Shown here piece by piece: positions 1 to 64,000 of a DNA stretch of 64,000 nt. The translations under genes and the position numbers were made by a program. The stretch lies in assembly GCF_025685425.1 (NCBI RefSeq), contig NZ_JAGTAS010000058.1, positions 248,001-312,000 on the forward strand, read 5' to 3'. The number at the start of each line of letters is the position of its first letter. The first letter of the stretch is position 1. The notes under the pieces were generated by a model that searched no databases, had not been told where the DNA came from, and saw only the letters and a program-made list of their open reading frames with translations. This DNA is from Terriglobus albidus (lineage in GTDB: Bacteria > Acidobacteriota > Terriglobia > Terriglobales > Acidobacteriaceae).

Positions 1-1084
1 CCCACCAGATATCGCCGGTCGGAACCCCGTTCTTCGTCACCAGGGCAACGTTCGTGAAGATGCTGTTTTTGGCCAACGTCGCCATCGCGTTCGGGTTGGT
101 CTTGGCGCTGGTGCCGGGAGCCACGCCGAAGAAGCCCGCCTCCGGGTTGATGGCTCGCAGATGGCCAGTCGCATCCGGCCTGATCCAGGCGATGTCATCG
201 CCGACTGTCCACACCTTCCAGCCTTCGAAACCTTTGGGAGGGATCATCATCGCGAAATTGGTCTTGCCGCAGGCTGATGGGAAGGCGGCGGCGACGTAGG
301 TCTTCTCTCCTTTGGGAGATTCCACACCCAGGATGAGCATGTGCTCAGCCATCCAGCCCTCGTCGCGGGCAATGTTGGAGGCGATGCGCAACGCGAAGCA
401 CTTCTTGCCCAACAGCGCGTTGCCGCCATAACCGGAGCCGTAGCTCCAGATCTCGCGCGTCTCCGGGAAGTGCACAATGTACTTGGTCTCGTTCTGCGGC
501 CAGGCGACGTCCTTCTCTCCCGGGGCCAGCGGAGCGCCGACCGTGTGCATGCAGGGCACAACACGGCGGGTGTCCTTATCGATCTCGGCGAAGACCGGCT
601 TACCGATCCGCGCCATGATACGCATGTTCACCACCACGTACGGCGAGTCCGTCAATTGCACGCCGATCTGTGAAAACGGAGACCCGATCGGTCCCATCGA
701 GAACGGAAGAACATACATGGTTCTTCCCTTCATCGATCCGCGGAAGAGCGACTTCAGCTTCTTGCGCATCGCGAATGGGTCTTCCCAGTTGTTGGTCGGA
801 CCTGCGTTGTCCTTCGACAGAGAGCAGATGAAGGTACGGTCTTCGACGCGCGCCACGTCGCTTGGGCTGGAGCGGGCGTAGAAACAACCAGGCCACAGCT
901 TCGGATCAAGACGCTGGAAGGTTCCGGCGGCCACCAATTGGTCGCACAACCGGTCGTACTCCTCCTGTGAGCCGTCTACCCAGTGAATCGACGATGGCTG
1001 GCACAAATCCGCCATTTTCTCTACCCAGCGGATCAGATGGCGGTTCGTCGTCGGAATCTCAGTCGAGTGCTGCTGCTGGTGCAT
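1..1084 (-). CDS. pckG: Phosphoenolpyruvate carboxykinase (GTP), C-terminus cut by window edge
   Basis: The open frame runs from ATG at 1084 to the window start, giving about 361 of the usual ~600 residues. It begins [20 protein letters not shown] and continues with a conserved MADLCQP...[10 protein letters not shown] segment. Further on it has [12 protein letters not shown], then the PEPCK P-loop with the active-site cysteine (FPSACGKTN, about residues 267-275), then WTVGDDIAW and, at the edge, VPTGDIWW. These are hallmark blocks of the GTP-dependent family. The enzyme turns oxaloacetate and GTP into PEP, the entry step of gluconeogenesis. A GAGG ribosome site lies just upstream. It is the last visible gene of the aldarate operon, 30 bases after galactarate dehydratase. 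That position makes sense because the pathway ends in 2-oxoglutarate, so sugar must be rebuilt from the TCA cycle. Identity is secure; operon membership is inferred from spacing. Confidence 0.93.
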
Positions 1085-1114
1085 CGTTCCTCGCGATCTG
1101 CGTGGCGGCGCTGC

Positions 1115-2662
1115 TTAGGTGACGGGCCCCGGATTGAAGAGGGCATATTCGTTATGCAGACCCCAACGGTCTGCCCATGTCTGCTGCTCACCGCTCGCGA
1201 CCTTAAGAATAAGCCGGAAGATCTCCCAACCGATATCCTCAATGGTTGCCTCACCGGTAGCGATCTTTCCAGCATCTACATCGATCAGGTCGAACCAACG
1301 CTTTGCAAGCGAGCTACGCGTGGCCACTTTGATGACAGGCGCCATCGCAAGACCGTACGGCGTACCGCGGCCGGTGGTGAAGACATGCATGTTCATCGCG
1401 GCGGCAAGCTGCAATGTTCCGCAGATGAAATCGCTCGCGGGTGTAGCGGCAAAGACAAGCCCTTTTGCTGTGACACGCTCACCAGGACCGGTAACAGCGG
1501 CAAGCGGACTTGTACCGGCCTTTGCAACGGACCCCAATGCCTTCTCTACAATGTTGGCCAGACCACCCTTCTTGTTCCCGGGCGACGGATTCGCACTACG
1601 GTCGACGTTGTCGTGAGCCAGATACTCGTCGTACCAGGCCATCTCGCGCACCAGGTCTCGCGCCACCTGTTCGCTCGCAGCACGGGCTGTCAGCAAGTGG
1701 ACGGCATCACGCACCTCCGTCACCTCAGAGAACATCACCGTGGCACCGGCCCGGACCAGAAGGTCCGCGGCGAAACCCACGGCAGGATTCGCCGTGACCC
1801 CGGAGAAAGCATCGCTTCCGCCACACTGAAGACCGACGACAAGATCAGAGGCCGGACAGGTAACGCGCTTACGCTGATTCAGACGTTCCAGACGTTTTTC
1901 GGCCATCTCCATCAAGGCCGAGACCATCTCTTCAAAGCCGTAATGCTCCTCGTCCTGCAGGCGAACTACGTAGGGCTCTTCGCTCAGAACAGGCAGCGTG
2001 CTCACAGGTAGCATCTGCGACGGCTGCATCTTCTCGCAGCCAAGGCTGACCACCATTGGGGCTCCACCGAGATTTGGGTTCAGGCTGAGGTTCCGCAGCG
2101 TGCGGATAGGAATTTCGGCGCCAGGTGCGTTGATGGCAACACCGCAGCCGTAGTTGTGAGTGATTGCAATGACATCATCGACGTTGGGATACTTCGGCAG
2201 GAGCTCCCGCTTGATGCGGCAGACTGCGTAATCGACCGTGCCGGCGACGCACTGTACCGTCGTGCTGATCCCCAGGATGTTGCGGGTTCCTACGGTACCG
2301 TCGGCATTCCGGTAGCCCTGGAAGGTATAGCCCTCAAGCGGTGGAAGCGGTGCAGGCGTCTCGGTGGCCAATGGCAAGGCATCGAGAGCCGGAGGCGGTG
2401 GCGAGGTCAATGCATCCTCGGCCACCCATCCACCTTGCGGAATCGCACGCGCGGCATAACCGATCACCGAACCATAGCGGACCACGGCATCGCCAGGTTG
2501 AAGCGCCACCAGGGCAACCTTATGCGCCTCGGGAACGGCTTCCTGCAGGACAAGCCCGGAGGGAAACTGTGTTCCTGCAGGCAGACCACCGGGATTCACG
2601 ATGATGGCTACGTTGTCCTGAGGATGAACCTGGATATACCGCGGTTCGTTTTCTGTGCTCAT
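1115..2662 (-). CDS. garD: Galactarate dehydratase (UxaA family)
   Basis: A 515-residue protein of the UxaA/GarD dehydratase family, which removes water from D-galactarate to give 5-dehydro-4-deoxy-glucarate. An N-terminal SAF-like part (about residues 1-110) is followed by a proline-rich linker and the catalytic part. The catalytic part shows [12 protein letters not shown], the Cys-containing HNYGCG, LGCEKMQ and [17 protein letters not shown] blocks typical of the family. The start is set at 2662, where ATG overlaps the TGA of the upstream aldehyde dehydrogenase (ATGA). A longer frame to 2695 would begin inside that gene and is not needed. The overlap implies translational coupling. Altronate dehydratase is a paralogue, but the surrounding glucarate genes favour galactarate. 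Confidence 0.88.
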
Positions 2663-4239
2663 CTCTGTTCTACCTTGCCGTCGCGCAGCCGCCACAGGCC
2701 GAGCGAGTTAGCATCGTCCAGCTCCGGCGGCAAAAGTTCTGCCGGGAAGTTCTGATAGCAGACCGGGCGCAGGAAGCGATCGATCGCAGTGGCGCCTACG
2801 GAGGTGTAGTGATCGTTGCTGGTCGCCGGGAACGGACCGCCATGCACCATCGCATGGGAGACCTCAACACCGGTGGGGAATCCGTTTACCAGGATGCGGC
2901 CAGCCTTCTTCTCGAGGACGGGAACAAGCTCCCGCGCCAGATCGGTATCTGCTGCCGTTATGTGCAGCGTTGCCGTAAGCTGGCCTTCGAGCGATGCGGC
3001 AATCGCCAGCATCTCTTCCTTGTTTTCACACGCGATCAAAATAGATGAAGGCCCGAAGACCTCTTCCGAGAGATGGCGGTCCTTCAGAATCTCACCCGCC
3101 TTGGTCTGGAAGAGCGCAGGCACGCCGCCCCACGCTGAGCTACCGGCCTGACCACGAGCGACCGTCTGCACGGAGGCATGTGCTTCGACAGCTTTCACGC
3201 CCTTTTCATAGGCATCGTGGATTCCCTTGTTCAACATCGACGTCGCCGTCTTGGCGCACATCTTCTCGGCAGCGACCTGGGCAAAACGATCGAACTCCGG
3301 TCCCGCCAAAGCCAGGACCAGGCCCGGCTGGGTGCAGAACTGCCCCGTTCCCAGCGTCGCGGAGTCTACAAAGCCCTGAGCGAGAGCTGCCACGTCACCC
3401 TGCAGCGCGCCCGGCAGCAGGAAGACCGGATTCACGCTGCTCATCTCGGCATACACAGGAACCGGCACCGGCCGCTTCGCAGCGATTCCTGCGAGCGCAA
3501 GACCGCCGGCACGGCTACCGGTAAAGGCAATGGCCGCAACGGCCGGATGCGATGCCAACGCGCCACCAACGCCGTTATCGCGTCCTCCGACCATCGCGAA
3601 GACGCCTGCAGGCAGGTTGCTTGCAGCGACGGCCTTTTGAATCGCACGACCTACCAACTCCGACGTGCCAGGATGCGATGGATGCGCTTTGGCAACCACA
3701 GGGCAGCCGGCAGCAAAGGCCGATGCTGTATCGCCACCGGCTACGGAAAACGCCAGCGGGAAATTGCTTGCGCCAAAAACCGCCACCGGTCCTATCGGGA
3801 TCTTGCGCAGCCGCAGGTCCGGCCGGGGAAGGGGCGTACGATCCGGCAATGCTGAATCCAGAATCGGAGAAAGCCACAGTCCCTGACGTACCACTTGCGC
3901 GAAGAGACGCAGCTGCCCGACCGTCCGGCCGCGCTCACCTTCAATTCGGGGACGCGGCAGGCCGCTTTCTGCCATCGTGCGCTCGATCAGGTCATCGCCC
4001 AGATCGAGGATTGCCTGCGCAATGGCCTCGAGAAACTTCGCGCGCTCCTCCAGCGTGGTGCTGCGGAATGCATCAAAAGCTTCCGCTGCCAACGTGCAGG
4101 CTTCGCCCACCTGTTCCGTGGTCGCTCCGTAAAAAGCCGGTTCCAAAGGCTGTCCCGTTGATGGATTCCAGCCCGTGAAGGACTCGCCCTTGCCTGTAAC
4201 CGCTTTTCCGCCGATCAGAATCTCGCCTGTAATCTGCAT
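2659..4239 (-). CDS. 2,5-dioxovalerate (2-oxoglutarate semialdehyde) dehydrogenase
   Basis: A 526-residue aldehyde dehydrogenase of the subfamily that oxidises 2-oxoglutarate semialdehyde to 2-oxoglutarate with NAD(P). Visible landmarks are [10 protein letters not shown] (Asn159), the cofactor-binding [11 protein letters not shown] (Lys184), the FTGS turn near 239-242, the general base Glu265 in [10 protein letters not shown], and the nucleophile Cys302 in [10 protein letters not shown]. The GQFCTQPG form and the length are typical of this subfamily. It is preceded by glucarate dehydratase and overlaps the galactarate dehydratase start by four bases. It catalyses the last step of the aldarate route, after KdgD has produced the semialdehyde. 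Cofactor preference cannot be read with confidence. Confidence 0.9.
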
Positions 4240-4258
4240 TCAGTTCTCCCGTCTCTCT

Positions 4259-5596
4259 CTATCGTGCCACGCGCGGCAGCATGCAGGGGAGTTTCGGGTC
4301 GAAGGTCCAGCCGGGCATCAGGCACTGCATGCCCAGAGCGTCGTCACGTCCGCCCAGTCCCAGGCTGTTATAGGTCTCGTGAGCGGCTTCCACCTTCTCC
4401 CAGTCGAGCACAACCCCAAGGCCGGGCGTCGACGGCACTTTTATTTCTCCATTCACAATCCGGAACGGATCCTGCGTCAGCCGTTGGCCATCCTGCCAGA
4501 TCCAATGGGTATCGATGGCCGTAACCCGGCCGGGGGCCGCTGCGGCTACATGCGTAAACATTGCCAGAGAAACATCGAAGTGGTTGTTCGAGTGCGAACC
4601 CCAGGTCAGGTCCCAATCGCGACAGAACTGGGCCACACGTACCGATCCCTGCATCGTCCAGAAGTGCGGATCGGCCAGGGGAATATCCACAGATTTGAGC
4701 TGTGCCGCATGCCGAAGCTGGCGCCAGTCAGTGGCGATCATATTCGTGGCGGTCGGCAGTCCGGTGGCAGTGCGAAACTCCGCCATGATCTCGCGGCCAG
4801 AGAAGCCCTTCTCAGCGCCGCAAGGATCTTCCGCATACGCCAACACGCCATGCTTCCCGGTGCATAGCCGCACCGCTTCGTCCAGTGACCACGCTCCATT
4901 TGGATCGAGCGTGATGCGAGCCATCGGGAAACGCGCTGCTAAGGCCTCGATGGCTTCCATCTCCGCCGCTCCGGAGAGCACACCGCCCTTGAGTTTGAAG
5001 TCATTAAACCCATAGCGTTCATGGGCTGCCTCCGCGAGGCGCACGATCGACTCCGGAGTCAGTGCCTGTTCGTTGCGCAGACGGAACCATGCATCGTCGG
5101 CGTTTTCTTCGCTCCGGTAACCCGCATTGCTGCGCTTACGATCACTGATGAAAAACAGGTAACCCAGAGCTTCAACTCTGTCTCGCTGCTGGCCTTCGCC
5201 GAGCAGCGCCGCTACCGGCAAGCCGACAAACTGGCCCAACAGATCGAGCATGGCGGCTTCAATAGCCGTCACCGCGTGCACAGTGGTGCGGAGATCGAAG
5301 GTCTGCAGGCCTCGGCCCTCTTTATCCAGTTCGGCAAATGCCGCTTGCACCTGCTGCAGCACGCTCTGGTAGTGAGCGATGGGGCGCCCGATCACGAGTG
5401 GTGCAGCCTGCTCCAGCACAGACAGTATCTTCTCTCCGCCCGGGACCTCACCCACACCGGTCTTGCCGTCGGTGTCTGTAAGGACGAGCAGGTTCCGGGT
5501 AAAGTACGGCGCATGCGCTCCGCTCAGGTTCAGCAGCATGCTGTCCTGTCCGGCGACCGGAATAGCACGCATGGTTGCGATCTTCGGACTCGACAT
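4259..5596 (-). CDS. gudD: Glucarate dehydratase
   Basis: A 445-residue enolase-superfamily enzyme converting D-glucarate to 5-dehydro-4-deoxy-D-glucarate. The catalytic set is present: KLK (Lys201/Lys203), metal ligands Asp231 in LDPNGAW, Glu256 in AEDPCG and Asn285 in ATNMIATDW, and the His339 base in HSNNHFD. This spacing is that of glucarate dehydratases and separates it from mannonate or fuconate dehydratases. Its ATG overlaps the TAA of the permease gene by one base, so the two are probably co-translated. It feeds the same intermediate as GarD into KdgD, so the operon handles both glucarate and galactarate. Confidence 0.94.
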
Positions 5597-6936
5597 TATG
5601 CTGCCTGCTCCTTTACCTGCTTACTGCCAAACTCCACACGATGAATTCTGCCCACCAACGGCAGGTAGGCGACGATAGCAGCCAGTGCCGTGACACCGAC
5701 AAAGACAAGCGCCAGGTTGAACGATCCTGTCCGCTGCACGATCCAGCCGATAATGATCGGTGTCGTAATGCCGGCGATGTTCCCAATCAGATTGAAGAGA
5801 CCGCCGTTGATACCTATCATGTTCCGCGGTGAAACATCCGAGATCACCGTCCAGCCGAGAGCCCCGAAACCCTTGCCGAAGAAGGCAAGCGACATCAGCA
5901 GGATGACTGCCACGTGGCCCGAGACATAGTTGCAACCAATCATCGTCATCGAAAGAGCCATGCCTGCGACGATCGGTACCTTACGCGCCACGGTGAGCGA
6001 ATTGCCGCTCTTCAGCAGATGATCGGAAACGACACCACCGAAGACGCCGCCGATAGATCCGCAGAGCGCCGGCACCGCGGCCAGCAAGCCGGCCTTCGCA
6101 ATCGCGATATGCCGAGCCTGATTGAGATACACCGGGAACCACGTCAGGAAGAACCAGGTCAACGTCGTAATGCAGTACTGACCGATATAGATGCCCACCA
6201 GCATCCGGTTGCTTAGAAGCATGCGCACAGCCGACCAGGTCAACTGATTCGGATTCGCACCCTTCCTGAGGTTCTGGTCCATATTCGCCAGGCCGCCTCC
6301 CTCCTCGATGTAACTGATCTCCGCATCGGAGATATGAGGGTGCGACTTCACGCTATGAATGACACGGAACCAGACAACACTGAGCAGCAGGCCGACAACG
6401 CCTCCCAGCCAGAAGCAGGCTTTCCAGCCGTAGTGCTGTACCAGCCAGCCCATCACTGGCCCAAAGATCACCAGGGCAAAATACTGGGATGAATTGAAGA
6501 TGGCAGAGGCACGTCCGCGTTCCGCGGTTGGAAACCACGCCGCGACAATGCGTCCGTTGCCAGGAAAGACGGGTGACTGCGCCAGACCTGAGAGCAGCCG
6601 TACTGCAAACAACAATCCGAATCCCATCGCGGCGGGAAGAAACCCAATGAAACCCGCGATCAGCGCCAGAATCGACCAGGTGACGATGCTCAGGCCGTAG
6701 ACGCGCTTGGACCCATAACGGTCCAGCAGGCCGCCTGCCGGCAACTGAGCAACAACATAGGCCCAGCTGAAGGCGGAGAAGAGATAGCCGAGCTTCAGTG
6801 GATTGAGACCAAGCTGATGCGTGATGTCGACTCCCACAATGGAGAGGACCACGCGATCACCGTAGCTGCAGCAGCTGGCGGTGAAGAGCATCAACACGAT
6901 GAGAAAGCGGATATGAGACTTTTCTTTCCCTGCCAT
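5596..6936 (-). CDS. MFS aldarate (glucarate/galactarate) permease
   Basis: A 446-residue major facilitator transporter with about twelve hydrophobic segments, of the anion:cation symporter type that includes GudP, GarP and ExuT. Near the N-terminus it has the [14 protein letters not shown] block, and the conserved loop [14 protein letters not shown] between helices 2 and 3. It acts in the inner membrane and probably takes up D-glucarate and/or galactarate with protons. It starts 20 bases after kdgD and overlaps gudD by one base, so context fixes the substrate class better than sequence does. A uronate such as glucuronate remains possible. Confidence 0.85.
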
Positions 6937-6956
6937 CCTGCATCAACCTTTGCTTT

Positions 6957-7871
6957 CTACGAGCGGTTGCCGATGAGTACCTTTAGCTCTTCCAGCTCCT
7001 GCGGTGTGAGGTCCAGCAACGGAGTTCGTACTGACCCCGCAGGGCGTCCCACAACCTTCAAGCCGGCCTTCACAATCGAAACCGCATAACCCTTGCGGCG
7101 ATTGCGAATGGTGCTGTAGGGCAGAACAAATTCTCTCAGGCCCTTGTAAATGGTCTCGTGGTCGCGGCGGCGTACCGCGGAATAGAACTCATTGGCGAAG
7201 TTCGGCAGGAAATTAAAGATCGCCGACGAGTACGTGGTGACCCCCATCTCCAGATAAGGCAGCGCAAAGGTCTCCGCCGTCGGCAGGCCGCCCACGTAGG
7301 TCAGCCGATCGCCCATACGGGTAAAGATGCGGGTCATCAGTTCGATATCGCCATAGCCGTCCTTGAAACCGATCAGGTTCGGGCAGCGCTTGCACAGGGC
7401 TTCGAGGCTGTCTTCGTTAATAACGAAGTTGTCGCGGTTGTAGAGAATGACCCCCAGGCTGGTGGCGCCGCACACCGCTTCAGCATGAGCGATCAGACCA
7501 GCCTGCTCCGCTCCGACAAGATACGGAGGCAGGAGAAGCAAGCCATCGGCTCCCGCCGCCTCTGCGGCTTTGGCGAACTCGATGGCCATGGCAGTTCCGT
7601 ATCCGCAACCGGCAAGTACGGGAACCCGTCCGTCTGTCTCTTCTACCGCGGCGCGTACCACTCGAGAGAACTCCGACAAGGTCAGCGAGAAGAACTCGCC
7701 CGTGCCACCGGCGGCAAACAGGCCGGCGGGATTGTGCTCGAGCAGCCAGCCGATATGGGCGCGATAGGCGCTCTCGTCAAAAACATTCTGTGCGGTGAAG
7801 TGCGTTACCGGAAACGACAGCAGGCCGCTGCCGATCGTCTTTGCCAGCTCTGCGGGAAGCATCTGGGACAT
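6957..7871 (-). CDS. kdgD: 5-dehydro-4-deoxyglucarate dehydratase
   Basis: A 304-residue DapA-family TIM barrel that dehydrates and decarboxylates 5-dehydro-4-deoxy-glucarate to 2-oxoglutarate semialdehyde. The substrate-carboxylate loop GGTGEF is at 55-60, the catalytic Tyr144 in LYNRDN and the Schiff-base Lys170 in GFKDGYGD. The FKDGYGD and YNRDN forms are specific to this enzyme rather than to dihydrodipicolinate synthase. It is the first gene of the operon and divergent from a LysR gene. A second ATG at codon 4 is an alternative start. Confidence 0.93.
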
Positions 7872-7941
7872 TCTGTCTCTTCTTCTCCAGCCCGCGGCGA
7901 TCGCGTCGCCGCTCGGCAGGTAAAACTATAGTCCGCCCAAC

Positions 7942-7969
7942 GATGCTTTGTGGAATCATAGTGAGCATC
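7942..7969. promoter_or_regulatory. Inverted repeat in the kdgD/LysR intergenic region
   Basis: The arms GATGCT and AGCATC are exact reverse complements separated by 16 bases, lying between the divergent kdgD operon and the LysR gene. LysR regulators commonly bind such dyads in divergent promoters. That this LysR protein uses this one is inference. Confidence 0.4.
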
Positions 7970-7991
7970 AAATCATGCAGAAAAGGACTTA

Positions 7992-8894
7992 ATGTTCGAG
8001 CTCAAACAACTGCATTATTTTCTGATCCTGGCCGACGAACTCCACTTCGGGCGCGCAGCGAAACGGCTGCATATGACGCAGTCGCCGCTCAGCCGGCAGA
8101 TCCAGATGTTGGAACACACGCTGCATTTTCCGCTCTTCAAGCGCACCAATCGCAGCGTACAACTCACTCCGGCAGGACACGCGTTTCGCGCGGAGGCACG
8201 GCAGATTCTTTCGCTCGCCGAAAATGCAGTCGCTGTTGCCAGGCGTCACTCGCAGGGGCAGGCCGGGCGTCTGCGCATGGGCTTCACCGCCGGCTCCAGT
8301 TATCGCCATCTTCCCCGCCTTCTGGCGTATTCCAGCCGCGAGCTGAAAGAGCTGGAGATCGTGCTGGAGGAGATGGTGACGGTGCAGCAGGTCGAGGCCC
8401 TGCAGGCCAACCAGATTGACCTGGGGTTGGGACGTCAGCAGCCCAACCAGCCCGACCTGGATGGGCTATGCATCGCCCGCGAGCAGTTGCTGCTGGCGGT
8501 GCCGGCGGAGCATCTACTCGCTCGTAAAGCCACCATTACCCTGGACGATCTGAGGTCAGAACCCATCATTACCTTCTCGCCCAAGGACGGCTTCTACTTC
8601 TATGCCCTGATCGACAGCATCTTTCGCCGCCATAATCTACAGCCCACCTATGTGCAGCACGTCAGCCAAATCCACTCAATGCTGGCACTGGTCAGCGCCG
8701 GGCTGGGCGTGGCCCTGGTGCCGGAGACGGCCGAGGCGCTGCACTTTGACGGAGTGGCGCTTCGCCGCATCAAGATGCCCCCGGTCCATGCCGACCTGTA
8801 CCTGGTGTGGAAGAGGTCCAGCACCAATCCGGCGGTGAAGACCTTCGTGCAACTCATCCGTAAGCGGATCCGTCTGGCCCCGACACGCAACTGA
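7992..8894 (+). CDS. LysR-family transcriptional regulator
   Basis: A 300-residue regulator. The N-terminal winged helix is clear: LKQLHYFLILADELHFGRAA followed by LHMTQSPLSRQIQMLE (about residues 4-45). A linker helix and a two-lobed effector domain to the C-terminus follow (GFTAGSSYRHLP; LGLGRQQPNQPD; VSAGLGVALVPE). It is transcribed away from the aldarate operon, 120 bases from kdgD, which is the classic arrangement of a LysR activator of that operon. The start has an AGGA ribosome site. The ligand is not readable; an aldarate or pathway intermediate is the simplest guess. Confidence 0.9.
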   Translation: MFELKQLHYFLILADELHFGRAAKRLHMTQSPLSRQIQMLEHTLHFPLFKRTNRSVQLTPAGHAFRAEARQILSLAENAVAVARRHSQGQAGRLRMGFTAGSSYRHLPRLLAYSSRELKELEIVLEEMVTVQQVEALQANQIDLGLGRQQPNQPDLDGLCIAREQLLLAVPAEHLLARKATITLDDLRSEPIITFSPKDGFYFYALIDSIFRRHNLQPTYVQHVSQIHSMLALVSAGLGVALVPETAEALHFDGVALRRIKMPPVHADLYLVWKRSSTNPAVKTFVQLIRKRIRLAPTRN

Positions 8895-8948
8895 TATCCG
8901 CAGAGCGAGTCTTTCTTCTACACTTACACTGAATACAAAGGAGATTGG

Positions 8949-9962
8949 ATGGCTGTCCGCCTGAAGGACATTGCTCGCGACCTTGGTGTTTCGACCGTTA
9001 CGGTTTCCAAGGTGCTCCGCAACCGTAAAGACGTCGGCGAGAAGACCCGCCAACGTGTGTTGAAGCGGATGGAGGAGCTGCAGTACAAGCCCAACCTCAT
9101 CGCCCGGGCTCTTATTAGCGGACGGACGGCGAACGTCGGCCTGGTGGTGCCGGACCTGCTGCATCCTTACTTCGGTGAGGTCGCCAAGAGCCTGGGTGCG
9201 GTGCTGCGTGAACATGATCGGGCGCTGCTGCTGGCTTCCTCCGAGGACGATCCTGAGATCGAACAGCGTGAGATCCGTGCCCTGCTCACCCGCGGAGTCG
9301 ACATGCTGCTGATTTCTTCCTGCCAGCGCAAGCTGCAGAATATCTTCAAGGTCGGCGAAAAGCAGACCCCCATCCTGCTGGTAGACCGCAACTTCCCTTA
9401 CCTAAACTCCCACTATGTCGGGTCGGATGACTTCAAAATCGGGGAGATTGCCACCGAACATCTTCTGGAGACCGGACGGAAGTGCATCGCACATATCGGA
9501 GCTTCGCATCTGAGCACCGGACATGAGCGTATGCGAGGTTACTCCGAGACGCTTCTTCAGAACCGCGCCATGGTGCCGATGGAATACGTCCTGATGCACG
9601 AGCGTTTCGAGGAGACGGGTATTACCGCCGGACAGAAGGCAATGCAGCAGTTGCTGAACCTGAATCCTCGGCCAGACGCTGTCTTCTGCTACAACGACCT
9701 TACGGCTATCGGCGCCATCGAGGCTGTTCTGGAGGCCGGTTTACGCGTGCCGGAGGACGTTGCCATCGTCGGCTGCGGTAACTTCCGCTACGCCCAGTAC
9801 TTACGGGTACCGCTCACCTCGGTCGATCAGTCGACCGACCAGATCGGCCGGACGGCGGGCGAAGAGGTCATCCGCCTGCTGGACGATCCGGAATCCCCGG
9901 CTCGTAGCATCCTGATCCCTCCGCATCTGCGTGTCCGCGCGAGTAGCTGGAAGCCGGCGTAA
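8949..9962 (+). CDS. LacI-family transcriptional regulator beside inositol oxygenase
   Basis: A 337-residue LacI/GalR repressor: HTH at residues 1-25 (VRLKDIARDLGVSTVTVSKVLRN), hinge helix near 45-60 (KPNLIARALISGRT), then a periplasmic-binding-like sensor with VGLVVPDLLHPYF, VDRNFPYLNSHYVGSDD and CYNDLTAIGA. AAGGAG precedes the ATG at good spacing. It lies upstream of, and in the same direction as, inositol oxygenase, whose promoter carries a perfect 18-bp LacI-type palindrome at 10035-10052. That makes control of the oxygenase by this protein the likeliest job. The effector is unknown; inositol or glucuronate are candidates. Confidence 0.9.
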   Translation: MAVRLKDIARDLGVSTVTVSKVLRNRKDVGEKTRQRVLKRMEELQYKPNLIARALISGRTANVGLVVPDLLHPYFGEVAKSLGAVLREHDRALLLASSEDDPEIEQREIRALLTRGVDMLLISSCQRKLQNIFKVGEKQTPILLVDRNFPYLNSHYVGSDDFKIGEIATEHLLETGRKCIAHIGASHLSTGHERMRGYSETLLQNRAMVPMEYVLMHERFEETGITAGQKAMQQLLNLNPRPDAVFCYNDLTAIGAIEAVLEAGLRVPEDVAIVGCGNFRYAQYLRVPLTSVDQSTDQIGRTAGEEVIRLLDDPESPARSILIPPHLRVRASSWKPA

Positions 9963-10002
9963 CCGATACCGGGACGAATTATAAATTTTCCTTGAATCTC
10001 TA

Positions 10003-10032
10003 TTGTCAACGCTAACGCGGCGTGTCTATAGT
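10003..10032 (+). promoter_or_regulatory. Sigma70-like promoter of inositol oxygenase
   Basis: A -35 element TTGTCA (10003-10008), an 18-base spacer and a -10 element TATAGT (10027-10032) lie 80 bases ahead of the oxygenase ATG. An operator-like palindrome begins two bases after the -10 element. Confidence 0.6.
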
Positions 10033-10034
10033 TT

Positions 10035-10052
10035 TACGTAATCGATTACGTA
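10035..10052. promoter_or_regulatory. Perfect 18-bp palindrome, LacI-type operator
   Basis: TACGTAATCGATTACGTA is its own reverse complement and has the central CG usual for LacI-family operators. It lies where transcription of the inositol oxygenase gene should begin, so a bound repressor would block the promoter. The LacI gene ending at 9962 is the obvious candidate. A second smaller dyad (GTACGA-T-TCGTAC, 10084-10096) lies just ahead of the ribosome site. Confidence 0.72.
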
Positions 10053-10112
10053 GATGGCCTTCTGGCGAACGTCCGGTCATCACGTACGATTCGTACCCCA
10101 AGGAGCCACCCC

Positions 10113-10970
10113 ATGTCCGCCACACCCGCCAACGCTACTCCCCTCCACGATCTCGATCAGTGGGAAGACTTTCTGGAAGGCCGTTACAAGGAAGGAAAGT
10201 CTGAGACCGAATTCCGTCAGTACGATGCCGAGGCGCAGCCCGGCGTGGCCGAGTTCTATCGCCTGAACCATCAGTTCCAGACCGTTGATTATGTCCTGGG
10301 CAAGGAGAAGGAGTACTTCGGTCTGACGCGCGGCAAGAAGACAGTATGGGAAGCGGCCGAGTTCTTGAATACCCTGGTCGATGACAGCGATCCGGATACC
10401 GACCTCACCCAAATTGAGCACCTGCTGCAGACTTCCGAAGCCATGCGCCGTGATGGTCAGCCCCGCTGGATGGTTCTGGTGGGCTTCATTCATGATCTGG
10501 GCAAGTGCCTCTGCCTCTATGGCGAGCCGCAGTGGGGTGTTGTGGGCGATACCTTCCCCGTAGGCTGCGCCTGGTCCGATCAGATCGTCTTCCCCGAATA
10601 CTTTGCCGCCAACCCGGATCGCCTGGTGGCCAAGTATCAGACCAAGTACGGCATCTATGAGCCGAACTGTGGTCTTGAGAACGTGCACATGTCCTTCGGT
10701 CACGATGGCTACATCGCCGAAGTGATGAAGCCTTACCTGCCCGATGAGGCGCTGTACATGCTGCGCTTCCACTCGTTCTATGCATGGCACCGCCATGGCG
10801 CTTACACCCATCTGATGAACAAGAAAGATGAGGCCATGCTGGAGTGGGTGCGGAAGTTCAATCCCTATGACCTCTATTCGAAGGGTCACACCAAGCCGAA
10901 CATGAAGGAACTGAAGCCCTACTACGACGACCTGTTCGCGGAGTTCCTGCCGGAGAAGCTGGACTGGTAA
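10113..10970 (+). CDS. Inositol oxygenase (myo-inositol to D-glucuronate)
   Basis: A 285-residue mixed-valent di-iron oxygenase of the MIOX family, which cleaves myo-inositol with O2 to D-glucuronate in the cytoplasm. All six iron ligands of the family are visible: His103 (IEHLLQTSE), His127-Asp128 (FIHDLGK), His197 (FGHDGY), His220 (RFHSFYAWH) and Asp253 (NPYDLYSK). The length equals that of animal and plant MIOX. AAGGAG precedes the ATG. It is next to a glucarate operon, so inositol could be fed through glucuronate to glucarate. The linking uronate dehydrogenase is not in this window. Identity is very secure. Confidence 0.96.
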   Translation: MSATPANATPLHDLDQWEDFLEGRYKEGKSETEFRQYDAEAQPGVAEFYRLNHQFQTVDYVLGKEKEYFGLTRGKKTVWEAAEFLNTLVDDSDPDTDLTQIEHLLQTSEAMRRDGQPRWMVLVGFIHDLGKCLCLYGEPQWGVVGDTFPVGCAWSDQIVFPEYFAANPDRLVAKYQTKYGIYEPNCGLENVHMSFGHDGYIAEVMKPYLPDEALYMLRFHSFYAWHRHGAYTHLMNKKDEAMLEWVRKFNPYDLYSKGHTKPNMKELKPYYDDLFAEFLPEKLDW

Positions 10971-10987
10971 TTTCGCTCGCAGCTTTG

Positions 10988-11075
10988 TGGAACGTGTTTC
11001 ATGATAGGCCGCCTTTCGGGCGCGGGTTTCATACGTGCCTGATTCCAGCGAATCGGATTTATGAGACACGTTCCA
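10988..11075. repeat. 88-bp element with 15-bp terminal inverted repeats
   Basis: The ends TGGAACGTGTTTCAT and ATGAGACACGTTCCA are reverse complements at 14 of 15 positions, enclosing about 58 bases. It follows the inositol oxygenase stop and abuts the next repeat. Either a small palindromic repeat of a second family or a long-loop 3' hairpin; I found no other copy in the window by eye. Confidence 0.55.
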
Positions 11076-11088
11076 GGGTTGATCCCTT

Positions 11089-11202
11089 GGAGCAGTTTCC
11101 CTGCAGGTGTAGTGTAGGGCTTTCGCATCTATGGGCGTTTTCCGCAATGAAAACGCCGCTGCAATTCTCTTGCGGGATACCCAGCAACAGGGAAAATGCT
11201 CT
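11089..11202 (+). repeat. Palindromic ~113-bp repeat, copy 1 (forward)
   Basis: Full-length copy of the family found nine times here. Its ends are close to AGAGCATTTTCCCTGT and ACAGGGAAAATGCTCT (16-bp inverted repeats; here the left arm has a few changes). An internal hairpin GGCGTTTTC-loop-GAAAACGCC sits in the middle. It ends at the base before the ATG of the GH130 gene, so it may supply that gene's leader. An in-frame ATG inside it would give a falsely long N-terminus for that protein. Confidence 0.85.
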
Positions 11203-12342
11203 ATGGCTTTGCGGTATACGACATCGACGTTACGTCACCTCTCATGGCTGGTAGCTCTGCTGCCAGCCATGAGTTTTGCCCAAAAGAATTCTGCCCACAG
11301 CAATCCTGCCCAGACCTGGACGATTGGGCCATTCAACCGGCCCGTTTCCTCTCCGATCCTCTCCCCCAGGCCAGCATCTTCTTTCACCGATCCCGTTAGC
11401 GGGCAGACCGTTCACTGGGAGGCTACCAGCACCTTCAACCCCTCTGCTGTTGTCCGTAACGGCAAGGTCTACGTGCTGTATCGCGCGGAAGATGACTCCG
11501 GTGAGATGAAGATTGGCATGCATACTTCGCGTCTGGGCCTGGCCTCCAGTGACGACGGTATTCACTTCACGCGCGAACCTGAACCTGTTTTCTATCCCGC
11601 GGACGATACACAGAAAGATCGCGAGTGGCCCGGCGGCACGGAGGATCCTCGGTTGATCGAGGGCGAAGACGGCGCCTATGTTCTGAGCTATACGCAGTGG
11701 AACCGGAAGAGCACCAGTATCGGGATTGCGACCTCAAAGGATCTTATCCATTGGACCAAGCACGGCCCCATGTTCCCGGGGAAAGATAACGGCGCCTATC
11801 ACAGCTATAAATCCGGAGGCATCGTTACCCGGCTTAGTAACGGCCGCCTGATCGCAGCCAAAATCCAAGGGAAATACTGGATGTATTGGGGCGAGGTGGA
11901 AATTCACCTTGCAACCTCTCCTGACCTGATTCATTGGACGCCGGTGGAGAATGCCGACGGCTCTCCAATCGCAGTATTGAAGCAACGGGTAGCGCTCTTC
12001 GATAGCGCATTCCCTGAGGTCGGCCCTCCGCCGGTGCTGACGGAGCGGGGGATTGTGGTTCTGTATAACGGGAAGAATGGCTCCAGCGATGGAGCTCCCG
12101 GTCTTGATCCCGGAGCTTACTCGGTTGGGCAGGCATTATTCTCGGCGACCGAGCCCGCGAAGCTATTGGAGAGGACCACAGTGCCCTTCCTCAAGCCGGA
12201 GCTGCCGTTCGAGAAGACGGGACAATACGTCACCGGAACGACCTTTGCGGAAGGTCTGGTGTACTTCAGTAACAAATGGTTCCTTTACTACGGTTGCGCT
12301 GACTCGCTGGTGGGAGTCGCGGTGTCGGCTGAACGAAAATAG
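11203..12342 (+). CDS. Secreted GH130-family glycosidase/phosphorylase
   Basis: A 379-residue five-bladed propeller protein of GH130, a family of beta-mannoside phosphorylases and beta-1,2-mannosidases. It shows NPSAVVRNGKVYVLYRAEDDSG, then the family signature GGTEDPRL, and repeated IHWT-type blade motifs. The start is placed at the ATG of MALRYTTSTLRHL because the following segment LSWLVALLPAMSFAQ is a good Sec signal peptide. The longer in-frame extension lies wholly within a repeat element. A signal peptide argues for a periplasmic hydrolase rather than a phosphate-dependent phosphorylase, but linkage and mechanism cannot be assigned. It stands alone, with no receptor or regulator adjacent, and converges on the GH4 gene. 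Confidence 0.82.
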   Translation: MALRYTTSTLRHLSWLVALLPAMSFAQKNSAHSNPAQTWTIGPFNRPVSSPILSPRPASSFTDPVSGQTVHWEATSTFNPSAVVRNGKVYVLYRAEDDSGEMKIGMHTSRLGLASSDDGIHFTREPEPVFYPADDTQKDREWPGGTEDPRLIEGEDGAYVLSYTQWNRKSTSIGIATSKDLIHWTKHGPMFPGKDNGAYHSYKSGGIVTRLSNGRLIAAKIQGKYWMYWGEVEIHLATSPDLIHWTPVENADGSPIAVLKQRVALFDSAFPEVGPPPVLTERGIVVLYNGKNGSSDGAPGLDPGAYSVGQALFSATEPAKLLERTTVPFLKPELPFEKTGQYVTGTTFAEGLVYFSNKWFLYYGCADSLVGVAVSAERK

Positions 12343-12360
12343 CTGGATCCAATCTTTGTT

Positions 12361-12512
12361 TGTCATTTTGCAGTGACCATCGGGAACGGAGAAATCCGCT
12401 TCTCGATCTTCTATGAGTAGACGAAAGACGATCGTGCATCCGCGCGATACCGTTCTTCGCGGTGCGAAGAACGAGGAACAAGCAGATTTCTCCGCTTCGC
12501 TGCGAAATGACA
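12361..12512. repeat. 152-bp element with terminal inverted repeats between convergent genes
   Basis: The left end TGTCATTTTGCAGTGA and the right end TCGCTGCGAAATGACA are reverse complements with a few mismatches. A GGAGAAATC block follows on the left, matched by GATTTCTCC on the right. The centre holds a perfect 10-bp stem (CGTTCTTCGC-ggt-GCGAAGAACG, 12451-12473). It fills the space between the GH130 and GH4 stops. It looks like a dispersed intergenic repeat of a third type and may also work as a bidirectional terminator. Confidence 0.6.
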
Positions 12513-12535
12513 AAAAAATAGTACTTCTGCGTGGT

Positions 12536-13888
12536 CTAGGCCTTCCACCTCATCGTCTTTAGCAACTCTTCCGAGGGCTCCCACTCTCCGATGCTCGGGT
12601 AGAGCAGCATCGCCTTGCGAAGGTCTCGCTCCGAACCACTAACGGCGGCATCAATCGCCGCGCGTTCATACGCCTTCACTGCCAGCACCAGGCCGCGTAC
12701 TGCTTCCGGCAAAGGGCCAACGGGAATAGGAGCAAGTTGGGTTCGGCTGATCTGTGTTGCGGCTTCGATGATGTCTCCCGGAGCGATCTCCGGAATCGTG
12801 TTGCCGTTGCGGAGATTGACGATCACGTTCTCTGGCGTCTCACTGCTCAAGGCGTTCATCACCTGCAACGCGATGCGATGGTAGCCGCTCGCTGCGCGGA
12901 AGGGATCCTCTTGGGGTGCAGCCTCGTCGAATGCCGATTTTCCTTCGCCTTCCAGCTTCATATAAGAACCGGAGCGCAGATTGAGGTAGTCCACATAGGC
13001 CTGCAGTGCGGCCGCATCTTCACCAGCCGTCAATAGCTCGACCAAGCGCTGCATCAGAGACTCGTTCATCGCTGCGATCTGCTCTCCTCGCGTTGCTCCC
13101 TGCTTGCGCTGATTCTCAAGCGCACGGCGACGCGAGTAGTAGAAGAAGAGATATTCGGTCGGAATCAGGCCGATGGCGCGGATCAACTCATGATCGAACA
13201 AAGGAGCGGAGTAGAGCTGCGAAAGAATGGCATCATCCTGCAGGATGCGTGAGGTCACATCTTCACCGCGCAGCGTGACACGGCGTACCCATCCCAGATG
13301 ATTTAAACCGACATACTCGCAGACAAGATCCTTTGCAGGAGCTTGCAATGCTATCTGGATGCGGTGCAATAACTCCGTCGGCGTATCACAGATACCGATC
13401 ACCTTTGCTCCGCTGTGATGCGCGATCGCCTGCGTGATAAGGCCGGCTGGATTCGTGAAGTTGATGATCCATGCGGAAGGGGCAAGCCTTTCCACCAGCT
13501 TCGCCTGTTCAATCGCAATGGGAATCGTGCGCTGCCCCATGGCTACACCACCGGGACCAGTCGTCTCCTGCCCGGGATAACCACACTGGATCGCCGCTCG
13601 CTCATCATGCGCGCGGGTTCCAATACCTCCAACGCGGACACTGTTCAGCACGAAACTCGCCCCATCCACCGCTTCTTCCGGAGACTTTGCAACCGAGATC
13701 TTCAGCGAGCCGGACTCACGCCGTACCACCTCGCGTCCCAGGCGCGCGATCATCTCCGCCCGGTGCTGGTCGACGTCATACAACATCAGTTCTGCGGCAT
13801 CGAGCGTTTGGGCTGACTCATTAATACCGAAGACGACCAACGGCGTGCGAACACCGCCGCCGCCGAGAAACGCAATCTTATGTGGCAT
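12536..13888 (-). CDS. GH4-family NAD-dependent (6-phospho)glycosidase
   Basis: A 450-residue member of GH4, the NAD- and metal-dependent glycosidases that usually act on 6-phosphorylated sugars. The Rossmann start [13 protein letters not shown] is followed by [11 protein letters not shown], the metal-binding Cys167 in ICDTPTE and His197 in GLNHLGW. GAGGAG stands at ideal spacing before the ATG at 13888; a frame start 12 bases earlier is less likely. It overlaps the upstream PfkB gene by 11 bases, so kinase and hydrolase are coupled, fitting 'phosphorylate then cleave'. Whether it is a 6-phospho-beta-glucosidase, a glucosaminidase or another type cannot be told from sequence. Confidence 0.88.
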
Positions 13889-14801
13889 AAAACTCCTCAA
13901 GCGCAGCCTCTACCTCATTGCGGGTAGGAAGCGCGCGCAGAGCGCCGGCGGCACGAGTCGAAAGCGCTCCGCAGACGCAGCCATGCTGCAGGCACTGCTG
14001 CGGGGAAAGCCCTTCCAGCAGAGCGTGGATGAAACCGGCATCGAAGGCATCGCCGGCGCCGGTTGTGTCAACCAGATTTACCAGGGGCGGCGCCGCCCAG
14101 TACTCCTTGCCGTTCGACAGCATCATCGCACCCGCAGGCCCAAGCTTCACCAGGGCATGCTCCACGCCGTGCTGACGGCAGAGCTGCAGGTATGCCTCAG
14201 GGCTGCCGGCAAGCATCATTGACTCTTTTTCGTTGGGCATGACGTAATCGATCATGCGCATCAGCGTCCAGTTCTCCTGGTTCTGCAACCACTCGACATG
14301 ATGTCCGACATCGATGGAGACAGTAGCTCCATGGCCTTTCAGCGCCTTCACGATTCTGGCGCCTGGTCCCGCTTCTAACGGAAGCGCGAGATGGACGTGC
14401 CTGGCGTGCGCAGCTTCCCTTGTTATCTCAGGATGCTGTTCCAGATACGCCGCCAGATGCTCGTTGACTCCGCGATAGGTAAAGAAGGTACGGTCATATG
14501 CGGTGGAGATACTGACAGTCACACCGCTGCGTCCTTTTTCAACGATCAGACTTTCCGCCGAGACGCCAAACTCTTCCAGGCGATCTGCGATGGCCTTATA
14601 GTCACCTTCCCCTACGATACCTGCGAGACGCACCTTCGCTCCCAGCAGTGAGAGCGCGCAGGCGGTTGTGACAGCGCCCCCGCCAAGCTCCCAGGTGTAC
14701 TCGTCGGTAAAGACCTCAGACCCAGGGACAGGCCAGTCCGCAAACCCACTGAAGACATGGTCCAGATAGATCTCACCGATGACTGTGACGTCGTATTTCA
14801 T
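13878..14801 (-). CDS. PfkB-family carbohydrate kinase
   Basis: A 307-residue ribokinase-type sugar kinase. It shows the family's N-terminal GGGAVTTACALSLLG glycine-rich block and the C-terminal anion-hole/catalytic motif DTTGAGDAFDAGF, with Asp as base. The start is ATG at 14801, which overlaps the TGA of the permease gene (ATGA); a much longer frame upstream only overlaps the permease in another frame. It sits between an APC permease and a GH4 enzyme, so it probably phosphorylates the imported sugar that GH4 then cleaves. Substrate unknown; an amino sugar is a possibility given the deacetylase further up. Confidence 0.87.
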   Translation of the reverse strand: MKYDVTVIGEIYLDHVFSGFADWPVPGSEVFTDEYTWELGGGAVTTACALSLLGAKVRLAGIVGEGDYKAIADRLEEFGVSAESLIVEKGRSGVTVSISTAYDRTFFTYRGVNEHLAAYLEQHPEITREAAHARHVHLALPLEAGPGARIVKALKGHGATVSIDVGHHVEWLQNQENWTLMRMIDYVMPNEKESMMLAGSPEAYLQLCRQHGVEHALVKLGPAGAMMLSNGKEYWAAPPLVNLVDTTGAGDAFDAGFIHALLEGLSPQQCLQHGCVCGALSTRAAGALRALPTRNEVEAALEEFYAT

Positions 14802-16150
14802 GCCTGCTGAAATGGCCACTCCTGCGCCCGGTTTGCCTGAAACAAGAAGACCACCATACCGGCGACGATCAGGCCCGCGCCTACGGCGATGTGTTTTAGC
14901 TGGCTGGCGCCAACGATGTAGAGCCATCCCGCCAACGCCACCAGCGCGGGCAGAGGATAGAGCGGCATGCGGAACCTGCCGGGCGCGGGAGGTGACTGCC
15001 GCCGCAGCAACATGACCGCAATGCACTGCCCGAGGAACTGCAGCATGGTCTGAATCACAATCAACCCGGCGATCAGATCGGCCAGCGAGAAGAAGCACAT
15101 CGCCATGGAGGCGATGCCCATGTAGATCAGAGAGACTGTCGGGAAGTGATCCTTGGGATGCACTCTGGCAAAGACCGCGGGGAATTCCCCGCTCGCTGCA
15201 GCCGCATAGGGAATTCGCGAGTACCCAAGCAAAATGGCAAAGGCTGATCCCCAGCTTGCGATGAGGATAAGGATAGAGACAGCCTTCGCTGCCCATGCAC
15301 CATGCACCGCCTGCATGAAGTCGGAGACGATGACCTTCGAGTGCTGTGCCTCGCGCCACGGCAATGTCCCCAGGATCGAGATGTTCATCGCCAGGTACAT
15401 GGCTGCCACCAGCACAATCGAGAGCAGCACAACGCGCGGGATATTTTTCGTTGGATTTCTGACCTCTCCACCCAGCAGGCAGACGTTGTTATAGCCACCG
15501 TAATCGTAGGTCGCGATCAGGGTCGCGGAGCCGAGTCCGAGCCAGAATGTATGGGAGAGATGGAAGGCATGGGGAGGGAAATCGAAGGCGATTGCCGGAT
15601 GGAAATGTGTAATGCCACTCAGGATGATCCAACAACAAGTTGCCAGTACGACCACGGTCACGATGACCGACAACACTCCAATGGAGCGGATCGAGCGGTA
15701 GAGCACCGCCATGTTGACCAGACACAACACCATCGCTATCAGCTTCAACTGAGCAGCCGATAGGGGATGAAAGACGCTTGCGTAGTCCGCAAATCCAACG
15801 GCGCCTGAGGCGATGGAGATAGGCCCCACCAGCAGCGATTGCCAGAGGAAGAGAAAAGCCATCAAACGCCCGAGCGTTTTGGGCCCGAAGGCTGTCAGCA
15901 GGTAGTGATAGGAACCACCGGAGTGCGGCATCCTGGAACCAAGTTCGGCCCACACCATGCCATCGCACAGCGCCAGTAACGCCCCCAGGATCCAGCCGAG
16001 CATCGCCTGCGGGCCGCCCATCGCCGCTAGGGCGAGAGGAATGGTGAGAAAGGGACCTACACCGACCATGTTCAGCACATTGGCCGACAGTGCTCCCCAC
16101 AGACCGATTCCACGATCAAGATGCCCGAGTTGTTGTCCTGCCTTCGCCAT
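14798..16150 (-). CDS. APC-superfamily permease
   Basis: A 450-residue inner-membrane transporter with about twelve hydrophobic helices and the APC N-terminal helix-1 pattern (ALSANVLNMVGVGPFLTIPLAL), plus NPTKNIPRVVLLS and YSRIPYAAAASGEFP, both typical of the amino acid-polyamine-organocation superfamily. It is usually annotated as an amino-acid permease. It is embedded between a secreted deacetylase and a kinase/GH4 pair, 15 bases after the former and overlapping the latter by four. The cargo is therefore more likely an amino sugar or glycoside than an ordinary amino acid. That is inference from position. Confidence 0.83.
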   Translation of the reverse strand: MAKAGQQLGHLDRGIGLWGALSANVLNMVGVGPFLTIPLALAAMGGPQAMLGWILGALLALCDGMVWAELGSRMPHSGGSYHYLLTAFGPKTLGRLMAFLFLWQSLLVGPISIASGAVGFADYASVFHPLSAAQLKLIAMVLCLVNMAVLYRSIRSIGVLSVIVTVVVLATCCWIILSGITHFHPAIAFDFPPHAFHLSHTFWLGLGSATLIATYDYGGYNNVCLLGGEVRNPTKNIPRVVLLSIVLVAAMYLAMNISILGTLPWREAQHSKVIVSDFMQAVHGAWAAKAVSILILIASWGSAFAILLGYSRIPYAAAASGEFPAVFARVHPKDHFPTVSLIYMGIASMAMCFFSLADLIAGLIVIQTMLQFLGQCIAVMLLRRQSPPAPGRFRMPLYPLPALVALAGWLYIVGASQLKHIAVGAGLIVAGMVVFLFQANRAQEWPFQQA

Positions 16151-16165
16151 GGAGAGGGTCCCGAA

Positions 16166-18976
16166 CTACTTGATCTCCGGATTCTTTGGCAGACTCAACA
16201 TATTGGCGAACAAACGGAAGGCTCCTGGAACTCCCAATGGGAGCTGGCGATAAAAAGCATATGCGTTGTAGATGTAGACGCCCTTACCATAGCGCGCGTA
16301 AACCAGGCCACCCTTTTGCTCCGGCTGGCCGGCGTCATGCGTCTCGAGAAGCGCAGTGTACTTCGGATCCCAAGACTGCAGGAACTTCGATCCCCGCTCT
16401 TCAATCCAGCCATCGAAGTCCTTCTCAGTGATCTTATTCGGCCAGTTGAAGACAGGGTTCTTTGGATCGAGGATCTTTACAACTGACTTCTCGTCCGTCA
16501 CCTCTTCCGGGTCGTTGCTCATCACGTAAGGGTAAGGTCCAAAGTTATGGTCAAACTCAGGCGTGTTGTATTGCACGATGACAGTGCCGCCCTTCTCAAC
16601 GTACTGCAACAGACGTGCATTATTGGCAATGAGATCAGGCCGCACTGCATAGGCACGGACACCGAGCACGATTGTGCTGTATTTCTGCAGATCGGCATTC
16701 GCCAGGTCCTGCGCCGAGAGATACGACACGTGCACACCGATCTGCTCCAGTGCTGCCGGAACATCATCGCCGCTGCCTTCGACGTAGGCAACCGAAACAT
16801 CCGGCGCCATCTTCACGTCGGTTCCAGTAGTGACATACTTCGCCTGCGAGTAGAGGAAGTACGGCCGCAGGCCGGTGTAGCCGATCGTCACATAGCCTTC
16901 GGAGTAGGACTTGCCATCCAGCTCTGCAACAGCAGTGACGGTGTACGCCTTCCCTTCAGCAACTTTGGGCGTTACGGTGAAGGCTACGGTCTGCTCTTCG
17001 CCTTCCTGCGAGAACTTCACCGGAATGGACTTCGGTGCAGCCGTCCAGCCTTCCGGAAGCAACAGGCTTACGGATGGCGTTGCAGCCCCCTTCACGTTGT
17101 TATGTACGCGGACGCTCACACTGATCGATTTGCTTCCCAGCGGCACAACTCCTGCGGATGGCGACATCGCGACCGACAATGCCGGACCCACCGGCATCGG
17201 ATACCGCAGCGTACCTGGCCCATTCACCTTGCTGACGACCTGAACGACACTTGCCAATTCTACGATTGCACCTTCGTACTCCACCTGCGCCACAGCCTGC
17301 AGGGGATAGGGAGATAACGGCGTATTCCTGGGCGCGCTGGGTGCAACATCATATGCTGCGTTCTGCAACCCGGCACGGGTGAAGTATGGCCGCGTGTACG
17401 GCTCGTCGACAGGAACTTTAACTTTGAAGGTGAGGTCAACTGCCTTTTCTGCAGTCAACGTTGCGGGAGAGGCGGGGCCTGAAATACTCCAGTCTTTGCC
17501 GGATGTGCCCACCAGCTTCACGCTCTTTACCGTTAGCGATGAGACTGTTGGTTCATAGAGATGGACCTTTACCGGAAACGCAAGGCCGGGCGTTGCCATC
17601 TGGAAGGTCGGCGCCGCGCCACGCATTGCGGCCATCATGCCGTCCTCCTGCCCTGCGGGAATGACATCGGCATTCAGCTTCAACTGCAGAGCCGCTATCA
17701 GAGCGTCATTGAACTGGCGCTGCTTGACCCGCAGCTCATGCAGGATGTTGTACTTCGCCTCTGCGGAGAGATCGCTCTTCTCCGTTTCAGCAAGCAGCGA
17801 CTCAACCTTTAGCTTTCCTTTCGCCAGCGGAGAGGCTATTGCCACAGGCTTTTGTGCGGAGAAGCTCTTCATAGCCTGTTCGATCTGCGATGCGACCTCC
17901 TCTAATCCAGGCTTTAGAAAGGCCGGCGGCTTCGATCCTGCGAGATCTGCGATTCCGGTCAACGAGACGTCGATACCGTCGAAGAACGTCTCTTCCTTCG
18001 GGGGAGAGTTAAGCATCGATCCGAAGCGGTGGTAGTCGCTCATCTGTGAGCCAGGCAGCGGCACGCTCTGTCCACCGTTCTGGGAACGCTGATATCCGAG
18101 GCCCTCGCGGGATATCTGGGAGTAAGTCTCTCCAATGACCGGGTCGAAACTTCCGGCCGGGATACTGACTGTTACGGACGGCCTGCCTTCTTCCCATTTG
18201 CCCGTAATGTGATTCGTTACGCCGACGGGGCCCCAGGTGTGGTTCGCATAGTCGTACATTCCTTTCTCCGTAACTCGGAAGAAGGGAGCGCGGGCATAAG
18301 TCTTTACCGGGGACCATGGCAACAGGCCTTCTTTGATCTGCTCCGGGAACTTCGCCGGATCTCCGGCAGCCTTGAAGACCTCCTGCGCCATCAGGCCGGC
18401 GGTTGCATGCTGGCCATGTCCGTCGGTAGGGCCACCCACAAAGACGGAACACACGACGAGCGGACGAACAGTACGAACCACACGTACCGCCTGCTCCAAA
18501 ACCTTGTCGTGGCCCCACTGTTCCAACGCTTCATCAAGAGACTTCGAGAAGCCGTAGTCCGTCATCGAGGTGAAGTACTGTGCGTCCAGACCGTAGTAGC
18601 GGCCGGCCTGCAACAACTCTTCTGTACGCACCAGACCAAGGGCATCCCAGTAGTCAGAAGACATCACGTTTGCACCGCCTTCGCCGCGGTCCAGTGTCAG
18701 CAAGGCGACGCGCGCTCCGACGCCGCGGCTATGATAGGCCAGGGTTGCTCCGTCTTCGTCGTCCGGATGCGCCACAATCATCATCAGGCTGGCGCGTGTC
18801 TGGAGGCGCTTCAACGACTGCCAAAGGTCGGCGGCGCCTTCATCGGCGGCAATCGGTCTTGCATCGACCTGCGGTCGCGCCTGAAAAGCATGCGCGGCAG
18901 GGATTGGCCCCGCCAGCAACACGGGAGTCAGCGCCAATACGGTGAACCTTCTGACAAACGGCATAGCCACTTGCAT
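16166..18976 (-). CDS. Secreted PIG-L/LmbE-family deacetylase with C-terminal accessory domains
   Basis: A 936-residue exported protein. A signal peptide (about 1-30, ending AHAFQA) precedes a PIG-L/LmbE zinc-deacetylase domain (about 60-300) with the metal motif AHPDDE and GGPTDGHGQH. Long beta-rich stretches follow, including a NEW3-like segment (VPLGSKSISVSVRVHNNVKG). A C-terminal ThuA/class-I-amidotransferase-like part (GVRAYAVRPDLIANNARLL; VEKGGTVIVQYNTPE) closes the protein. PIG-L enzymes remove N-acetyl groups from GlcNAc-containing compounds. The ATG at 18976 directly abuts AAGGAG and the ATG at 18964 lies 13 bases from it, so the exact start is open. It follows the TonB receptor by 45 bases and precedes the permease by 15, making it part of one operon. 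Confidence 0.85.
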   Translation of the reverse strand: MQVAMPFVRRFTVLALTPVLLAGPIPAAHAFQARPQVDARPIAADEGAADLWQSLKRLQTRASLMMIVAHPDDEDGATLAYHSRGVGARVALLTLDRGEGGANVMSSDYWDALGLVRTEELLQAGRYYGLDAQYFTSMTDYGFSKSLDEALEQWGHDKVLEQAVRVVRTVRPLVVCSVFVGGPTDGHGQHATAGLMAQEVFKAAGDPAKFPEQIKEGLLPWSPVKTYARAPFFRVTEKGMYDYANHTWGPVGVTNHITGKWEEGRPSVTVSIPAGSFDPVIGETYSQISREGLGYQRSQNGGQSVPLPGSQMSDYHRFGSMLNSPPKEETFFDGIDVSLTGIADLAGSKPPAFLKPGLEEVASQIEQAMKSFSAQKPVAIASPLAKGKLKVESLLAETEKSDLSAEAKYNILHELRVKQRQFNDALIAALQLKLNADVIPAGQEDGMMAAMRGAAPTFQMATPGLAFPVKVHLYEPTVSSLTVKSVKLVGTSGKDWSISGPASPATLTAEKAVDLTFKVKVPVDEPYTRPYFTRAGLQNAAYDVAPSAPRNTPLSPYPLQAVAQVEYEGAIVELASVVQVVSKVNGPGTLRYPMPVGPALSVAMSPSAGVVPLGSKSISVSVRVHNNVKGAATPSVSLLLPEGWTAAPKSIPVKFSQEGEEQTVAFTVTPKVAEGKAYTVTAVAELDGKSYSEGYVTIGYTGLRPYFLYSQAKYVTTGTDVKMAPDVSVAYVEGSGDDVPAALEQIGVHVSYLSAQDLANADLQKYSTIVLGVRAYAVRPDLIANNARLLQYVEKGGTVIVQYNTPEFDHNFGPYPYVMSNDPEEVTDEKSVVKILDPKNPVFNWPNKITEKDFDGWIEERGSKFLQSWDPKYTALLETHDAGQPEQKGGLVYARYGKGVYIYNAYAFYRQLPLGVPGAFRLFANMLSLPKNPEIK

Positions 18977-19021
18977 CTCCTTGCGGCCGGACCAGGATCC
19001 GGTCGCCTTTATTCACTCAGA

Positions 19022-22000
19022 TCAGAAGTAGAACTTGGCAGCCATCTGTACCTGGCGTGCATTGTTCACGACGCTGTTGATTTTTCCAAAGGTATTCGGG
19101 ATTGCAACACTGGTTGCCGGAGCGGCAAGATTTGGATGGTTGAACGCATTGAAGAACTCAAAACGCAACTCCAGCTTACGCACATCCGTAAATTCGAACT
19201 GTTTGAAAAGACTCAGATCTTCGTTATGACGTCCTGGACCCGCATATGGCCGGGGACGGCAAGTACCGAAGGCCCCATTTGCCGGTTGCGAAAAAGCGGT
19301 CGGGTTCAGATAGCGCCCATTTGTTGTCAGTACAGCGGCATTTGTAATCGCCATGCGGTCGCGCGAAGCTCCCGCGAAACCATCTGACAGGCAGTTAGCA
19401 TACATCGCATGGTTTGAACCGGTCTGCGTAAAGTCGGTGGCTGTCACATTGAAGGGATTTCCCGCTTCCATCGTAATGATGGCATTGAGCTGCCAACCAC
19501 CGACCAGCTTCGATGCCGTTGAGCCATTGTTCAGCACCAGGCCGTTGCGACCGATTGGCAGCTTCCATTGCGCATTGGCAACAAAGCGGTGACGCTGGTC
19601 GAAGGGTGACTGCGAGTACTCATGTGCATAGTCGTAGGCGTTTTGCGGGGTGGAACCTGCAGTGAGATTGTCCGCATAGTTGCTGAAGGCATGCGCCCAG
19701 GTATAGCTGAACTGGTAGGCCAAGCCATTCTTCATCGGCCGGCGCAGGCTCGCGACCAGGCCGTGATAGTTGGTGTTGCCGTCGTTGGTCGCCTGCTCCA
19801 GGAAGGCATGCAGGCTGCCGGAGTTCAGGTTTGCATACGGAAAGACGACGTTCGGTGTCGTACCCGTGAAACCTGTAATCAGGCCTTGATTGGCGTTCCG
19901 CAGGCGGTTCATCTTGTGACCGAAGTTCCCTACCCAGATGGTCTCCAGCACCATATTGCTGGGCAACTGAATCTGCGGGCCGAAGCTCATCTGCTGGACA
20001 TAGCTGGTACGCTGATTCGGGTCCTGCCAGTTTGTCTTCTGGATGTAGAGCGGCGTTGTTGCATTGGCATATGTCGCCCCGGGGAAGCCGTTCCGCAGGA
20101 AGAAGACCGGCGAGCTTCCAGAGATTGTTCGGGAGTCGTTCACAAACTTCAAGAACGGCTGGTTCTGGGCCAACTGCGATTCAGAACCGATGCGGTTGAC
20201 GTATTGGTAGAAGACGCCATATCCACCACGCAGAACGATCTTATCGGTCGCCTGGTAGCTGAAGCCGACGCGCGGGGCGAAGTTGTTCTTATCCGGATTA
20301 ATAAGAGCACGCTGTGCCCATCCGCCACCGCTTGCCAGCGTCAACGATCCGCCGTTAGCAGTGTTGAAGTTGGAGAGCTGGTTCGTACGGTTCAGCATCG
20401 GCGAATACAGCTCATAGCGTGTTCCATAGGTGATGGTCAGGTTCCGCGTTGCGCGCCATGTGTCCTGCCCGAAGAAGGAGTTACCGTACAGGAAGTTGTG
20501 GACCACCAGTGCGCTGTTGTAGATAGTTTGGTTCACGTTTCCAAGCAGGAAATCCGCAAAGCCGAAGCCATTGCTGTTGGTGAAAAGGCCCGAGAACCCC
20601 ATGTAGCCCTGCGGAGCTTGCAGATCCAGGAAGGTTAATGTATTGCGATGATACTCATAGCCGAACATCAGGCTGTGATTTCCCGTCAACTTGGTAAAGG
20701 TGTCCAAAAATTGATATACCTGTGCCGCCTGAAACTGCGGACGGTACAGATCCACGCCAATCCTCCGGAAACCGCCGGAGATACTCATGGGTGGCAGGCC
20801 CGCAGAATACGAAGAGATGGGAACACCAGAGAGCCCGACATCGCCTGCAGCCGATCCTCCGAGCGTAAGTCCGATCGGGTCGCTATGCGCACTATCGCGG
20901 CTCCACCCGAAACGCGCCTGATTTACCGCCGACGAGGAGAAGATCGTGGTCCAACCAAGGGCTAGCCCCTGGTTGCGGATCTTGTAATCTGTAGCGAACC
21001 CACCATTCCCGATCGTCGGGTTTGACGTCCATGGTGGATCCTGCCGGTGCTGATCCAAAAAGCTGTAGCGGCCAAAGATCGAGTGGCGCTCACTGATCTT
21101 CTGATCGATGCGCGTGTCGAACGAGTTCACCTGTTGCGGAAGCTGATAACTGAACCTGTAATTGCTGGTGCCGTCCCACCTATTGTTTTGGCTCTGAATA
21201 TTATTCGGATCGGGAAGTAATGCAAGAATGCGGCGTGCCACAGGATCAATGCAATTCGGATTGACTACCTTGAGGACAATGCAACCCGTCTGACCGGGAA
21301 GTGTCCCCTTCGGATCGTAAGCCGCGACTTCACTCAAATCACCCGACTTCATTGCCGCTGACGGAACCACCGACTGGACTGTTGTCTGCTGCGTACTACG
21401 CAACCCCTGATAGTCGCCGAAAAAGAACAAGCGATCATGGCGAATGGGACCGCCCATTGTTCCTCCGAACTGGTTCTGGCTGAAGTTGCCCTTTGGCTGT
21501 TTGGGCGTCGTGTGATTGTTCGTCCAGCTGTTGGCATCGAAGACGCTGTTGCGCGCGTACTCCCATGCGCTGCCATGGAAGGCATTGGTACCGCTCTTGG
21601 TGGAGGCATTCACCACTGCTCCGGCAGAAGTGCCGAATTCCACTGAGTATGTGCGGGTCTGCAGGCGGAATTCCTGGATCGCATCGGGCGGAGGCTGCAC
21701 ATTCTGTACAGAACCCTCCTGCAGATTCGTCGATCCGGAGTTGTTGTCTACGCCATCCAGGGCAAAATAGTTTTGCGTCTCCAGGTTGCCATTGGAGCTG
21801 AAGCGGTCTGGCGCGCTGTTCGCCACAGAAGGATTCTTGAAGATGCCCGGCTCCAGCAGCGCCAGATCGGCGTAACGGCGGGCGTTCAGAGGAAGATCGT
21901 TAATCTGGGTTGTACTGACAATGTTGCCCACATCAGCCGACTGCGTCTGCAGGCCCAGAACCTCGGCGCTGACCTCCACCGTATCGTTCTGACTGCCCGC

Positions 22001-22375
22001 CTTCAATTCAAAATCAACCTGCGCGCGTGTCTTGACGTGAACCTCGATTCCAGTCTGCTTCGAGGTGCCAAAGCCGGGAGATGCTACTTCAACCTCATAC
22101 GTGCCTGGAATCAGAGCGAGTGCCTGGTATACACCGTCCTGATTGGTTGTCAGCGTCGTAGTAACACCAGTTGCTACGTTCCGGATAGTCACGGACGCTC
22201 CGGCGATGACAGCGCCGCTGACATCGCGCGCGGTGCCGGTAATCGATCCATTGTCGAGTTGAGCATGTGCATGAACGGCTCCTAGAAGAAGACACAGAGG
22301 AAGAAGGAGGCGAATCAGAACCGTCCGTTGAAAGATATTGGAGAATGCGGGGACCACAGTGACAAACGAGCTCAT
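19022..22375 (-). CDS. TonB-dependent receptor, Oar-like, with carboxypeptidase-regulatory-like domain (receptor 1)
   Basis: A 1117-residue outer-membrane protein. A signal peptide (ending HAHA) is followed by a CarboxypepD_reg-like beta-sandwich (about 40-120; GSITGTARDVSGAVIAGASV). A plug domain (DLPLNARRYADLALLEPG; NYFALDGVDNNSG) and a long beta-barrel rich in Asn/Tyr/aromatic strands follow, ending in the aromatic MAAKFYF. The start at 22375 has an ideal AGGAGG seven bases upstream; an upstream in-frame start is inferior. Such receptors import oligosaccharides with TonB energy; no SusD partner is present. It heads the deacetylase/permease/kinase/GH4 series and follows a kinase and a LacI gene. 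A LacI-like operator lies in its own leader. Confidence 0.9.
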   Translation of the reverse strand: MSSFVTVVPAFSNIFQRTVLIRLLLPLCLLLGAVHAHAQLDNGSITGTARDVSGAVIAGASVTIRNVATGVTTTLTTNQDGVYQALALIPGTYEVEVASPGFGTSKQTGIEVHVKTRAQVDFELKAGSQNDTVEVSAEVLGLQTQSADVGNIVSTTQINDLPLNARRYADLALLEPGIFKNPSVANSAPDRFSSNGNLETQNYFALDGVDNNSGSTNLQEGSVQNVQPPPDAIQEFRLQTRTYSVEFGTSAGAVVNASTKSGTNAFHGSAWEYARNSVFDANSWTNNHTTPKQPKGNFSQNQFGGTMGGPIRHDRLFFFGDYQGLRSTQQTTVQSVVPSAAMKSGDLSEVAAYDPKGTLPGQTGCIVLKVVNPNCIDPVARRILALLPDPNNIQSQNNRWDGTSNYRFSYQLPQQVNSFDTRIDQKISERHSIFGRYSFLDQHRQDPPWTSNPTIGNGGFATDYKIRNQGLALGWTTIFSSSAVNQARFGWSRDSAHSDPIGLTLGGSAAGDVGLSGVPISSYSAGLPPMSISGGFRRIGVDLYRPQFQAAQVYQFLDTFTKLTGNHSLMFGYEYHRNTLTFLDLQAPQGYMGFSGLFTNSNGFGFADFLLGNVNQTIYNSALVVHNFLYGNSFFGQDTWRATRNLTITYGTRYELYSPMLNRTNQLSNFNTANGGSLTLASGGGWAQRALINPDKNNFAPRVGFSYQATDKIVLRGGYGVFYQYVNRIGSESQLAQNQPFLKFVNDSRTISGSSPVFFLRNGFPGATYANATTPLYIQKTNWQDPNQRTSYVQQMSFGPQIQLPSNMVLETIWVGNFGHKMNRLRNANQGLITGFTGTTPNVVFPYANLNSGSLHAFLEQATNDGNTNYHGLVASLRRPMKNGLAYQFSYTWAHAFSNYADNLTAGSTPQNAYDYAHEYSQSPFDQRHRFVANAQWKLPIGRNGLVLNNGSTASKLVGGWQLNAIITMEAGNPFNVTATDFTQTGSNHAMYANCLSDGFAGASRDRMAITNAAVLTTNGRYLNPTAFSQPANGAFGTCRPRPYAGPGRHNEDLSLFKQFEFTDVRKLELRFEFFNAFNHPNLAAPATSVAIPNTFGKINSVVNNARQVQMAAKFYF

Positions 22376-22450
22376 CGACTGCCTCCTAAGGAGCGGATCA
22401 ACCAGAAGCAGACCCTGCAGCAAGGGTGACGGGACCAGGCTCCGGGTTTT

Positions 22451-22477
22451 CCGATATCGGTATCGTTATCGGTAACG
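22451..22477. promoter_or_regulatory. LacI-type operator cluster ahead of TonB receptor 1
   Basis: A perfect palindrome CCGATATCGG (22451-22460) is followed by CGTTATCGGTAACG (22464-22477), whose CGTTA/TAACG arms match exactly. On the minus strand ACCGATA occurs twice, 12 bases apart. TTGACA, a possible -35 element, lies at 22498-22503 on the minus strand, but no good -10 is visible. The LacI gene at 23528-24568 is the likely user. Confidence 0.5.
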
Positions 22478-22538
22478 TAAAGCGACTAAACTTTCACTGT
22501 CAACAAATTTTTACGGATTTTTTGTCGGCTCTGCGCTC

Positions 22539-23531
22539 TTATCCCCGCCGGACGGCGGCTCCCCTGCCGGCCTTCCACTGCCCCATATAGTGACGAAACT
22601 CCTTTGGATCGGGGAGACCGTGCGCACCTCCGGGATAGGCCGACGACAGGCTTCCGCAGATATTTCCCGCCTTCAGGCAGTCGGCCCAGTCCGATCCATG
22701 AAGAAAGGCATGCAGGAAACCGCCATCAAATGCATCCCCAGCACCGGTTGCATCCACGACTGCGATGGGGAGTGCCGGTTCCCGGTAGATCTTGCCATCG
22801 GCCATCAGCATGGCGCCGCGGCGACCAAGTTTGACGATAGGCACGCGGACCCACTCCTGCAGCTTCTCCAGTGCCCGCGCCGCATCACTTGCCCCGGTAA
22901 TTGCCTTTGCTTCGTTTTCGTTGGGAAAGATGAACTCGCAATGACGAACGATGGAGTGGATCTGGGAGGGCGACAGATCGGGATTCCAACCGAAGTCAGC
23001 GGAGACCGTAATCCCGGCGTCCCGTAACTGCTTCAGCACTGGAATCCACTGCTTCGGACGACGCAGCGCGCAGGCGAAGTGCACATGCCGAGCGCGATGC
23101 AGCTTCTGCTGCACCGCAGGGCTGGATAGGAGATCTTCTAACCGCTGATTGATCGGATCGTGTGTCACCATCATCCGGTTGGAACGGTAGGCCATCGAAA
23201 CCGTCAAAGCTGTTGCATAGTCCTTGCTGATCTCACAGGCGCTGACATCCAAGCCCTCCGCCATGAGGGCATTCCATGTCGGCAGACTCGCCGCATCTGT
23301 TCCAATGCGAGTCACGATTCCAGTTGCTGAACCAAGCCTGCTGGCAGCGATTGCTGCGCGGGCTAAACCGCCGCCAGGAGCTATCAGGAAGCTGTCGGTC
23401 TTTATCTCTTCGCCAAAACGCGGCTGATTACGCAACTGATAGAAGATCATGTCGGAAAAGAATTCGCCAAAGATCACCAGGTCAAACTTCTTGGCAGCGC
23501 CACTGCGCGCCTTTCTGCTGGTATTGCTCAT
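22539..23531 (-). CDS. PfkB-family carbohydrate kinase (second of region)
   Basis: A 330-residue ribokinase-type kinase, distinct from the one at 13878. It begins KFDLVIFGEFFSDMIFYQL, has the glycine-rich APGGGLARAAIAASRLG, and ends with DATGAGDAFDGGFLHAF carrying the catalytic Asp. Its ATG overlaps the TGA of the LacI gene by four bases. Two different kinases in one operon suggest two sugar units are phosphorylated, for example both halves of a disaccharide. Substrate not assignable. Confidence 0.87.
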   Translation of the reverse strand: MSNTSRKARSGAAKKFDLVIFGEFFSDMIFYQLRNQPRFGEEIKTDSFLIAPGGGLARAAIAASRLGSATGIVTRIGTDAASLPTWNALMAEGLDVSACEISKDYATALTVSMAYRSNRMMVTHDPINQRLEDLLSSPAVQQKLHRARHVHFACALRRPKQWIPVLKQLRDAGITVSADFGWNPDLSPSQIHSIVRHCEFIFPNENEAKAITGASDAARALEKLQEWVRVPIVKLGRRGAMLMADGKIYREPALPIAVVDATGAGDAFDGGFLHAFLHGSDWADCLKAGNICGSLSSAYPGGAHGLPDPKEFRHYMGQWKAGRGAAVRRG

Positions 23532-24568
23532 TTCGTCTTTTTCCTTTCCGTCGCAGCCCAGTCACCGGTTGAGTTCCTTGGCACGATGCGCGGAGACAGA
23601 GAGACCGAGCGCTGCGCCGATCCATTTCCCTTTTCTCCAATGCCGCGCAGGGCGATCCTGGCTGCCCTTTTTCCAAGCTCAAGGTATGCAAGATCAATGC
23701 TTGAGAGAGTAAGTCCCGTTTCACAAAGGGGCAGCGAATTGCCGCAACCCAGAATGCGTAACTGTCGTGGAATCTCCAGCCCGGCCTCCAGCGCGGCATC
23801 TCTTACACCCGTCGCCTGCAGGTCGCTGTAGGTCATCACTCCATCCGGAATCGTCTTTGCCGTCATGAGCCGCTGCATGGCTTCGTAGCCGCTGCGATAA
23901 CCGTTGTCTCCCGGTTGCGGCTCCAGAATCCACTCCTGTTTCACGGCAAGCTCCGCACTTCGCATCTCTTCCAGGAAGCCGGTGAACCGCATATCTCCAA
24001 TGGGAGTGCGCGGCCCGCGCAGATAGGCGATGCGCCGACATCGACGCTCCAGCAGGTGCTGTACGGCGATCTGCCCGACCTCTGTCTCGCGGATCGCAAC
24101 ACTGATCCCGTTGAAGCGCGCAGGAGGATACCCGATCAATACAACGGGGACGGTTGCTGTTTCCAGCACCTGGGGCAGATCGGAGGCATCACCCCGCAGG
24201 CAGAGCAGCAATGCATCGACCTGCCTGGAAAGGTGCAGCTCGACCTCGCGCTCTTCCCGTTCCGCATCGCCGTCAGCAGAGGTAATCACGACGCTGTAGC
24301 CCTGCGGGCGTACCGCTTCGTTCACGCCGGCGACTATCTGTGCCGCGGATGGGTCCAGCAGCGAAGGCAGCGCCAGGCCTACGGTAAAGGTCTGGCCGGT
24401 CCGCAGACCTCGCGCCGAGATATTGGGCCGATAGTTGAGCTCCTGCACGCGCTTCAGAACACGTGCCTTGGTCTCTTCGCTGACGTCTGTCTGGCCCCGG
24501 AGGACCTTCGAGATCGTCATCTTCGATAATTTCAGATCGTCTGCGATGTCCTGAAGACGGATCGCCAT
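23528..24568 (-). CDS. LacI-family transcriptional regulator of the deacetylase/GH4 operon
   Basis: A 346-residue LacI repressor. HTH at 1-25 (IRLQDIADDLKLSKMTISKVLRG), hinge YRPNISARGLRTGQ, then sensor domain with VGLALPSLLDPSA, LLLCLRGDASDLPQV and TYSDLQATGV. It closely resembles in layout the LacI protein at 8949, including the VTISKVLR-type recognition helix, but its operator candidates differ. It is the first gene of the minus-strand series and translationally coupled to the kinase. Autoregulation and control of the receptor leader at 22451-22477 are inferred. Confidence 0.9.
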   Translation of the reverse strand: MAIRLQDIADDLKLSKMTISKVLRGQTDVSEETKARVLKRVQELNYRPNISARGLRTGQTFTVGLALPSLLDPSAAQIVAGVNEAVRPQGYSVVITSADGDAEREEREVELHLSRQVDALLLCLRGDASDLPQVLETATVPVVLIGYPPARFNGISVAIRETEVGQIAVQHLLERRCRRIAYLRGPRTPIGDMRFTGFLEEMRSAELAVKQEWILEPQPGDNGYRSGYEAMQRLMTAKTIPDGVMTYSDLQATGVRDAALEAGLEIPRQLRILGCGNSLPLCETGLTLSSIDLAYLELGKRAARIALRGIGEKGNGSAQRSVSLSPRIVPRNSTGDWAATERKKTK

Positions 24569-24606
24569 GCACCAGCCCCGGATAAGGAAAGAATTGCCTC
24601 CATCCT

Positions 24607-24718
24607 AGAGCATTTTCCCTGTCGCTGGGTATTCCGGAGAAGCGCGCAGCGGCGTTTTCATTGCGGAAAACGCCCATAAATATGGAAGCCCTACACGGCA
24701 CCTACAGGGAAAATGCTG
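24607..24718 (-). repeat. Palindromic ~113-bp repeat, copy 2 (reverse)
   Basis: Complete copy in reverse orientation, with AGAGCATTTTCCCTGT at the left end and ACAGGGAAAATGCT at the right, and the internal GGCGTTTTC/GAAAACGCC hairpin. TA bases flank both ends (cctAGAGC... and ...GCTGTA). It lies just upstream of the LacI gene, between two minus-strand units. Confidence 0.85.
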
Positions 24719-24837
24719 TAACTGAGACGCACACAAACGTATGCAGAGAACATCGCTCGGGCGCCGCCGTCACGCAAGGTTCCGGGAAACAGAAACGAGG
24801 AATTGTACTGAGACTCGATTCCAAGGCCTCAATAAAC

Positions 24838-24860
24838 GGGGCGGAGCCTCGGCTCCGCCC
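24838..24860 (-). terminator. Hairpin after the GH29 gene
   Basis: A perfect 10-bp GC-rich stem (GGGCGGAGCC / GGCTCCGCCC) with a tiny loop lies 23 bases past the GH29 stop. On the minus strand it is followed by a short T-containing stretch, so termination is plausible but the T-run is weak. Confidence 0.6.
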
Positions 24861-24882
24861 TTGCTGTTTCCACTCATTCCAA

Positions 24883-26535
24883 TTAAGCGCGGAAGCGGAA
24901 AGCATAGACATCAAGATGATCTTGCGGCTTTGCCGGAAGCTTAATGGTCATCGCCTCCGCCTCCTGCCGAAACTCCAGGCGGCCATGCACCCCCAGCATC
25001 TCCACCGAACCGATCTTGCGGGGGTACATCGCATTGTTTGCGGCGAGCGATTTAATGCTCACCTTTCCGTCTGCCGGCCATCCCAGGACAAACGCATACA
25101 GCACATCCCCTTTGGTAGTGAAACGGATATCGCTGGAGTCGAAAGCCCGCGCTTTCGTCTCGTTGAAATTATGCGATCCGCTCACATCCGGTGCCCCTTC
25201 GCCATAGATCTTGAAGGGGCGCGTGCCGTAGATGCCCTCTCCGTGCACTGACATCCAATGTCCGAACTCGGCGAGGAATTTGTGCTCGTCCTCATCGATG
25301 CTTCCATCTCCCCGGACAGGAATATTCAACATGAGATTGCCGTTCTTACTGACGATATCCACCAGCGACTTGGCCACCCAGTCCGGAGTCTTGTACTGAT
25401 GCTGTTCAAAAAGAGAGCGCTTGTAGTGCCAGTCGCCGATACACGTGTCCGTCTGCCACGGAGCTTCCAGGATGCCCTGAGCACGGCCGCGTTCGATGTC
25501 CAGCATCGTCGCTCCCGCATGTTCGGGGCTATATTCCTTTGCCGCGACAACGGCCTGCTGCTGGCCTCCGTGCCACGACAGACTGGAATTGTAGTAGTAC
25601 GCCGTAATATCCAGGCCAGCCTGGCCGAGCGGTAATTCACGATCGTCGAAGTAGAGAAGATCAGGCTTGTACTTGTCGATCAGATCTTTGCAACGGAGAT
25701 ACCAGGTACGGACGAACTCCGGATTTGCCGGCGGTGGAGCCTCATCCCACACACGATCATGTTTTTCGTGCCAGGCGTTGGCCTCGGCGATGGTCTTGAT
25801 GCCGTCGGGCATGACGATATTCCTGCCGGTATAAAGCTCCTGCGGGTCCAGCCCGTCCCACCAGGTTCCCTTTCCGTCTTTGGCGCTGAGTTGATAGGCG
25901 TCATAACGGACTCCTGCCATCGGCCCCTCGGGGTCATACCCGTAAGCCGACTGCAACCAATGCCAGGCATGCGAAGCGTGGTTGGAAACGCCAAAACGCA
26001 TTCCGTGTGCTCGAGCAATCTTCTCCCAGGTGCCGACGATATCCTTTCCAGGACCTACCCGCGTGGTATTCCACGCATGATGCGCGGAATCGAAGCAATC
26101 CAGGTTGTCATGATGGCAGGCAAGCGCCATAAAGTACTTCGCCCCCGCCTTCACATAGAGCTCCATCAACTGTTCCGGCTGCCAGCGCTCGGCCTTCCAT
26201 AGATGATCAATCTCTTTGAAACCGACTTTTGACGGATGCCCATATGTCTTGACGTGGTAGTCATAGCAGGCATCTCCCTGCAGATACATGCGGCGTGCGT
26301 ACCAGTCTCCCTGCTCGGGAACGCACTGGGCACTCCAATGCGCCCAGATGCCAAACTTGGCGTCGCGAAACCATTCCGGCATGCGCCACTGCTTGAGGGA
26401 ATCCCAGGTGGGCGAGTAAGGACCAGGTGTCGTTGTATTCTGCGCCTGCGCAAAGCGGGACAATTTTGCCGATGCGAGTGCGAGAGCACCGCGTTTTAAC
26501 AGGTTCCTGCGACTAAGACCATCGATACGTTCCAT
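24883..26535 (-). CDS. Alpha-L-fucosidase, GH29, Tat-exported (first)
   Basis: A 550-residue GH29 enzyme. The N-terminus LSRRNLLKRGALALASAKL is a twin-arginine signal. The catalytic barrel shows WFRDAKFGIWAHWS, ALACHHDNLDCFDS and, after the glutamine-rich middle, KPDLLYFDDRELP with the probable nucleophile Asp297. A beta-sandwich tail follows from about residue 430. HHDN in place of the common HHDGF marks it as a divergent subgroup, so another 6-deoxy-sugar or galactoside is possible. It follows the GH92 gene with a 54-base gap, and the region contains a TonB receptor. Together these suggest attack on fucosylated, mannose-containing glycans outside the cytoplasm. Confidence 0.85.
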   Translation of the reverse strand: MERIDGLSRRNLLKRGALALASAKLSRFAQAQNTTTPGPYSPTWDSLKQWRMPEWFRDAKFGIWAHWSAQCVPEQGDWYARRMYLQGDACYDYHVKTYGHPSKVGFKEIDHLWKAERWQPEQLMELYVKAGAKYFMALACHHDNLDCFDSAHHAWNTTRVGPGKDIVGTWEKIARAHGMRFGVSNHASHAWHWLQSAYGYDPEGPMAGVRYDAYQLSAKDGKGTWWDGLDPQELYTGRNIVMPDGIKTIAEANAWHEKHDRVWDEAPPPANPEFVRTWYLRCKDLIDKYKPDLLYFDDRELPLGQAGLDITAYYYNSSLSWHGGQQQAVVAAKEYSPEHAGATMLDIERGRAQGILEAPWQTDTCIGDWHYKRSLFEQHQYKTPDWVAKSLVDIVSKNGNLMLNIPVRGDGSIDEDEHKFLAEFGHWMSVHGEGIYGTRPFKIYGEGAPDVSGSHNFNETKARAFDSSDIRFTTKGDVLYAFVLGWPADGKVSIKSLAANNAMYPRKIGSVEMLGVHGRLEFRQEAEAMTIKLPAKPQDHLDVYAFRFRA

Positions 26536-26589
26536 TTGCGTTTGGCTCCTTGTGTCGTATCCATGCTCTCAGACTCCCTCCCTCTTTGG

Positions 26590-28914
26590 TCAATAGAGCA
26601 TTTTCCCTGTAGGTGTAGCGTAGGGTTTCTCCGCGGATGGCTCGGCGCTCATCTGTAATGTAAGCGAAGCCCCTTGCAGCATCTCCTGATGCGAGAACGT
26701 CCATTCGGAGTATGCCTTGCCATTCAACTGAACTGATTTCACGTAGAGGTTCGAAGCGGAATTATCCTTCGCCTCGATACTGAAGCGCTTCCCATTCGGC
26801 AGGTGAATCGCAACATGGGAAAACAAGGGAGAGCCGATGGTATAGCTGGGAGTTCCCGGACACCACGGATAAAAACCCATCGCGCTGAGCACATACCAGG
26901 CAGACATCTGACCGGCATCGTCATTCCCGGGAAGCCCATTCGGACCTGGTCCAAAGTCCGTCTTCAGAATCTCGCGCACCCGCTGCTGTGTCTTATATGG
27001 CGCACCGATGAAGTTATAGAGATACGCAATTCCGTGACTCGGCTCATTTCCCTGGTTATAAAGCTTTCTGTCGAAGAGGCCATCCAGCTTTGCGATCATC
27101 GCTTCGTGTCCCCCCAGAGCCTTGCTCAGGCCCTCGATATCATGAGGGACAAAGAAGGTGTACTGCCAGGGTAGCGCCTCCGTAATATAGGTGGCCGGCT
27201 TATCCGGGGCGAATGGAGTTACCCAGCTGCCATCCTCATGTCGTCCACGGACGAATCTGGTTTCGGGGTCAAGAACGTTCTTCCAATTGGCCGAGCGCTT
27301 GAACAGACGATCGGCATCTTCTTTATGCCCCAGGGCTGCGGCAAACTGCGCGACGACATAGTCATCATAGGCATACTCCAACGTCCGAGAGACCTGCTCA
27401 CGTTGATGGAAGGCATCCAGGACTTCATCTTCCAGTGGAATATAACCATACTTCTTATACGAGACCAACGCCCTCCGCCCCTTCCCTTCCACGTAATCAG
27501 CATGAGGAGGTGTGATAAACGCATTCTGACGCACCAGGCGATACGCCTCCAACACATCGAAGTTCCGAATCCCCTTGGCATAAGCGTCATAGATCACAGC
27601 AACGGTGTGATCCCCGATCATCTCTGAGGTGTAGCTGTTCCACGTAGGAAAGATTGGCAGAAAGCCGCCCTGAGTCCCTTTATCGACGAGGCTCTGCACC
27701 ATCTCCCCATCGCGTTTGGGGTCGAGAATCGTAAGCAACGGATGTAGCGAACGGAAGCTATCCCACAACGAGAAGTCGTCGTAATAGTCTGTGCCCGGAC
27801 GTGTGTGGTGCAGCTTCCCTTCCTGACCGAATCCGTTATAGGTTCCGTCGGCATCGCTCACGATACGCGGGGCCAGTGAGGCATGGAACAACGCGGTATA
27901 AAACATCTTCCGCTGTTCTGCTGTGCCCCCGGCGATCTCAATGCGTCCGAGATAGTCACGCCATGCGGCCTCTGCCTGTCGGCGGATGGCCTCAAGCTCC
28001 CAGCCAGGCTCCTCGGCGTTGAGGTTCTTCTCGGCTTCCTCAAGGCTGCTAAATGAGGTTCCAACCTTTACAACAACGGTCTTCGGTGTGTTGTCAGCAA
28101 AAGTTACGAACCCTCCCAGGCGCTCACATCCGGAGCCTTGGGTATGGCCATGCGGAACCACTGTTTTCCCGCACCATGTTCCAAATTCCTGCACCTCTTC
28201 GCGGAACTTGATAACGAAATATCCGTTGAAACCCGCGGACTTTCCTGCTCCCTGATACATGCGTACTACCGGGTTGTAGCCGACAATCTCCTTCTTCTCG
28301 GGGTGCACCTCAACAAATCCCTGCCCAGGCCTAACGTTCGGCTCGACCAGCAGATTGTGTTTGCCATGTTCCGGATAGGTAATGCGCAGCATTCCTGCCC
28401 GCGTCGTTCCGGCAAGCTCAGCTTTCAGATCGTAATCATCCAGATGAACGGAGTAGTACGCCGGAGACATGATCTCCGAGGCATGCTTGTAGGAGGAACC
28501 ACGCTCTTCCGGGCTTGCCTTAATTGGCCCGACCGTCGGCATCAGGGTTGCGGTCCCATAGTCCTGTGTGCAGCTTCCGCTAAGCCAGTGGCTCCCGCGG
28601 AAGCCGGTAATCTTTGCATCCTCGTAATAGTAGGGCGAGACACACTTTGCCTCGGTACTCCGAGTCTCAGGAGTCCATCCGGTCATACCGAAAGGCACGC
28701 CCACCACAGGGTAGGTCTGGCCTTCGTTGGATGTACCGATCCTTGGATCTACCAGAGAGAGCGGATCGACCACGGCAAGTGGGCCGATCCGGGATGCCTT
28801 CTGCTGCGAAAGGAGTGGCCCCACAGCTACCGCTGTCACCATGCCCGAAAACACGCCCAAAAAACTCAATCTACACAGAACTGAGTTCGCCCGCCGGATG
28901 TAGATAGCAATCAT
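26590..28914 (-). CDS. GH92 alpha-mannosidase, C-terminus built from a repeat element
   Basis: A 774-residue exported exo-alpha-mannosidase family protein (Ca-dependent, GH92). The two-domain layout is clear. An N-terminal beta-sandwich begins DPRIGTSNEGQTYPVVGVPFGMT. An (alpha/alpha)6 barrel follows with FYTALFHASLAPRIVSD, YYDDFSLWDSFRSLHPLLT, GNEPSHGIAYLYNF and the catalytic region GLPGNDDAGQMSAWYVLSAMGFYP. The start at the ATG of MIAIYIRRANS gives a plausible signal peptide; a GTG eight codons earlier is an alternative. The last ~13 residues (EKPYATPTGKMLY) and the approach to the stop are read from repeat copy 3, so the native end has been replaced. It likely trims alpha-mannose from glycans. 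Confidence 0.88.
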   Translation of the reverse strand: MIAIYIRRANSVLCRLSFLGVFSGMVTAVAVGPLLSQQKASRIGPLAVVDPLSLVDPRIGTSNEGQTYPVVGVPFGMTGWTPETRSTEAKCVSPYYYEDAKITGFRGSHWLSGSCTQDYGTATLMPTVGPIKASPEERGSSYKHASEIMSPAYYSVHLDDYDLKAELAGTTRAGMLRITYPEHGKHNLLVEPNVRPGQGFVEVHPEKKEIVGYNPVVRMYQGAGKSAGFNGYFVIKFREEVQEFGTWCGKTVVPHGHTQGSGCERLGGFVTFADNTPKTVVVKVGTSFSSLEEAEKNLNAEEPGWELEAIRRQAEAAWRDYLGRIEIAGGTAEQRKMFYTALFHASLAPRIVSDADGTYNGFGQEGKLHHTRPGTDYYDDFSLWDSFRSLHPLLTILDPKRDGEMVQSLVDKGTQGGFLPIFPTWNSYTSEMIGDHTVAVIYDAYAKGIRNFDVLEAYRLVRQNAFITPPHADYVEGKGRRALVSYKKYGYIPLEDEVLDAFHQREQVSRTLEYAYDDYVVAQFAAALGHKEDADRLFKRSANWKNVLDPETRFVRGRHEDGSWVTPFAPDKPATYITEALPWQYTFFVPHDIEGLSKALGGHEAMIAKLDGLFDRKLYNQGNEPSHGIAYLYNFIGAPYKTQQRVREILKTDFGPGPNGLPGNDDAGQMSAWYVLSAMGFYPWCPGTPSYTIGSPLFSHVAIHLPNGKRFSIEAKDNSASNLYVKSVQLNGKAYSEWTFSHQEMLQGASLTLQMSAEPSAEKPYATPTGKMLY
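26595..26634 (+). repeat. Palindromic repeat, copy 3 (forward, left half only)
   Basis: Only the left ~40 bases of the family are present: AGAGCATTTTCCCTGTAGG and GTGTAG...TAGGG. A TA flank is at the left. The piece lies inside the 3' end of the GH92 reading frame. Confidence 0.8.
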
Positions 28915-28944
28915 TGAAACGTATGACCCTCTCACCACTGTTCT

Positions 28945-29018
28945 AGAGCATTTTCCCTGTCGTCATTGTGGAAACGCCCATAGATGCAGAAACCCTACTC
29001 TACACAGGAAAATACTCT
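28945..29018 (-). repeat. Palindromic repeat, copy 4 (reverse, internally deleted)
   Basis: A 74-bp copy with both terminal repeats (AGAGCATTTTCCCTGT; ACAGGAAAATACTCT, one base short and one changed). It lacks the inner ~35 bases that hold one arm of the central hairpin. TA flanks are on both sides (tcTAGAGC, ACTCTAtc). It sits between the GH92 start and TonB receptor 2. Confidence 0.8.
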
Positions 29019-29051
29019 ATCGTTTCCATTTACGCACAGGAACAACAAAGG

Positions 29052-29106
29052 GAGATGGATGCGAGCGATGCGAAATACAAATCGCAACCTCTGCCGCATC
29101 CATCTC
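29052..29106. terminator. 12-bp inverted repeat after TonB receptor 2
   Basis: GAGATGGATGCG (29052-29063) and CGCATCCATCTC (29095-29106) are exact reverse complements with a 31-base loop, 55 bases past the receptor stop. No T-run follows; a 3' hairpin or processing signal is as likely as a true terminator. Confidence 0.4.
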
Positions 29107-29160
29107 ATCGCACAAAGTGTGTGTGGGTTAAGAGATGTTCTATGAACATCCCGGTTGCGT

Positions 29161-32100
29161 TTAGAAGGTAAACTCCGCTCCTATACGAATGATGCGGGAC
29201 ATACCGGCGGTCTGAGACTGGTTGAACTGCCCAAAGTTTGCAGCATTCACCGGTGTCACTGTTCCCGTAACGTTAGAGACTGCCGTAGAGCTCAGAAGCG
29301 CCCGTCCCACACCGTAGTAGACCGGGTGATTGAAGACATTGCTGAAAGTTGCGTTGACATTGATGGCATAGCGACTTTCGAACTTGATGCCCTTGCTGAA
29401 GCGCATATCGAACAATGCTTCACGCGGACTGCGCGCGCCAGCCAGGGTACGAGGTGCATTTCCCAGCCGGGGATTATTGACGGAGCCGGGCACCGCAAAT
29501 GCCGCCGGATTGAGGTAGGGCGTGAAGTTGGCGTTCAGCGCGTTCTTCTTCCAGTCTTTGTTGATCAATGGAACTCCGGGAACGATGTCCGGCCGCAAAG
29601 TATAGCCATAGTTCGCGGGAAGAGCACTTGCAGTGCAGTACTTATTAGAACCGCTCGCAGTGCATCCGTTCGTCCCGGAAGGGGTCACCGAAACGAAGTA
29701 GCCTGCATTTCCCGTTCCCAGGATCACCGAGTTTGGCAAGCCGTCCGCATAGGTAGCAATACCAGCTGTCGAGATGTTGCCAATAATGTTATCCAGAAGA
29801 TGATTATGCGCGCTGAAAAAATGGCCCGAGCCGATTGGAAGATCGTATGTATAGCCGATCTTTAGACGGCTTGCCTGATCGAAGCTTGCAACCGCCCATT
29901 CGGCGTATGGATTGGTCGGGTCCTGAGGAGCTACAAATCCGAAGCCTCCACCATTCGCGCCCGTGTTGGTATCGGGAATATTGTCCAGGGTCTTTGACCA
30001 GGTATAGTTCGCCAGCGCGGAAAGGCCATGTCCAAAGCGCTGGTTAACACTGAGATATAGCCCGTTATATTCCATCGTCCCGCCGCGCGGGTAGATCTCA
30101 GGAAGGGGTTGGTTGAAGAAGTTCTGGTATGGATTGAGGAGCTGAAGATTGCTTTCGTTGACCAGCGCTCCATTCTGCATAATGCCGTACTTATTCGGCG
30201 CCGTAGCTCCCAGGTTCTGACGCGTCTGGATTGCGTTGACGAGTGTGTTCAAGCCGGGGACATTGAGTGCGTTCGTGAAGGGACCGATCAGATGCGTCCC
30301 TTTCGAGCCGTTGTAGGTAGCCTGCACGACCGTGCGTACCGCCGGTTGATACTGCACCGTGAACGACCAGGTCTGTGTATAAGGAACGGCATTGCTCTGA
30401 TTCACGAACACTGGCGCTAGCCCCGTGGAGTACAGAATGGGTCCACGATTGCCGGCCAGGGCAGTATAGGCAGAGGTGAGAGGCCCCACTGGGTTGGTGA
30501 TGTAATTCACCGTTGAGTTCGGCCTCACGCCTCCGCTCTGACCTCCGACCTGCTGTGAAGTTACGTTGAAGTTGGGATCCGGAGTATTTTCGTATCCTGT
30601 CAGCGGCAGCCGCTGCAGTGTGTATGCAGCACGTATCGACGTCTTCGGCGTGGGGGCATATACGAAACCGACACGGGGCTCGATTCCCTTGTAATTGATC
30701 GGCCAGAGCGACTGGGGGTTTCCGCATGCTCCTGAGAAGCAGAACGCTGAGGTTGTCGGAAGCAGGCCGTTGAGATTTCCTGGACTGGCAAGGTTGATAT
30801 ACGCCTGATTGTTGAACTTCTCCATACGAGGAGTCTCAAGCTCATAGCGGACACCGGCATCGATCGTGAGGTTTGGCGTAATACGCCATTTGTCCTGAAT
30901 GTAGCCGGCGTAGTAGCGCCAGCGGTAATAGCCGGGCACCGCAACCGGCGTATTGGAAAACGACGCGATACTTCCGAGAATAAAGCTGGCCAGAGGCGCG
31001 CCACCGGTCGAACCGTTGTTGGTGCTGTTGGCCGTAAAGGAATACCGTCCTCCCGTGGCCCCGCCCAGATCGTACTGGCTCGACTGCAGCCAGCGGATAT
31101 CTGCACCGAACTCCACTACATGGCGGCCGTGGGTCCAGGTAATGTCATCTCCCGCGATAAAGTTCTGGTCCACCTGAATTGCCGCATTGGAGAGCCCCAT
31201 CTGCATGGTGTATCCAACACCGTTGGCGTTCAGGTTGCCAAGACTTGGGAAACCATACCCGAAGGATGCGGGAGTAAGACCATACGCTCCCGCGTAGTCT
31301 TTGGAACGCGTGCTGGGCGGAGCCAGACGCTGCTGATTGACGCGCATGAACGAGTAATGGAAGCTGTTGGCGATATTGTTCGTAAAGACGTGTGAGTATC
31401 CCAATGCGATGTCGTGCGTATTGGCTAAGTCCGTCGGAACAATCGTCAGCGGATTTGAAGGATCCACGGCAAAGAACCGTGCCGCATTTACCGGAATCAC
31501 CGTGTAACGGACAAACAGCTGATCGATATCGTTGAAATGATGATCGATGCGGAAGGAATACCGATTGTCTTTATTGATCACACCGCGCTTGTACGTCGCA
31601 TTGGTTCCATCGTTCTGGGAAGTCGCCTGGGCGTTATCAAATTTGATGTATGGCCCGGGATTGCTGGGAGTAGGAAACTGCGACAGTACGAACTGCGCCA
31701 ACTGATTCTTTGACAACTGCGCAGAGACGTCATCATTCGGAACCGCACGGATTTGCGATGTATCATACGGTCCGTTCGGGAAGCCATTGGTGTCGACCGT
31801 GGACTGATAGTTGATCGCTCCTATTCGCGGAGCTGCGAGCGCCGCTGCATATCCTTGGCTCTTCAAGATGCTCTGATTCACCAACGCCAGAGAGTTGTGA
31901 AGCTTTCCGGAAAGTTCATCCGGAGTGGGGAAGATGCCCCGGAAACCGAACGAGTTCTGCATGCGGGCAGGCTCAATACCTACAAAGAAGAAAGACTTAT
32001 CCTTGTGCGGATAGATCTTGGGAATCCAGATCGGGCCACCGACATAGAAGCCATAGTAGTTCTCACGGAGTGCGCTTGGCGCGGTATTACCGTCAGGAAA

Positions 32101-33006
32101 GGCGTTGAAATAAGGATCGGTGTGCCGCCACGAAATTGCTCCGTGATAGCTGCTGGTGCCGGGCGCGCTGCTCTGCACGATGACACCGCCACCAGTCCTG
32201 CCATACTTCGCGGACAGCCCCGTAACGATGACGGTCGCTTCCTGTACCTGACGGCCGGAGAGATTAACACCCGTACGCGCAAGGCTTGCCTGTGTCACGT
32301 CAGATCCGTCCACGACGATGGAGCTTGTGCCTGGAGGGGCTCCGCCAATCACGATTCCAGCACCGGGCGTGACATAGCTCGTGAAGGCGCCTGGATTCTC
32401 GGTGGCAATACCGCCCGGCTGAAGGGGATCGCCCTCTACGCCTGGCACCAGCAACGCCGCCCCCAGTGAGCTGCGTTCGGGATACGGCAGATTCAGTACG
32501 AGTGCGTTGTCGACCGTGGTGGCGACATCGGTGTCAGTCTTGCTGATCAGTTCCGCGTCAGAATTGACCGTGACCGTCTCGGTGGTCGATCCCAATGTCA
32601 AGATGACATCAATTGGCGCCGTTCCCACACCCGAGACATTGACCGCCTTGACGGCCGTCTTCTCAAATCCTTCTTTCGCTATGACGACCGTATAAGACCC
32701 CGGGTTGAGTGACTGAATCTGGAAAAGACCCGCGTTGTTAGTGGTCGTCGCCTGCGATACCTTAGTCGCATCGCTAATAACCTCGATCCTCGCCCCGGGG
32801 ATCAGATCGCCTTGACTGTCGCGGATAGTACCGCTGATAGAACCCTGTCCAGTCTGCGCAAAGGCAGTGGTCGCAGATACCAGCGTTACGGCCAGTGCGG
32901 AAGAAACCACGCCTGGAAAAGAAAGTGCGAGAGAAAAGAACGGGCGCATCCAAATCCTGTGTAGCAGTTGGCGGTCCTTGATCTCTTTTTTGTTGATAAC
33001 TTGCAT
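29161..33006 (-). CDS. TonB-dependent receptor, Oar-like (receptor 2)
   Basis: The largest receptor here, 1281 residues. A signal peptide ending AFAQ is followed by a CarboxypepD_reg-like domain (GSISGTIRDSQGDLIPGARIEV, about 55-140) and a plug (VDNALVLNLPYPERSSLG; IVVDGSDVTQASL). The very long barrel ends RIGAEFTF, the aromatic terminus expected for outer-membrane assembly. GGGAGG precedes the ATG at good spacing. It is adjacent to GH92 and GH29 genes (same strand, downstream) and to a hybrid IclR/sugar-binding regulator upstream, so it probably imports products of a mannose- and fucose-bearing glycan. Ligand not readable. Confidence 0.9.
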   Translation of the reverse strand: MQVINKKEIKDRQLLHRIWMRPFFSLALSFPGVVSSALAVTLVSATTAFAQTGQGSISGTIRDSQGDLIPGARIEVISDATKVSQATTTNNAGLFQIQSLNPGSYTVVIAKEGFEKTAVKAVNVSGVGTAPIDVILTLGSTTETVTVNSDAELISKTDTDVATTVDNALVLNLPYPERSSLGAALLVPGVEGDPLQPGGIATENPGAFTSYVTPGAGIVIGGAPPGTSSIVVDGSDVTQASLARTGVNLSGRQVQEATVIVTGLSAKYGRTGGGVIVQSSAPGTSSYHGAISWRHTDPYFNAFPDGNTAPSALRENYYGFYVGGPIWIPKIYPHKDKSFFFVGIEPARMQNSFGFRGIFPTPDELSGKLHNSLALVNQSILKSQGYAAALAAPRIGAINYQSTVDTNGFPNGPYDTSQIRAVPNDDVSAQLSKNQLAQFVLSQFPTPSNPGPYIKFDNAQATSQNDGTNATYKRGVINKDNRYSFRIDHHFNDIDQLFVRYTVIPVNAARFFAVDPSNPLTIVPTDLANTHDIALGYSHVFTNNIANSFHYSFMRVNQQRLAPPSTRSKDYAGAYGLTPASFGYGFPSLGNLNANGVGYTMQMGLSNAAIQVDQNFIAGDDITWTHGRHVVEFGADIRWLQSSQYDLGGATGGRYSFTANSTNNGSTGGAPLASFILGSIASFSNTPVAVPGYYRWRYYAGYIQDKWRITPNLTIDAGVRYELETPRMEKFNNQAYINLASPGNLNGLLPTTSAFCFSGACGNPQSLWPINYKGIEPRVGFVYAPTPKTSIRAAYTLQRLPLTGYENTPDPNFNVTSQQVGGQSGGVRPNSTVNYITNPVGPLTSAYTALAGNRGPILYSTGLAPVFVNQSNAVPYTQTWSFTVQYQPAVRTVVQATYNGSKGTHLIGPFTNALNVPGLNTLVNAIQTRQNLGATAPNKYGIMQNGALVNESNLQLLNPYQNFFNQPLPEIYPRGGTMEYNGLYLSVNQRFGHGLSALANYTWSKTLDNIPDTNTGANGGGFGFVAPQDPTNPYAEWAVASFDQASRLKIGYTYDLPIGSGHFFSAHNHLLDNIIGNISTAGIATYADGLPNSVILGTGNAGYFVSVTPSGTNGCTASGSNKYCTASALPANYGYTLRPDIVPGVPLINKDWKKNALNANFTPYLNPAAFAVPGSVNNPRLGNAPRTLAGARSPREALFDMRFSKGIKFESRYAINVNATFSNVFNHPVYYGVGRALLSSTAVSNVTGTVTPVNAANFGQFNQSQTAGMSRIIRIGAEFTF

Positions 33007-33329
33007 GCAGCCTCCCGGGAAACGTACTCATTGCCGGCCCAGCCATCTCGTTGGGGGATCAGAATGGCTGATGTACCAGGTCGATCTGCGTTGTAAGTGT
33101 TGGCCTGAAACCGTGTCAACGGAGCTCTCGTGACTTTGAATCTCATTCCCGGTTGTTTTGCATTGTGAAATGCATTTCCAGTCAATGCCAGACACAGGCA
33201 GCGGCCAATTTCCGGGAGATCTTGCTTTTCTTCGGGAATGAATGCTGGTTTCTCTCACGGACAGTTCCCAGAGGGGACCGTCCACAATTGCACAACATGT
33301 CTCGCAGGTCGAGACGAACTGAGAGGCTT
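33007..33329. other. Intergenic region between TonB receptor 2 and hybrid regulator
   Basis: No gene is visible in these 323 bases. It must hold the receptor promoter. The only strong structure is the palindrome at 33167-33178, about 160 bases upstream of the receptor start. Confidence 0.6.
33167..33178. promoter_or_regulatory. KdgR-like palindrome GAAATGCATTTC upstream of TonB receptor 2
   Basis: A perfect 12-bp palindrome resembling IclR/KdgR boxes (GAAA...TTTC). A 10-of-12 match, GAAACTCATTTC, lies at 34562-34573 upstream of the hybrid IclR-type regulator. Two matching sites flanking the one regulator support, but do not prove, that it binds here. Confidence 0.45.
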
Positions 33330-34523
33330 TCAGACCCGATTGGGCCGGACTTTCATCCAGCTGTCGTTCGGATAAATCTTGTCTACGTTCTGCGGTGTGA
33401 TGAGTTCATGCGGCACAAAGACGGCTGGGGCCACGGGTTTGTGCTTCAAAACATCCAGCGCCAACTGGATGATTCGTTCCCCGTACATCTCCGGGAAGTA
33501 GGCGACAGAACAGACCAGCCGTGTTGAGGAACGCCGCATCTCCTCACGAGCAGCGACGCTGCCGTCCTGCCCAGCAATGGCGCATGCACGCTCAAGGCCC
33601 ACCTCACGGAACGCCTGCAACGCCGCCAGAGCCGTGGAGTCGTTAACCGCGCCCACCAGCGCACGCTCTGGTTTTCTGCGACGGATGTGACGACGGACGA
33701 TATCGAGGGTGGCCTCAAACTGCCCGCCCTTGGTGTCATAGTGATGCGTCGGAACGGTGCGAGCGTACTGCCCCACCTCATTGATGCCGTCCAGAACGCC
33801 GGTCAGTCTCGCATTCAGAAGAGGGCCGGCGGCATCGACGCCAAGCAGAATGATCTGCTCAGGACCATTCTTCCAGTTCTTCTCGGCCCATCGCGCGAGA
33901 TGCCGTCCGGCCATCCGTCCGGCCTTGTAGTTGTCCGCGCCGTAGTAGATGGCGCCAGGATGTGGAATATCCAGGGCGATGAATGGAATCCGGGCATCGG
34001 AAAACTTCGCCGCGATCTGCGCGGCGACCGCCACATTGATCTGCGAGTCGACGACAAGATCGACCTTCTCATCAACAAAGGTCTCAGCATTCTGCAGCGC
34101 CACCCTTGGACTGAAACCGTTGTTCAGCACCAGCAGATCGATATTTGCCGCATTCGCAGCGACCACCAGGCTGTCGCTCACGGTGGTTGTGAATGGCAGG
34201 AGATTGCTTTGGGAGGCATAGCCAATCCGATAGCGTTTGGCGCGCGCCGTCTGAACGCAGCAGCGATATCCTTGCTTCCCCGCCCGCTCCAGCATGCGCG
34301 TCTCCACCAACGTTTCTAGTAGCCGAAACGTAGTGGCCTTATGAAGTCCAGTTCTCGCGGCGACCACCCGAAGGTCCAGCACTTCAGAGGTAGATTGAAA
34401 TGCATTGATGATCGATGCGGCACGGACAACTGCCTGAATCGTATATCCCCGCTTTGGGCCTTCCGCCGGAGTTGGTTTCAATGAATGCTTCATGTTGGGT
34501 TCTCTTCCAATGATCGTGTCCAT
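33330..34523 (-). CDS. Hybrid regulator: IclR-type HTH fused to a sugar-binding-protein domain
   Basis: A 397-residue protein joining two families. Residues ~28-90 form an IclR-like winged helix (VRAASIINAFQSTSEVLDL; ARTGLHKATTFRLLETLVETRMLE). From ~97 to ~380 the chain follows a periplasmic ribose-binding-protein fold (VVAANAANIDLLVLNNG; DVVVDSQIN-like; AGRMAGRHLARWAEKNW; GAVNDSTALAALQAFREVG; GQDGSVAAREEMRR) with no signal peptide, so it is cytoplasmic. Ordinary IclR proteins carry a GAF-like effector domain instead, and LacI proteins carry this sensor but a different HTH. It is divergent from uxuA, so a mannonate/uronate or hexose ligand is plausible. An ATG ten codons in is an alternative start. 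Confidence 0.82.
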   Translation of the reverse strand: MDTIIGREPNMKHSLKPTPAEGPKRGYTIQAVVRAASIINAFQSTSEVLDLRVVAARTGLHKATTFRLLETLVETRMLERAGKQGYRCCVQTARAKRYRIGYASQSNLLPFTTTVSDSLVVAANAANIDLLVLNNGFSPRVALQNAETFVDEKVDLVVDSQINVAVAAQIAAKFSDARIPFIALDIPHPGAIYYGADNYKAGRMAGRHLARWAEKNWKNGPEQIILLGVDAAGPLLNARLTGVLDGINEVGQYARTVPTHHYDTKGGQFEATLDIVRRHIRRRKPERALVGAVNDSTALAALQAFREVGLERACAIAGQDGSVAAREEMRRSSTRLVCSVAYFPEMYGERIIQLALDVLKHKPVAPAVFVPHELITPQNVDKIYPNDSWMKVRPNRV

Positions 34524-34561
34524 GTCGCCTGTCGCTGTGTTGGATACATTTGAGTCATAAA

Positions 34562-34573
34562 GAAACTCATTTC
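34562..34573. promoter_or_regulatory. KdgR-like half-palindrome GAAACTCATTTC between hybrid regulator and uxuA
   Basis: GAAA and TTTC arms with a 4-base centre, identical at 10 of 12 positions to the site at 33167. It lies 39 bases upstream of the regulator start, suited to autoregulation. Confidence 0.35.
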
Positions 34574-34776
34574 ATCTCACGATGCGAAACATCTCTTCTT
34601 CTCACCAAGTGAGATTCATACCAATACGGCTTGCGACGTAGGATCGTGACGCTGGTGAGGCTGACTTCGTGCTGGTTCGTAATCGTGCACAGGAAACTTA
34701 TCGCAAGACATGCTGAAAATGCAAAGAGAACAATCCTGGGGCATCGCGCCATGGATATTTCTTGGGGAAGGCAAGG

Positions 34777-35994
34777 ATGTTATTGGAGCAAACATGGCGC
34801 TGGTTCGGCCCGTCGGATCGTGTCACCCTGCGAGACGCAAGACAGGCCGGTGCGACCGGAATTGTAACGGCGCTGCATGAACTTCCAGCTGCGGTGATAT
34901 GGCCGGTAGAGCGAATTCAGTCACGTCAGGCCGAGATACGGTTGGCAGGATTGGAATGGTCCGTCGTCGAAAGTCTTGAGGTCACGGAGCGCATTAAGAT
35001 GCAGGGCCGGGGTTGGCGGGCGGACGTAGAGAACTTCACCCAGTCGATTCGGAACCTGGCTGCCTGTGGTATCCGCACCATCGCCTACAACTGGATGCCT
35101 CTCTTCAGTTGGATGAGGACGCATTTGCATGAACCGGCGCCGAACGGTGGATATACCACTCGTTTCGACGTGCTCGCCTTCGCAGCGTTCGATCTGTACC
35201 TGCTGCAACGGAAGGGCTCGGAAGATGACTGGGGTGAAGACCTCAGCCGAGCCGCATATGAATACCTTGCACGGCGCTCTCCGGAAGAAAAAGAGTTCCT
35301 GCAGCAGACGATCCTGCAGGGTCTTCCTGGAGGACACAGGTCACTCACGCTGCAAAAGACGAATGAGCTCTTGGAGGAGTACTCCGGCCTTTCCTCCGAA
35401 GATCTTCGCTCCTCCCTTCGAGAGTTCCTCATGCTGGTTTGCCCCGTAGCGGAAGAATGCGGTGTAAAGCTCTGCATCCATCCGGACGATCCGCCGCGCC
35501 CATTATTAGGTTTGCCCAGAATCGTCAGCACAGCAGATGACCTGCAATGGCTTCTGCAGCAATATCCCCATGCCTCCAATTCATTGACCTTCTGCACCGG
35601 AGCTCTGGGAGTCAGAGCCGACAACGACCTGCTCACGATGGTGCGGAGTTTCGCTCCCCGCATCGGCTTTCTCCACCTGCGCTCAACACAACGAGAGACG
35701 GTCTATCTCGAACATATCGAGACGTTTTTCGAGGCAGCCCATCTCGAAGGAGATGCCAACCTGATCGGCGTCATCATCGAGCTTGTGAAGGAAAAGCATC
35801 GTCGTGAGTTGATCGGGGATCGTTTCCATTTACCGTTCCGGGCTGACCATGGCCAGGAGCTGCTGAATGACCGCGAGCGCAATGCTGCTCCCGGATATCC
35901 CGCCATCGGACGCCTGCGAGGGCTTGCGGAGCTGCGTGGCGCTTTCACCATGGCTGAACGATTGCTTATTGATGTGGAGCAGGAATGCAGATGA
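34777..35994 (+). CDS. uxuA: Mannonate dehydratase
   Basis: A 405-residue UxuA, close to the family's ~390. It converts D-mannonate to 2-keto-3-deoxy-gluconate in the uronate isomerase pathway. Family blocks are present: EQTWRWFGPSDRVTLRDARQAGATGIVTALHELP, NWMPLFSWMRT, CIHPDDPPRPLLGLPRIVS, FCTGALGVRADNDL, FLHLRS and RADHGQELL. The conserved His, Cys and Asp metal ligands are present. The start is the ATG of MLLEQTWRW; the frame continues five codons upstream to a TTG that is not needed. It overlaps the following SDR by ten bases. The partner uronate isomerase and KDG kinase are not in this window. Confidence 0.95.
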   Translation: MLLEQTWRWFGPSDRVTLRDARQAGATGIVTALHELPAAVIWPVERIQSRQAEIRLAGLEWSVVESLEVTERIKMQGRGWRADVENFTQSIRNLAACGIRTIAYNWMPLFSWMRTHLHEPAPNGGYTTRFDVLAFAAFDLYLLQRKGSEDDWGEDLSRAAYEYLARRSPEEKEFLQQTILQGLPGGHRSLTLQKTNELLEEYSGLSSEDLRSSLREFLMLVCPVAEECGVKLCIHPDDPPRPLLGLPRIVSTADDLQWLLQQYPHASNSLTFCTGALGVRADNDLLTMVRSFAPRIGFLHLRSTQRETVYLEHIETFFEAAHLEGDANLIGVIIELVKEKHRRELIGDRFHLPFRADHGQELLNDRERNAAPGYPAIGRLRGLAELRGAFTMAERLLIDVEQECR

Positions 35995-36749
35995 CCCCGG
36001 CAAAAAATGCACTGGTCTTTGGAGGAGCCTCTGGAATCGGATGGGCTACGTCACAGACATTGTTGGATCAGGGAGCCCAGGTTACGATCGCCGATCTGCG
36101 AAGACCGGTTGATCCAAAATCATATGATCCAGGAGCACTGCGGTACATCGCCTGCGATGTACGTGACGCCCATCAGGTCTGCGAGGCGGTCAAAAAAACT
36201 ATTGAACACGGACCGCTTGACTGGCTTGTCTATAGTGCCGGTATTCAGCACTACGGATCGGTGGTCGACACACCGGTCGAAGAGTACGACTTTGTTCAGC
36301 AGGTCAATGCTCGCGGGGCTTTCCTAGCATGCAGGTCCGCCATTCCAGCGATGACGCGTGGCGGAGCCATCGTCTTGGTCTCTTCTGTGCAGGCACTCGC
36401 CTGTCAGGAGGGCGTTGCTGCCTATGCAGCCAGCAAAGGAACGCTGGAAGCTTTGACCCGTGCCATGGCTGTCGATCATGCAAAGGACAAAATCCGCGTC
36501 AATGCTGTCCTCCCAGGCACTGTAGATACTCCGATGGTCCGTTCTTCAGCAGAGCGCTTCGGGGGGAGGGACGGGCTGGAGCAGACATTGGAGCAGTGGG
36601 GAGGCAATCACCTGCTCGGCCGTGTAGCCAATGCTACTGAGATTGCACGTGTGATCGCTTTTCTGCTCAGCGACCAGGCCTCATTTATGACCGGCTCTTC
36701 GTACCGTGTCGATGGAGGTCTGCTATCTCAGTTACCGGTACGGTTGTAA
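35985..36749 (+). CDS. SDR oxidoreductase, probable fructuronate reductase (mannonate-forming)
   Basis: A 254-residue classical short-chain dehydrogenase: NAD(P) motif VFGGASGIGWA at about 11-21, NAG-equivalent YSAGIQ, catalytic Ser in VLVSSVQ and YAASK (Tyr-x-x-x-Lys), and the C-terminal VDGGLL. GGAG stands five bases before the ATG at 35985; a second ATG at 35991 overlaps the uxuA TGA. Because it is coupled to uxuA, it most likely supplies D-mannonate from fructuronate. This is inferred from position, as SDR sequence alone does not fix substrate. Confidence 0.8.
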   Translation: MQMTPAKNALVFGGASGIGWATSQTLLDQGAQVTIADLRRPVDPKSYDPGALRYIACDVRDAHQVCEAVKKTIEHGPLDWLVYSAGIQHYGSVVDTPVEEYDFVQQVNARGAFLACRSAIPAMTRGGAIVLVSSVQALACQEGVAAYAASKGTLEALTRAMAVDHAKDKIRVNAVLPGTVDTPMVRSSAERFGGRDGLEQTLEQWGGNHLLGRVANATEIARVIAFLLSDQASFMTGSSYRVDGGLLSQLPVRL

Positions 36750-36767
36750 GGTGCCGGTAACTGAGAT
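36725..36767. terminator. 14-bp perfect stem-loop spanning the SDR stop codon
   Basis: ATCTCAGTTACCGG (36725-36738) and CCGGTAACTGAGAT (36754-36767) pair exactly across a 15-base loop containing the SDR stop. The left arm encodes the last residues of the SDR. It separates two convergent genes; no T-run follows, so Rho-independent action is uncertain. Confidence 0.5.
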
Positions 36768-36790
36768 TGCGCAGGTCTTCCGGTTCCCCT

Positions 36791-39700
36791 TCAGAACCGG
36801 AAGATGCCCCATTGACTTGGATTCAGGCGGGCTTCACTGGGAACATCAGCCGTCATAGAGTCAGCCTTGTTGTGCCAGTAAACACGGGCCTGTGCTCGAA
36901 CCCCATCGCTCAATACCATCCCTACATCTCCGCGATATGTCTTACCCGGAGCTGGATCTACTCCCAACAGACCGAGCGGGACTGAAACCTCGTACGCGCC
37001 CCCATTCGCGGTGAGCTTGATACGATCGCTGACATCCTCGACGTCATCGAAAGTCACCTCTCCCACAGGCGACGCGAAAGTGACACGATTGCTCGCTCTC
37101 TCAGCCTTTTGCCGATATAGAATTGCCAGCAGCTTGCCATCTCTCTGGGTCACGAAGAGCCGGGAATCACCGATGGTAACTTGTCGATTATCACTTGCGC
37201 CCTGTGCTCGGATCATGAGGTCGAGCCCACCGCCCTGCGTAAAGACGTAGGGAAATTCGGCGGCGCTGTTGCGAAGAAGCTGTGGCTGGTTCGTCCTGTA
37301 GGCAACAATGAGACTCTTCCCATCCGTGCCAAGCTGAAAGGAAGATTGCGCATCGATTGAGGCCCAATCTTTCTCGTTCCAGTTCTTCTGAGCAGTACTT
37401 GCAGTTCCTCCAATAGGATGAACCTCAACCTCGGCGCGCAGTTTCTCTTTCGATGCGGCTTCCGTGCGGAGCAGTTCGGCGGCAGCAATTGCCTCCTTGG
37501 TTGCCTCCACATATCCCAGATCGACCCGCCGGACTGAATCGAGGCCATCGAGACGCACGATCGAGGTATGCCACTTTCCAATAGCAAGGTAGACGTTGCC
37601 GTCGTCTTCCCCAAACATAAACGGCCAGAAGTGTTCCGCATCGAAACTGAGCCCAGCGATAGCCATGCCGATCTTCTGCTTCGGATATGGCCAGAAAGGA
37701 GCCATGCGGGTATCCGACCCGAGAGTCGTAATCAGCAAACCGTCCGTGGTGTAGAGATAAATCTCTCCCATATAGGAGTAACGGGCAACCATGTATCCTG
37801 CCTGCCCCCTGGCCGGCAGGACGGGATATCCGAGCATCCGCTTCGGATCCTGAATATCTCCCGGACCGGTTGGAGGCGTTCCAATGCCGCGGCTCGACAT
37901 CTTCCATCGGAGTTGCCCATCTTTATATCCACTCATATCGGCAAGAAACCAGCCATCGGGACTTAGAGCCACATCCCCTTCTGCCCGAGTATGCGAGAGC
38001 AGCGTGAGCTTATTCAGGTCATAAATAGGAACGCCCGCGTTGTCGACAGAAGCCGCGGCAAGACGATAGGGGCCTCCGGTGATGACGGAAAGATCAGGCT
38101 GTATGACCACACCCGCCGAACCGCGCACCGCCGGACGAGTGAACTCTACTTCGTCGGCTTGAACCGCATGATCGTGATTGCGATCGGTCCAGACAAAGAA
38201 GACCCCCTCAGGTTTCCCCGGCGGCATCTTGCTCTTGATTTCGGGCCGATCCAGAGTCGTCCAGTAGTGAGGACCAGGTTCGACCCAACCTGCCGAAGCA
38301 ATAGGACGGCAGACGCCGTCCTCCATAATCCACAGATTGCTGACCGCGGTCTGGTTATACCAGTAGGTGTTATAGGAGTCGGTGAAGTACTGATGCCCAT
38401 TTCGATAGAAGGTCTGCGCTGGAGTAATACCTCCATGCGAGCCCACCGGGATCATGTCGTTCGGAAAGAAGATCGGCTTCGCAGGTTGGCCAGCATAGGC
38501 GATCACGTCGTTGAGCGGATCGGGATAACGGTATCGCACCGCTGTCAGCCGGGAGTTTCCGGTTGCGGGATCCACCTTGAACTCGAGCAGCCCCATACTG
38601 CCTGGGTTTCCGATCGACGGATAGTAGGCGCGATAGAGATCATGAGGATCGGCAAATCCTCCGCCGCCATATTGTGTAGGACCATACCATGCGTTGAGAA
38701 ATACGCCAGTTTTTGCATTCCAACGGCTGATTCGCTTAGGAAGATAGTCTTCTTCGGCAACCCAGAGCACACCATTGGAGTCGACGGTCATCCCCAGCGG
38801 ATGGGCCATACGCAACTCATCGTAGGCGCCAATCTGCGGACCTCCGGGACGGCCGATCACACGTACAGGCTTGCCCATCGTTGCGGAAAACACTTTGACC
38901 TGATGGCTGGTTCCCCAATCAGTGACATAGATCTCGCCGTCAGATTCGATGATCTGTTTCGGCGCCTGCATCTGCCCTGAAGCAACGACGACCTGCGCTC
39001 CCGTGAGTTCGATGGAGTGCCAGTCGTTCTTCACGGTAAACCGTGTAATGCCTTCCGAAGTGCTCACCAGCAGATGGCCATCTGCCTCGAAGGTAAGCGA
39101 GCCTAATCCGGAGAGCTTCACCTTTGCAAAGGCAGGCTTCGTAGCATGCCGTACATCAAAGACAACGATCTCGTTTGCGGCCGGATTCGAGAGCAACAGC
39201 AGACCGTTATACGCCGCCAAACCAACGAGCTCACGAAAGGCGTCGTGCACCTGGACACCGCCAACAACTTTATCCACCGGCGTCAGGCCATTTCTGGTGA
39301 TGGCATAGACCTGCAGCGCTCCTGGATCCTTTACTCCAAAGTCGCGGCTTGGATTCACGACATAGACGGTATAAGCAACATGGTCAGGATTTCCGGCGCT
39401 ACCGAGATCCCGCGCAAGGGCTATGCCGCCATTCCATCCGCGAATTTTCGTGCCGCCAAGCTTGTGGCCATTCAGATCAGTCCAGATCAGTGCGTGCCCC
39501 GCCTCCGCCGCATCTGCACCGAGCAGGATCTGTGGCTCCGTGGAGTGCGTTGGCCATGGACTGCCCTGGGGCAGAAATAACGCGGAGGCGGGCGCCGTAT
39601 GATCTGCCAGCCATGCTCCAGTTCCATCGGATGTAGGCCATGGCGGGTTTCCGGGGGAATAGATGGAGTACTGCAGATGCGGTGTTATCGCCTGATGAAA

Positions 39701-40012
39701 CAGGCCGCGAACATGGTACTTTCCCGCACGGGCTACACCGTCTGCCGATGTCCCATCCCACGTGATGGCATTCTTTCCCTGATGGACGGGATGATCGGCG
39801 ACGAGATTCTTGACGCGAATACCCTTGTCATCTTCAAGCACCAGTGTCAGAAGACCATCCTCGGGAGCGTTATAGGAGATAGAGATTCCCTGCGAGGTCG
39901 TTGGCGACATCTCCCGTTCCCGTATCGCCGGCGGCTGACTTCTCTGTGCCTGTGAGTATTGCACCAACGCAAGTGTGGCTCCCACCGCAATCACAACGGA
40001 ACGGTAATTCAT
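36791..40012 (-). CDS. Large secreted FlgD-like/beta-propeller protein of unknown function
   Basis: A 1073-residue exported protein. Start at the ATG of MNYRSVVIAVGATL, with AGGAG six bases upstream and a signal peptide ending YSQAQ; a longer frame lacks support. Residues ~45-100 resemble a FlgD Ig-like sandwich (LEDDKGIRVKNL...GKNAITWDGTSADGVARAGKYHVRG). A long propeller of NHL-type repeats follows (ESDGEIYVTDWG; LGMTVDSNGVLWVAEED; VFFVWTDRNHDHAVQADE). The end (~850-1073) resembles a carbohydrate-binding CBM9/DOMON-like sandwich (IGDSRLFVTQRDGKLLAILY; PGKTYRGDVGMVLSDG). I recognise no catalytic motif. It sits beside a pectin-type locus, so a role in binding or lysing a polysaccharide is conceivable but unproven. 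Confidence 0.65.
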   Translation of the reverse strand: MNYRSVVIAVGATLALVQYSQAQRSQPPAIREREMSPTTSQGISISYNAPEDGLLTLVLEDDKGIRVKNLVADHPVHQGKNAITWDGTSADGVARAGKYHVRGLFHQAITPHLQYSIYSPGNPPWPTSDGTGAWLADHTAPASALFLPQGSPWPTHSTEPQILLGADAAEAGHALIWTDLNGHKLGGTKIRGWNGGIALARDLGSAGNPDHVAYTVYVVNPSRDFGVKDPGALQVYAITRNGLTPVDKVVGGVQVHDAFRELVGLAAYNGLLLLSNPAANEIVVFDVRHATKPAFAKVKLSGLGSLTFEADGHLLVSTSEGITRFTVKNDWHSIELTGAQVVVASGQMQAPKQIIESDGEIYVTDWGTSHQVKVFSATMGKPVRVIGRPGGPQIGAYDELRMAHPLGMTVDSNGVLWVAEEDYLPKRISRWNAKTGVFLNAWYGPTQYGGGGFADPHDLYRAYYPSIGNPGSMGLLEFKVDPATGNSRLTAVRYRYPDPLNDVIAYAGQPAKPIFFPNDMIPVGSHGGITPAQTFYRNGHQYFTDSYNTYWYNQTAVSNLWIMEDGVCRPIASAGWVEPGPHYWTTLDRPEIKSKMPPGKPEGVFFVWTDRNHDHAVQADEVEFTRPAVRGSAGVVIQPDLSVITGGPYRLAAASVDNAGVPIYDLNKLTLLSHTRAEGDVALSPDGWFLADMSGYKDGQLRWKMSSRGIGTPPTGPGDIQDPKRMLGYPVLPARGQAGYMVARYSYMGEIYLYTTDGLLITTLGSDTRMAPFWPYPKQKIGMAIAGLSFDAEHFWPFMFGEDDGNVYLAIGKWHTSIVRLDGLDSVRRVDLGYVEATKEAIAAAELLRTEAASKEKLRAEVEVHPIGGTASTAQKNWNEKDWASIDAQSSFQLGTDGKSLIVAYRTNQPQLLRNSAAEFPYVFTQGGGLDLMIRAQGASDNRQVTIGDSRLFVTQRDGKLLAILYRQKAERASNRVTFASPVGEVTFDDVEDVSDRIKLTANGGAYEVSVPLGLLGVDPAPGKTYRGDVGMVLSDGVRAQARVYWHNKADSMTADVPSEARLNPSQWGIFRF

Positions 40013-40307
40013 CCATCTCCTGCAAGACCGATACAACATACGCACCACAGGTATCTTCCTCAGCAGATACGATAGTGGGTTCCATAGCAATCATCCGAGC
40101 TTCACAAGGGCTTCGGCATCGGCGTTTCATTTTCCAAGGGATGCGAGTCCTGGGAGGATTACGAATGCATCGTTCCGCGCGCATCAATACGCGGTGGACA
40201 CGAGATCCACAGACATCGGAGGGCCTACCATCTCTTATGGATCGTTTCACGATCCGAAACGTCCATGGCTACCGATCAGCGATATCAGCTTTGCAATATG
40301 TTCGAAC
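40013..40307. other. Intergenic region between LacI gene and secreted propeller gene
   Basis: About 295 bases with no gene. It should hold the propeller gene promoter. A short dyad GATCGT-TTC-ACGATC (40240-40254) is the only structure seen; no close match to the ATGTATACGTATACAT operator was found here. Confidence 0.4.
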
Positions 40308-41330
40308 TTATTTACTAGCCGACTTTCGATCGCGAAGAGCCGGCCCCGTGGAATCGCGGATCACGAGTGTGGAGCTCACCATGGACTGATGTCCTCTTCC
40401 GTGAGGATGCTTTGCCAGAACATCCAAAGCCCGAAACAGCGCCTGCGCCAGTTCCTGCCGCGGCAGGCGTAGCGTCGTCAATGCGGGATAAACGATCTCG
40501 CAGAGCTCAATGTCGTCAAACCCAATGATCGAGATCTCTTCAGGAATGCCGACGCCCTGCGCACGCGCTACGCGCATGGCTCCAATCGCCGTAAGGTCAT
40601 TCGTTGCCAGAATGGCAGTCGGACGCGTTTTCATCGCCAGGATCTCGCGCATGCCGGCCTCTCCACCGCTGATCCGGTAATTTCCCGGAAGAACAAACTT
40701 CGGATCGTACTTCAATCCGGCTTCTTCGATTGCAGTACGGAAACCCTCCACACGATGCTCTGAGATCGTCAGGCCAAGTGAGCCACCGATATATCCAATG
40801 CGGCGATGCCCCAACCGCTTGAGATGTTCCACCGCCTGCTTCATGCCGCTTAGATACTCCACGGCAACGTCACTTACGCCGCGCGCAATACTGCGACGGT
40901 CGAGAGTGACAAGCGGAACCCGATTATGCATGAGCGATTCGATCGGTTGCGTTTCTATTTCCGCCGCAAGCAGGGCAACCGCATCCACCTTTCGGATCAA
41001 CATTCGGCGAATGGTCCGCTGCAGCTTTGCGGGCTGAAAATCGGTCGTCGCCATCAGCATGTCCTGATCGTTGGAGACCAGGATGGCTTCAAAGCAGCGA
41101 ATCAGTTCCGGAAAGAAGGGATTCGTGATGTCGGGAATGATAAGCCCGAAGGTGCTGCTGCGCCCGTACTTCAGAGTCGTCGCACTTCCATTGGGAACAA
41201 AGTTCGTCTTCTCGATCACCCGCTGAACGCGTTCCGCGGTTTCAGGGCGCACGAGGGGCGATCCATTGATGACCCGTGAGACCGTTGCGCTGGATACGCC
41301 TGCGATCTTCGCAATGTCTCGCATGTCCAT
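40308..41330 (-). CDS. LacI-family regulator of the pectin-type locus
   Basis: A 340-residue LacI repressor. HTH DMRDIAKIAGVSSATVSRVINGSPLVRPETAERV at 2-36, hinge PNGSATTLKYGRSSTFGLIIPDITNPFF, sensor with LVTLDRRSI, GHRRIGYIGGSLG, ILATNDLTAIGAMR and IGFDDIELCEIVYPALTTL. It is divergent from a GH28 gene, and an operator-like palindrome lies in the shared promoter. Related sites upstream of TonB receptor 3 and the GH29/GH105 operon suggest it controls the whole locus. Galacturonate, galactose or rhamnose-type ligands are possible. Confidence 0.92.
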   Translation of the reverse strand: MDMRDIAKIAGVSSATVSRVINGSPLVRPETAERVQRVIEKTNFVPNGSATTLKYGRSSTFGLIIPDITNPFFPELIRCFEAILVSNDQDMLMATTDFQPAKLQRTIRRMLIRKVDAVALLAAEIETQPIESLMHNRVPLVTLDRRSIARGVSDVAVEYLSGMKQAVEHLKRLGHRRIGYIGGSLGLTISEHRVEGFRTAIEEAGLKYDPKFVLPGNYRISGGEAGMREILAMKTRPTAILATNDLTAIGAMRVARAQGVGIPEEISIIGFDDIELCEIVYPALTTLRLPRQELAQALFRALDVLAKHPHGRGHQSMVSSTLVIRDSTGPALRDRKSASK

Positions 41331-41397
41331 GTGGGAAGAGACTCTCCAAAAGAGCGGAAATCACGGCGAAATTCACCGATTGAACTTAGTTTATAGG

Positions 41398-41427
41398 TTG
41401 ACTCATGTATACGAATACATCTATCGT
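41398..41427 (+). promoter_or_regulatory. Promoter with embedded LacI operator, GH28 (41466) direction
   Basis: TTGACT (41398-41403), an 18-base spacer and TATCGT (41422-41427) form a reasonable sigma70-like promoter. The spacer holds ATGTATACGAATACAT (41405-41420), a near-perfect palindrome differing by one base from ATGTATACGTATACAT. The divergent LacI gene starts 75 bases away. Confidence 0.6.
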
Positions 41428-41465
41428 TGTCCCACCTCGAATTTCTTCGATCCGGACACCATTCC

Positions 41466-43208
41466 ATGCCTGAAAACTATCTTCCTTCCGCACAAGGTGC
41501 ATCTACTCGTCTCACGCGCCGTCAGTGGCTTGAAAAAGCTCCTCTGACAGCCCTTGCCGCGGGAGCTGCCTTCGACATGCTTCCGAAACAGGCTCATGCA
41601 GCAGCTCCGTCGCGAAGCGACATCGATCTCGGAAGCCGCGTCTACAACATTCGCAGCTATGGCGCGAAGGGTGACGGCGTTGCACTGGACACTAAAGCCC
41701 TGCAGGCAGCCATCGATGCATGCAATCACGATGGCGGAGGCACGGTCCTCGTACCTGCAGGCACCTTCCAGATCGGTACCGTAGAGCTGAAGAGCAACGT
41801 TACGTTGCATATCGCTGCGTCCGGCAAGCTGCTGGGATCGGCGGACGGAAAGCAGTATCACGCTGTCGATGCCATTCCGCTTAGCGGAGATACCACGCTC
41901 ATCGACGGCAACTGGGCGCTGCTGTATGCCGTCAATGCCACCAACGTCACTGTCGAAGGCCCGGGAACGATCGATGGACAGGGTTATCAGTTCCACTCCC
42001 CAGTTCGTGGACAGAAGCCACCCAGCGGTCTGGGTGGTAACAGCCGGCCGTACCATATCCTGGCCTATCGCTGTGAAGGCCTCCGTGTACGCGACATCGA
42101 CCTCCTTGACTGCGCGTATCACAGCATCCGGGTCATTCAGAGCAAGCGCGTCCACATGGATGGCATCTATATCCATAACCGGGTAAACGGCAATAATGAC
42201 GGTTTCCACTTCATCAGCGCGCAGTATGTCACGGTCAACAACTGCATCATTCTGTCGCAGGATGATGCCTGTGCCTTGTTCGGCAGCTGCCAGAATGTTG
42301 CCATCACCAACTCCATCTTCAGCACCCGCTGGTCAGTCTTCCGCTTCGGGGGCGGCTCTCCGCGCAATATCACTGTCTCCAATTGCGTTCTGATGCAGGT
42401 ATACGGATGCCCGATTAAGTTCCAGGGCAATCCCGGCTCCAGCTATGAAAACATCAACTTCTCGAATATCACTCTGGATCAAGTGACTGGCCCGATTCAC
42501 GTCAGTGTCGGTCCGCGGCAGCCTCGCGCCAACGCTCCGCGTGCCGATGATATGGCCACGGCTCCACGTGAGGAGTCAGGCGCACCTGCAGTCCTCCGCA
42601 ACGTCTCGTTCAGCAATATTCAGGGAACCGTAACCACTGATCCTCCGCAGCTTGCGGAGGCCAAAGTCACCAGCAACTACAACCCTGGAGAAAAGCACTC
42701 CTGCATCACCCTTACCTGCAGCGGAGGCGCGACCATGGAGAACGTCTCGCTCTCCAATATCAATCTCACCTTCGGCGGCGGCGGAACAGCAGAGGATGCC
42801 GCCCGGAGAGACCTTCCTGAGATCGCCGGCGAGTACTTCATGATGGGACCGATGCCTGCCTATGGACTCTATGCCAGGGGCGTCCATGGTCTGACCGTCG
42901 AGAACGTGAAGTTCCGGCTCGCCTCGTCGGACCTGCGGCCGGCGGTCATCTTCGATCGCGTAGTCGATGCTTCCATCCGCGGCCTGAATGTCGAAGCCGA
43001 CAGCCAGACGGAGTCTGCCGTACGCTTCATCAACAGCAAAGAAGTCCTTCTGACAGATCCCCGCATGAAGGGCGCCCCGCAGGCATATCTTCAGGTGGAA
43101 GGCGCCGGTTCAGAGAAGATCACACTCGACGGAGGCGATGTCTCCTCGGCGAACCTTGTGAAGTATGCGGCCAACGCAAGCAATGGAACAGTAAAAGTCC
43201 GGGCTTAA
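41466..43208 (+). CDS. GH28-type right-handed beta-helix protein, Tat-like export (first)
   Basis: A 580-residue exported parallel beta-helix protein of the polygalacturonase/pectate-lyase-3 group. The start is ATG at 41466, as a longer frame would need TTG. The N-terminus TRRQWLEKAPLTALAAGAAF is a twin-arginine-like signal. YNIRSYGAKGDGVALDTKALQAAID is the usual family entry. The core shows NNDGFHFISAQYVTVNNC and SQDDACALFGSCQNV, matching the paired-Asp site of GH28. The following GHG-type histidine block is replaced by RWSVFRFGGGSP, so the reaction may differ from a standard polygalacturonase. It is the sole gene on the plus side of the LacI divergent promoter. Confidence 0.78.
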   Translation: MPENYLPSAQGASTRLTRRQWLEKAPLTALAAGAAFDMLPKQAHAAAPSRSDIDLGSRVYNIRSYGAKGDGVALDTKALQAAIDACNHDGGGTVLVPAGTFQIGTVELKSNVTLHIAASGKLLGSADGKQYHAVDAIPLSGDTTLIDGNWALLYAVNATNVTVEGPGTIDGQGYQFHSPVRGQKPPSGLGGNSRPYHILAYRCEGLRVRDIDLLDCAYHSIRVIQSKRVHMDGIYIHNRVNGNNDGFHFISAQYVTVNNCIILSQDDACALFGSCQNVAITNSIFSTRWSVFRFGGGSPRNITVSNCVLMQVYGCPIKFQGNPGSSYENINFSNITLDQVTGPIHVSVGPRQPRANAPRADDMATAPREESGAPAVLRNVSFSNIQGTVTTDPPQLAEAKVTSNYNPGEKHSCITLTCSGGATMENVSLSNINLTFGGGGTAEDAARRDLPEIAGEYFMMGPMPAYGLYARGVHGLTVENVKFRLASSDLRPAVIFDRVVDASIRGLNVEADSQTESAVRFINSKEVLLTDPRMKGAPQAYLQVEGAGSEKITLDGGDVSSANLVKYAANASNGTVKVRA

Positions 43209-43227
43209 CTGCAACTTGAAGGGAAAT

Positions 43228-43251
43228 GGCCCTCATGCTCTCATGAGGGCC
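43228..43251. terminator. Bidirectional terminator between convergent GH28-type genes
   Basis: A 9-bp GC-rich stem (GGCCCTCAT / ATGAGGGCC) with a 6-base loop lies between the two stops. It has AAA before and GTTT after, allowing U-rich tails both ways. Confidence 0.75.
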
Positions 43252-43260
43252 GTTTCTCTT

Positions 43261-44865
43261 CTAGATATCCCGTTTATCGATCTTTGCCTCTCGAACGTCT
43301 TTAATCGACTTACAGCCAAAGACACGGAAGTCACTGACATCCTGAAGATGAAAGGCCGACCCTTCCGGCGCCTTAGTCTTGATACGGAAGCAATCTGCAC
43401 CATCGACATCATTCATCCAGAAAGCAGGCCTCGCGTCCGGATTTTCAGAGATGATCTCAACATTGCTGAAGTCGATGTTCCTTACGTGGCGGACAAAGAA
43501 GCCGTGTGCCGGCAAAGTACCGAACATCCTCGGCTCCGGATAGTCATTCGGTTTCTCGGCCGGCTGTAGAGCCGCCATCTCTGAAGTGCCGCCACCGAAC
43601 TGATGGACATAGACATCGCTAACTTTTACATCTTCGATGTAGTGCCCGGGAACACCGCTGATAATGGAGGACAGCTCTGTATTCGCTCCATAGCAGGTAA
43701 TGCCGCTCATGATTACACGCTTGAGCGTGCCGACAGGGGTGCCGGCCGGTCCCCGCATTCTGGTGCCAAGTCGCAGGAAGAGCGGGGAGTTACGAATATC
43801 ACGCATCGTGATGCCGACGAAGGTAATGTCTTCCAGCAGCGCTCCGTCAACTGATTCGAGCGCAAAACCACGGCAGCTTTCAAAGACGCAATTGGAGATG
43901 GTGATGTTCTTGAAGCCACCGTTCGACTCCGTTCCACATTTGATACGGCCGGTTGGAACGACTTTGAACTCAGGTGGATGTCGTTTAAAGGTTCCATCCA
44001 GCAGCGTCCCAAGCTGATAGCCGCCGGTCACATAGCAGTTGGTGATGGTCACATTTTCCGTGGCGCGAGCGTATCCGAGCGCGAAGGAGCTCTTGGGGCA
44101 GATACCGTCATCCCAGGGAGAGTTGACGCTGCAGTTCGACACACGCACGTTGCGGCAGCAATCGATATCCATACCGTCGCGGTTGGTGTCGATCTTCAGA
44201 TTGTCGATAGTGAGGTTATCGACGCCTGTGGCCAGGATGCCGAAGTGTCCACCCTCAAGGATCGAGAAATCACGAAGAACGACATTGAAGCAGTTCTTGA
44301 GCGCGATTGCCTTGTTACCCGCTCCTGGCTTATCGGCCTTAGGACGATCCTTATCCGATAATCCACGGCTGAGTCCTTTGCCCCAGATCAGGCCGGTGCC
44401 GAGGATTGCGAAATCATGAATCCCCTCGCCCCAGATGAGACTGTTGTGCCAGTGATTGTGACCGTAGTCCTGGTACTCCTCCCAGGGCTGACGCTCACCA
44501 GGCGGATCGTATCCATCCGTCCCACCCTCAAGGGGTGTACTTGCGGCAAGAATCGTTGCGCCCTGCTCGATATACAGGACGATATTGCTCTTCAAACGAA
44601 TCGAATAGCTGGCATATACACCGGCTGGGAAGAGGACTGTTCCGCCTCCCGCAGCAGCTGCCGCCTCGATGGCGCGATTGATGGCAGGTGAATCAATCGT
44701 CTTACCATCTCCCTTCGCTCCATATTTTCGAACGTCGAAGATTGAACCGACCGCGGGTGTCGGAGCGGGTGCGGCCAAAGCTCTCGCTCCGACAACTGCC
44801 GGCGCTAATGCTCCGGCAACACCGGTGCCAACAAGCTTCAAAAAGTCTCTGCGGAATGCGTCCAT
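43261..44865 (-). CDS. GH28-type polygalacturonase-like protein, Tat-exported (second)
   Basis: A 534-residue beta-helix protein. The N-terminus FRRDFLKLVGTGVAGALAPAVVG is a strong twin-arginine signal. FDVRKYGAKGDGKTIDSPAINRAIEAAAAAGGGTVLFPAG is the typical entry, followed by SLIWGEGIHDFAILGTG. The active region shows NRDGMDIDCCRNVRVSNC and SPWDDGICPKSS with the paired aspartates. This pattern fits exo-acting pectin or rhamnogalacturonan hydrolases of GH28. It is downstream of the GH27 gene on the same strand, separated by repeat copy 5, and converges with the first GH28-type gene. The start at 44865 matches the signal peptide. Confidence 0.82.
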   Translation of the reverse strand: MDAFRRDFLKLVGTGVAGALAPAVVGARALAAPAPTPAVGSIFDVRKYGAKGDGKTIDSPAINRAIEAAAAAGGGTVLFPAGVYASYSIRLKSNIVLYIEQGATILAASTPLEGGTDGYDPPGERQPWEEYQDYGHNHWHNSLIWGEGIHDFAILGTGLIWGKGLSRGLSDKDRPKADKPGAGNKAIALKNCFNVVLRDFSILEGGHFGILATGVDNLTIDNLKIDTNRDGMDIDCCRNVRVSNCSVNSPWDDGICPKSSFALGYARATENVTITNCYVTGGYQLGTLLDGTFKRHPPEFKVVPTGRIKCGTESNGGFKNITISNCVFESCRGFALESVDGALLEDITFVGITMRDIRNSPLFLRLGTRMRGPAGTPVGTLKRVIMSGITCYGANTELSSIISGVPGHYIEDVKVSDVYVHQFGGGTSEMAALQPAEKPNDYPEPRMFGTLPAHGFFVRHVRNIDFSNVEIISENPDARPAFWMNDVDGADCFRIKTKAPEGSAFHLQDVSDFRVFGCKSIKDVREAKIDKRDI

Positions 44866-44889
44866 CGTGAGCTCCCTGTTGTGATTGCT

Positions 44890-45002
44890 AGAACATTTTC
44901 CCTGTTGCTGCGTATCCCAAAAGAGGAGTGCAGCGGCGTTTTCATTACGGAAAACGCCATAGATGCGGACCCCCTACACTCCACCTACAGGGAAAATGCT
45001 CT
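44890..45002 (-). repeat. Palindromic ~113-bp repeat, copy 5 (reverse)
   Basis: Complete copy, with AGAACATTTTCCCTGT left and ACAGGGAAAATGCTCT right, and the central GGCGTTTTCATTACGGAAAA half of the hairpin. TA on both flanks. Its right end forms part of the stop codon of the GH27 gene (45001-45003). Confidence 0.85.
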
Positions 45003-46194
45003 ACTGCGATACCTTCAAGAAAACGACTCCGTGTGCCGGGACTGTGGCCTGGAAGGAACTCTTCACATTCTTAAGCTCTTCCCCTTTCCACAGATCACGC
45101 GCTTTTACCGGACCGGTAAAGCCCAGAGTGCCGAAGTCGACTGTCGTTGTAAGAGCGGAGTGGTGCCGATTGAAGATACCCACCGCCTGCGATCCATCCG
45201 CAAGATGACGAGACCAGACCTCAATCGGACCTTCAGTGCTGACCCGATCCCCCTGCTTCCCTGCCGCATCCTGATCGACAGCGATGACTTCCTTGTTGGT
45301 CAACAGAGCGAGTGTCTCGGGAGTCATGGAGGAGAGATCGTTCCCGGCAAGCAGCGGCGCCGCGAGAATTGCCCAAAGGCTCATGTGAGTTCGGTACTCG
45401 TCGGTTGTCATACCGCCGTTCCCGACCTCGAGCATGTCAGGATCGTTCCAGTGCCCAGGTCCAGCAAACCGCGCAAGCCCAGCCTGGCTGAAACCGATCT
45501 CCGCCATCTTTGCGTACTTGTCGGAGATGTCGCCCGTCGTCCGCCAGAGATTCCCGCCGACCTCAGTGCCCCACCGCCATACAGCATCCTGACCATACTG
45601 GCAGAGGCCATAGATGATGGGACGGCCGGTATTGCGAAGCGCGACATCCATCTTCTTATAGGAGTCGATCATGATCTTGTGTGCTTCTTCAGGATTACTT
45701 GCAGCCTTCATCTGCTCTTTCAAGCCGCATAGATCGTACTTCAGATAGTCAATTCCCCAGGCAGCATAGGTCTTCGCGTCCTGTTCCTCGTGGCCGAGAC
45801 TTCCCTCAAACTTTGCGCAGGTCTGGCTTCCGGGTGAAGAATAGATGCCCAGCTTCAAACCTTTACTGTGGACAAAGTCGGCAAGCGCCTTCATATCGGG
45901 AAACTTGCTGTTGGTTTGAATATTGCCGTTGGCATCCCGTCCTGCTTCCCAGGTGTCATCGATGTTGATGTAGACATAGCCCGCGTCGCGCATGCCGCTG
46001 GAGACCATCGCCTCCGCTTGTGCCCGGATAACAGCATCATCCACTTTGTTTCGAAAATGATTCCAGCTATTCCATCCCATTGGTGGACGCTGAGCAAGCT
46101 GATTGGAACTGTTTTGTGCTTGCGCACAAGGCAAAGCAGAGCAAAGCGCCAAAGCGGTAGCGCCAAATACAGAAATGCGATGCAACAGAGACAT
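45001..46194 (-). CDS. Alpha-galactosidase, GH27
   Basis: A 397-residue exported GH27 enzyme that removes terminal alpha-galactose. A Sec signal (ending PCAQAQ) is followed by the family start QRPPMGWNSWNHF, NIDDTWEAGRD, the nucleophile Asp154 in DYLKYDLCG, WRTTGDISDK with the acid/base Asp222, and GHWNDPDMLEVG. The C-terminal sandwich runs from about 310. It is the gene after TonB receptor 3, but a strong terminator sits between them, so it may be partly uncoupled. The final TAG overlaps the end of repeat copy 5. Confidence 0.93.
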   Translation of the reverse strand: MSLLHRISVFGATALALCSALPCAQAQNSSNQLAQRPPMGWNSWNHFRNKVDDAVIRAQAEAMVSSGMRDAGYVYINIDDTWEAGRDANGNIQTNSKFPDMKALADFVHSKGLKLGIYSSPGSQTCAKFEGSLGHEEQDAKTYAAWGIDYLKYDLCGLKEQMKAASNPEEAHKIMIDSYKKMDVALRNTGRPIIYGLCQYGQDAVWRWGTEVGGNLWRTTGDISDKYAKMAEIGFSQAGLARFAGPGHWNDPDMLEVGNGGMTTDEYRTHMSLWAILAAPLLAGNDLSSMTPETLALLTNKEVIAVDQDAAGKQGDRVSTEGPIEVWSRHLADGSQAVGIFNRHHSALTTTVDFGTLGFTGPVKARDLWKGEELKNVKSSFQATVPAHGVVFLKVSQ

Positions 46195-46237
46195 GACAAC
46201 CCTTTATTGGTTCCGGCCGGAGAGGCCGAATGAAAAA

Positions 46238-46270
46238 GTGGGTCACGGCTGTTCGGAAGCCGTGACCCAG
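46238..46270 (-). terminator. Rho-independent terminator after TonB receptor 3
   Basis: A perfect 11-bp stem (GGGTCACGGCT 46240-46250; AGCCGTGACCC 46258-46268) with a 7-base loop, followed on the minus strand by ACTTTTTC. It lies between the receptor stop and the GH27 start, so it may lower expression of GH27 relative to the receptor. Confidence 0.82.
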
Positions 46271-46284
46271 GAGGTAACCAACGT

Positions 46285-49200
46285 CTAGAAGTTGATGCGT
46301 CCGGAAAGCTGCAACTGGCGCGGCCCGCGATCGCCGGTCAGATTTCCGAAGGTTGCGAAGTTTGTGGTTCCATCGGTGTTGAAACGCGCCGTGTTATCGA
46401 TGGCATTGAACGAGGCATGGTTGAAGACGTTATACGCCTCGCAGCGGAGCTGGAAGAGAATGCCCTCCCGTATCGGGACATTCTTATTGATCGCCATATC
46501 CATATTGTTTGTTCCTGGTCCACGGAAGACGATGTTGCGCGTGATGCCCGGTGTATCGGGTCCTGGAACCGCCCCGTATGTGGGCAGAACGAAGGCGCTG
46601 GTATCGAAGTACTTCGTTACCGTCCGCTTGTCCTTGGAAAGGACCGGGTTCGAGGTTACAACCGCACGGGCTCCGTCTCCACCACCGGTCAAATCGATGC
46701 CTGACGTGTTGAGCGTAATGCCGTACGGAGTTCCGCTGACCAGCTCAGCAATGCCGGAATACTGCCAGTTATCCAACACAGCCTTCGTCGCCCAGTTAGA
46801 CCACAAAGTGCTGCCCTTCGGCAGATCCCACAGCCAGTGAACGACAAAGTTGTTGGTGCGGTCATAGCTGGCCAAAGAGTAGTTCCAGAAACGGCGGTCC
46901 TGATAGGTGGCCACTGTTCCGTTCACGGCATCCGCATCGGTCATCGCCTTCGACCAGGTGTAGACCACACCAAATTGCAGCCCTTTAGCAAAGCGGCGTG
47001 TCAGTTGCGCCTGCAACGAGTGATAGTTGGATGTGCCCGAGTACGAGCGAAGATTGATAGCGCCATAGCCCGGAGTTGGACGGAAGAAGTTGTCGTTCAG
47101 CGGAACAGGCTGCTGAACAGTTTTCATAACCGTCGTCGGCGAAACCGTGTTGTCGATGTTCTGCGCCTGGAAGTGCGAGAGATAAGGCACCAGGTTCTGG
47201 TTGATCTGCTCGCTCAGATGGCGTCCGAAGGTACCAACATAGGCAACGTCAATGACCGTGCCTCCGTTGATCGCGTGCTGAACGCCAACCGTCGCGTTGA
47301 AGATTGTCTCCATCGGACGGTTCGGCTGCAGGATTCGGGTATCCTGCGGGCTGATCGTAGAGATACCTGCGCCGCTGCAAGCGGAGCCCGAGCAGTTGTT
47401 GGCAAACTGGCGGGCATCACCGTAGTTCTGTACTGGATTGGTGACGATGGGTCCAATCAGCGAATAGTCGCCTACCGTACCGCCTCCTTCGCGCATGTTA
47501 TAGAACAGGCCGCTTCCGCCACGGATCACCGTCTTGGAGTTTCCAAAGGGGCTATAGGCGAAACCGAAACGAGGAGCCACCAGCAAGCCATTGCTATAGC
47601 GCAGAGACGTCGGATAGCTAGGATCAGTGTTGACCACCGATCCATTGAAGAAGTCGCCTGAGTTCGGTACGAATTGCCCAATGTAGACGGCAGGCAGCAA
47701 TGGATTTCCCGAAGAACCTGGGGCGCCAGATGCTCCCGGATCGATGGCGTAACGCGTTCCGCCTTTCGTGATCTGATATGGCCGGTACAACCTCGGCACC
47801 TTCGCATTGTTGTACCGGCTCGGAACGTAACCAGCACCGTTGCCCGGCTTCAGCGTCGTTGGCAGGTCATAGCTGAACCGGACGCCATACTCCAGGGTGA
47901 GGCTAGGAACCACCTTCCAACTATCCTGCAGATACCATTCCAGCACCTTCCACGTCGGCGCATAGTCGGTCGTGTTGCTTCCTTCGGTGTACGAGTTATA
48001 GGAACCAAGAACGGCATTGGCGTAGGTATAACCCGTGTCATTCGGATTTGAAGAGTTGGTATCGAAGGAGAACTGTCCATCGAACGTCGCGCCCGTATGC
48101 CGCTGAATATACAGGCCCTTCTGGTAGTAGATACCTGCCTTAGGAGTATGGCGGTTAAAGACCTTCGTAACACCGTCCGTCACCTGCCAGGAACGCGTAT
48201 CGTCGGAGAGTGGGAAACGGTTATCGAAGAGGATCGATGGGCTGTTGAGAATTGCGAATCCGGTACTGCCAGCGAAACTCGCCCGCGGTACCAGCTTCAG
48301 CGGGTTGATAGCGGGGTTGTACTGTCCGAGATTGATGCCCAGCTTATCTTTCTGGAACTTGGCAATGTCAGAAGAGTTGGAGAAGCCGGTTGTCTCATTC
48401 CAGCTCGCGAAACCGATGTTGAGCTCATTGATCAGTGTCTGAGTTGGAATATAGGTGATGTTTAATGTCGCATTTCTTGATGGCGTAGAGTAGGTGAAGG
48501 GCACACCCCACTGCATCGCCGCATTGACTGCCGGAGCATTCGGGCCGTCGTTCGTGGTCGTCATATGCGTGCCGCGGAAGTAAGTATGCAACTGGGTGAA
48601 CGGGTTGTAGTCAACCCTCAACACCTGCTGATTCACAGGGTTCTTCGTCACTCCCTGGTTGACGTAGTTATAGCGGCCGCCATTGATCGTACCGCTGGCG
48701 TTTGGCAAGGGCAGAATGCTCATCAGCTTCTGCGTGTCGGCGTCGATGCGGCTGGCTGGGATCTTATTGCCAGGAAAACATGCGGCAGTGTTCCCAGCTT
48801 GGCATTTCAAGCTGGAAGGCTGCGTTGGATCCCTCACGTAAACCTGGTTGCCGCTCTTGTCGACGCTCTGCGAGAAGTCACCCGTGCGTTCCAGCGCTGT
48901 CGGCATCATGAACTGACGCAGCGTTCCAGGCTTCTGCGTAGGCCAGATTTCCTGTGAGAAAAAGAAGAAGATCTTGTCTTTTCTCTCATTCAGAAGGCCG
49001 GGGATGAAGAACGGTCCACCAACGTTATAGCCGATGGTGTTGTAGCGGCTTATCGGGCGAGGAACATAGGTCTTATTCTTATTGAAGTAGTCGTTGGCAT
49101 TGAAGGCTTCGTTGCGGTTGTAGTAGTACGCCGAGCCGTGGAAGTTCCGTGAGCCCGACTTGGTCACAATCTGTACTACCGACCCGGCGGCCTGGCCGTA

Positions 49201-49887
49201 CTCAGCCTGGTAGTTACCCAGAAGCACCTTCACTTCGCCGATCGCGTCATAGTTCATCGGCGTATCGAGGTTCGGGCCACCACGAGTATTTCCCGTGGTT
49301 CCATCCACACTCAGGCTGTTGTAGTCGCCGCGTACGCCATTGATGGTACCGGCGCTCTGGGTTCCGAGTTGGCTAGCACCGCCTCCGTCCTTAACGACGC
49401 CGGGAAGGACGCGAAGCAGCGCCGTGACGTCACGTCCCGCGGTCATCAGGGTGGATAGTTCCTTCGAGTCGAGGAGCGCCGAGCGTTCACCGCTCTCCGT
49501 CTGTACCGGTGTGCGGTCTGCCTGGACCTCGACGGTCTCCGACTGTGCGCCGACCGCCAGGGTAATGTTACCGGCGGAGAGACGCTCGTTAGCGCTGAGG
49601 TTCAGGTTCTCTTTCTCGAAGGCCTTGAATCCGATGAGAGCGATTCTGACCTTGAATTGACCGGGCTGGACGGCGGGAAAGACAAAATCGCCCGATTCGG
49701 CGGTCTTTGCCTCACGCACTTCCCCGGTTTGCACGTTGAGGAGCTGTACCGTAGCTCCGACAATGTTGGCGCCAGATGGGTCTACAACGTGACCGCTGAT
49801 CTGGCCGCTGGTGCTTTGAGCATGGATGGAAACAGCGGTCGCGAGCAACACCAGCAGAAGAAATGGCCTCAAAAACGATCTGATCAT
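46285..49887 (-). CDS. TonB-dependent receptor, Oar-like (receptor 3)
   Basis: A 1200-residue outer-membrane receptor. Start at the ATG of MIRSFLRPFLLLVLLATAVS with AGGAAG five bases upstream; this gives a signal peptide ending IHAQ, whereas the longer frame would run through an operator. A CarboxypepD_reg-like domain (GQISGHVVDPSGANIVGATV) is followed by the plug (LSTLMTAGRDVTALLRVLPGVV; INGVRGDYNSLSVDGTTGN) and the barrel to LSGRINF. It is the receptor of the pectin-type locus, divergent from GH29/GH105 and followed by GH27 and GH28-type genes. A LacI-type site lies about 47 bases ahead of the start. Confidence 0.9.
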   Translation of the reverse strand: MIRSFLRPFLLLVLLATAVSIHAQSTSGQISGHVVDPSGANIVGATVQLLNVQTGEVREAKTAESGDFVFPAVQPGQFKVRIALIGFKAFEKENLNLSANERLSAGNITLAVGAQSETVEVQADRTPVQTESGERSALLDSKELSTLMTAGRDVTALLRVLPGVVKDGGGASQLGTQSAGTINGVRGDYNSLSVDGTTGNTRGGPNLDTPMNYDAIGEVKVLLGNYQAEYGQAAGSVVQIVTKSGSRNFHGSAYYYNRNEAFNANDYFNKNKTYVPRPISRYNTIGYNVGGPFFIPGLLNERKDKIFFFFSQEIWPTQKPGTLRQFMMPTALERTGDFSQSVDKSGNQVYVRDPTQPSSLKCQAGNTAACFPGNKIPASRIDADTQKLMSILPLPNASGTINGGRYNYVNQGVTKNPVNQQVLRVDYNPFTQLHTYFRGTHMTTTNDGPNAPAVNAAMQWGVPFTYSTPSRNATLNITYIPTQTLINELNIGFASWNETTGFSNSSDIAKFQKDKLGINLGQYNPAINPLKLVPRASFAGSTGFAILNSPSILFDNRFPLSDDTRSWQVTDGVTKVFNRHTPKAGIYYQKGLYIQRHTGATFDGQFSFDTNSSNPNDTGYTYANAVLGSYNSYTEGSNTTDYAPTWKVLEWYLQDSWKVVPSLTLEYGVRFSYDLPTTLKPGNGAGYVPSRYNNAKVPRLYRPYQITKGGTRYAIDPGASGAPGSSGNPLLPAVYIGQFVPNSGDFFNGSVVNTDPSYPTSLRYSNGLLVAPRFGFAYSPFGNSKTVIRGGSGLFYNMREGGGTVGDYSLIGPIVTNPVQNYGDARQFANNCSGSACSGAGISTISPQDTRILQPNRPMETIFNATVGVQHAINGGTVIDVAYVGTFGRHLSEQINQNLVPYLSHFQAQNIDNTVSPTTVMKTVQQPVPLNDNFFRPTPGYGAINLRSYSGTSNYHSLQAQLTRRFAKGLQFGVVYTWSKAMTDADAVNGTVATYQDRRFWNYSLASYDRTNNFVVHWLWDLPKGSTLWSNWATKAVLDNWQYSGIAELVSGTPYGITLNTSGIDLTGGGDGARAVVTSNPVLSKDKRTVTKYFDTSAFVLPTYGAVPGPDTPGITRNIVFRGPGTNNMDMAINKNVPIREGILFQLRCEAYNVFNHASFNAIDNTARFNTDGTTNFATFGNLTGDRGPRQLQLSGRINF

Positions 49888-49933
49888 TACAACTTCCTTT
49901 CGCGCCTCAGATGTCGGTCCTAAGCCAGTGAGT

Positions 49934-49949
49934 ATGAATACGTATACAA
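49934..49949. promoter_or_regulatory. LacI-type operator, receptor 3 side
   Basis: ATGAATACGTATACAA matches the palindrome ATGTATACGTATACAT at 14 of 16 positions, 47 bases upstream of the receptor ATG. The same motif occurs at 41405 and 50123. Confidence 0.6.
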
Positions 49950-50109
49950 CTCGCGAAACGTATTTATGCATTCAGAGGAGCGGGCATCATCGTGCGTGAT
50001 CCATTCAGCCTTTGTCAATGAAAAATTTTCTCTGTAAAAACATGCTTTCAGGAATGAATCGCCTCAGAAGCCAGCCCCAGCGTCCGATTACGGAAACCCC
50101 AAATCTTTC

Positions 50110-50138
50110 TTGACAGTGTTTCTTGCACACGTATACAT
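50110..50138 (+). promoter_or_regulatory. Promoter overlapping LacI-type operator, GH29/GH105 side
   Basis: TTGACA (50110-50115), a 16-base spacer and TATACA (50132-50137) form a promoter. The operator-like TTGCACACGTATACAT (50123-50138; 13 of 16 to the consensus palindrome) covers the -10 element, so binding would block polymerase. Confidence 0.58.
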
Positions 50139-50293
50139 TTCTGTGGCATTTTCCTCCTCTTCCCTAAGAAAATCCGCCCGGCCGCCAGGATTTCATTGAC
50201 CATCCTTTGATGGTTAATGAAAAATGCTTTTCATATTTGACAATCGCCTATCGCCACAGCTAACCGTCTTACATCGCTTCAGGAGGAACCTTC

Positions 50294-51649
50294 GTGCTCA
50301 GCAAGAAACTTATCGATCGCCGGCAGGCGCTGCTCGGGACCGCGGCTTCGATCGCCGGACTCGCGGCGCCAAAATTCGGCTTCGCCCAGCAAACCGTTTC
50401 CAATCAGGCCTACACCGGAAAAGCGCAGCCCGGCGATGAAACCCGCACGCAACGCCTGCAATGGTGGCACGAAGCAAAGTTCGGCATGTTCATTCACTTC
50501 GGCGTCTACAGCAGCATCATGCGCCACGAGTGGAACATGGAGAATGAGGCTCCTCCGATTGAGGAGTACATGGCGCACGCGAAATCATTCAAGCCCTCCC
50601 GTACCGGGCCTCGCGCCTGGGCCAAGCTGGCCAAACGCGCCGGCATGAAATACATGGTTCTGACGACGAAGCATCACGAGGGCTTCTGCAACTTCGAAAC
50701 CAAGCTCACGGACTACAACGCCGTCAAACAGGGTCCCGGCTTCGACATCGTCAAGGAATACGTGGATGCAGCCCGCGCTGAGGGGCTCCGCGTCGGCTTC
50801 TACTATTCACTTATGGATTGGCATCATCCGGACGGCGCCCACTGCGCTACCGACGAGGCCGCCCGCAAGCGGTTCGTGGAATATACCCACGGGCTGATCC
50901 ACGACATCCTCTCGAACTACGGGAAGATCGACGTCCTCTGGTACGACGTTCCCTGGCCGCTGGACGCTGACGGATGGGAGTCCAAACGGATGAACGAGAT
51001 GGTCTTCAAGCTGCAGCCGGAGATCGTGGTCAACAACCGGAACAAGCTCGACGGAGACTTCTCTACCCCGGAGCAGAAGATCGTCGCGGAGACCGGTGGC
51101 CGTGCCTGGGAGTCGTGCATGACCCTGAACGATAGCTGGGGCTACCAGCGGGCCGATGATGCGTGGAAGACCTCCAAGACCGTCATCCGCAACCTGATCA
51201 GCTGCGCGCGCGATGGCGGAAACTACCTGTTGAACATCGGGCCCAAGCCTGATGGTTCCATCCCGGAGGAGTCCGTCCGCATTCTTACTGAAGTCGGCGA
51301 CTGGATGTCGGCCAACGGAGAAAGCATCTACGGCAGTGATCTCTGCCAGCCGCGCCGCTCCAACTACGCCAGCTTCACCCGGAAAGGAAACACGCTCTAT
51401 ATGCATGTTCACTTCTGGCCGGGCGAGTACGTTGCGATCGGCGGGCTTAATGTGAAGGTGAAGAGCGCGAAATTCCTCAAAGGCGGCAAGCCCGTCACCT
51501 TTACGCAAAATGAGTGGCACGTTAAGTTCACCGGCCTGCCCGAGAAGGCTCCGGACTCGCCGGTAACCACCATTGCTATCGAGTGCGATGGCGAGCCGAC
51601 TCAGGACAACATTCGCGTCCGCAAAGAAAAACCGCGTGCCGGCGTCTAG
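50294..51649 (+). CDS. Alpha-L-fucosidase, GH29 (second)
   Basis: A 451-residue GH29 enzyme with a GTG start preceded by AGGAGG seven bases upstream. The N-terminus DRRQALLGTAASIAGLAAP is a twin-arginine signal. The barrel shows FGMFIHFGVYSSI, LTTKHHEGFCNF, FYYSLMDWHHPD, DVLWYDVPWP (probable nucleophile Asp218) and LLNIGPKPDGSIPEESV, the family signature. It differs clearly from the first GH29 protein (HHEGF versus HHDNL), so the two probably take different substrates. It is followed 117 bases on by GH105 and is under the LacI-type operator. Confidence 0.9.
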   Translation: MLSKKLIDRRQALLGTAASIAGLAAPKFGFAQQTVSNQAYTGKAQPGDETRTQRLQWWHEAKFGMFIHFGVYSSIMRHEWNMENEAPPIEEYMAHAKSFKPSRTGPRAWAKLAKRAGMKYMVLTTKHHEGFCNFETKLTDYNAVKQGPGFDIVKEYVDAARAEGLRVGFYYSLMDWHHPDGAHCATDEAARKRFVEYTHGLIHDILSNYGKIDVLWYDVPWPLDADGWESKRMNEMVFKLQPEIVVNNRNKLDGDFSTPEQKIVAETGGRAWESCMTLNDSWGYQRADDAWKTSKTVIRNLISCARDGGNYLLNIGPKPDGSIPEESVRILTEVGDWMSANGESIYGSDLCQPRRSNYASFTRKGNTLYMHVHFWPGEYVAIGGLNVKVKSAKFLKGGKPVTFTQNEWHVKFTGLPEKAPDSPVTTIAIECDGEPTQDNIRVRKEKPRAGV

Positions 51650-51766
51650 CCAGCAGAATTCGTAACCGCCGCCGGGAACCGCATCTGGAAATAAACCGTG
51701 CGAGACCGGCGGCGGTTTCGTATCAGAAGCCCAGCACTATCGCTATCTGCCCAAAGGAAGACACAC

Positions 51767-52939
51767 ATGACAGACTTCACCCGAAGAGATTCGTTCAGGC
51801 TGCTTGCCGCAGCGCCTCTGCTCACCACAGGCCTGCATCGCGCCGCATGGGCGATGAAAGCAGAAAAATCTTCAGCTCAGCCCGACTGGTCCCGCCTGGT
51901 GATCGACGGCATGCTGCATCGCACGCCGGACCCGCGCAATCTGAGTGGTTGGGGCTATGCTGTTTCTCTCTTTCTCTATGGGCAATATCTCTTCTATAAG
52001 CGAACCAAAGAACGGAAGTACCTGGACTACATCCAGGGCTGGGTCGATAAGCACGTCAACGACGGAGGTGTGATTGACCGTCCAATCACCGCGCTGGACT
52101 ACGTACTGCCCGGCAATCTCCTGCTGATTCTGCATAAGGAGACCGGGCAGAAGAAGTACAAGACCGCAGCGGACACCATTCGTCACACCTTCGACAATTA
52201 TCCGCGCACCGAGGACGGGGGATTCTGGCATGCACTCTCACGCCAGCATCAGCTTTGGCTCGATGGCATCTTCATGGGGATGCCTTTCCTCGTGCGCTAC
52301 GGCGTGGCCTACGGGGAAAGCAAATATACATTCGATGAGGCGGCAAAGCAGTTCCAGATCTATGCCAGCCATCTCAACGATCCGAAGTCCGGCCTGATGT
52401 TCCATGCCTATGATGAGTCCGGCGCACAGCCCTGGGCGGATCCCTCCACGCACCACTCGGCATATTTCTGGTGCCGCGCCATTGGCTGGTTTGGCATGGC
52501 CCTGATCGAGGTTCTTGAACTGATGCCTCACTCCCATCCGCAGCGGGAAAAGCTGATCGCCCAGCTTCGCCAGCTCTGCGAGGCGTATACCCGTTATCAG
52601 GACAAGGAGACCGGTCTTTGGTTTCAGATTGTGGACAAGGGAGACGATCCGAACAACTGGCGCGAGACCTCGAGCTCCTGCATGTACACCTACACTCTCT
52701 CGATGGCTGTCAAACGTGGATATATTGCGAAGCGCTATGCCGAAGTTGCAGCCAAAGGCTACAAGGGCGTCCTCACGCAGCTTTCAAAGGATGACGACGG
52801 CTTCGGCCATATCGCCAATATCTGCGAAGGCACCAATGTGGGAGATCTGGCGTACTACTACAACCGCCCACGACGAACGGACGACTTCCATGGCCTGGGA
52901 GCCTTCCTCATCATGAACGAGCACATGCGCACCGTGTAA
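51767..52939 (+). CDS. GH105 unsaturated rhamnogalacturonyl hydrolase
   Basis: A 390-residue (alpha/alpha)6 barrel of GH105, which removes the unsaturated uronic acid left by rhamnogalacturonan or pectate lyases. AAAGGAAG precedes the ATG; a longer frame has no ribosome site. The N-terminus FTRRDSFRLLAAAPLLTTG is a twin-arginine signal, so it is periplasmic. Family marks are GWGYAVSLFLYGQYLF, DYVLPGNLLL, HQLWLDGIFMGMPFL with the catalytic Asp, YFWCRAIGWFGMALI, and ETSSSCMYTYTLSMAVKRGY. Its presence is the best evidence that this locus handles lyase products of pectin. Confidence 0.92.
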   Translation: MTDFTRRDSFRLLAAAPLLTTGLHRAAWAMKAEKSSAQPDWSRLVIDGMLHRTPDPRNLSGWGYAVSLFLYGQYLFYKRTKERKYLDYIQGWVDKHVNDGGVIDRPITALDYVLPGNLLLILHKETGQKKYKTAADTIRHTFDNYPRTEDGGFWHALSRQHQLWLDGIFMGMPFLVRYGVAYGESKYTFDEAAKQFQIYASHLNDPKSGLMFHAYDESGAQPWADPSTHHSAYFWCRAIGWFGMALIEVLELMPHSHPQREKLIAQLRQLCEAYTRYQDKETGLWFQIVDKGDDPNNWRETSSSCMYTYTLSMAVKRGYIAKRYAEVAAKGYKGVLTQLSKDDDGFGHIANICEGTNVGDLAYYYNRPRRTDDFHGLGAFLIMNEHMRTV

Positions 52940-52958
52940 CAAGACGTCGAGAGCGATG

Positions 52959-53071
52959 AGACCATTTTCCCTGTAGGTGTAGAGCGGGGCTTCCGCATCT
53001 ATGGGCGTTTTCCGCAATGAAAACGCCGCTGCACTCCGCTTCCGGGATACCCAGCAACAGGGAAAATGCTC
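52959..53071 (+). repeat. Palindromic ~113-bp repeat, copy 6 (forward)
   Basis: Complete copy between convergent GH105 and IclR genes. Left end CATTTTCCCTGTAGGTGTAG, right end CAACAGGGAAAATGCTC, full central hairpin. Its last base touches the IclR stop codon. Confidence 0.85.
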
Positions 53072-53875
53072 CTAGACGTGCAGTCCGATCGCTTTCGACA
53101 CTTCCTGTGCCCCGGCACGCAGCATCTCTGTAATGCTTGCCGGAGAGATATGAGCATCCATGTGGTCGATGTACGGAATGGTGATCGCCGCGATGGCTGA
53201 GCCGGTGTGATCCAAAACGGGGAAACTGAAGTTGACTACGCCGCGTACCTGGTAGCTCTCGCGCTTCTCGAACCCTTTCTTCTGGATGAGCGCCAGATGG
53301 GCTTCGAGGTTCTTCGGCGGTTTGCGGCCGGTCTCACGCTGCCACTCCGTCAAGGTCCGCTCCTGCTCCGCCTTATTCTGGTGAGCCAGGATGACATATC
53401 CGGACGAAGCCTCCATGATATCGACCGTCGAGCCAAGCTTGACGTAGAAGCCAACCGAGGTTGGCGCGTTGACCTGCGCCAGAATCACGACACGGCCGCT
53501 CTCGACGACACCCAGATGGCAGGACTGCATGGTCTGCGACGCCAGGCGGTGCATAACCGGAAGAGCCTCGCTGATAAGACGCTCGGTGGGCGGATGCTCC
53601 TGCACCAGCTTGAAGAGCTTCAGCGTCAGAGAATATTTCTCCGCGCCGGCCTGTGCGATGTATCCCCGATGCTCCAGACAGAGCAACATGCGAAAAATCT
53701 CTGAGACGCTGCGGTTCAACTCTCGCGCGATCTGGCTCATGCTCAGACCGACGGTCTGATGGGCCAAAAGCTCGATCACATCCAGTCCCTTGTCGAGGGC
53801 GGGAGCGGCGTAATCGTTCTTGAGGTTGCGCTTAGTTCGCGGGCTGGCTTGCTTGGCGGTCTGTTTAAGGCTCAT
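53072..53875 (-). CDS. IclR-family regulator of the fucose genes
   Basis: A 267-residue IclR protein: HTH at about 26-70 (LDKGLDVIELLAHQTVGLSMSQIARELNRSVSEIFRMLLCLEHRGYI), then a GAF-like effector domain (MQSCHLGVVESGRVVILAQVNAP; VDIMEASSGYVILA; VRGVVNFSFPVLDHTGSAIAAITIPYI). It lies downstream of two SDR genes of L-fucose breakdown, but two tandem repeats intervene, so it may have its own promoter. Likely role: control of the fucose operons, ligand L-fucose or L-fuconate (inference). Confidence 0.9.
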   Translation of the reverse strand: MSLKQTAKQASPRTKRNLKNDYAAPALDKGLDVIELLAHQTVGLSMSQIARELNRSVSEIFRMLLCLEHRGYIAQAGAEKYSLTLKLFKLVQEHPPTERLISEALPVMHRLASQTMQSCHLGVVESGRVVILAQVNAPTSVGFYVKLGSTVDIMEASSGYVILAHQNKAEQERTLTEWQRETGRKPPKNLEAHLALIQKKGFEKRESYQVRGVVNFSFPVLDHTGSAIAAITIPYIDHMDAHISPASITEMLRAGAQEVSKAIGLHV

Positions 53876-53895
53876 GGGATTTATGTGGATACTTT

Positions 53896-54008
53896 AGAGC
53901 ATTTTCCCTGTTGCTGGGTATCCCGGAGGAGGAGTGCAGCGGCGTTTTCATTGCGGAAAACGCCCATAGATACCGAAGCCCTACTCTACACCTACAGGGG
54001 AAATGCTT
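53896..54008 (-). repeat. Palindromic ~113-bp repeat, copy 7 (reverse)
   Basis: Complete copy, reverse orientation, with TA flanks. First of a head-to-tail pair with copy 8 starting almost immediately, both in the gap between the IclR gene and the L-fucose dehydrogenase gene. Confidence 0.85.
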
Positions 54009-54009
54009 T

Positions 54010-54124
54010 AATCGCATTTTCCCTGTTGCTGGGTATCCCGAAAGAGGAGTGCAGCGGCGTTTTCATTTGCGGAAAACGCCCATAGATGCCGAAGCCCTAC
54101 TCTACACCTACAGGGAAAATGCTT
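54010..54124 (-). repeat. Palindromic ~113-bp repeat, copy 8 (reverse)
   Basis: Second of the tandem pair, over 90% like copy 7 by eye, with one extra T in the central loop and a changed left end (ATCGCATTTTCCC). Ends 23 bases before the stop of the L-fucose dehydrogenase gene. Confidence 0.85.
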
Positions 54125-54147
54125 TCGCCTGGAGCCTGCCCAGCCTG

Positions 54148-54933
54148 CTAGGTGAGAGCTCTATCCAGGTGCACGTAGCCGCCATCTGCGCTGAGGTGTT
54201 GTCCGGTCGTGTGGCCGGACATCGTAGGAGACAACAGAAAGGCGGTCAGCGCCCCAATCTCCTCGACCGTTGTCATCCGGTGACCGAGAGGAATGCGGGA
54301 TTTGATGCGCGACAGCTCCTTCTCTGGATCGCCGACAGTCTTCAGCCAGCTTTGATACAGGGGAGTCATCACCTCCGCCGGCACCACGGCATTTACCCGG
54401 ATACCGTATGGCAGCAGTTCCGCCGCCCATTCGCGAGTCAAGGCAAGCTGCGCCCCCTTCGCAGCCGCATAGGCCGAGGTTCCCCCCTGCCCCGTCATCG
54501 CCACCTTCGAACTGATATTGACGATCGCACCCACGGATGCCTTCAAAAGAGGCAACGCGAACTGAGCGAGAGCGTAATAGTGCAGCAGATTCTGCTGCAG
54601 GCTCTCCATGAACCGCTCCGGCGTACCGTTCTGCAGGCCGATTCCATCGTTCGCCCCGGCGTTGTTGACCAGGCCAAAGAGTTCGCCATATCTGGCCTGA
54701 ATATGGTCAATCGCTGTCCGACACTGGCTGGTCTCTGCCAGTTCCAACTCAACCAGTTCACAGGGCAGACCTTTCTGGTCCACCTCTTTCATGAATTGCC
54801 GTACAGCAGGGGTGACACGGCCCAGCACCACGACTCTGGCGCCTTCGGCCAGACATGCACGGGTAATGCCCTCACCAATGCCGGATCCCCCGCCCGTAAC
54901 CGCAATGACCTTTCCCCTGAGTCCCAGATCCAT
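54148..54933 (-). CDS. L-fucose dehydrogenase (SDR)
   Basis: A 261-residue classical SDR with TGGGSGIGEG (about 13-22), NNAGAND, VNISSKVAMTGQG and SAYAAAKGAQLALTREWAAEL with Tyr-x-x-x-Lys. The end is HTTGQHLSADGGYVHLDRALT. The DGGY-THLDRAL end and the AxxAEVMTPLY segment are those of bacterial L-fucose dehydrogenases of the Burkholderia type, which make L-fucono-lactone from L-fucose with NAD(P). It follows the other SDR after nine bases. Context with fuconolactonase and fuconate dehydratase agrees. Confidence 0.87.
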   Translation of the reverse strand: MDLGLRGKVIAVTGGGSGIGEGITRACLAEGARVVVLGRVTPAVRQFMKEVDQKGLPCELVELELAETSQCRTAIDHIQARYGELFGLVNNAGANDGIGLQNGTPERFMESLQQNLLHYYALAQFALPLLKASVGAIVNISSKVAMTGQGGTSAYAAAKGAQLALTREWAAELLPYGIRVNAVVPAEVMTPLYQSWLKTVGDPEKELSRIKSRIPLGHRMTTVEEIGALTAFLLSPTMSGHTTGQHLSADGGYVHLDRALT

Positions 54934-54942
54934 ATGCGTCCT

Positions 54943-55725
54943 TTAGCGGAGATTGAAAAAGCCACCATCGATCGGATAATCGGCCCCGGTCACAAACGAG
55001 GAAGCGTCCGAACAGAGATAGAGCGCCAGAAGCGCAATCTCCTGAGGAGTGCCCATGCGGCCTACCGGTTGGGCAGCGGCCAGGCGTGCCATCTGCTCCG
55101 CCTCTTTGCCGGCGTAGTTTCGCGCCAGAAAATCGTCGACGAACGGAGTATGCACTCGCGCGGGCGAGATGCAGTTGCAGCGGATACCGTGCTGCAGATA
55201 GTCCTTGGCGACAGAGAGCGTCATGGATAGCACGGCCCCCTTGCTCATGGAATAGGCGAACCTGTCTGACAGCCCGGCGGTGGCGGCAATCGAGGCCATA
55301 TTCAGAATCACTCCGCTCTTCTTCTCGACCATGTGTGCGACCGCAGCCTGCATTACCAGATACGAACCTTTGACATTGATCCGGAACAGGCGCTCAAACG
55401 AGGCAACATCGGTCGATAGCAGCGTTCCGATATGTGAAACGCCGGCACTGTTCACCAGGATGTCGGTTCCACCCGCCTCACCGATGGATGCAAATGCCTG
55501 CTGCACCTGCTCCGGGTCACTTACATCGCACGGAATACCAATCGCCCCAGGAATCGCCGCAGCGGCGGCTTCTAGCTGCGCGGGATTGATATCGAGAAGA
55601 GTGATGCGTGCTCCGGCTTCAGCAAAGGCGGTGGCAATCGCATTGCCGATGCCGCTTGCACCGCCCGTAACGACTGCAGATTTTCCTTCAAGGCGAAATG
55701 GAGAGGATGGCATTCCAGTTGTCAT
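54943..55725 (-). CDS. SDR, probable 2-keto-3-deoxy-L-fuconate dehydrogenase
   Basis: A 260-residue classical SDR: VVTGGASGIGNAIA near the N-terminus, VNSAGVSHIG, MASIAATAGLSDRFAYSMSKGAVLSMTLSVAKDY with catalytic Tyr/Lys, and SFVTGADYPIDGGF at the end. The start is set at the ATG of MTTGMPSSPF, or four codons later; a longer frame crosses an AT-rich promoter region and is unlikely. In the oxidative fucose pathway the step after fuconate dehydratase is oxidation at C4 by such an SDR. Position beside L-fucose dehydrogenase, divergent from the rest, makes this the best guess. Confidence 0.75.
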   Translation of the reverse strand: MTTGMPSSPFRLEGKSAVVTGGASGIGNAIATAFAEAGARITLLDINPAQLEAAAAAIPGAIGIPCDVSDPEQVQQAFASIGEAGGTDILVNSAGVSHIGTLLSTDVASFERLFRINVKGSYLVMQAAVAHMVEKKSGVILNMASIAATAGLSDRFAYSMSKGAVLSMTLSVAKDYLQHGIRCNCISPARVHTPFVDDFLARNYAGKEAEQMARLAAAQPVGRMGTPQEIALLALYLCSDASSFVTGADYPIDGGFFNLR

Positions 55726-55831
55726 TCCCGGAGTTATAGCATCGTAAAAGACCGCTTGCCAAATAAGAATCCGGTGTTTCACACGCCGAGAAAAGGTCGG
55801 CTTGATTACCGTATGCGAAAAAATATTTTTA

Positions 55832-55860
55832 TTGACGAAATACGATAGGAAAACATAAAC
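55832..55860 (+). promoter_or_regulatory. Promoter of the fucU-fucP-fuconate dehydratase operon
   Basis: TTGACG (55832-55837), a 17-base spacer and ATAAAC (55855-55860) lie in the divergent region. A perfect 12-bp A/T palindrome (55819-55830) sits immediately ahead of the -35 and could be a regulator or UP-type element. Confidence 0.5.
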
Positions 55861-56004
55861 TGCCAGCAATTTACCGAGGGGCAGTCTGGACGCGCCCATG
55901 TTGGAGCAAGCGTGACATTGGAGTGCGATAACATGCTCACTGCCATCTGTTTGGGCAGCCCGACGGTCGCGTTACCACATCATCTCTCCCTGCCGAAGGA
56001 CGAG

Positions 56005-56442
56005 ATGCCACTGCCCGCACCGTTAACCACTCTCGGTATACCAGGAAACGTTGAACGTATGCTGCGAACCGGAATCCTCAATCCCAATATCAATTCGCTG
56101 CTTAGCAGAGTCAGGCACACCAATACCCTCGTCATCGCCGACCGTGGCTTTCCCTACTGGCCGATGATCGAGACGGTGGATATCACCCTGGTGGACAACA
56201 TTCCCAGCGTGACCGATGTGCTGGAGGCACTGCGTCCTAACTTTATTGCCGGAAAATGCTGGATGGCGCGAGAGTTCCAGGAGATGAACGATGCGGCAAC
56301 GGTAGCACGGTTCACATCGCTTCTTCCTCCCGTCGGCTGGGAGCCACACATCGATTTCAAGAAGCGGGTTCCGCATGCCATCGGCCTGATCCGAACGGCC
56401 GACACGATTCAGTATGCAAATGTGATTTTGGAGTCTGCCTGA
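56005..56442 (+). CDS. RbsD/FucU-family L-fucose mutarotase
   Basis: A 145-residue RbsD/FucU protein, which interconverts sugar anomers before oxidation or transport. The conserved part runs from MLRTGILNPNINSLLSRVRHTNTLVIADRGFPYWP (general-base His in RHTN; IADRGFP) through VDITLVDNIPSVTDVLEAL to VPHAIGLIRTADTIQYANVIL. The start is the ATG with AAGGA four bases upstream, giving the usual length. A GTG at 55912, with a ribosome site of its own, would add 31 residues and cannot be excluded. It overlaps no gene and is four bases before fuconolactonase. Confidence 0.82.
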   Translation: MPLPAPLTTLGIPGNVERMLRTGILNPNINSLLSRVRHTNTLVIADRGFPYWPMIETVDITLVDNIPSVTDVLEALRPNFIAGKCWMAREFQEMNDAATVARFTSLLPPVGWEPHIDFKKRVPHAIGLIRTADTIQYANVILESA

Positions 56443-56446
56443 CGCG

Positions 56447-57331
56447 ATGCTTCTGGATTCCAACAAGCCTGATGAGATCAACTCCGCGCGCGTCTGCGTG
56501 GATGCACACCATCATCTCTGGGAGTATGACGAGAGCCAGTATGACTGGATCTCCCGGGAGATGCCGGAGCTGCGGCGGGATTTTCTTCCAGCAGACCTGA
56601 AGCTTAGGATGGAAGAGGCAGGCGTCGACGGGGCCGTTACAGTGCAAGCGAGACAAACGATTGGGGAAACAGAATGGCTGCTGAAGCTTGCGGCGCAGCA
56701 TTCCTTCCTTTACGGGGTTGTAGGCTGGGCTCCTATTGCGGAGGACAGCTTCCCTGCGCTTCTGGAGCGCTTCAGTGACGCGCCGAAACTCCTGGGGTTG
56801 CGCCATATCGTCCAGGCAGAACCCGCCGGCTTCCTGGATGCTCCGGCCTTTAACCGCGGTATCGATCGCCTGCAGACCTGCGGCCTTATCTACGACATCC
56901 TGATCTTTCAGCATCAGCTCGAAGAGGCGATCCGTTTCGTCGATCGTCATCCGAACCAGCAGTTCGTTGTCGACCATGCCGCTAAGCCGCGCATCGCTGC
57001 GCGAGAGATCGAGCCCTGGGCGGCCAATCTCCGCGAATTGGCAAAGCGGCCCAACGTCGTCTGTAAAGTCTCAGGTCTGGTGACGGAAGGTGACTGGAAG
57101 TTCTGGTCCACCGAAACGCTTGCGCCGTATCTCGACACTTGTCTTGAAGCCTTTGGTGCAGACAGGCTCATGGCCGGGTCAGATTGGCCTGTGTGCCTTT
57201 TGGCTACAGACTATAAACGGTGGTGGAATTTCCTGCGGGAGTACTTTGCCGCTCTCAGCGATTCCGAGCGGCAGAGCCTCTTTGCCGAAACCTGCTGCCG
57301 CACCTACAAGATTCAAGGAAAGGCGATCTGA
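56447..57331 (+). CDS. L-fuconolactonase (amidohydrolase 2 family)
   Basis: A 294-residue metal-dependent amidohydrolase of the COG3618 type. The His-x-His motif is VDAHHHLWEYDESQYDWI (about 18-35), followed by GLRHIVQAEPAGFL, FVVDHAAKPRI and the late metal Asp in AGSDWPVCLL. This set is typical of L-fucono-1,5-lactonase, which opens the lactone formed by L-fucose dehydrogenase. L-rhamnono-lactonase is the closest alternative, but FucP and fuconate dehydratase follow. Spacing to both neighbours is 2-4 bases. Confidence 0.9.
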   Translation: MLLDSNKPDEINSARVCVDAHHHLWEYDESQYDWISREMPELRRDFLPADLKLRMEEAGVDGAVTVQARQTIGETEWLLKLAAQHSFLYGVVGWAPIAEDSFPALLERFSDAPKLLGLRHIVQAEPAGFLDAPAFNRGIDRLQTCGLIYDILIFQHQLEEAIRFVDRHPNQQFVVDHAAKPRIAAREIEPWAANLRELAKRPNVVCKVSGLVTEGDWKFWSTETLAPYLDTCLEAFGADRLMAGSDWPVCLLATDYKRWWNFLREYFAALSDSERQSLFAETCCRTYKIQGKAI

Positions 57332-57333
57332 CG

Positions 57334-58662
57334 ATGGCCGCTTCACAGCAATCAAACGCACCAGGCATCTTCCCCAAGGGAAACATGGCGGTCTTTGTCC
57401 TCGTGACCGTTCTCTTCTTCCTCTGGGGTATGTCGAATAACCTCACCGACATCCTGGTGCAGCAATTCCAGAAGTCGTTCGAGCTGACGCAGATGCAGGC
57501 CCAGTTGGTGCAGACCTCTGTTTTCTTCGGCTATTTCTGTATGGCCCTGCCGGCAGCCTTCCTGATGGAGCGGCGTGGCTACAAAGCGGGAATCCTGAGC
57601 GGCCTTTTTCTCTTCGGCACTGGCATGTTGATGTTCTGGCCGGCAGCAGTTGTCGGGAAATATTGGACGTTTCTGACGGCCCTCTTCTTTGTCGGCTGCG
57701 GATCAGCCGTTCTCGAAACTGCCGCCAATCCTTTCATCGCGCAGTTTGGCCCATCCGAAACTTCCGTACAACGGCTCAACTTCTCTCAAGCATTCAATCC
57801 CCCTGGAACGATTACCGGTGTCATCCTCGGAGCAACCTTCATCTTCTCCGGTATCGAGCTCAAGCCTGCGCAGATCGCCGCCATGAAGCTCCAGGGAACC
57901 TATCAGAGCTATCTGCACAGCGAGATCATGCGCGTAGTCCCGGTCTATCTCGGACTTGGCTGTGTCGTCTTCTTTCTGGCGTTTCTGATCTGGCGAGTCC
58001 GATTCCCGTCTATCGACGAGTCTGTTGAGGCAGCCGGCGGAGAAGCCGCCATGTTTTCTGATCTGCTGCATGCTCCGCGGCTGTGGTGGTCCGCGGCAGC
58101 TCAATTCTGCTATTGCGGCGCGCAGATCAGCACATGGTCCTCTCTGATCCCTTATCTCCGTCAATACACGACACTTACGGAGAAGAAGGCAGCTTACTGG
58201 CTAATCGGAAATCTAATTGCGTTCTCAGTCGGCCGCTTCGCCGCAACCGCCCTGATGCGCTGGATCCGGCCGATGCGGCTGGTACTCGCCTACGCTGCGA
58301 TGAATCTGTGCCTGCTGTCAGTCTGTATCACCCATCCCAGTCTGGTAGGCGCGGGTGCGATTCTCGCGACCAGCTTCTTTATGGCCCCGATGTTTCCGTC
58401 CATCTTCGCAGTGGGCGTGTCGGACCTCGGCCCAGCCGCGAAGCTTGGCGGCTCCACCATCGTCATGGCAGTCGTGGGAGGCGCGATTATTCCGCCTCTC
58501 CTTGGCTATGTCGCTCATCGCTTCTCCAGTTATGCACTCGGCTACTCCGTTACAGCGGTCTGCTATCTGTTTGTCGCTCTCTACGCGTGGATGATGGCGA
58601 GAAGCATTCCAGTGGCCGAACAAGCAGCTACAGCACAACCCGCAACCGGTATTACCCACTAG
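57334..58662 (+). CDS. fucP: L-fucose permease, MFS FHS family
   Basis: A 442-residue transporter with about twelve helices of the fucose-H+ symporter family. The start MAASQQSNAPGIFPKGN is two bases after the lactonase stop; a longer frame overlaps it. Family marks are TVLFFLWGMSNNLTDILVQQFQKSFELT at helix 1, SVFFGYFCMALPAAFLMERRGYKAGI, GCGSAVLETAANPFIAQFG, NFSQAFNPPGTITG, and FFMAPMFPSIFAVGVSDLG. Located in the inner membrane, it takes in L-fucose with a proton. Confidence 0.93.
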   Translation: MAASQQSNAPGIFPKGNMAVFVLVTVLFFLWGMSNNLTDILVQQFQKSFELTQMQAQLVQTSVFFGYFCMALPAAFLMERRGYKAGILSGLFLFGTGMLMFWPAAVVGKYWTFLTALFFVGCGSAVLETAANPFIAQFGPSETSVQRLNFSQAFNPPGTITGVILGATFIFSGIELKPAQIAAMKLQGTYQSYLHSEIMRVVPVYLGLGCVVFFLAFLIWRVRFPSIDESVEAAGGEAAMFSDLLHAPRLWWSAAAQFCYCGAQISTWSSLIPYLRQYTTLTEKKAAYWLIGNLIAFSVGRFAATALMRWIRPMRLVLAYAAMNLCLLSVCITHPSLVGAGAILATSFFMAPMFPSIFAVGVSDLGPAAKLGGSTIVMAVVGGAIIPPLLGYVAHRFSSYALGYSVTAVCYLFVALYAWMMARSIPVAEQAATAQPATGITH

Positions 58663-58678
58663 TGGAAGGAAACACACC

Positions 58679-60004
58679 GTGAACGATCTTCGCATTGAAC
58701 GTATACGAACTATCGACCTTCGCTTCCCGACATCGCGCGAGGCCATCGGCTCGGATGCGGTCAACAAGGATCCTGACTATTCCGCCGCCTACTGCATCCT
58801 GGAAACGAATTCCGGACTGGAAGGTCATGGACTGACGTTTACTCTCGGACGCGGCACAGACATCGTTGTCCAGGCCCTCGATTACCTGGCTCGAACCATC
58901 AAAGGCCGCACACTTTCCTCCATCGTCTCCAACTTTGCCGCATTCTCCCGCGAGCTTACCGATGAGAGCCAGTTCCGCTGGCTCGGTCCCGAAAAAGGCG
59001 TGATTCACCTTGCCACCGGCGCCCTGATCAATGCGGTATGGGACCTTTACGCCAAGGTGGAGGGTAAGCCGCTTTGGAAGCTGCTGGCGGAAATGGAGAC
59101 CGAACAACTTCTCTCTGCGGTCGACTTCCGGTATATCGACGACGCCATCTCGCGCGATGAAGCGAAAGCGATCCTCGATGCTGGAAAAGCCGGCATGAGC
59201 GAACGCCTTGCCAAGCTCCAGGCGGAAGGCTACCCCGCTTACACCACCTCGGCTGGATGGTTCGGCTTCAGCGACGAAAAGATCAGGCGCCTCTGCCGTG
59301 AGGGCCTGGCCGATGGTTGGACCCATTTCAAGCTGAAAGTCGGCGGCGATCCGGCGGACGACCTGCGCCGCGGGCGCATCGTCCGGGAAGAGATTGGCTG
59401 GGAGAACCGCATGATGGTCGATGCAAACCAGAAATGGGGCGTCACTGAATCCATCGACCGCATTCGCCAGTTACAGGAGCTCGAGCCCTGGTGGATGGAA
59501 GAACCCACCAGCCCCGACGACATCCTTGGCCATGCGCGAATCCGCAGAGAGTGCAAACCGACACGTATTGCTACCGGAGAGCACTGCCATAACCGCGTGA
59601 TGTTCAAGCAGCTCATGCAGGCAGAAGCCATTGACGTCTGCCAGATTGATAGCTGCCGTGTCGCCGGAGTTAATGAGAACATCGCCATCCTGCTGATGGC
59701 AGCGAAGTTCGGCATCCCGGTATGCCCACACGCGGGCGGTGTAGGCCTTTGCGAGTATGTTCAGCACCTCTCGTTCTTCGACTATCTTCGTGTCTCCCAG
59801 AACCTTGAAAACCGGGTGATCGAGTATGTCGACCACCTCCACGAACACTTCCTGCACCCTGTCCGCATCCGCAAGGGCAGATACCTTCTGCCGGAAGCAG
59901 CCGGCTACAGCATTCAGATCTATCCGGAATCGCTGGAGACCTATCAGTATCCCGGCGGCGCCGCGTGGGCCGAACCGTCGTATCAGGAACAGCACGCCCG
60001 CTAG
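58679..60004 (+). CDS. L-fuconate dehydratase
   Basis: A 441-residue enolase-superfamily enzyme that dehydrates L-fuconate to 2-keto-3-deoxy-L-fuconate. GTG start with GGAAGGA upstream. All active-site residues of the characterised Xanthomonas enzyme occur at the same numbers: Lys218/Lys220 (FKLKVGG), Asp248 (VDANQKWG), Glu274 (WMEEPTSPDD), Glu301 (ATGEHCHN) and His351 (CPHAGGVGLCEYVQH). Length and ends also match. Last gene of the operon, with the stop next to repeat copy 9 and a strong terminator beyond. The enzyme for the final cleavage of diketo-deoxyfuconate is not in this window. Confidence 0.96.
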   Translation: MNDLRIERIRTIDLRFPTSREAIGSDAVNKDPDYSAAYCILETNSGLEGHGLTFTLGRGTDIVVQALDYLARTIKGRTLSSIVSNFAAFSRELTDESQFRWLGPEKGVIHLATGALINAVWDLYAKVEGKPLWKLLAEMETEQLLSAVDFRYIDDAISRDEAKAILDAGKAGMSERLAKLQAEGYPAYTTSAGWFGFSDEKIRRLCREGLADGWTHFKLKVGGDPADDLRRGRIVREEIGWENRMMVDANQKWGVTESIDRIRQLQELEPWWMEEPTSPDDILGHARIRRECKPTRIATGEHCHNRVMFKQLMQAEAIDVCQIDSCRVAGVNENIAILLMAAKFGIPVCPHAGGVGLCEYVQHLSFFDYLRVSQNLENRVIEYVDHLHEHFLHPVRIRKGRYLLPEAAGYSIQIYPESLETYQYPGGAAWAEPSYQEQHAR

Positions 60005-60045
60005 AGTATTTTCCCTGTGGGTGTAGTCCAGAGCTTCCACCATAG
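60003..60045 (+). repeat. Palindromic repeat, copy 9 (forward, left part only)
   Basis: The left ~43 bases of the family (AGAGTATTTTCCCTGTGGG, then GTGTAG and CTTCC). It begins within the stop codon of fuconate dehydratase, with TA at the boundary. Confidence 0.75.
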
Positions 60046-60062
60046 GTCAATACCGTACCCGC

Positions 60063-60095
60063 AACTGCCGCCCTTCCAGGCGGCAGTTTTGCTTT
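60063..60095 (+). terminator. Rho-independent terminator of the fucose operon
   Basis: A perfect 10-bp stem AACTGCCGCC / GGCGGCAGTT with a CTTCCA loop, followed by TTGCTTT. Confidence 0.85.
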
Positions 60096-60401
60096 AAATA
60101 AACAAAACTCTCTCCTATTTCACATGTGAATAGTTGTTTTCGCTTATTGCCAGCAGAAATTGAGAGAAACGGCACTCTTCTCTCGCTTGTTTTCTCATTC
60201 GCGCGCCGTTCTTGCTGCGTATGGATTCTCTCTAAATAGCGCGGTATTTTCCATGTTTTGGAATATCGGCTGCCATCGTTCGTGCCATTTTGACTCATTG
60301 CAGTTCTTGTCTTTATTCCATATACGAGAATTAAGTTTTACCCTTGACAATCGAAAATCCTGACGAGCAGACTGGCCTACATCCCTCGGGGGTACAAAAC
60401 A
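60096..60401. other. Leader region of TonB receptor 4
   Basis: No gene in these 306 bases. Seen here: a perfect palindrome TTCACATGTGAA (60119-60130), an inverted repeat GAGAGAA/TTCTCTC (60162-60184), and TTGACA at 60344-60349 without a good -10. The palindrome may be a regulator site. Confidence 0.45.
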
Positions 60402-63400
60402 ATGATCCGAACTGCAGTACGCATCCTTTGTGTGGCCACGTGTCTCGTTTTCTTCTCGTCCATGGCCGTTGGACAGCTCACAACGGCGACTCTTTCAGGA
60501 GAGGTCCAGGACAATACTGGAGCTCTCGTTCCGAAGGCTCACATCACCGTGGTCAATACCGACACCGGTTTCACCCAGAGCACAGACAGCAATGACCAGG
60601 GCGCCTGGCGCATCGATCTGCTTCCGGTCGGTGGATATCGACTGACCATTAAAGCTGAGGGATTCAAGACCTTTGCGCAGGCGGGCATTATCCTGAGCCT
60701 GGGGCAGTTTGCCACGGTCAATGCAGTCCTCCAGATCGGCGACACCTCTGAAACCATCAGCATCAACTCAGACGTACCGCTGGTGAACGTCACCAACTCG
60801 GTGGTCGGCGCTACCGTACAGAATAGCGAGATCGTGAATCTGCCCATCGTAAACCGCAACGTCTATGACCTGTTGACGCTGGTTCCTGGCGTGCAGACGA
60901 ATACCACCTCATACACTCTCGGCTATCCGCAACAAACCGTTCAGATCAACGGTGGCGTGATGCTCGGGAATGCCGGTTCCACCAGCTACTACATGGACGG
61001 CGGCACGAATATGACAGGCCTGCGTAATACCGGCAATACGCAGCCCAATCCTGACGCGGTTAATGAGTTCCGCGTGGAAACCAATAACTACAGCGCCGAA
61101 TATGGCCGCTTCCCGAATGGCGTCATCAACGTCATCACCAAGTCGGGCACAAATGCCTTTCATGGCTCGCTTTTCGAGTTCTGGCGGGAAAACGCCCTCA
61201 ACGCACTTGACCGCAGCTTCGTCGCCTCGGCTCCTGCAGCACAGCCCTTGCACCGTCACCAGTTCGGCGGTACCGTCGGCGGCCCCATCAAGCGTGACAA
61301 GACATTCTTTTTCTTCAGCTATGGTGGCTTGCGCCAGATCACGACAACTCCGATCAGCAGCGGTGCAGCCGTGGTTCCTTCAGCAGCACAACGGTCGGGT
61401 AACTTCAGCGAGAATCTGCCTTCAGGACCGGCGGCGTCTTCTTGCCAGAGTGGCACATCGACCAGCTTCTATGTCTGCAATCCAAAGACCAACAAACCAT
61501 ACGCCGGCAACATCATTCCGGCATCTGACCTCGACGCGACCGTACAGAATATCCTCAAGGGCGCCAATGGGCTTCCATCGATTCCCCTGCCGAACGGAGC
61601 CGGCAACACGTTCGCCGGATACATCCGCAACCAAAACAATACCAACGAGTTCCTGATGAAGGTCGACCACCAGTTGACCGCAAACCAACGGCTTACCGGC
61701 GAGGTCTTCGAGACAGCCGGTATCAACTCACAGAACGCCGGCGGCAACCTGCCGTGGTCACAACAGAACTATGTATGGCGGCAGTGGAATGCCAATATCA
61801 GCCATGTCTATACGATCAGCCCGACACTGATCAATCAGGCCTGGATTTCGTTTGCACGCAACCTGGGCGGCCGCGTGAACACACCGGCGCACCAGATCAG
61901 CGAATACGGTTCAAAGTTCCAGGTTCAAGGAACTCCATCACTCCCGCAGATCGCCGTAAGCGGTTATTTCACCGCCGGTAACGCCATTGCCGGCCCGCGC
62001 GCCGGCTCCAACTACTATGAAGTGCGCGACACCATCATCTGGACCAAAGGCAAACACTCCATTCGTTTCGGCGGCAATATAGCTCTCGACAAAGATATCC
62101 AGGAATCGCTCCTGAACAACTATGGAATTTTCAACTTTACCTCAGCGAAGTCACGCAGCTACAACGCGCTCTCTGACTTTCTGTTGGGCCTTCCCAATTC
62201 CATGAACCAGGACGCGCCGAGCATTCAACGCATGAATAGCTGGTATGCAGGTCTGTTCGTCATGGACGACTATCGCATTACCTCCAACCTGACCTTCAAT
62301 CTCGGTCTGCGCTGGGATGTACAGACACCGCCCGTCGATACCGATAACAAGGTGGAGAACTTCAAGTTCGGTCAACAATCAACCACTATCCCCAGCGCAC
62401 CGATTGGATTGCTTGTTCCTGGCGACAAAGGTGTTCCACGCGGCGTCGTTCCTGTCCGCTGGAACCACTTCTCTCCGCGTGTCGGCTTTGCATGGAATGT
62501 CTTTGGCAACTCGAAGATTGCAGTTCGAGGCGGCGCCGGCATCTTCTGGGGCAGTATCTCCGGTAATGAATGGGGGGCGGCCGGTCAGCCTTTCTCCTTC
62601 CGAGCATCTTTCTCCAATGTAAAGTCGATCTCCGATCCCTATGCCAACGTGGCGGGCGGCTCACCTTTCCCCTACAACTACACGCCCTCCGCTCCTCGCT
62701 TTACTGCTCCGTTCTCTGTTCCGGGAACGGATCCGAACTTCGACTGGACATCGACCTATCAAGCGAACCTTACCGTCGAACAGCAGTGGACCTCTACATT
62801 CGCAACCTCTGTCGGTTACGTGGGAGCGATGGGACGCCACCTGCCGTACACGACAGATGTGAACTATCCGATGCTGGTAAATGTGGGCACTTCGGCGCCT
62901 TCCACCAGCAACGTCGATCAGCGCCGGCCGTACCAGCCGAATCCTCCGCTTTCGACCGGTACCGCAACCAACTACCAGGGCATTCCCATTACCTACCAGG
63001 GAATCAACATCTTCGGCTCCAACCAGACCAGTGCTTATCACGCAATGCAGATCACAGCGAACAAGCGCATGAGTCAGCACTTCACGGTGCGCAGCTTCTA
63101 CGTATGGGCTAAGAACTGGGCTAGCCTTGGTATGCAGAACAGCACAGCCTCCGTGGTCAATCAGACCAAGCTCTGGCTGGAACGTGGCCGCTCCGATAAC
63201 GACTATCGTCACATGTTCACCACCTCGGTCGTGTGGATGCTGGATTATTACAACGGCAATAGCCGCTACATCAAGACAGCAGCGAATGGCTGGCAGGTCT
63301 CTCCGATCGTCCGTTTCCGGAGCGGCGCTCCATTCACCGTCACCAACGGTACCGACACCAACCTCGATGGTGCGAACAATGATCGTCCGAATATCGTCGG

Positions 63401-63734
63401 TAACCCATACCTCGATGCTCACCGGTCGCGGAACGACGTTATTAATGCCTGGTTCAATACGGCAGCCTTCGTTGCTCCAACTACACCTACTGAAGGAACA
63501 ACCGGCCGGAACACGCTGGATGGCCCGGGGTCGAAGTCCGTGGACGTCGCGTTCTTCCGGAACTTCGCGCTCTGGGAGAAGACGACGCTGCAGTTCCGTG
63601 GGGAATTCACGAACGTCCTGAACAACGTGAACCTCAGCAACCCAAATGCAACCTTGAACTCCCCCAACTACGGCAAGATCACAGGAGCAAGTTCTATGCG
63701 GCAGACGCAGCTTGGTCTTCGCCTCACGTTCTAA
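60402..63734 (+). CDS. TonB-dependent receptor, Oar-like (receptor 4)
   Basis: A 1110-residue outer-membrane receptor. The signal peptide MIRTAVRILCVATCLVFFSS...AVGQ is followed by a CarboxypepD_reg-like domain (ATLSGEVQDNTGALVPKAHI, about 28-110), then the plug (NLPIVNRNVYDLLTLVPGVQ; YYMDGGTNMTGLRN) and a barrel ending QLGLRLTF. It follows the fucose operon but has its own leader and terminators on both sides. Likely import of fucose-containing oligosaccharides; ligand inferred from position. Confidence 0.9.
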   Translation: MIRTAVRILCVATCLVFFSSMAVGQLTTATLSGEVQDNTGALVPKAHITVVNTDTGFTQSTDSNDQGAWRIDLLPVGGYRLTIKAEGFKTFAQAGIILSLGQFATVNAVLQIGDTSETISINSDVPLVNVTNSVVGATVQNSEIVNLPIVNRNVYDLLTLVPGVQTNTTSYTLGYPQQTVQINGGVMLGNAGSTSYYMDGGTNMTGLRNTGNTQPNPDAVNEFRVETNNYSAEYGRFPNGVINVITKSGTNAFHGSLFEFWRENALNALDRSFVASAPAAQPLHRHQFGGTVGGPIKRDKTFFFFSYGGLRQITTTPISSGAAVVPSAAQRSGNFSENLPSGPAASSCQSGTSTSFYVCNPKTNKPYAGNIIPASDLDATVQNILKGANGLPSIPLPNGAGNTFAGYIRNQNNTNEFLMKVDHQLTANQRLTGEVFETAGINSQNAGGNLPWSQQNYVWRQWNANISHVYTISPTLINQAWISFARNLGGRVNTPAHQISEYGSKFQVQGTPSLPQIAVSGYFTAGNAIAGPRAGSNYYEVRDTIIWTKGKHSIRFGGNIALDKDIQESLLNNYGIFNFTSAKSRSYNALSDFLLGLPNSMNQDAPSIQRMNSWYAGLFVMDDYRITSNLTFNLGLRWDVQTPPVDTDNKVENFKFGQQSTTIPSAPIGLLVPGDKGVPRGVVPVRWNHFSPRVGFAWNVFGNSKIAVRGGAGIFWGSISGNEWGAAGQPFSFRASFSNVKSISDPYANVAGGSPFPYNYTPSAPRFTAPFSVPGTDPNFDWTSTYQANLTVEQQWTSTFATSVGYVGAMGRHLPYTTDVNYPMLVNVGTSAPSTSNVDQRRPYQPNPPLSTGTATNYQGIPITYQGINIFGSNQTSAYHAMQITANKRMSQHFTVRSFYVWAKNWASLGMQNSTASVVNQTKLWLERGRSDNDYRHMFTTSVVWMLDYYNGNSRYIKTAANGWQVSPIVRFRSGAPFTVTNGTDTNLDGANNDRPNIVGNPYLDAHRSRNDVINAWFNTAAFVAPTTPTEGTTGRNTLDGPGSKSVDVAFFRNFALWEKTTLQFRGEFTNVLNNVNLSNPNATLNSPNYGKITGASSMRQTQLGLRLTF

Positions 63735-63747
63735 CCAACATCACACC

Positions 63748-63786
63748 AAAGAAAGAGGCCAGCTCAAAGCTGGCCTCTTTCTTTGA
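63748..63786. terminator. Bidirectional terminator, 18-bp perfect stem
   Basis: CAAAGAAAGAGGCCAGCT and AGCTGGCCTCTTTCTTTG pair exactly over a 3-base loop. A/T-rich bases at both stem bases give U-tails either way, serving receptor 4 and the convergent gene at the window end. Confidence 0.88.
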
Positions 63787-63810
63787 TCTCTCATAAACCA
63801 GAACCATGTT

Positions 63811-64000
63811 CATTGTGGGGGAAGCCCACCGAGGTACATGTAACTGTGATTCGGAGCCGCCGCCAGCAGCTTTGTAACTACAGGATCTGGAAAGCGGCGG
63901 TTATAAGGCTCGGCCCAGCCGATCGCCTCGGCTGTTGGTGGGTCAGGACGCTCTTGCGGAATGCCGGTCTGCTTATCGAAGAATGAGGAGTCGACCAGAC
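63811..64000 (-). CDS. 3' end of an unidentified gene, N-terminus beyond window
   Basis: A minus-strand frame is open for 62 codons from the window edge to a TGA at 63811. It reads LVDSSFFDKQTGIPQERPDP, then a segment with AIGWAEPYNRRFPDP, and ends NHSYMYLGGLPPQ. The stop falls 25 bases from the shared terminator, just as for a real convergent gene. I do not recognise the family from this fragment. Confidence 0.5.

Follow-up and report, generated by a model that had tools for sequence, protein, structure and literature searches.

IS630-derived MITEs are already known, and the described family closest to the one reported here is RUP (Repeat Unit of Pneumococcus). RUP is 107 bp long, is present in about 108 copies that lie between genes, uses TA as its target and carries IS630-like ends with no transposase of its own; it has been proposed to be moved by IS630-Spn1 (PMC2229807, PMC3049150). 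The portions of these two articles consulted contain no report of RUP being placed in stop codons. For ISY100, an element of the IS630/Tc1-mariner group, in vitro work placed the cuts of the enzyme at the 3′ ends and, for the 5′ ends, two bases inward, with insertion almost exclusively into TA and duplication of this dinucleotide (PMC2170065). A preference of IS630 for CTAG is given by the title of a work cited in the context of PMC2170065.

The repeat analyzed here lies in a stretch of 64,000 nucleotides, hereafter the window (G000:C28:248001-312000), of a Terriglobus albidus genome of 6,104,258 bp (G000). It has in common with RUP its size class, its position between genes, the TA target, IS630-like ends and the lack of its own transposase. 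Many of its copies are placed in the stop codons of genes.

Results

Form and abundance of the element

As shown in Table 1, the window contains six full copies, two partial copies and one internally deleted copy. The initial annotation had listed nine copies, and all of them were found where it had placed them. The repeat is a MITE of about 112 bp with the form TA-GAGCATTTTCCCTGT...ACAGGGAAAATGCTC-TA, and the element proper measures 111–112 bp in 83 of the 105 full copies examined. Its ends, GAGCATTTTCCCTGTTGCTG and GAGCATTTTCCCTGTAGGTG, are asymmetric between left and right. The earlier description of the repeat as a palindrome holds for a terminal inverted repeat of about 15 bp and for the central hairpin; however, the sequence between them is unlike on the two sides, so that the element is not a full palindrome. 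The element is short, has no coding capacity, carries terminal inverted repeats and occurs in many copies, as is characteristic of a MITE.

Table 1. Copies of the element in the window, in window coordinates (G002 is the relative used for comparison).
Copy	Position	Strand	Remark
Full copy	11088..11203	-	Outer TA retained at one side only
Full copy	24606..24720	+	TA at both sides
Half copy	26594..26670	-	Minus-strand ORF 26590-28938 runs into copy
Internally deleted copy	28944..29018	+	No element at the corresponding place in G002
Full copy	44889..45003	+	Right edge makes TAG stop of minus-strand gene 45001-46194 (Melibiase_2)
Full copy	52957..53073	-	At stop of minus-strand IclR-type gene 53072-53875; one extra base (TAG-GAGC)
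Full copy, first of head-to-tail pair	53895..54010	+	One copy at this place in G002
Full copy, second of head-to-tail pair	54009..54126	+	Junction TAATCGC
Partial copy	60002..60040	-	Edge makes TAG stop of plus-strand gene 58679-60004 (MR_MLE_C)

The pattern AGAGCATTTTCCCTGT, allowing up to three mismatches, matches 15 times in the window, where 100 shuffled sequences gave a mean of 0.38 and a maximum of 3. The exact central hairpin, GGCGTTTTC..GAAAACGCC, occurs six times, once in each full copy, and never in the shuffled sequences. A pattern search of the whole source genome with GAGCATTTTCCCTGT, allowing up to two mismatches, gave 335 and 327 matches, that is, 662 terminal repeats, far above a mere handful; the same pattern read backwards gave 1 and 3. 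In 1.2 Mb of the genome, 116 copies and 171 ends were found (0.68 detectable copies per end), and extrapolation gives about 450 copies for G000. The window is not special in density, with 39 copies lying across the surrounding 400 kb. The window gave no match to Rfam at the gathering score, and a plasmid collection searched with one copy of the MITE gave no match either.

When 19 genomes of the genus were searched with a 20-base end, the matches numbered 514 in G000, 336 in G002, 280 in G012 and 265 in G015, whereas one further genome (G014) had a single match and the remaining 14 had none. The MITE is thus abundant in 4 of the 19. In 42 more distant genomes, two had 3 and 1 matches and the rest had none. 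A covariance model matched at least 150 candidates in each of the four carriers. When 17.5 kb of the window was compared with other genomes, long matching pieces in G002, G012 and G015 showed 85–90% identity, while the best matches in eight other members of the genus reach at most 76%, which indicates that the carriers are closer to one another than to the rest.

Target sites and empty sites in a relative

Among the 105 full copies examined, TA stands at both sides in 65 and at one side or more in 94. For the 65 copies with TA at both sides, the site reads YTAR in 32 and has one fitting flanking base in 33, and none reads RTAY, although RTAY accounts for 3529 of the 12,948 TA sites eligible in the stretches sampled. 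YTAR is the preferred target.

Orthologous positions were compared in G002, which is about 88% identical. The region G000:C28:100001-500000 is largely collinear with G002:C1:2300001-2700000, with most long blocks being 83–90% identical. A site was classified by the author as empty when its flanks join within 14 bp in G002, and as filled when a G002 copy lies at the position or within about 10 bp. In this first stretch, of 39 G000 copies, 16 are empty in G002, 4 (at 3 places) are filled, 3 have flanks that are otherwise changed and 16 are not comparable. The corresponding values for the 47 copies of the second pair of stretches are 17, 5, 13 and 12. Hence, 33 of the 58 comparable copies (86 examined) face an empty TA site, and the remaining 25 consist of 9 that are occupied in both genomes, or nearly so, and 16 with other local changes. 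Copies that are absent from G000 are also present in G002.

A filled site reads TA..TA where the relative has a single TA, as expected from a duplication of the target. At position 44889, G000 has ..GATTGC TA (element) TA CTGCG.. and G002 has ..GATTGC TA CTGCG.., an empty TA, and its TAG stop is native. At position 52957, the G002 flanks join without a copy, and at position 60002, G002 has a TAA stop and no copy. The minus-strand ORF that runs into the half copy at 26594 takes its final residues from it and ends in ..SAEKPYATPTGKMLY, where the protein of the relative ends in ..SIEKH; this half copy is probably what a partial deletion left of an insertion that lay at the stop or close to it. 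The suggestion that the repeats are mobile is borne out by the empty TA sites in a close relative, by the hundreds of copies and by an abundance limited to 4 of the 19 genomes.

Tandem arrays

Nine arrays of two to four copies were found among 141 copies, all of them head to tail. Every one of the 12 junctions is missing GA from the GAGC of the second copy and consists of TA, at most one further base, TC or CC, and GC, in this order. This junction pattern matches 35 times in G000, three times each in G012 and G015 and never in G002, although G002 still has at least one adjacent pair (1:2884157-2884378). Among 11 neighbouring pairs, 9 are 92–100% identical and 2 are 79% and 85% identical, compared to a mean of 83% for random pairs. 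The two bases missing at the junction are those inside which the enzyme of ISY100 cuts. An origin of the junction from a flanking host base was considered and found to be unsupported, the flanks being compared by eye.

Placement at stop codons

Placement in stop codons was absent from the initial annotation. Five stretches of 400 kb, three in G000 and two in G002, contain 141 copies, of which the 28 not of full length were dropped, leaving 113. Gene calls came from a simple caller based on codon usage that was written for this analysis. To obtain the expected number, each TA site in noncoding sequence or in a stop codon was weighted with a target matrix built from the copies that are not at stops.

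In 40 of the 113 full copies, TA at the flank plus the initial base of the element spell out exactly the stop of the adjacent gene (strict count; p = 7e-12). Six further full copies, first scored at distance 1, show the same placement with one extra base between. Together, 46 of 113 copies lie at stops against about 12.4–13 expected from the target preference (p = 1.8e-15), and the share is similar in G000 (38/93) and G002 (8/20). Within 6–60 nt past stops, 12 copies were found against 14.8 expected, and a general preference for the 3′ ends of genes is therefore unsupported. In the strict count, 40 copies at stops compare with 21 within 3–60 nt (p = 0.002), and, in a weak contrast, 40 of 54 copies within 30 nt are at stops against a null share of 0.62 (p = 0.04); the strict contrast is weaker because the six copies with one extra base then count as neighbours.

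In the spacers of convergent genes, 19 copies lie at stops and 5 elsewhere (null share 0.18), and in those of tandem genes, 27 and 43 (null share 0.125). The orientation of the stop copies is mixed, with 20 in the same and 26 in the opposite direction to the gene. The first inward base is G at 182 and A at 25 of the 226 element ends, so that TA followed by that base is a stop codon at most ends. The sampled 1.2 Mb of G000 has 604 called genes ending in TAA or TAG and 38 copies at gene stops, which means that the stop codon and the start of the 3′ untranslated region are often provided by the element. In G012 and G015, an edge terminates an open frame longer than 100 codons in 7 of 19 listed copies, by the author's own count and with no gene calls.

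Stop positions in the relative

The last 240 coding bases of genes ending in a copy were aligned to G002 for two G000 stretches, covering 11 of 12 stop copies in the first, where a copy with one extra base was left out, and 16 of 16 in the second. An alignable relative was found for 24 genes (9 in the first stretch and 15 in the second) and was lacking for 3. The stop of the relative falls on the same codon in 23 of the 24, and the remaining gene, D 391955, could not be aligned over its last part. The element is present in both genomes at 3 of these 23 and apparently absent from the relative at 20, where the codon is TAG in 10, TAA in 6 and TGA in 4, as judged by the bases after the stop. For D 47277, the stop of the relative is followed by a possible decayed copy, and for A 53536 the last ten bases are unaligned in the relative and the stop position was projected. 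TGA, found in 4 of the 20, holds no TA and counts against insertion into a TA within the stop; the ancestral G000 codon in these cases was presumably TAA or TAG.

In the reverse direction, 4 of 5 stop copies of G002 have a G000 stop at the same codon, one of them being a shared copy already counted, and B 134205 has no G000 stop at the projected codon. At one of these loci, a G002 copy lies in the stop and G000 has its own copy about ten bases further on.

Related IS630 elements

In agreement with the statement that the window holds no transposase, the IS630-type (DDE_3) and Y1 matches of the genome fall outside it. The carriers have two DDE_3 matches in G000, two in G002, none in G012 and one in G015, and the MITE ends, allowing up to three mismatches, were found at none of these five loci, G012 and G015 being fragmented assemblies. 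Several elements were rejected as the source. The IS630 elements of G000 and G002 (L040–L042) have the ends TTGATTCCTG or TTGCTTCCTG, unlike those of the MITE. The DDE_3 locus of G015 (L039) starts with TA-GAGCA and then differs, with GAGCA alone being common to the MITE. For an IS427-type (PF13340) source, no match was found in G000, and one candidate match lies in G012 (L124).

With L039 as the query, relatives were found in 95 of 399 genomes of the class. A total of 93 loci, which included relatives from named genomes (18 of 80 such loci were left out), were scanned for TA-bounded inverted ends with no sequence assumed. An end pair was obtained for 53 loci, and GAGC starts at least one end in 46 of the 53, a count made without a shuffled control; some of the 53 are copies within one genome (L170, L212), and L125 and L155 are seemingly one place. 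Among the relatives found with L039 is L127, from G064, a genome belonging to a different family within the class. L127 measures 1031 bp and comprises two frames, and its ends are GAGCATTTCTCCTGTTACTG and GAGCATTTCTCCTGATGGTG. These differ from the MITE end by 2 and 3 mismatches in 15 and show the same left/right difference, and its DDE frame matches DDE_3 with an E-value of 6.9e-39. Thus, a full element with such ends around a transposase exists in L127, although none was found in the four carriers. The IS630/Tc1-type origin that had been proposed from the sequence is supported by the TA sites and by this IS630 element with nearly the same asymmetric 20-bp ends elsewhere in the class. In view of the ends common to L127 and the GAGC-starting relatives, the MITE is best placed in this IS630 branch as a non-autonomous member, an orphan whose matching transposase was not found in its present hosts.

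Discussion

The repeat is very probably a non-autonomous MITE of the IS630/Tc1 type that was moved in trans into TA, where insertions into stop codons rebuild TAG and about 40% of the full copies sampled lie in stops. A transposase supplied in trans, which is no longer found in the carriers, would have moved the element into TA dinucleotides, leaving TA on both sides of it. Since each end reads TA-G inward, insertion into TAA or TAG in either orientation would give an in-frame TAG again, and the gene would keep its length. We infer the enzyme, because a matching transposase was found in none of the carriers, and the cut-and-paste chemistry, by analogy with ISY100, would consist of the same cuts and insertion as in that element.

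The palindromic form, intergenic position and hundreds of copies would also suit a REP/REPIN-type repeat moved by a Y1 (RAYT) transposase, and Y1 genes are present in the four carriers (10, 7, 1 and 4 matches). However, the two flanking TAs, where the relative has one, and ends that match IS630 elements argue otherwise, and 20 of the 22 Y1 loci, two matches having no locus, were scanned and gave a copy in the flanks at 4 and bracketing copies at none, which makes this explanation highly improbable. It is unlikely that the repeats are retained because they act downstream of the stop as hairpins that end or protect the mRNA. All seven strands folded are more stable than their shuffles (z = −3.0 to −7.2), and in an alignment of 80 of the 109 listed copies, terminal pairs show more covariation than column shuffles do (25 cells altered on both sides, against 7.5). 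However, pairing slid by a few bases still yields 4 to 18 such cells, a transposon's terminal repeats would pair regardless of any such role, copies occur in either orientation (20 and 26), and the consensus folding energy of the 80 copies is weak (RNAalifold, −3.86 kcal/mol). Within 44000–61000, terminator-like sites occur at the shuffle level and none lies on a full copy, and the earlier suggestion of transcript ends or mRNA-stability elements therefore found no support. The stop excess itself could in principle be an artefact of gene calling, since a TAG at the edge ends one frame in three and truncated genes would mimic insertions in stops. The caller used for the genes is a simple one, and an open frame of at least 100 codons ends at 25% of copy edges against 7.7% (1937/25044) of noncoding TA sides in G000 and G002, a difference that alone cannot separate the two cases. 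The autonomous relatives, taken from 45 of the 53 elements at the sides with enough sequence, show no clear preference for stops: they give 12 of 80 sides, for which the 7.7% is not a fair control because their hosts differ in base composition. With 23 of 24 alignable relatives stopping at the same codon, an artefact is scarcely to be believed.

For the excess of true stop insertions, targeting and survival are about evenly matched as causes. Because neither the gene nor the sequence past its stop is disrupted by an insertion in the stop codon, selection must contribute. In an explanation by survival, every YTAR would be open to insertion, copies landing in genes, promoters, ribosome sites and terminators would be lost, and copies in stop codons would survive; its chance of being right is as good as that of being wrong. 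It is consistent with the rebuilding of the stop by TA and the inward G or A, with an overlap of more than 30% with called coding sequence in only 2 of 113 full copies, and with a stop share that rises slightly with divergence (18/38 in the most diverged third, 16/38 in the middle third and 12/37 in the least diverged). However, convergent spacers need no promoter and yet show the strongest bias, no excess is found at 6–60 nt past stops, and the least diverged third still has its 12 of 37 copies at stops. The peak at stops, the lack of an excess just after them and the convergent bias are not what the avoidance of promoters alone predicts, and this pattern favours targeting. The age trend is, if anything, against pure targeting, as the least diverged copies show no rise in stop share. 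It is conceivable, at somewhat less than an even chance, that this IS630 lineage is directed to stops by a transposase or host partner that senses gene ends, with the TA-G ends rebuilding the stop; equally tentatively, the cue may be translation termination, transcription or the sequence around TAR.

If insertion is directed in this way, stop codons would form a genome-wide safe harbour, and the transposon would be aimed at gene ends in general and not at one site. The fact that TA followed by G gives TAG in either orientation is a simple possible reason why many insertions are tolerated in a compact genome.

Comparison with known systems

In a survey of titles and the openings of abstracts, drawn mostly from outside the subscription literature, no report was found of stop-codon placement for IS630, MITEs or RUP, and at the same level none for MITEs of Acidobacteria or Terriglobus. 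Compared with what the consulted parts of the literature describe for RUP, the present MITE has another sequence and another host, more copies and many clean empty sites; the partner IS of RUP is in the same genome, whereas the partner of the MITE was not found in its carriers. As in ISY100 of the IS630/Tc1-mariner group, the target is TA and is duplicated, but the MITE has no transposase gene. The same difference separates it from L127, which shares its ends and encodes a transposase. The Correia elements of Neisseria, as far as the consulted accounts describe them, are similarly small, have TA at their termini and occur on the scale of hundreds of copies, but they have longer terminal repeats and an unrelated sequence, and promoters and RNase III sites are known features of theirs. 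Tn7 has a harmless landing place at the 3′ end of a gene, attTn7, where it recognises one sequence with a dedicated protein. In contrast to this single site, the MITE is found at many genes, and the element itself rebuilds the stop codon.

Terminal repeats and tandem arrays

In an alignment of 80 copies of the MITE (A3), the terminal repeats change in matched pairs, where TTTTTCC occurs with GGAAAAA and TTTTCAC with GTGAAAA. This matched variation suggests either subfamilies or homogenisation of the two ends.

The MITE also occurs in head-to-tail tandem arrays, one of which lies in the window; others are found at the loci L293, L286, L296 and L303, among others. The array junction is conserved as GCTCTA-R-TCGCATTT, the terminal GA being missing from the second copy, and this pattern has 35 matches in the source genome (G000) and few or none in the relatives.

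Individual copies

Table. Coordinates of individual MITE loci
Feature	Position
Half MITE encoding the C-terminus of a gene	window 26590-26670
Tandem array	window 53895-54126
Insertion at a gene end, G000	G000:C28:133291-133403
Insertion at the same gene end, G002	G002:C1:2645390-2645505
Remnant of 30-odd bases	G000:C28 ~142949-142982

The protein whose C-terminus the half MITE encodes ends in ..EKPYATPTGKMLY here, versus ..EKH in G002, the ~88%-identical relative. The two gene-end insertions are independent events in two species, approximately 10 bases apart. The remnant consists of both MITE ends, as if the middle had been lost by deletion; G002 carries a full copy there.

Related ends elsewhere

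Isolated close likenesses of the 20-base MITE end, without the MITE body, occur at L032 and L038 in G034, a genome from another genus of the family. Within the carrier genome G015, the locus L039 (G015:C122) is an element from the IS630 branch to which the MITE probably belongs, and GAGCA is the only part that its ends share with those of the MITE.
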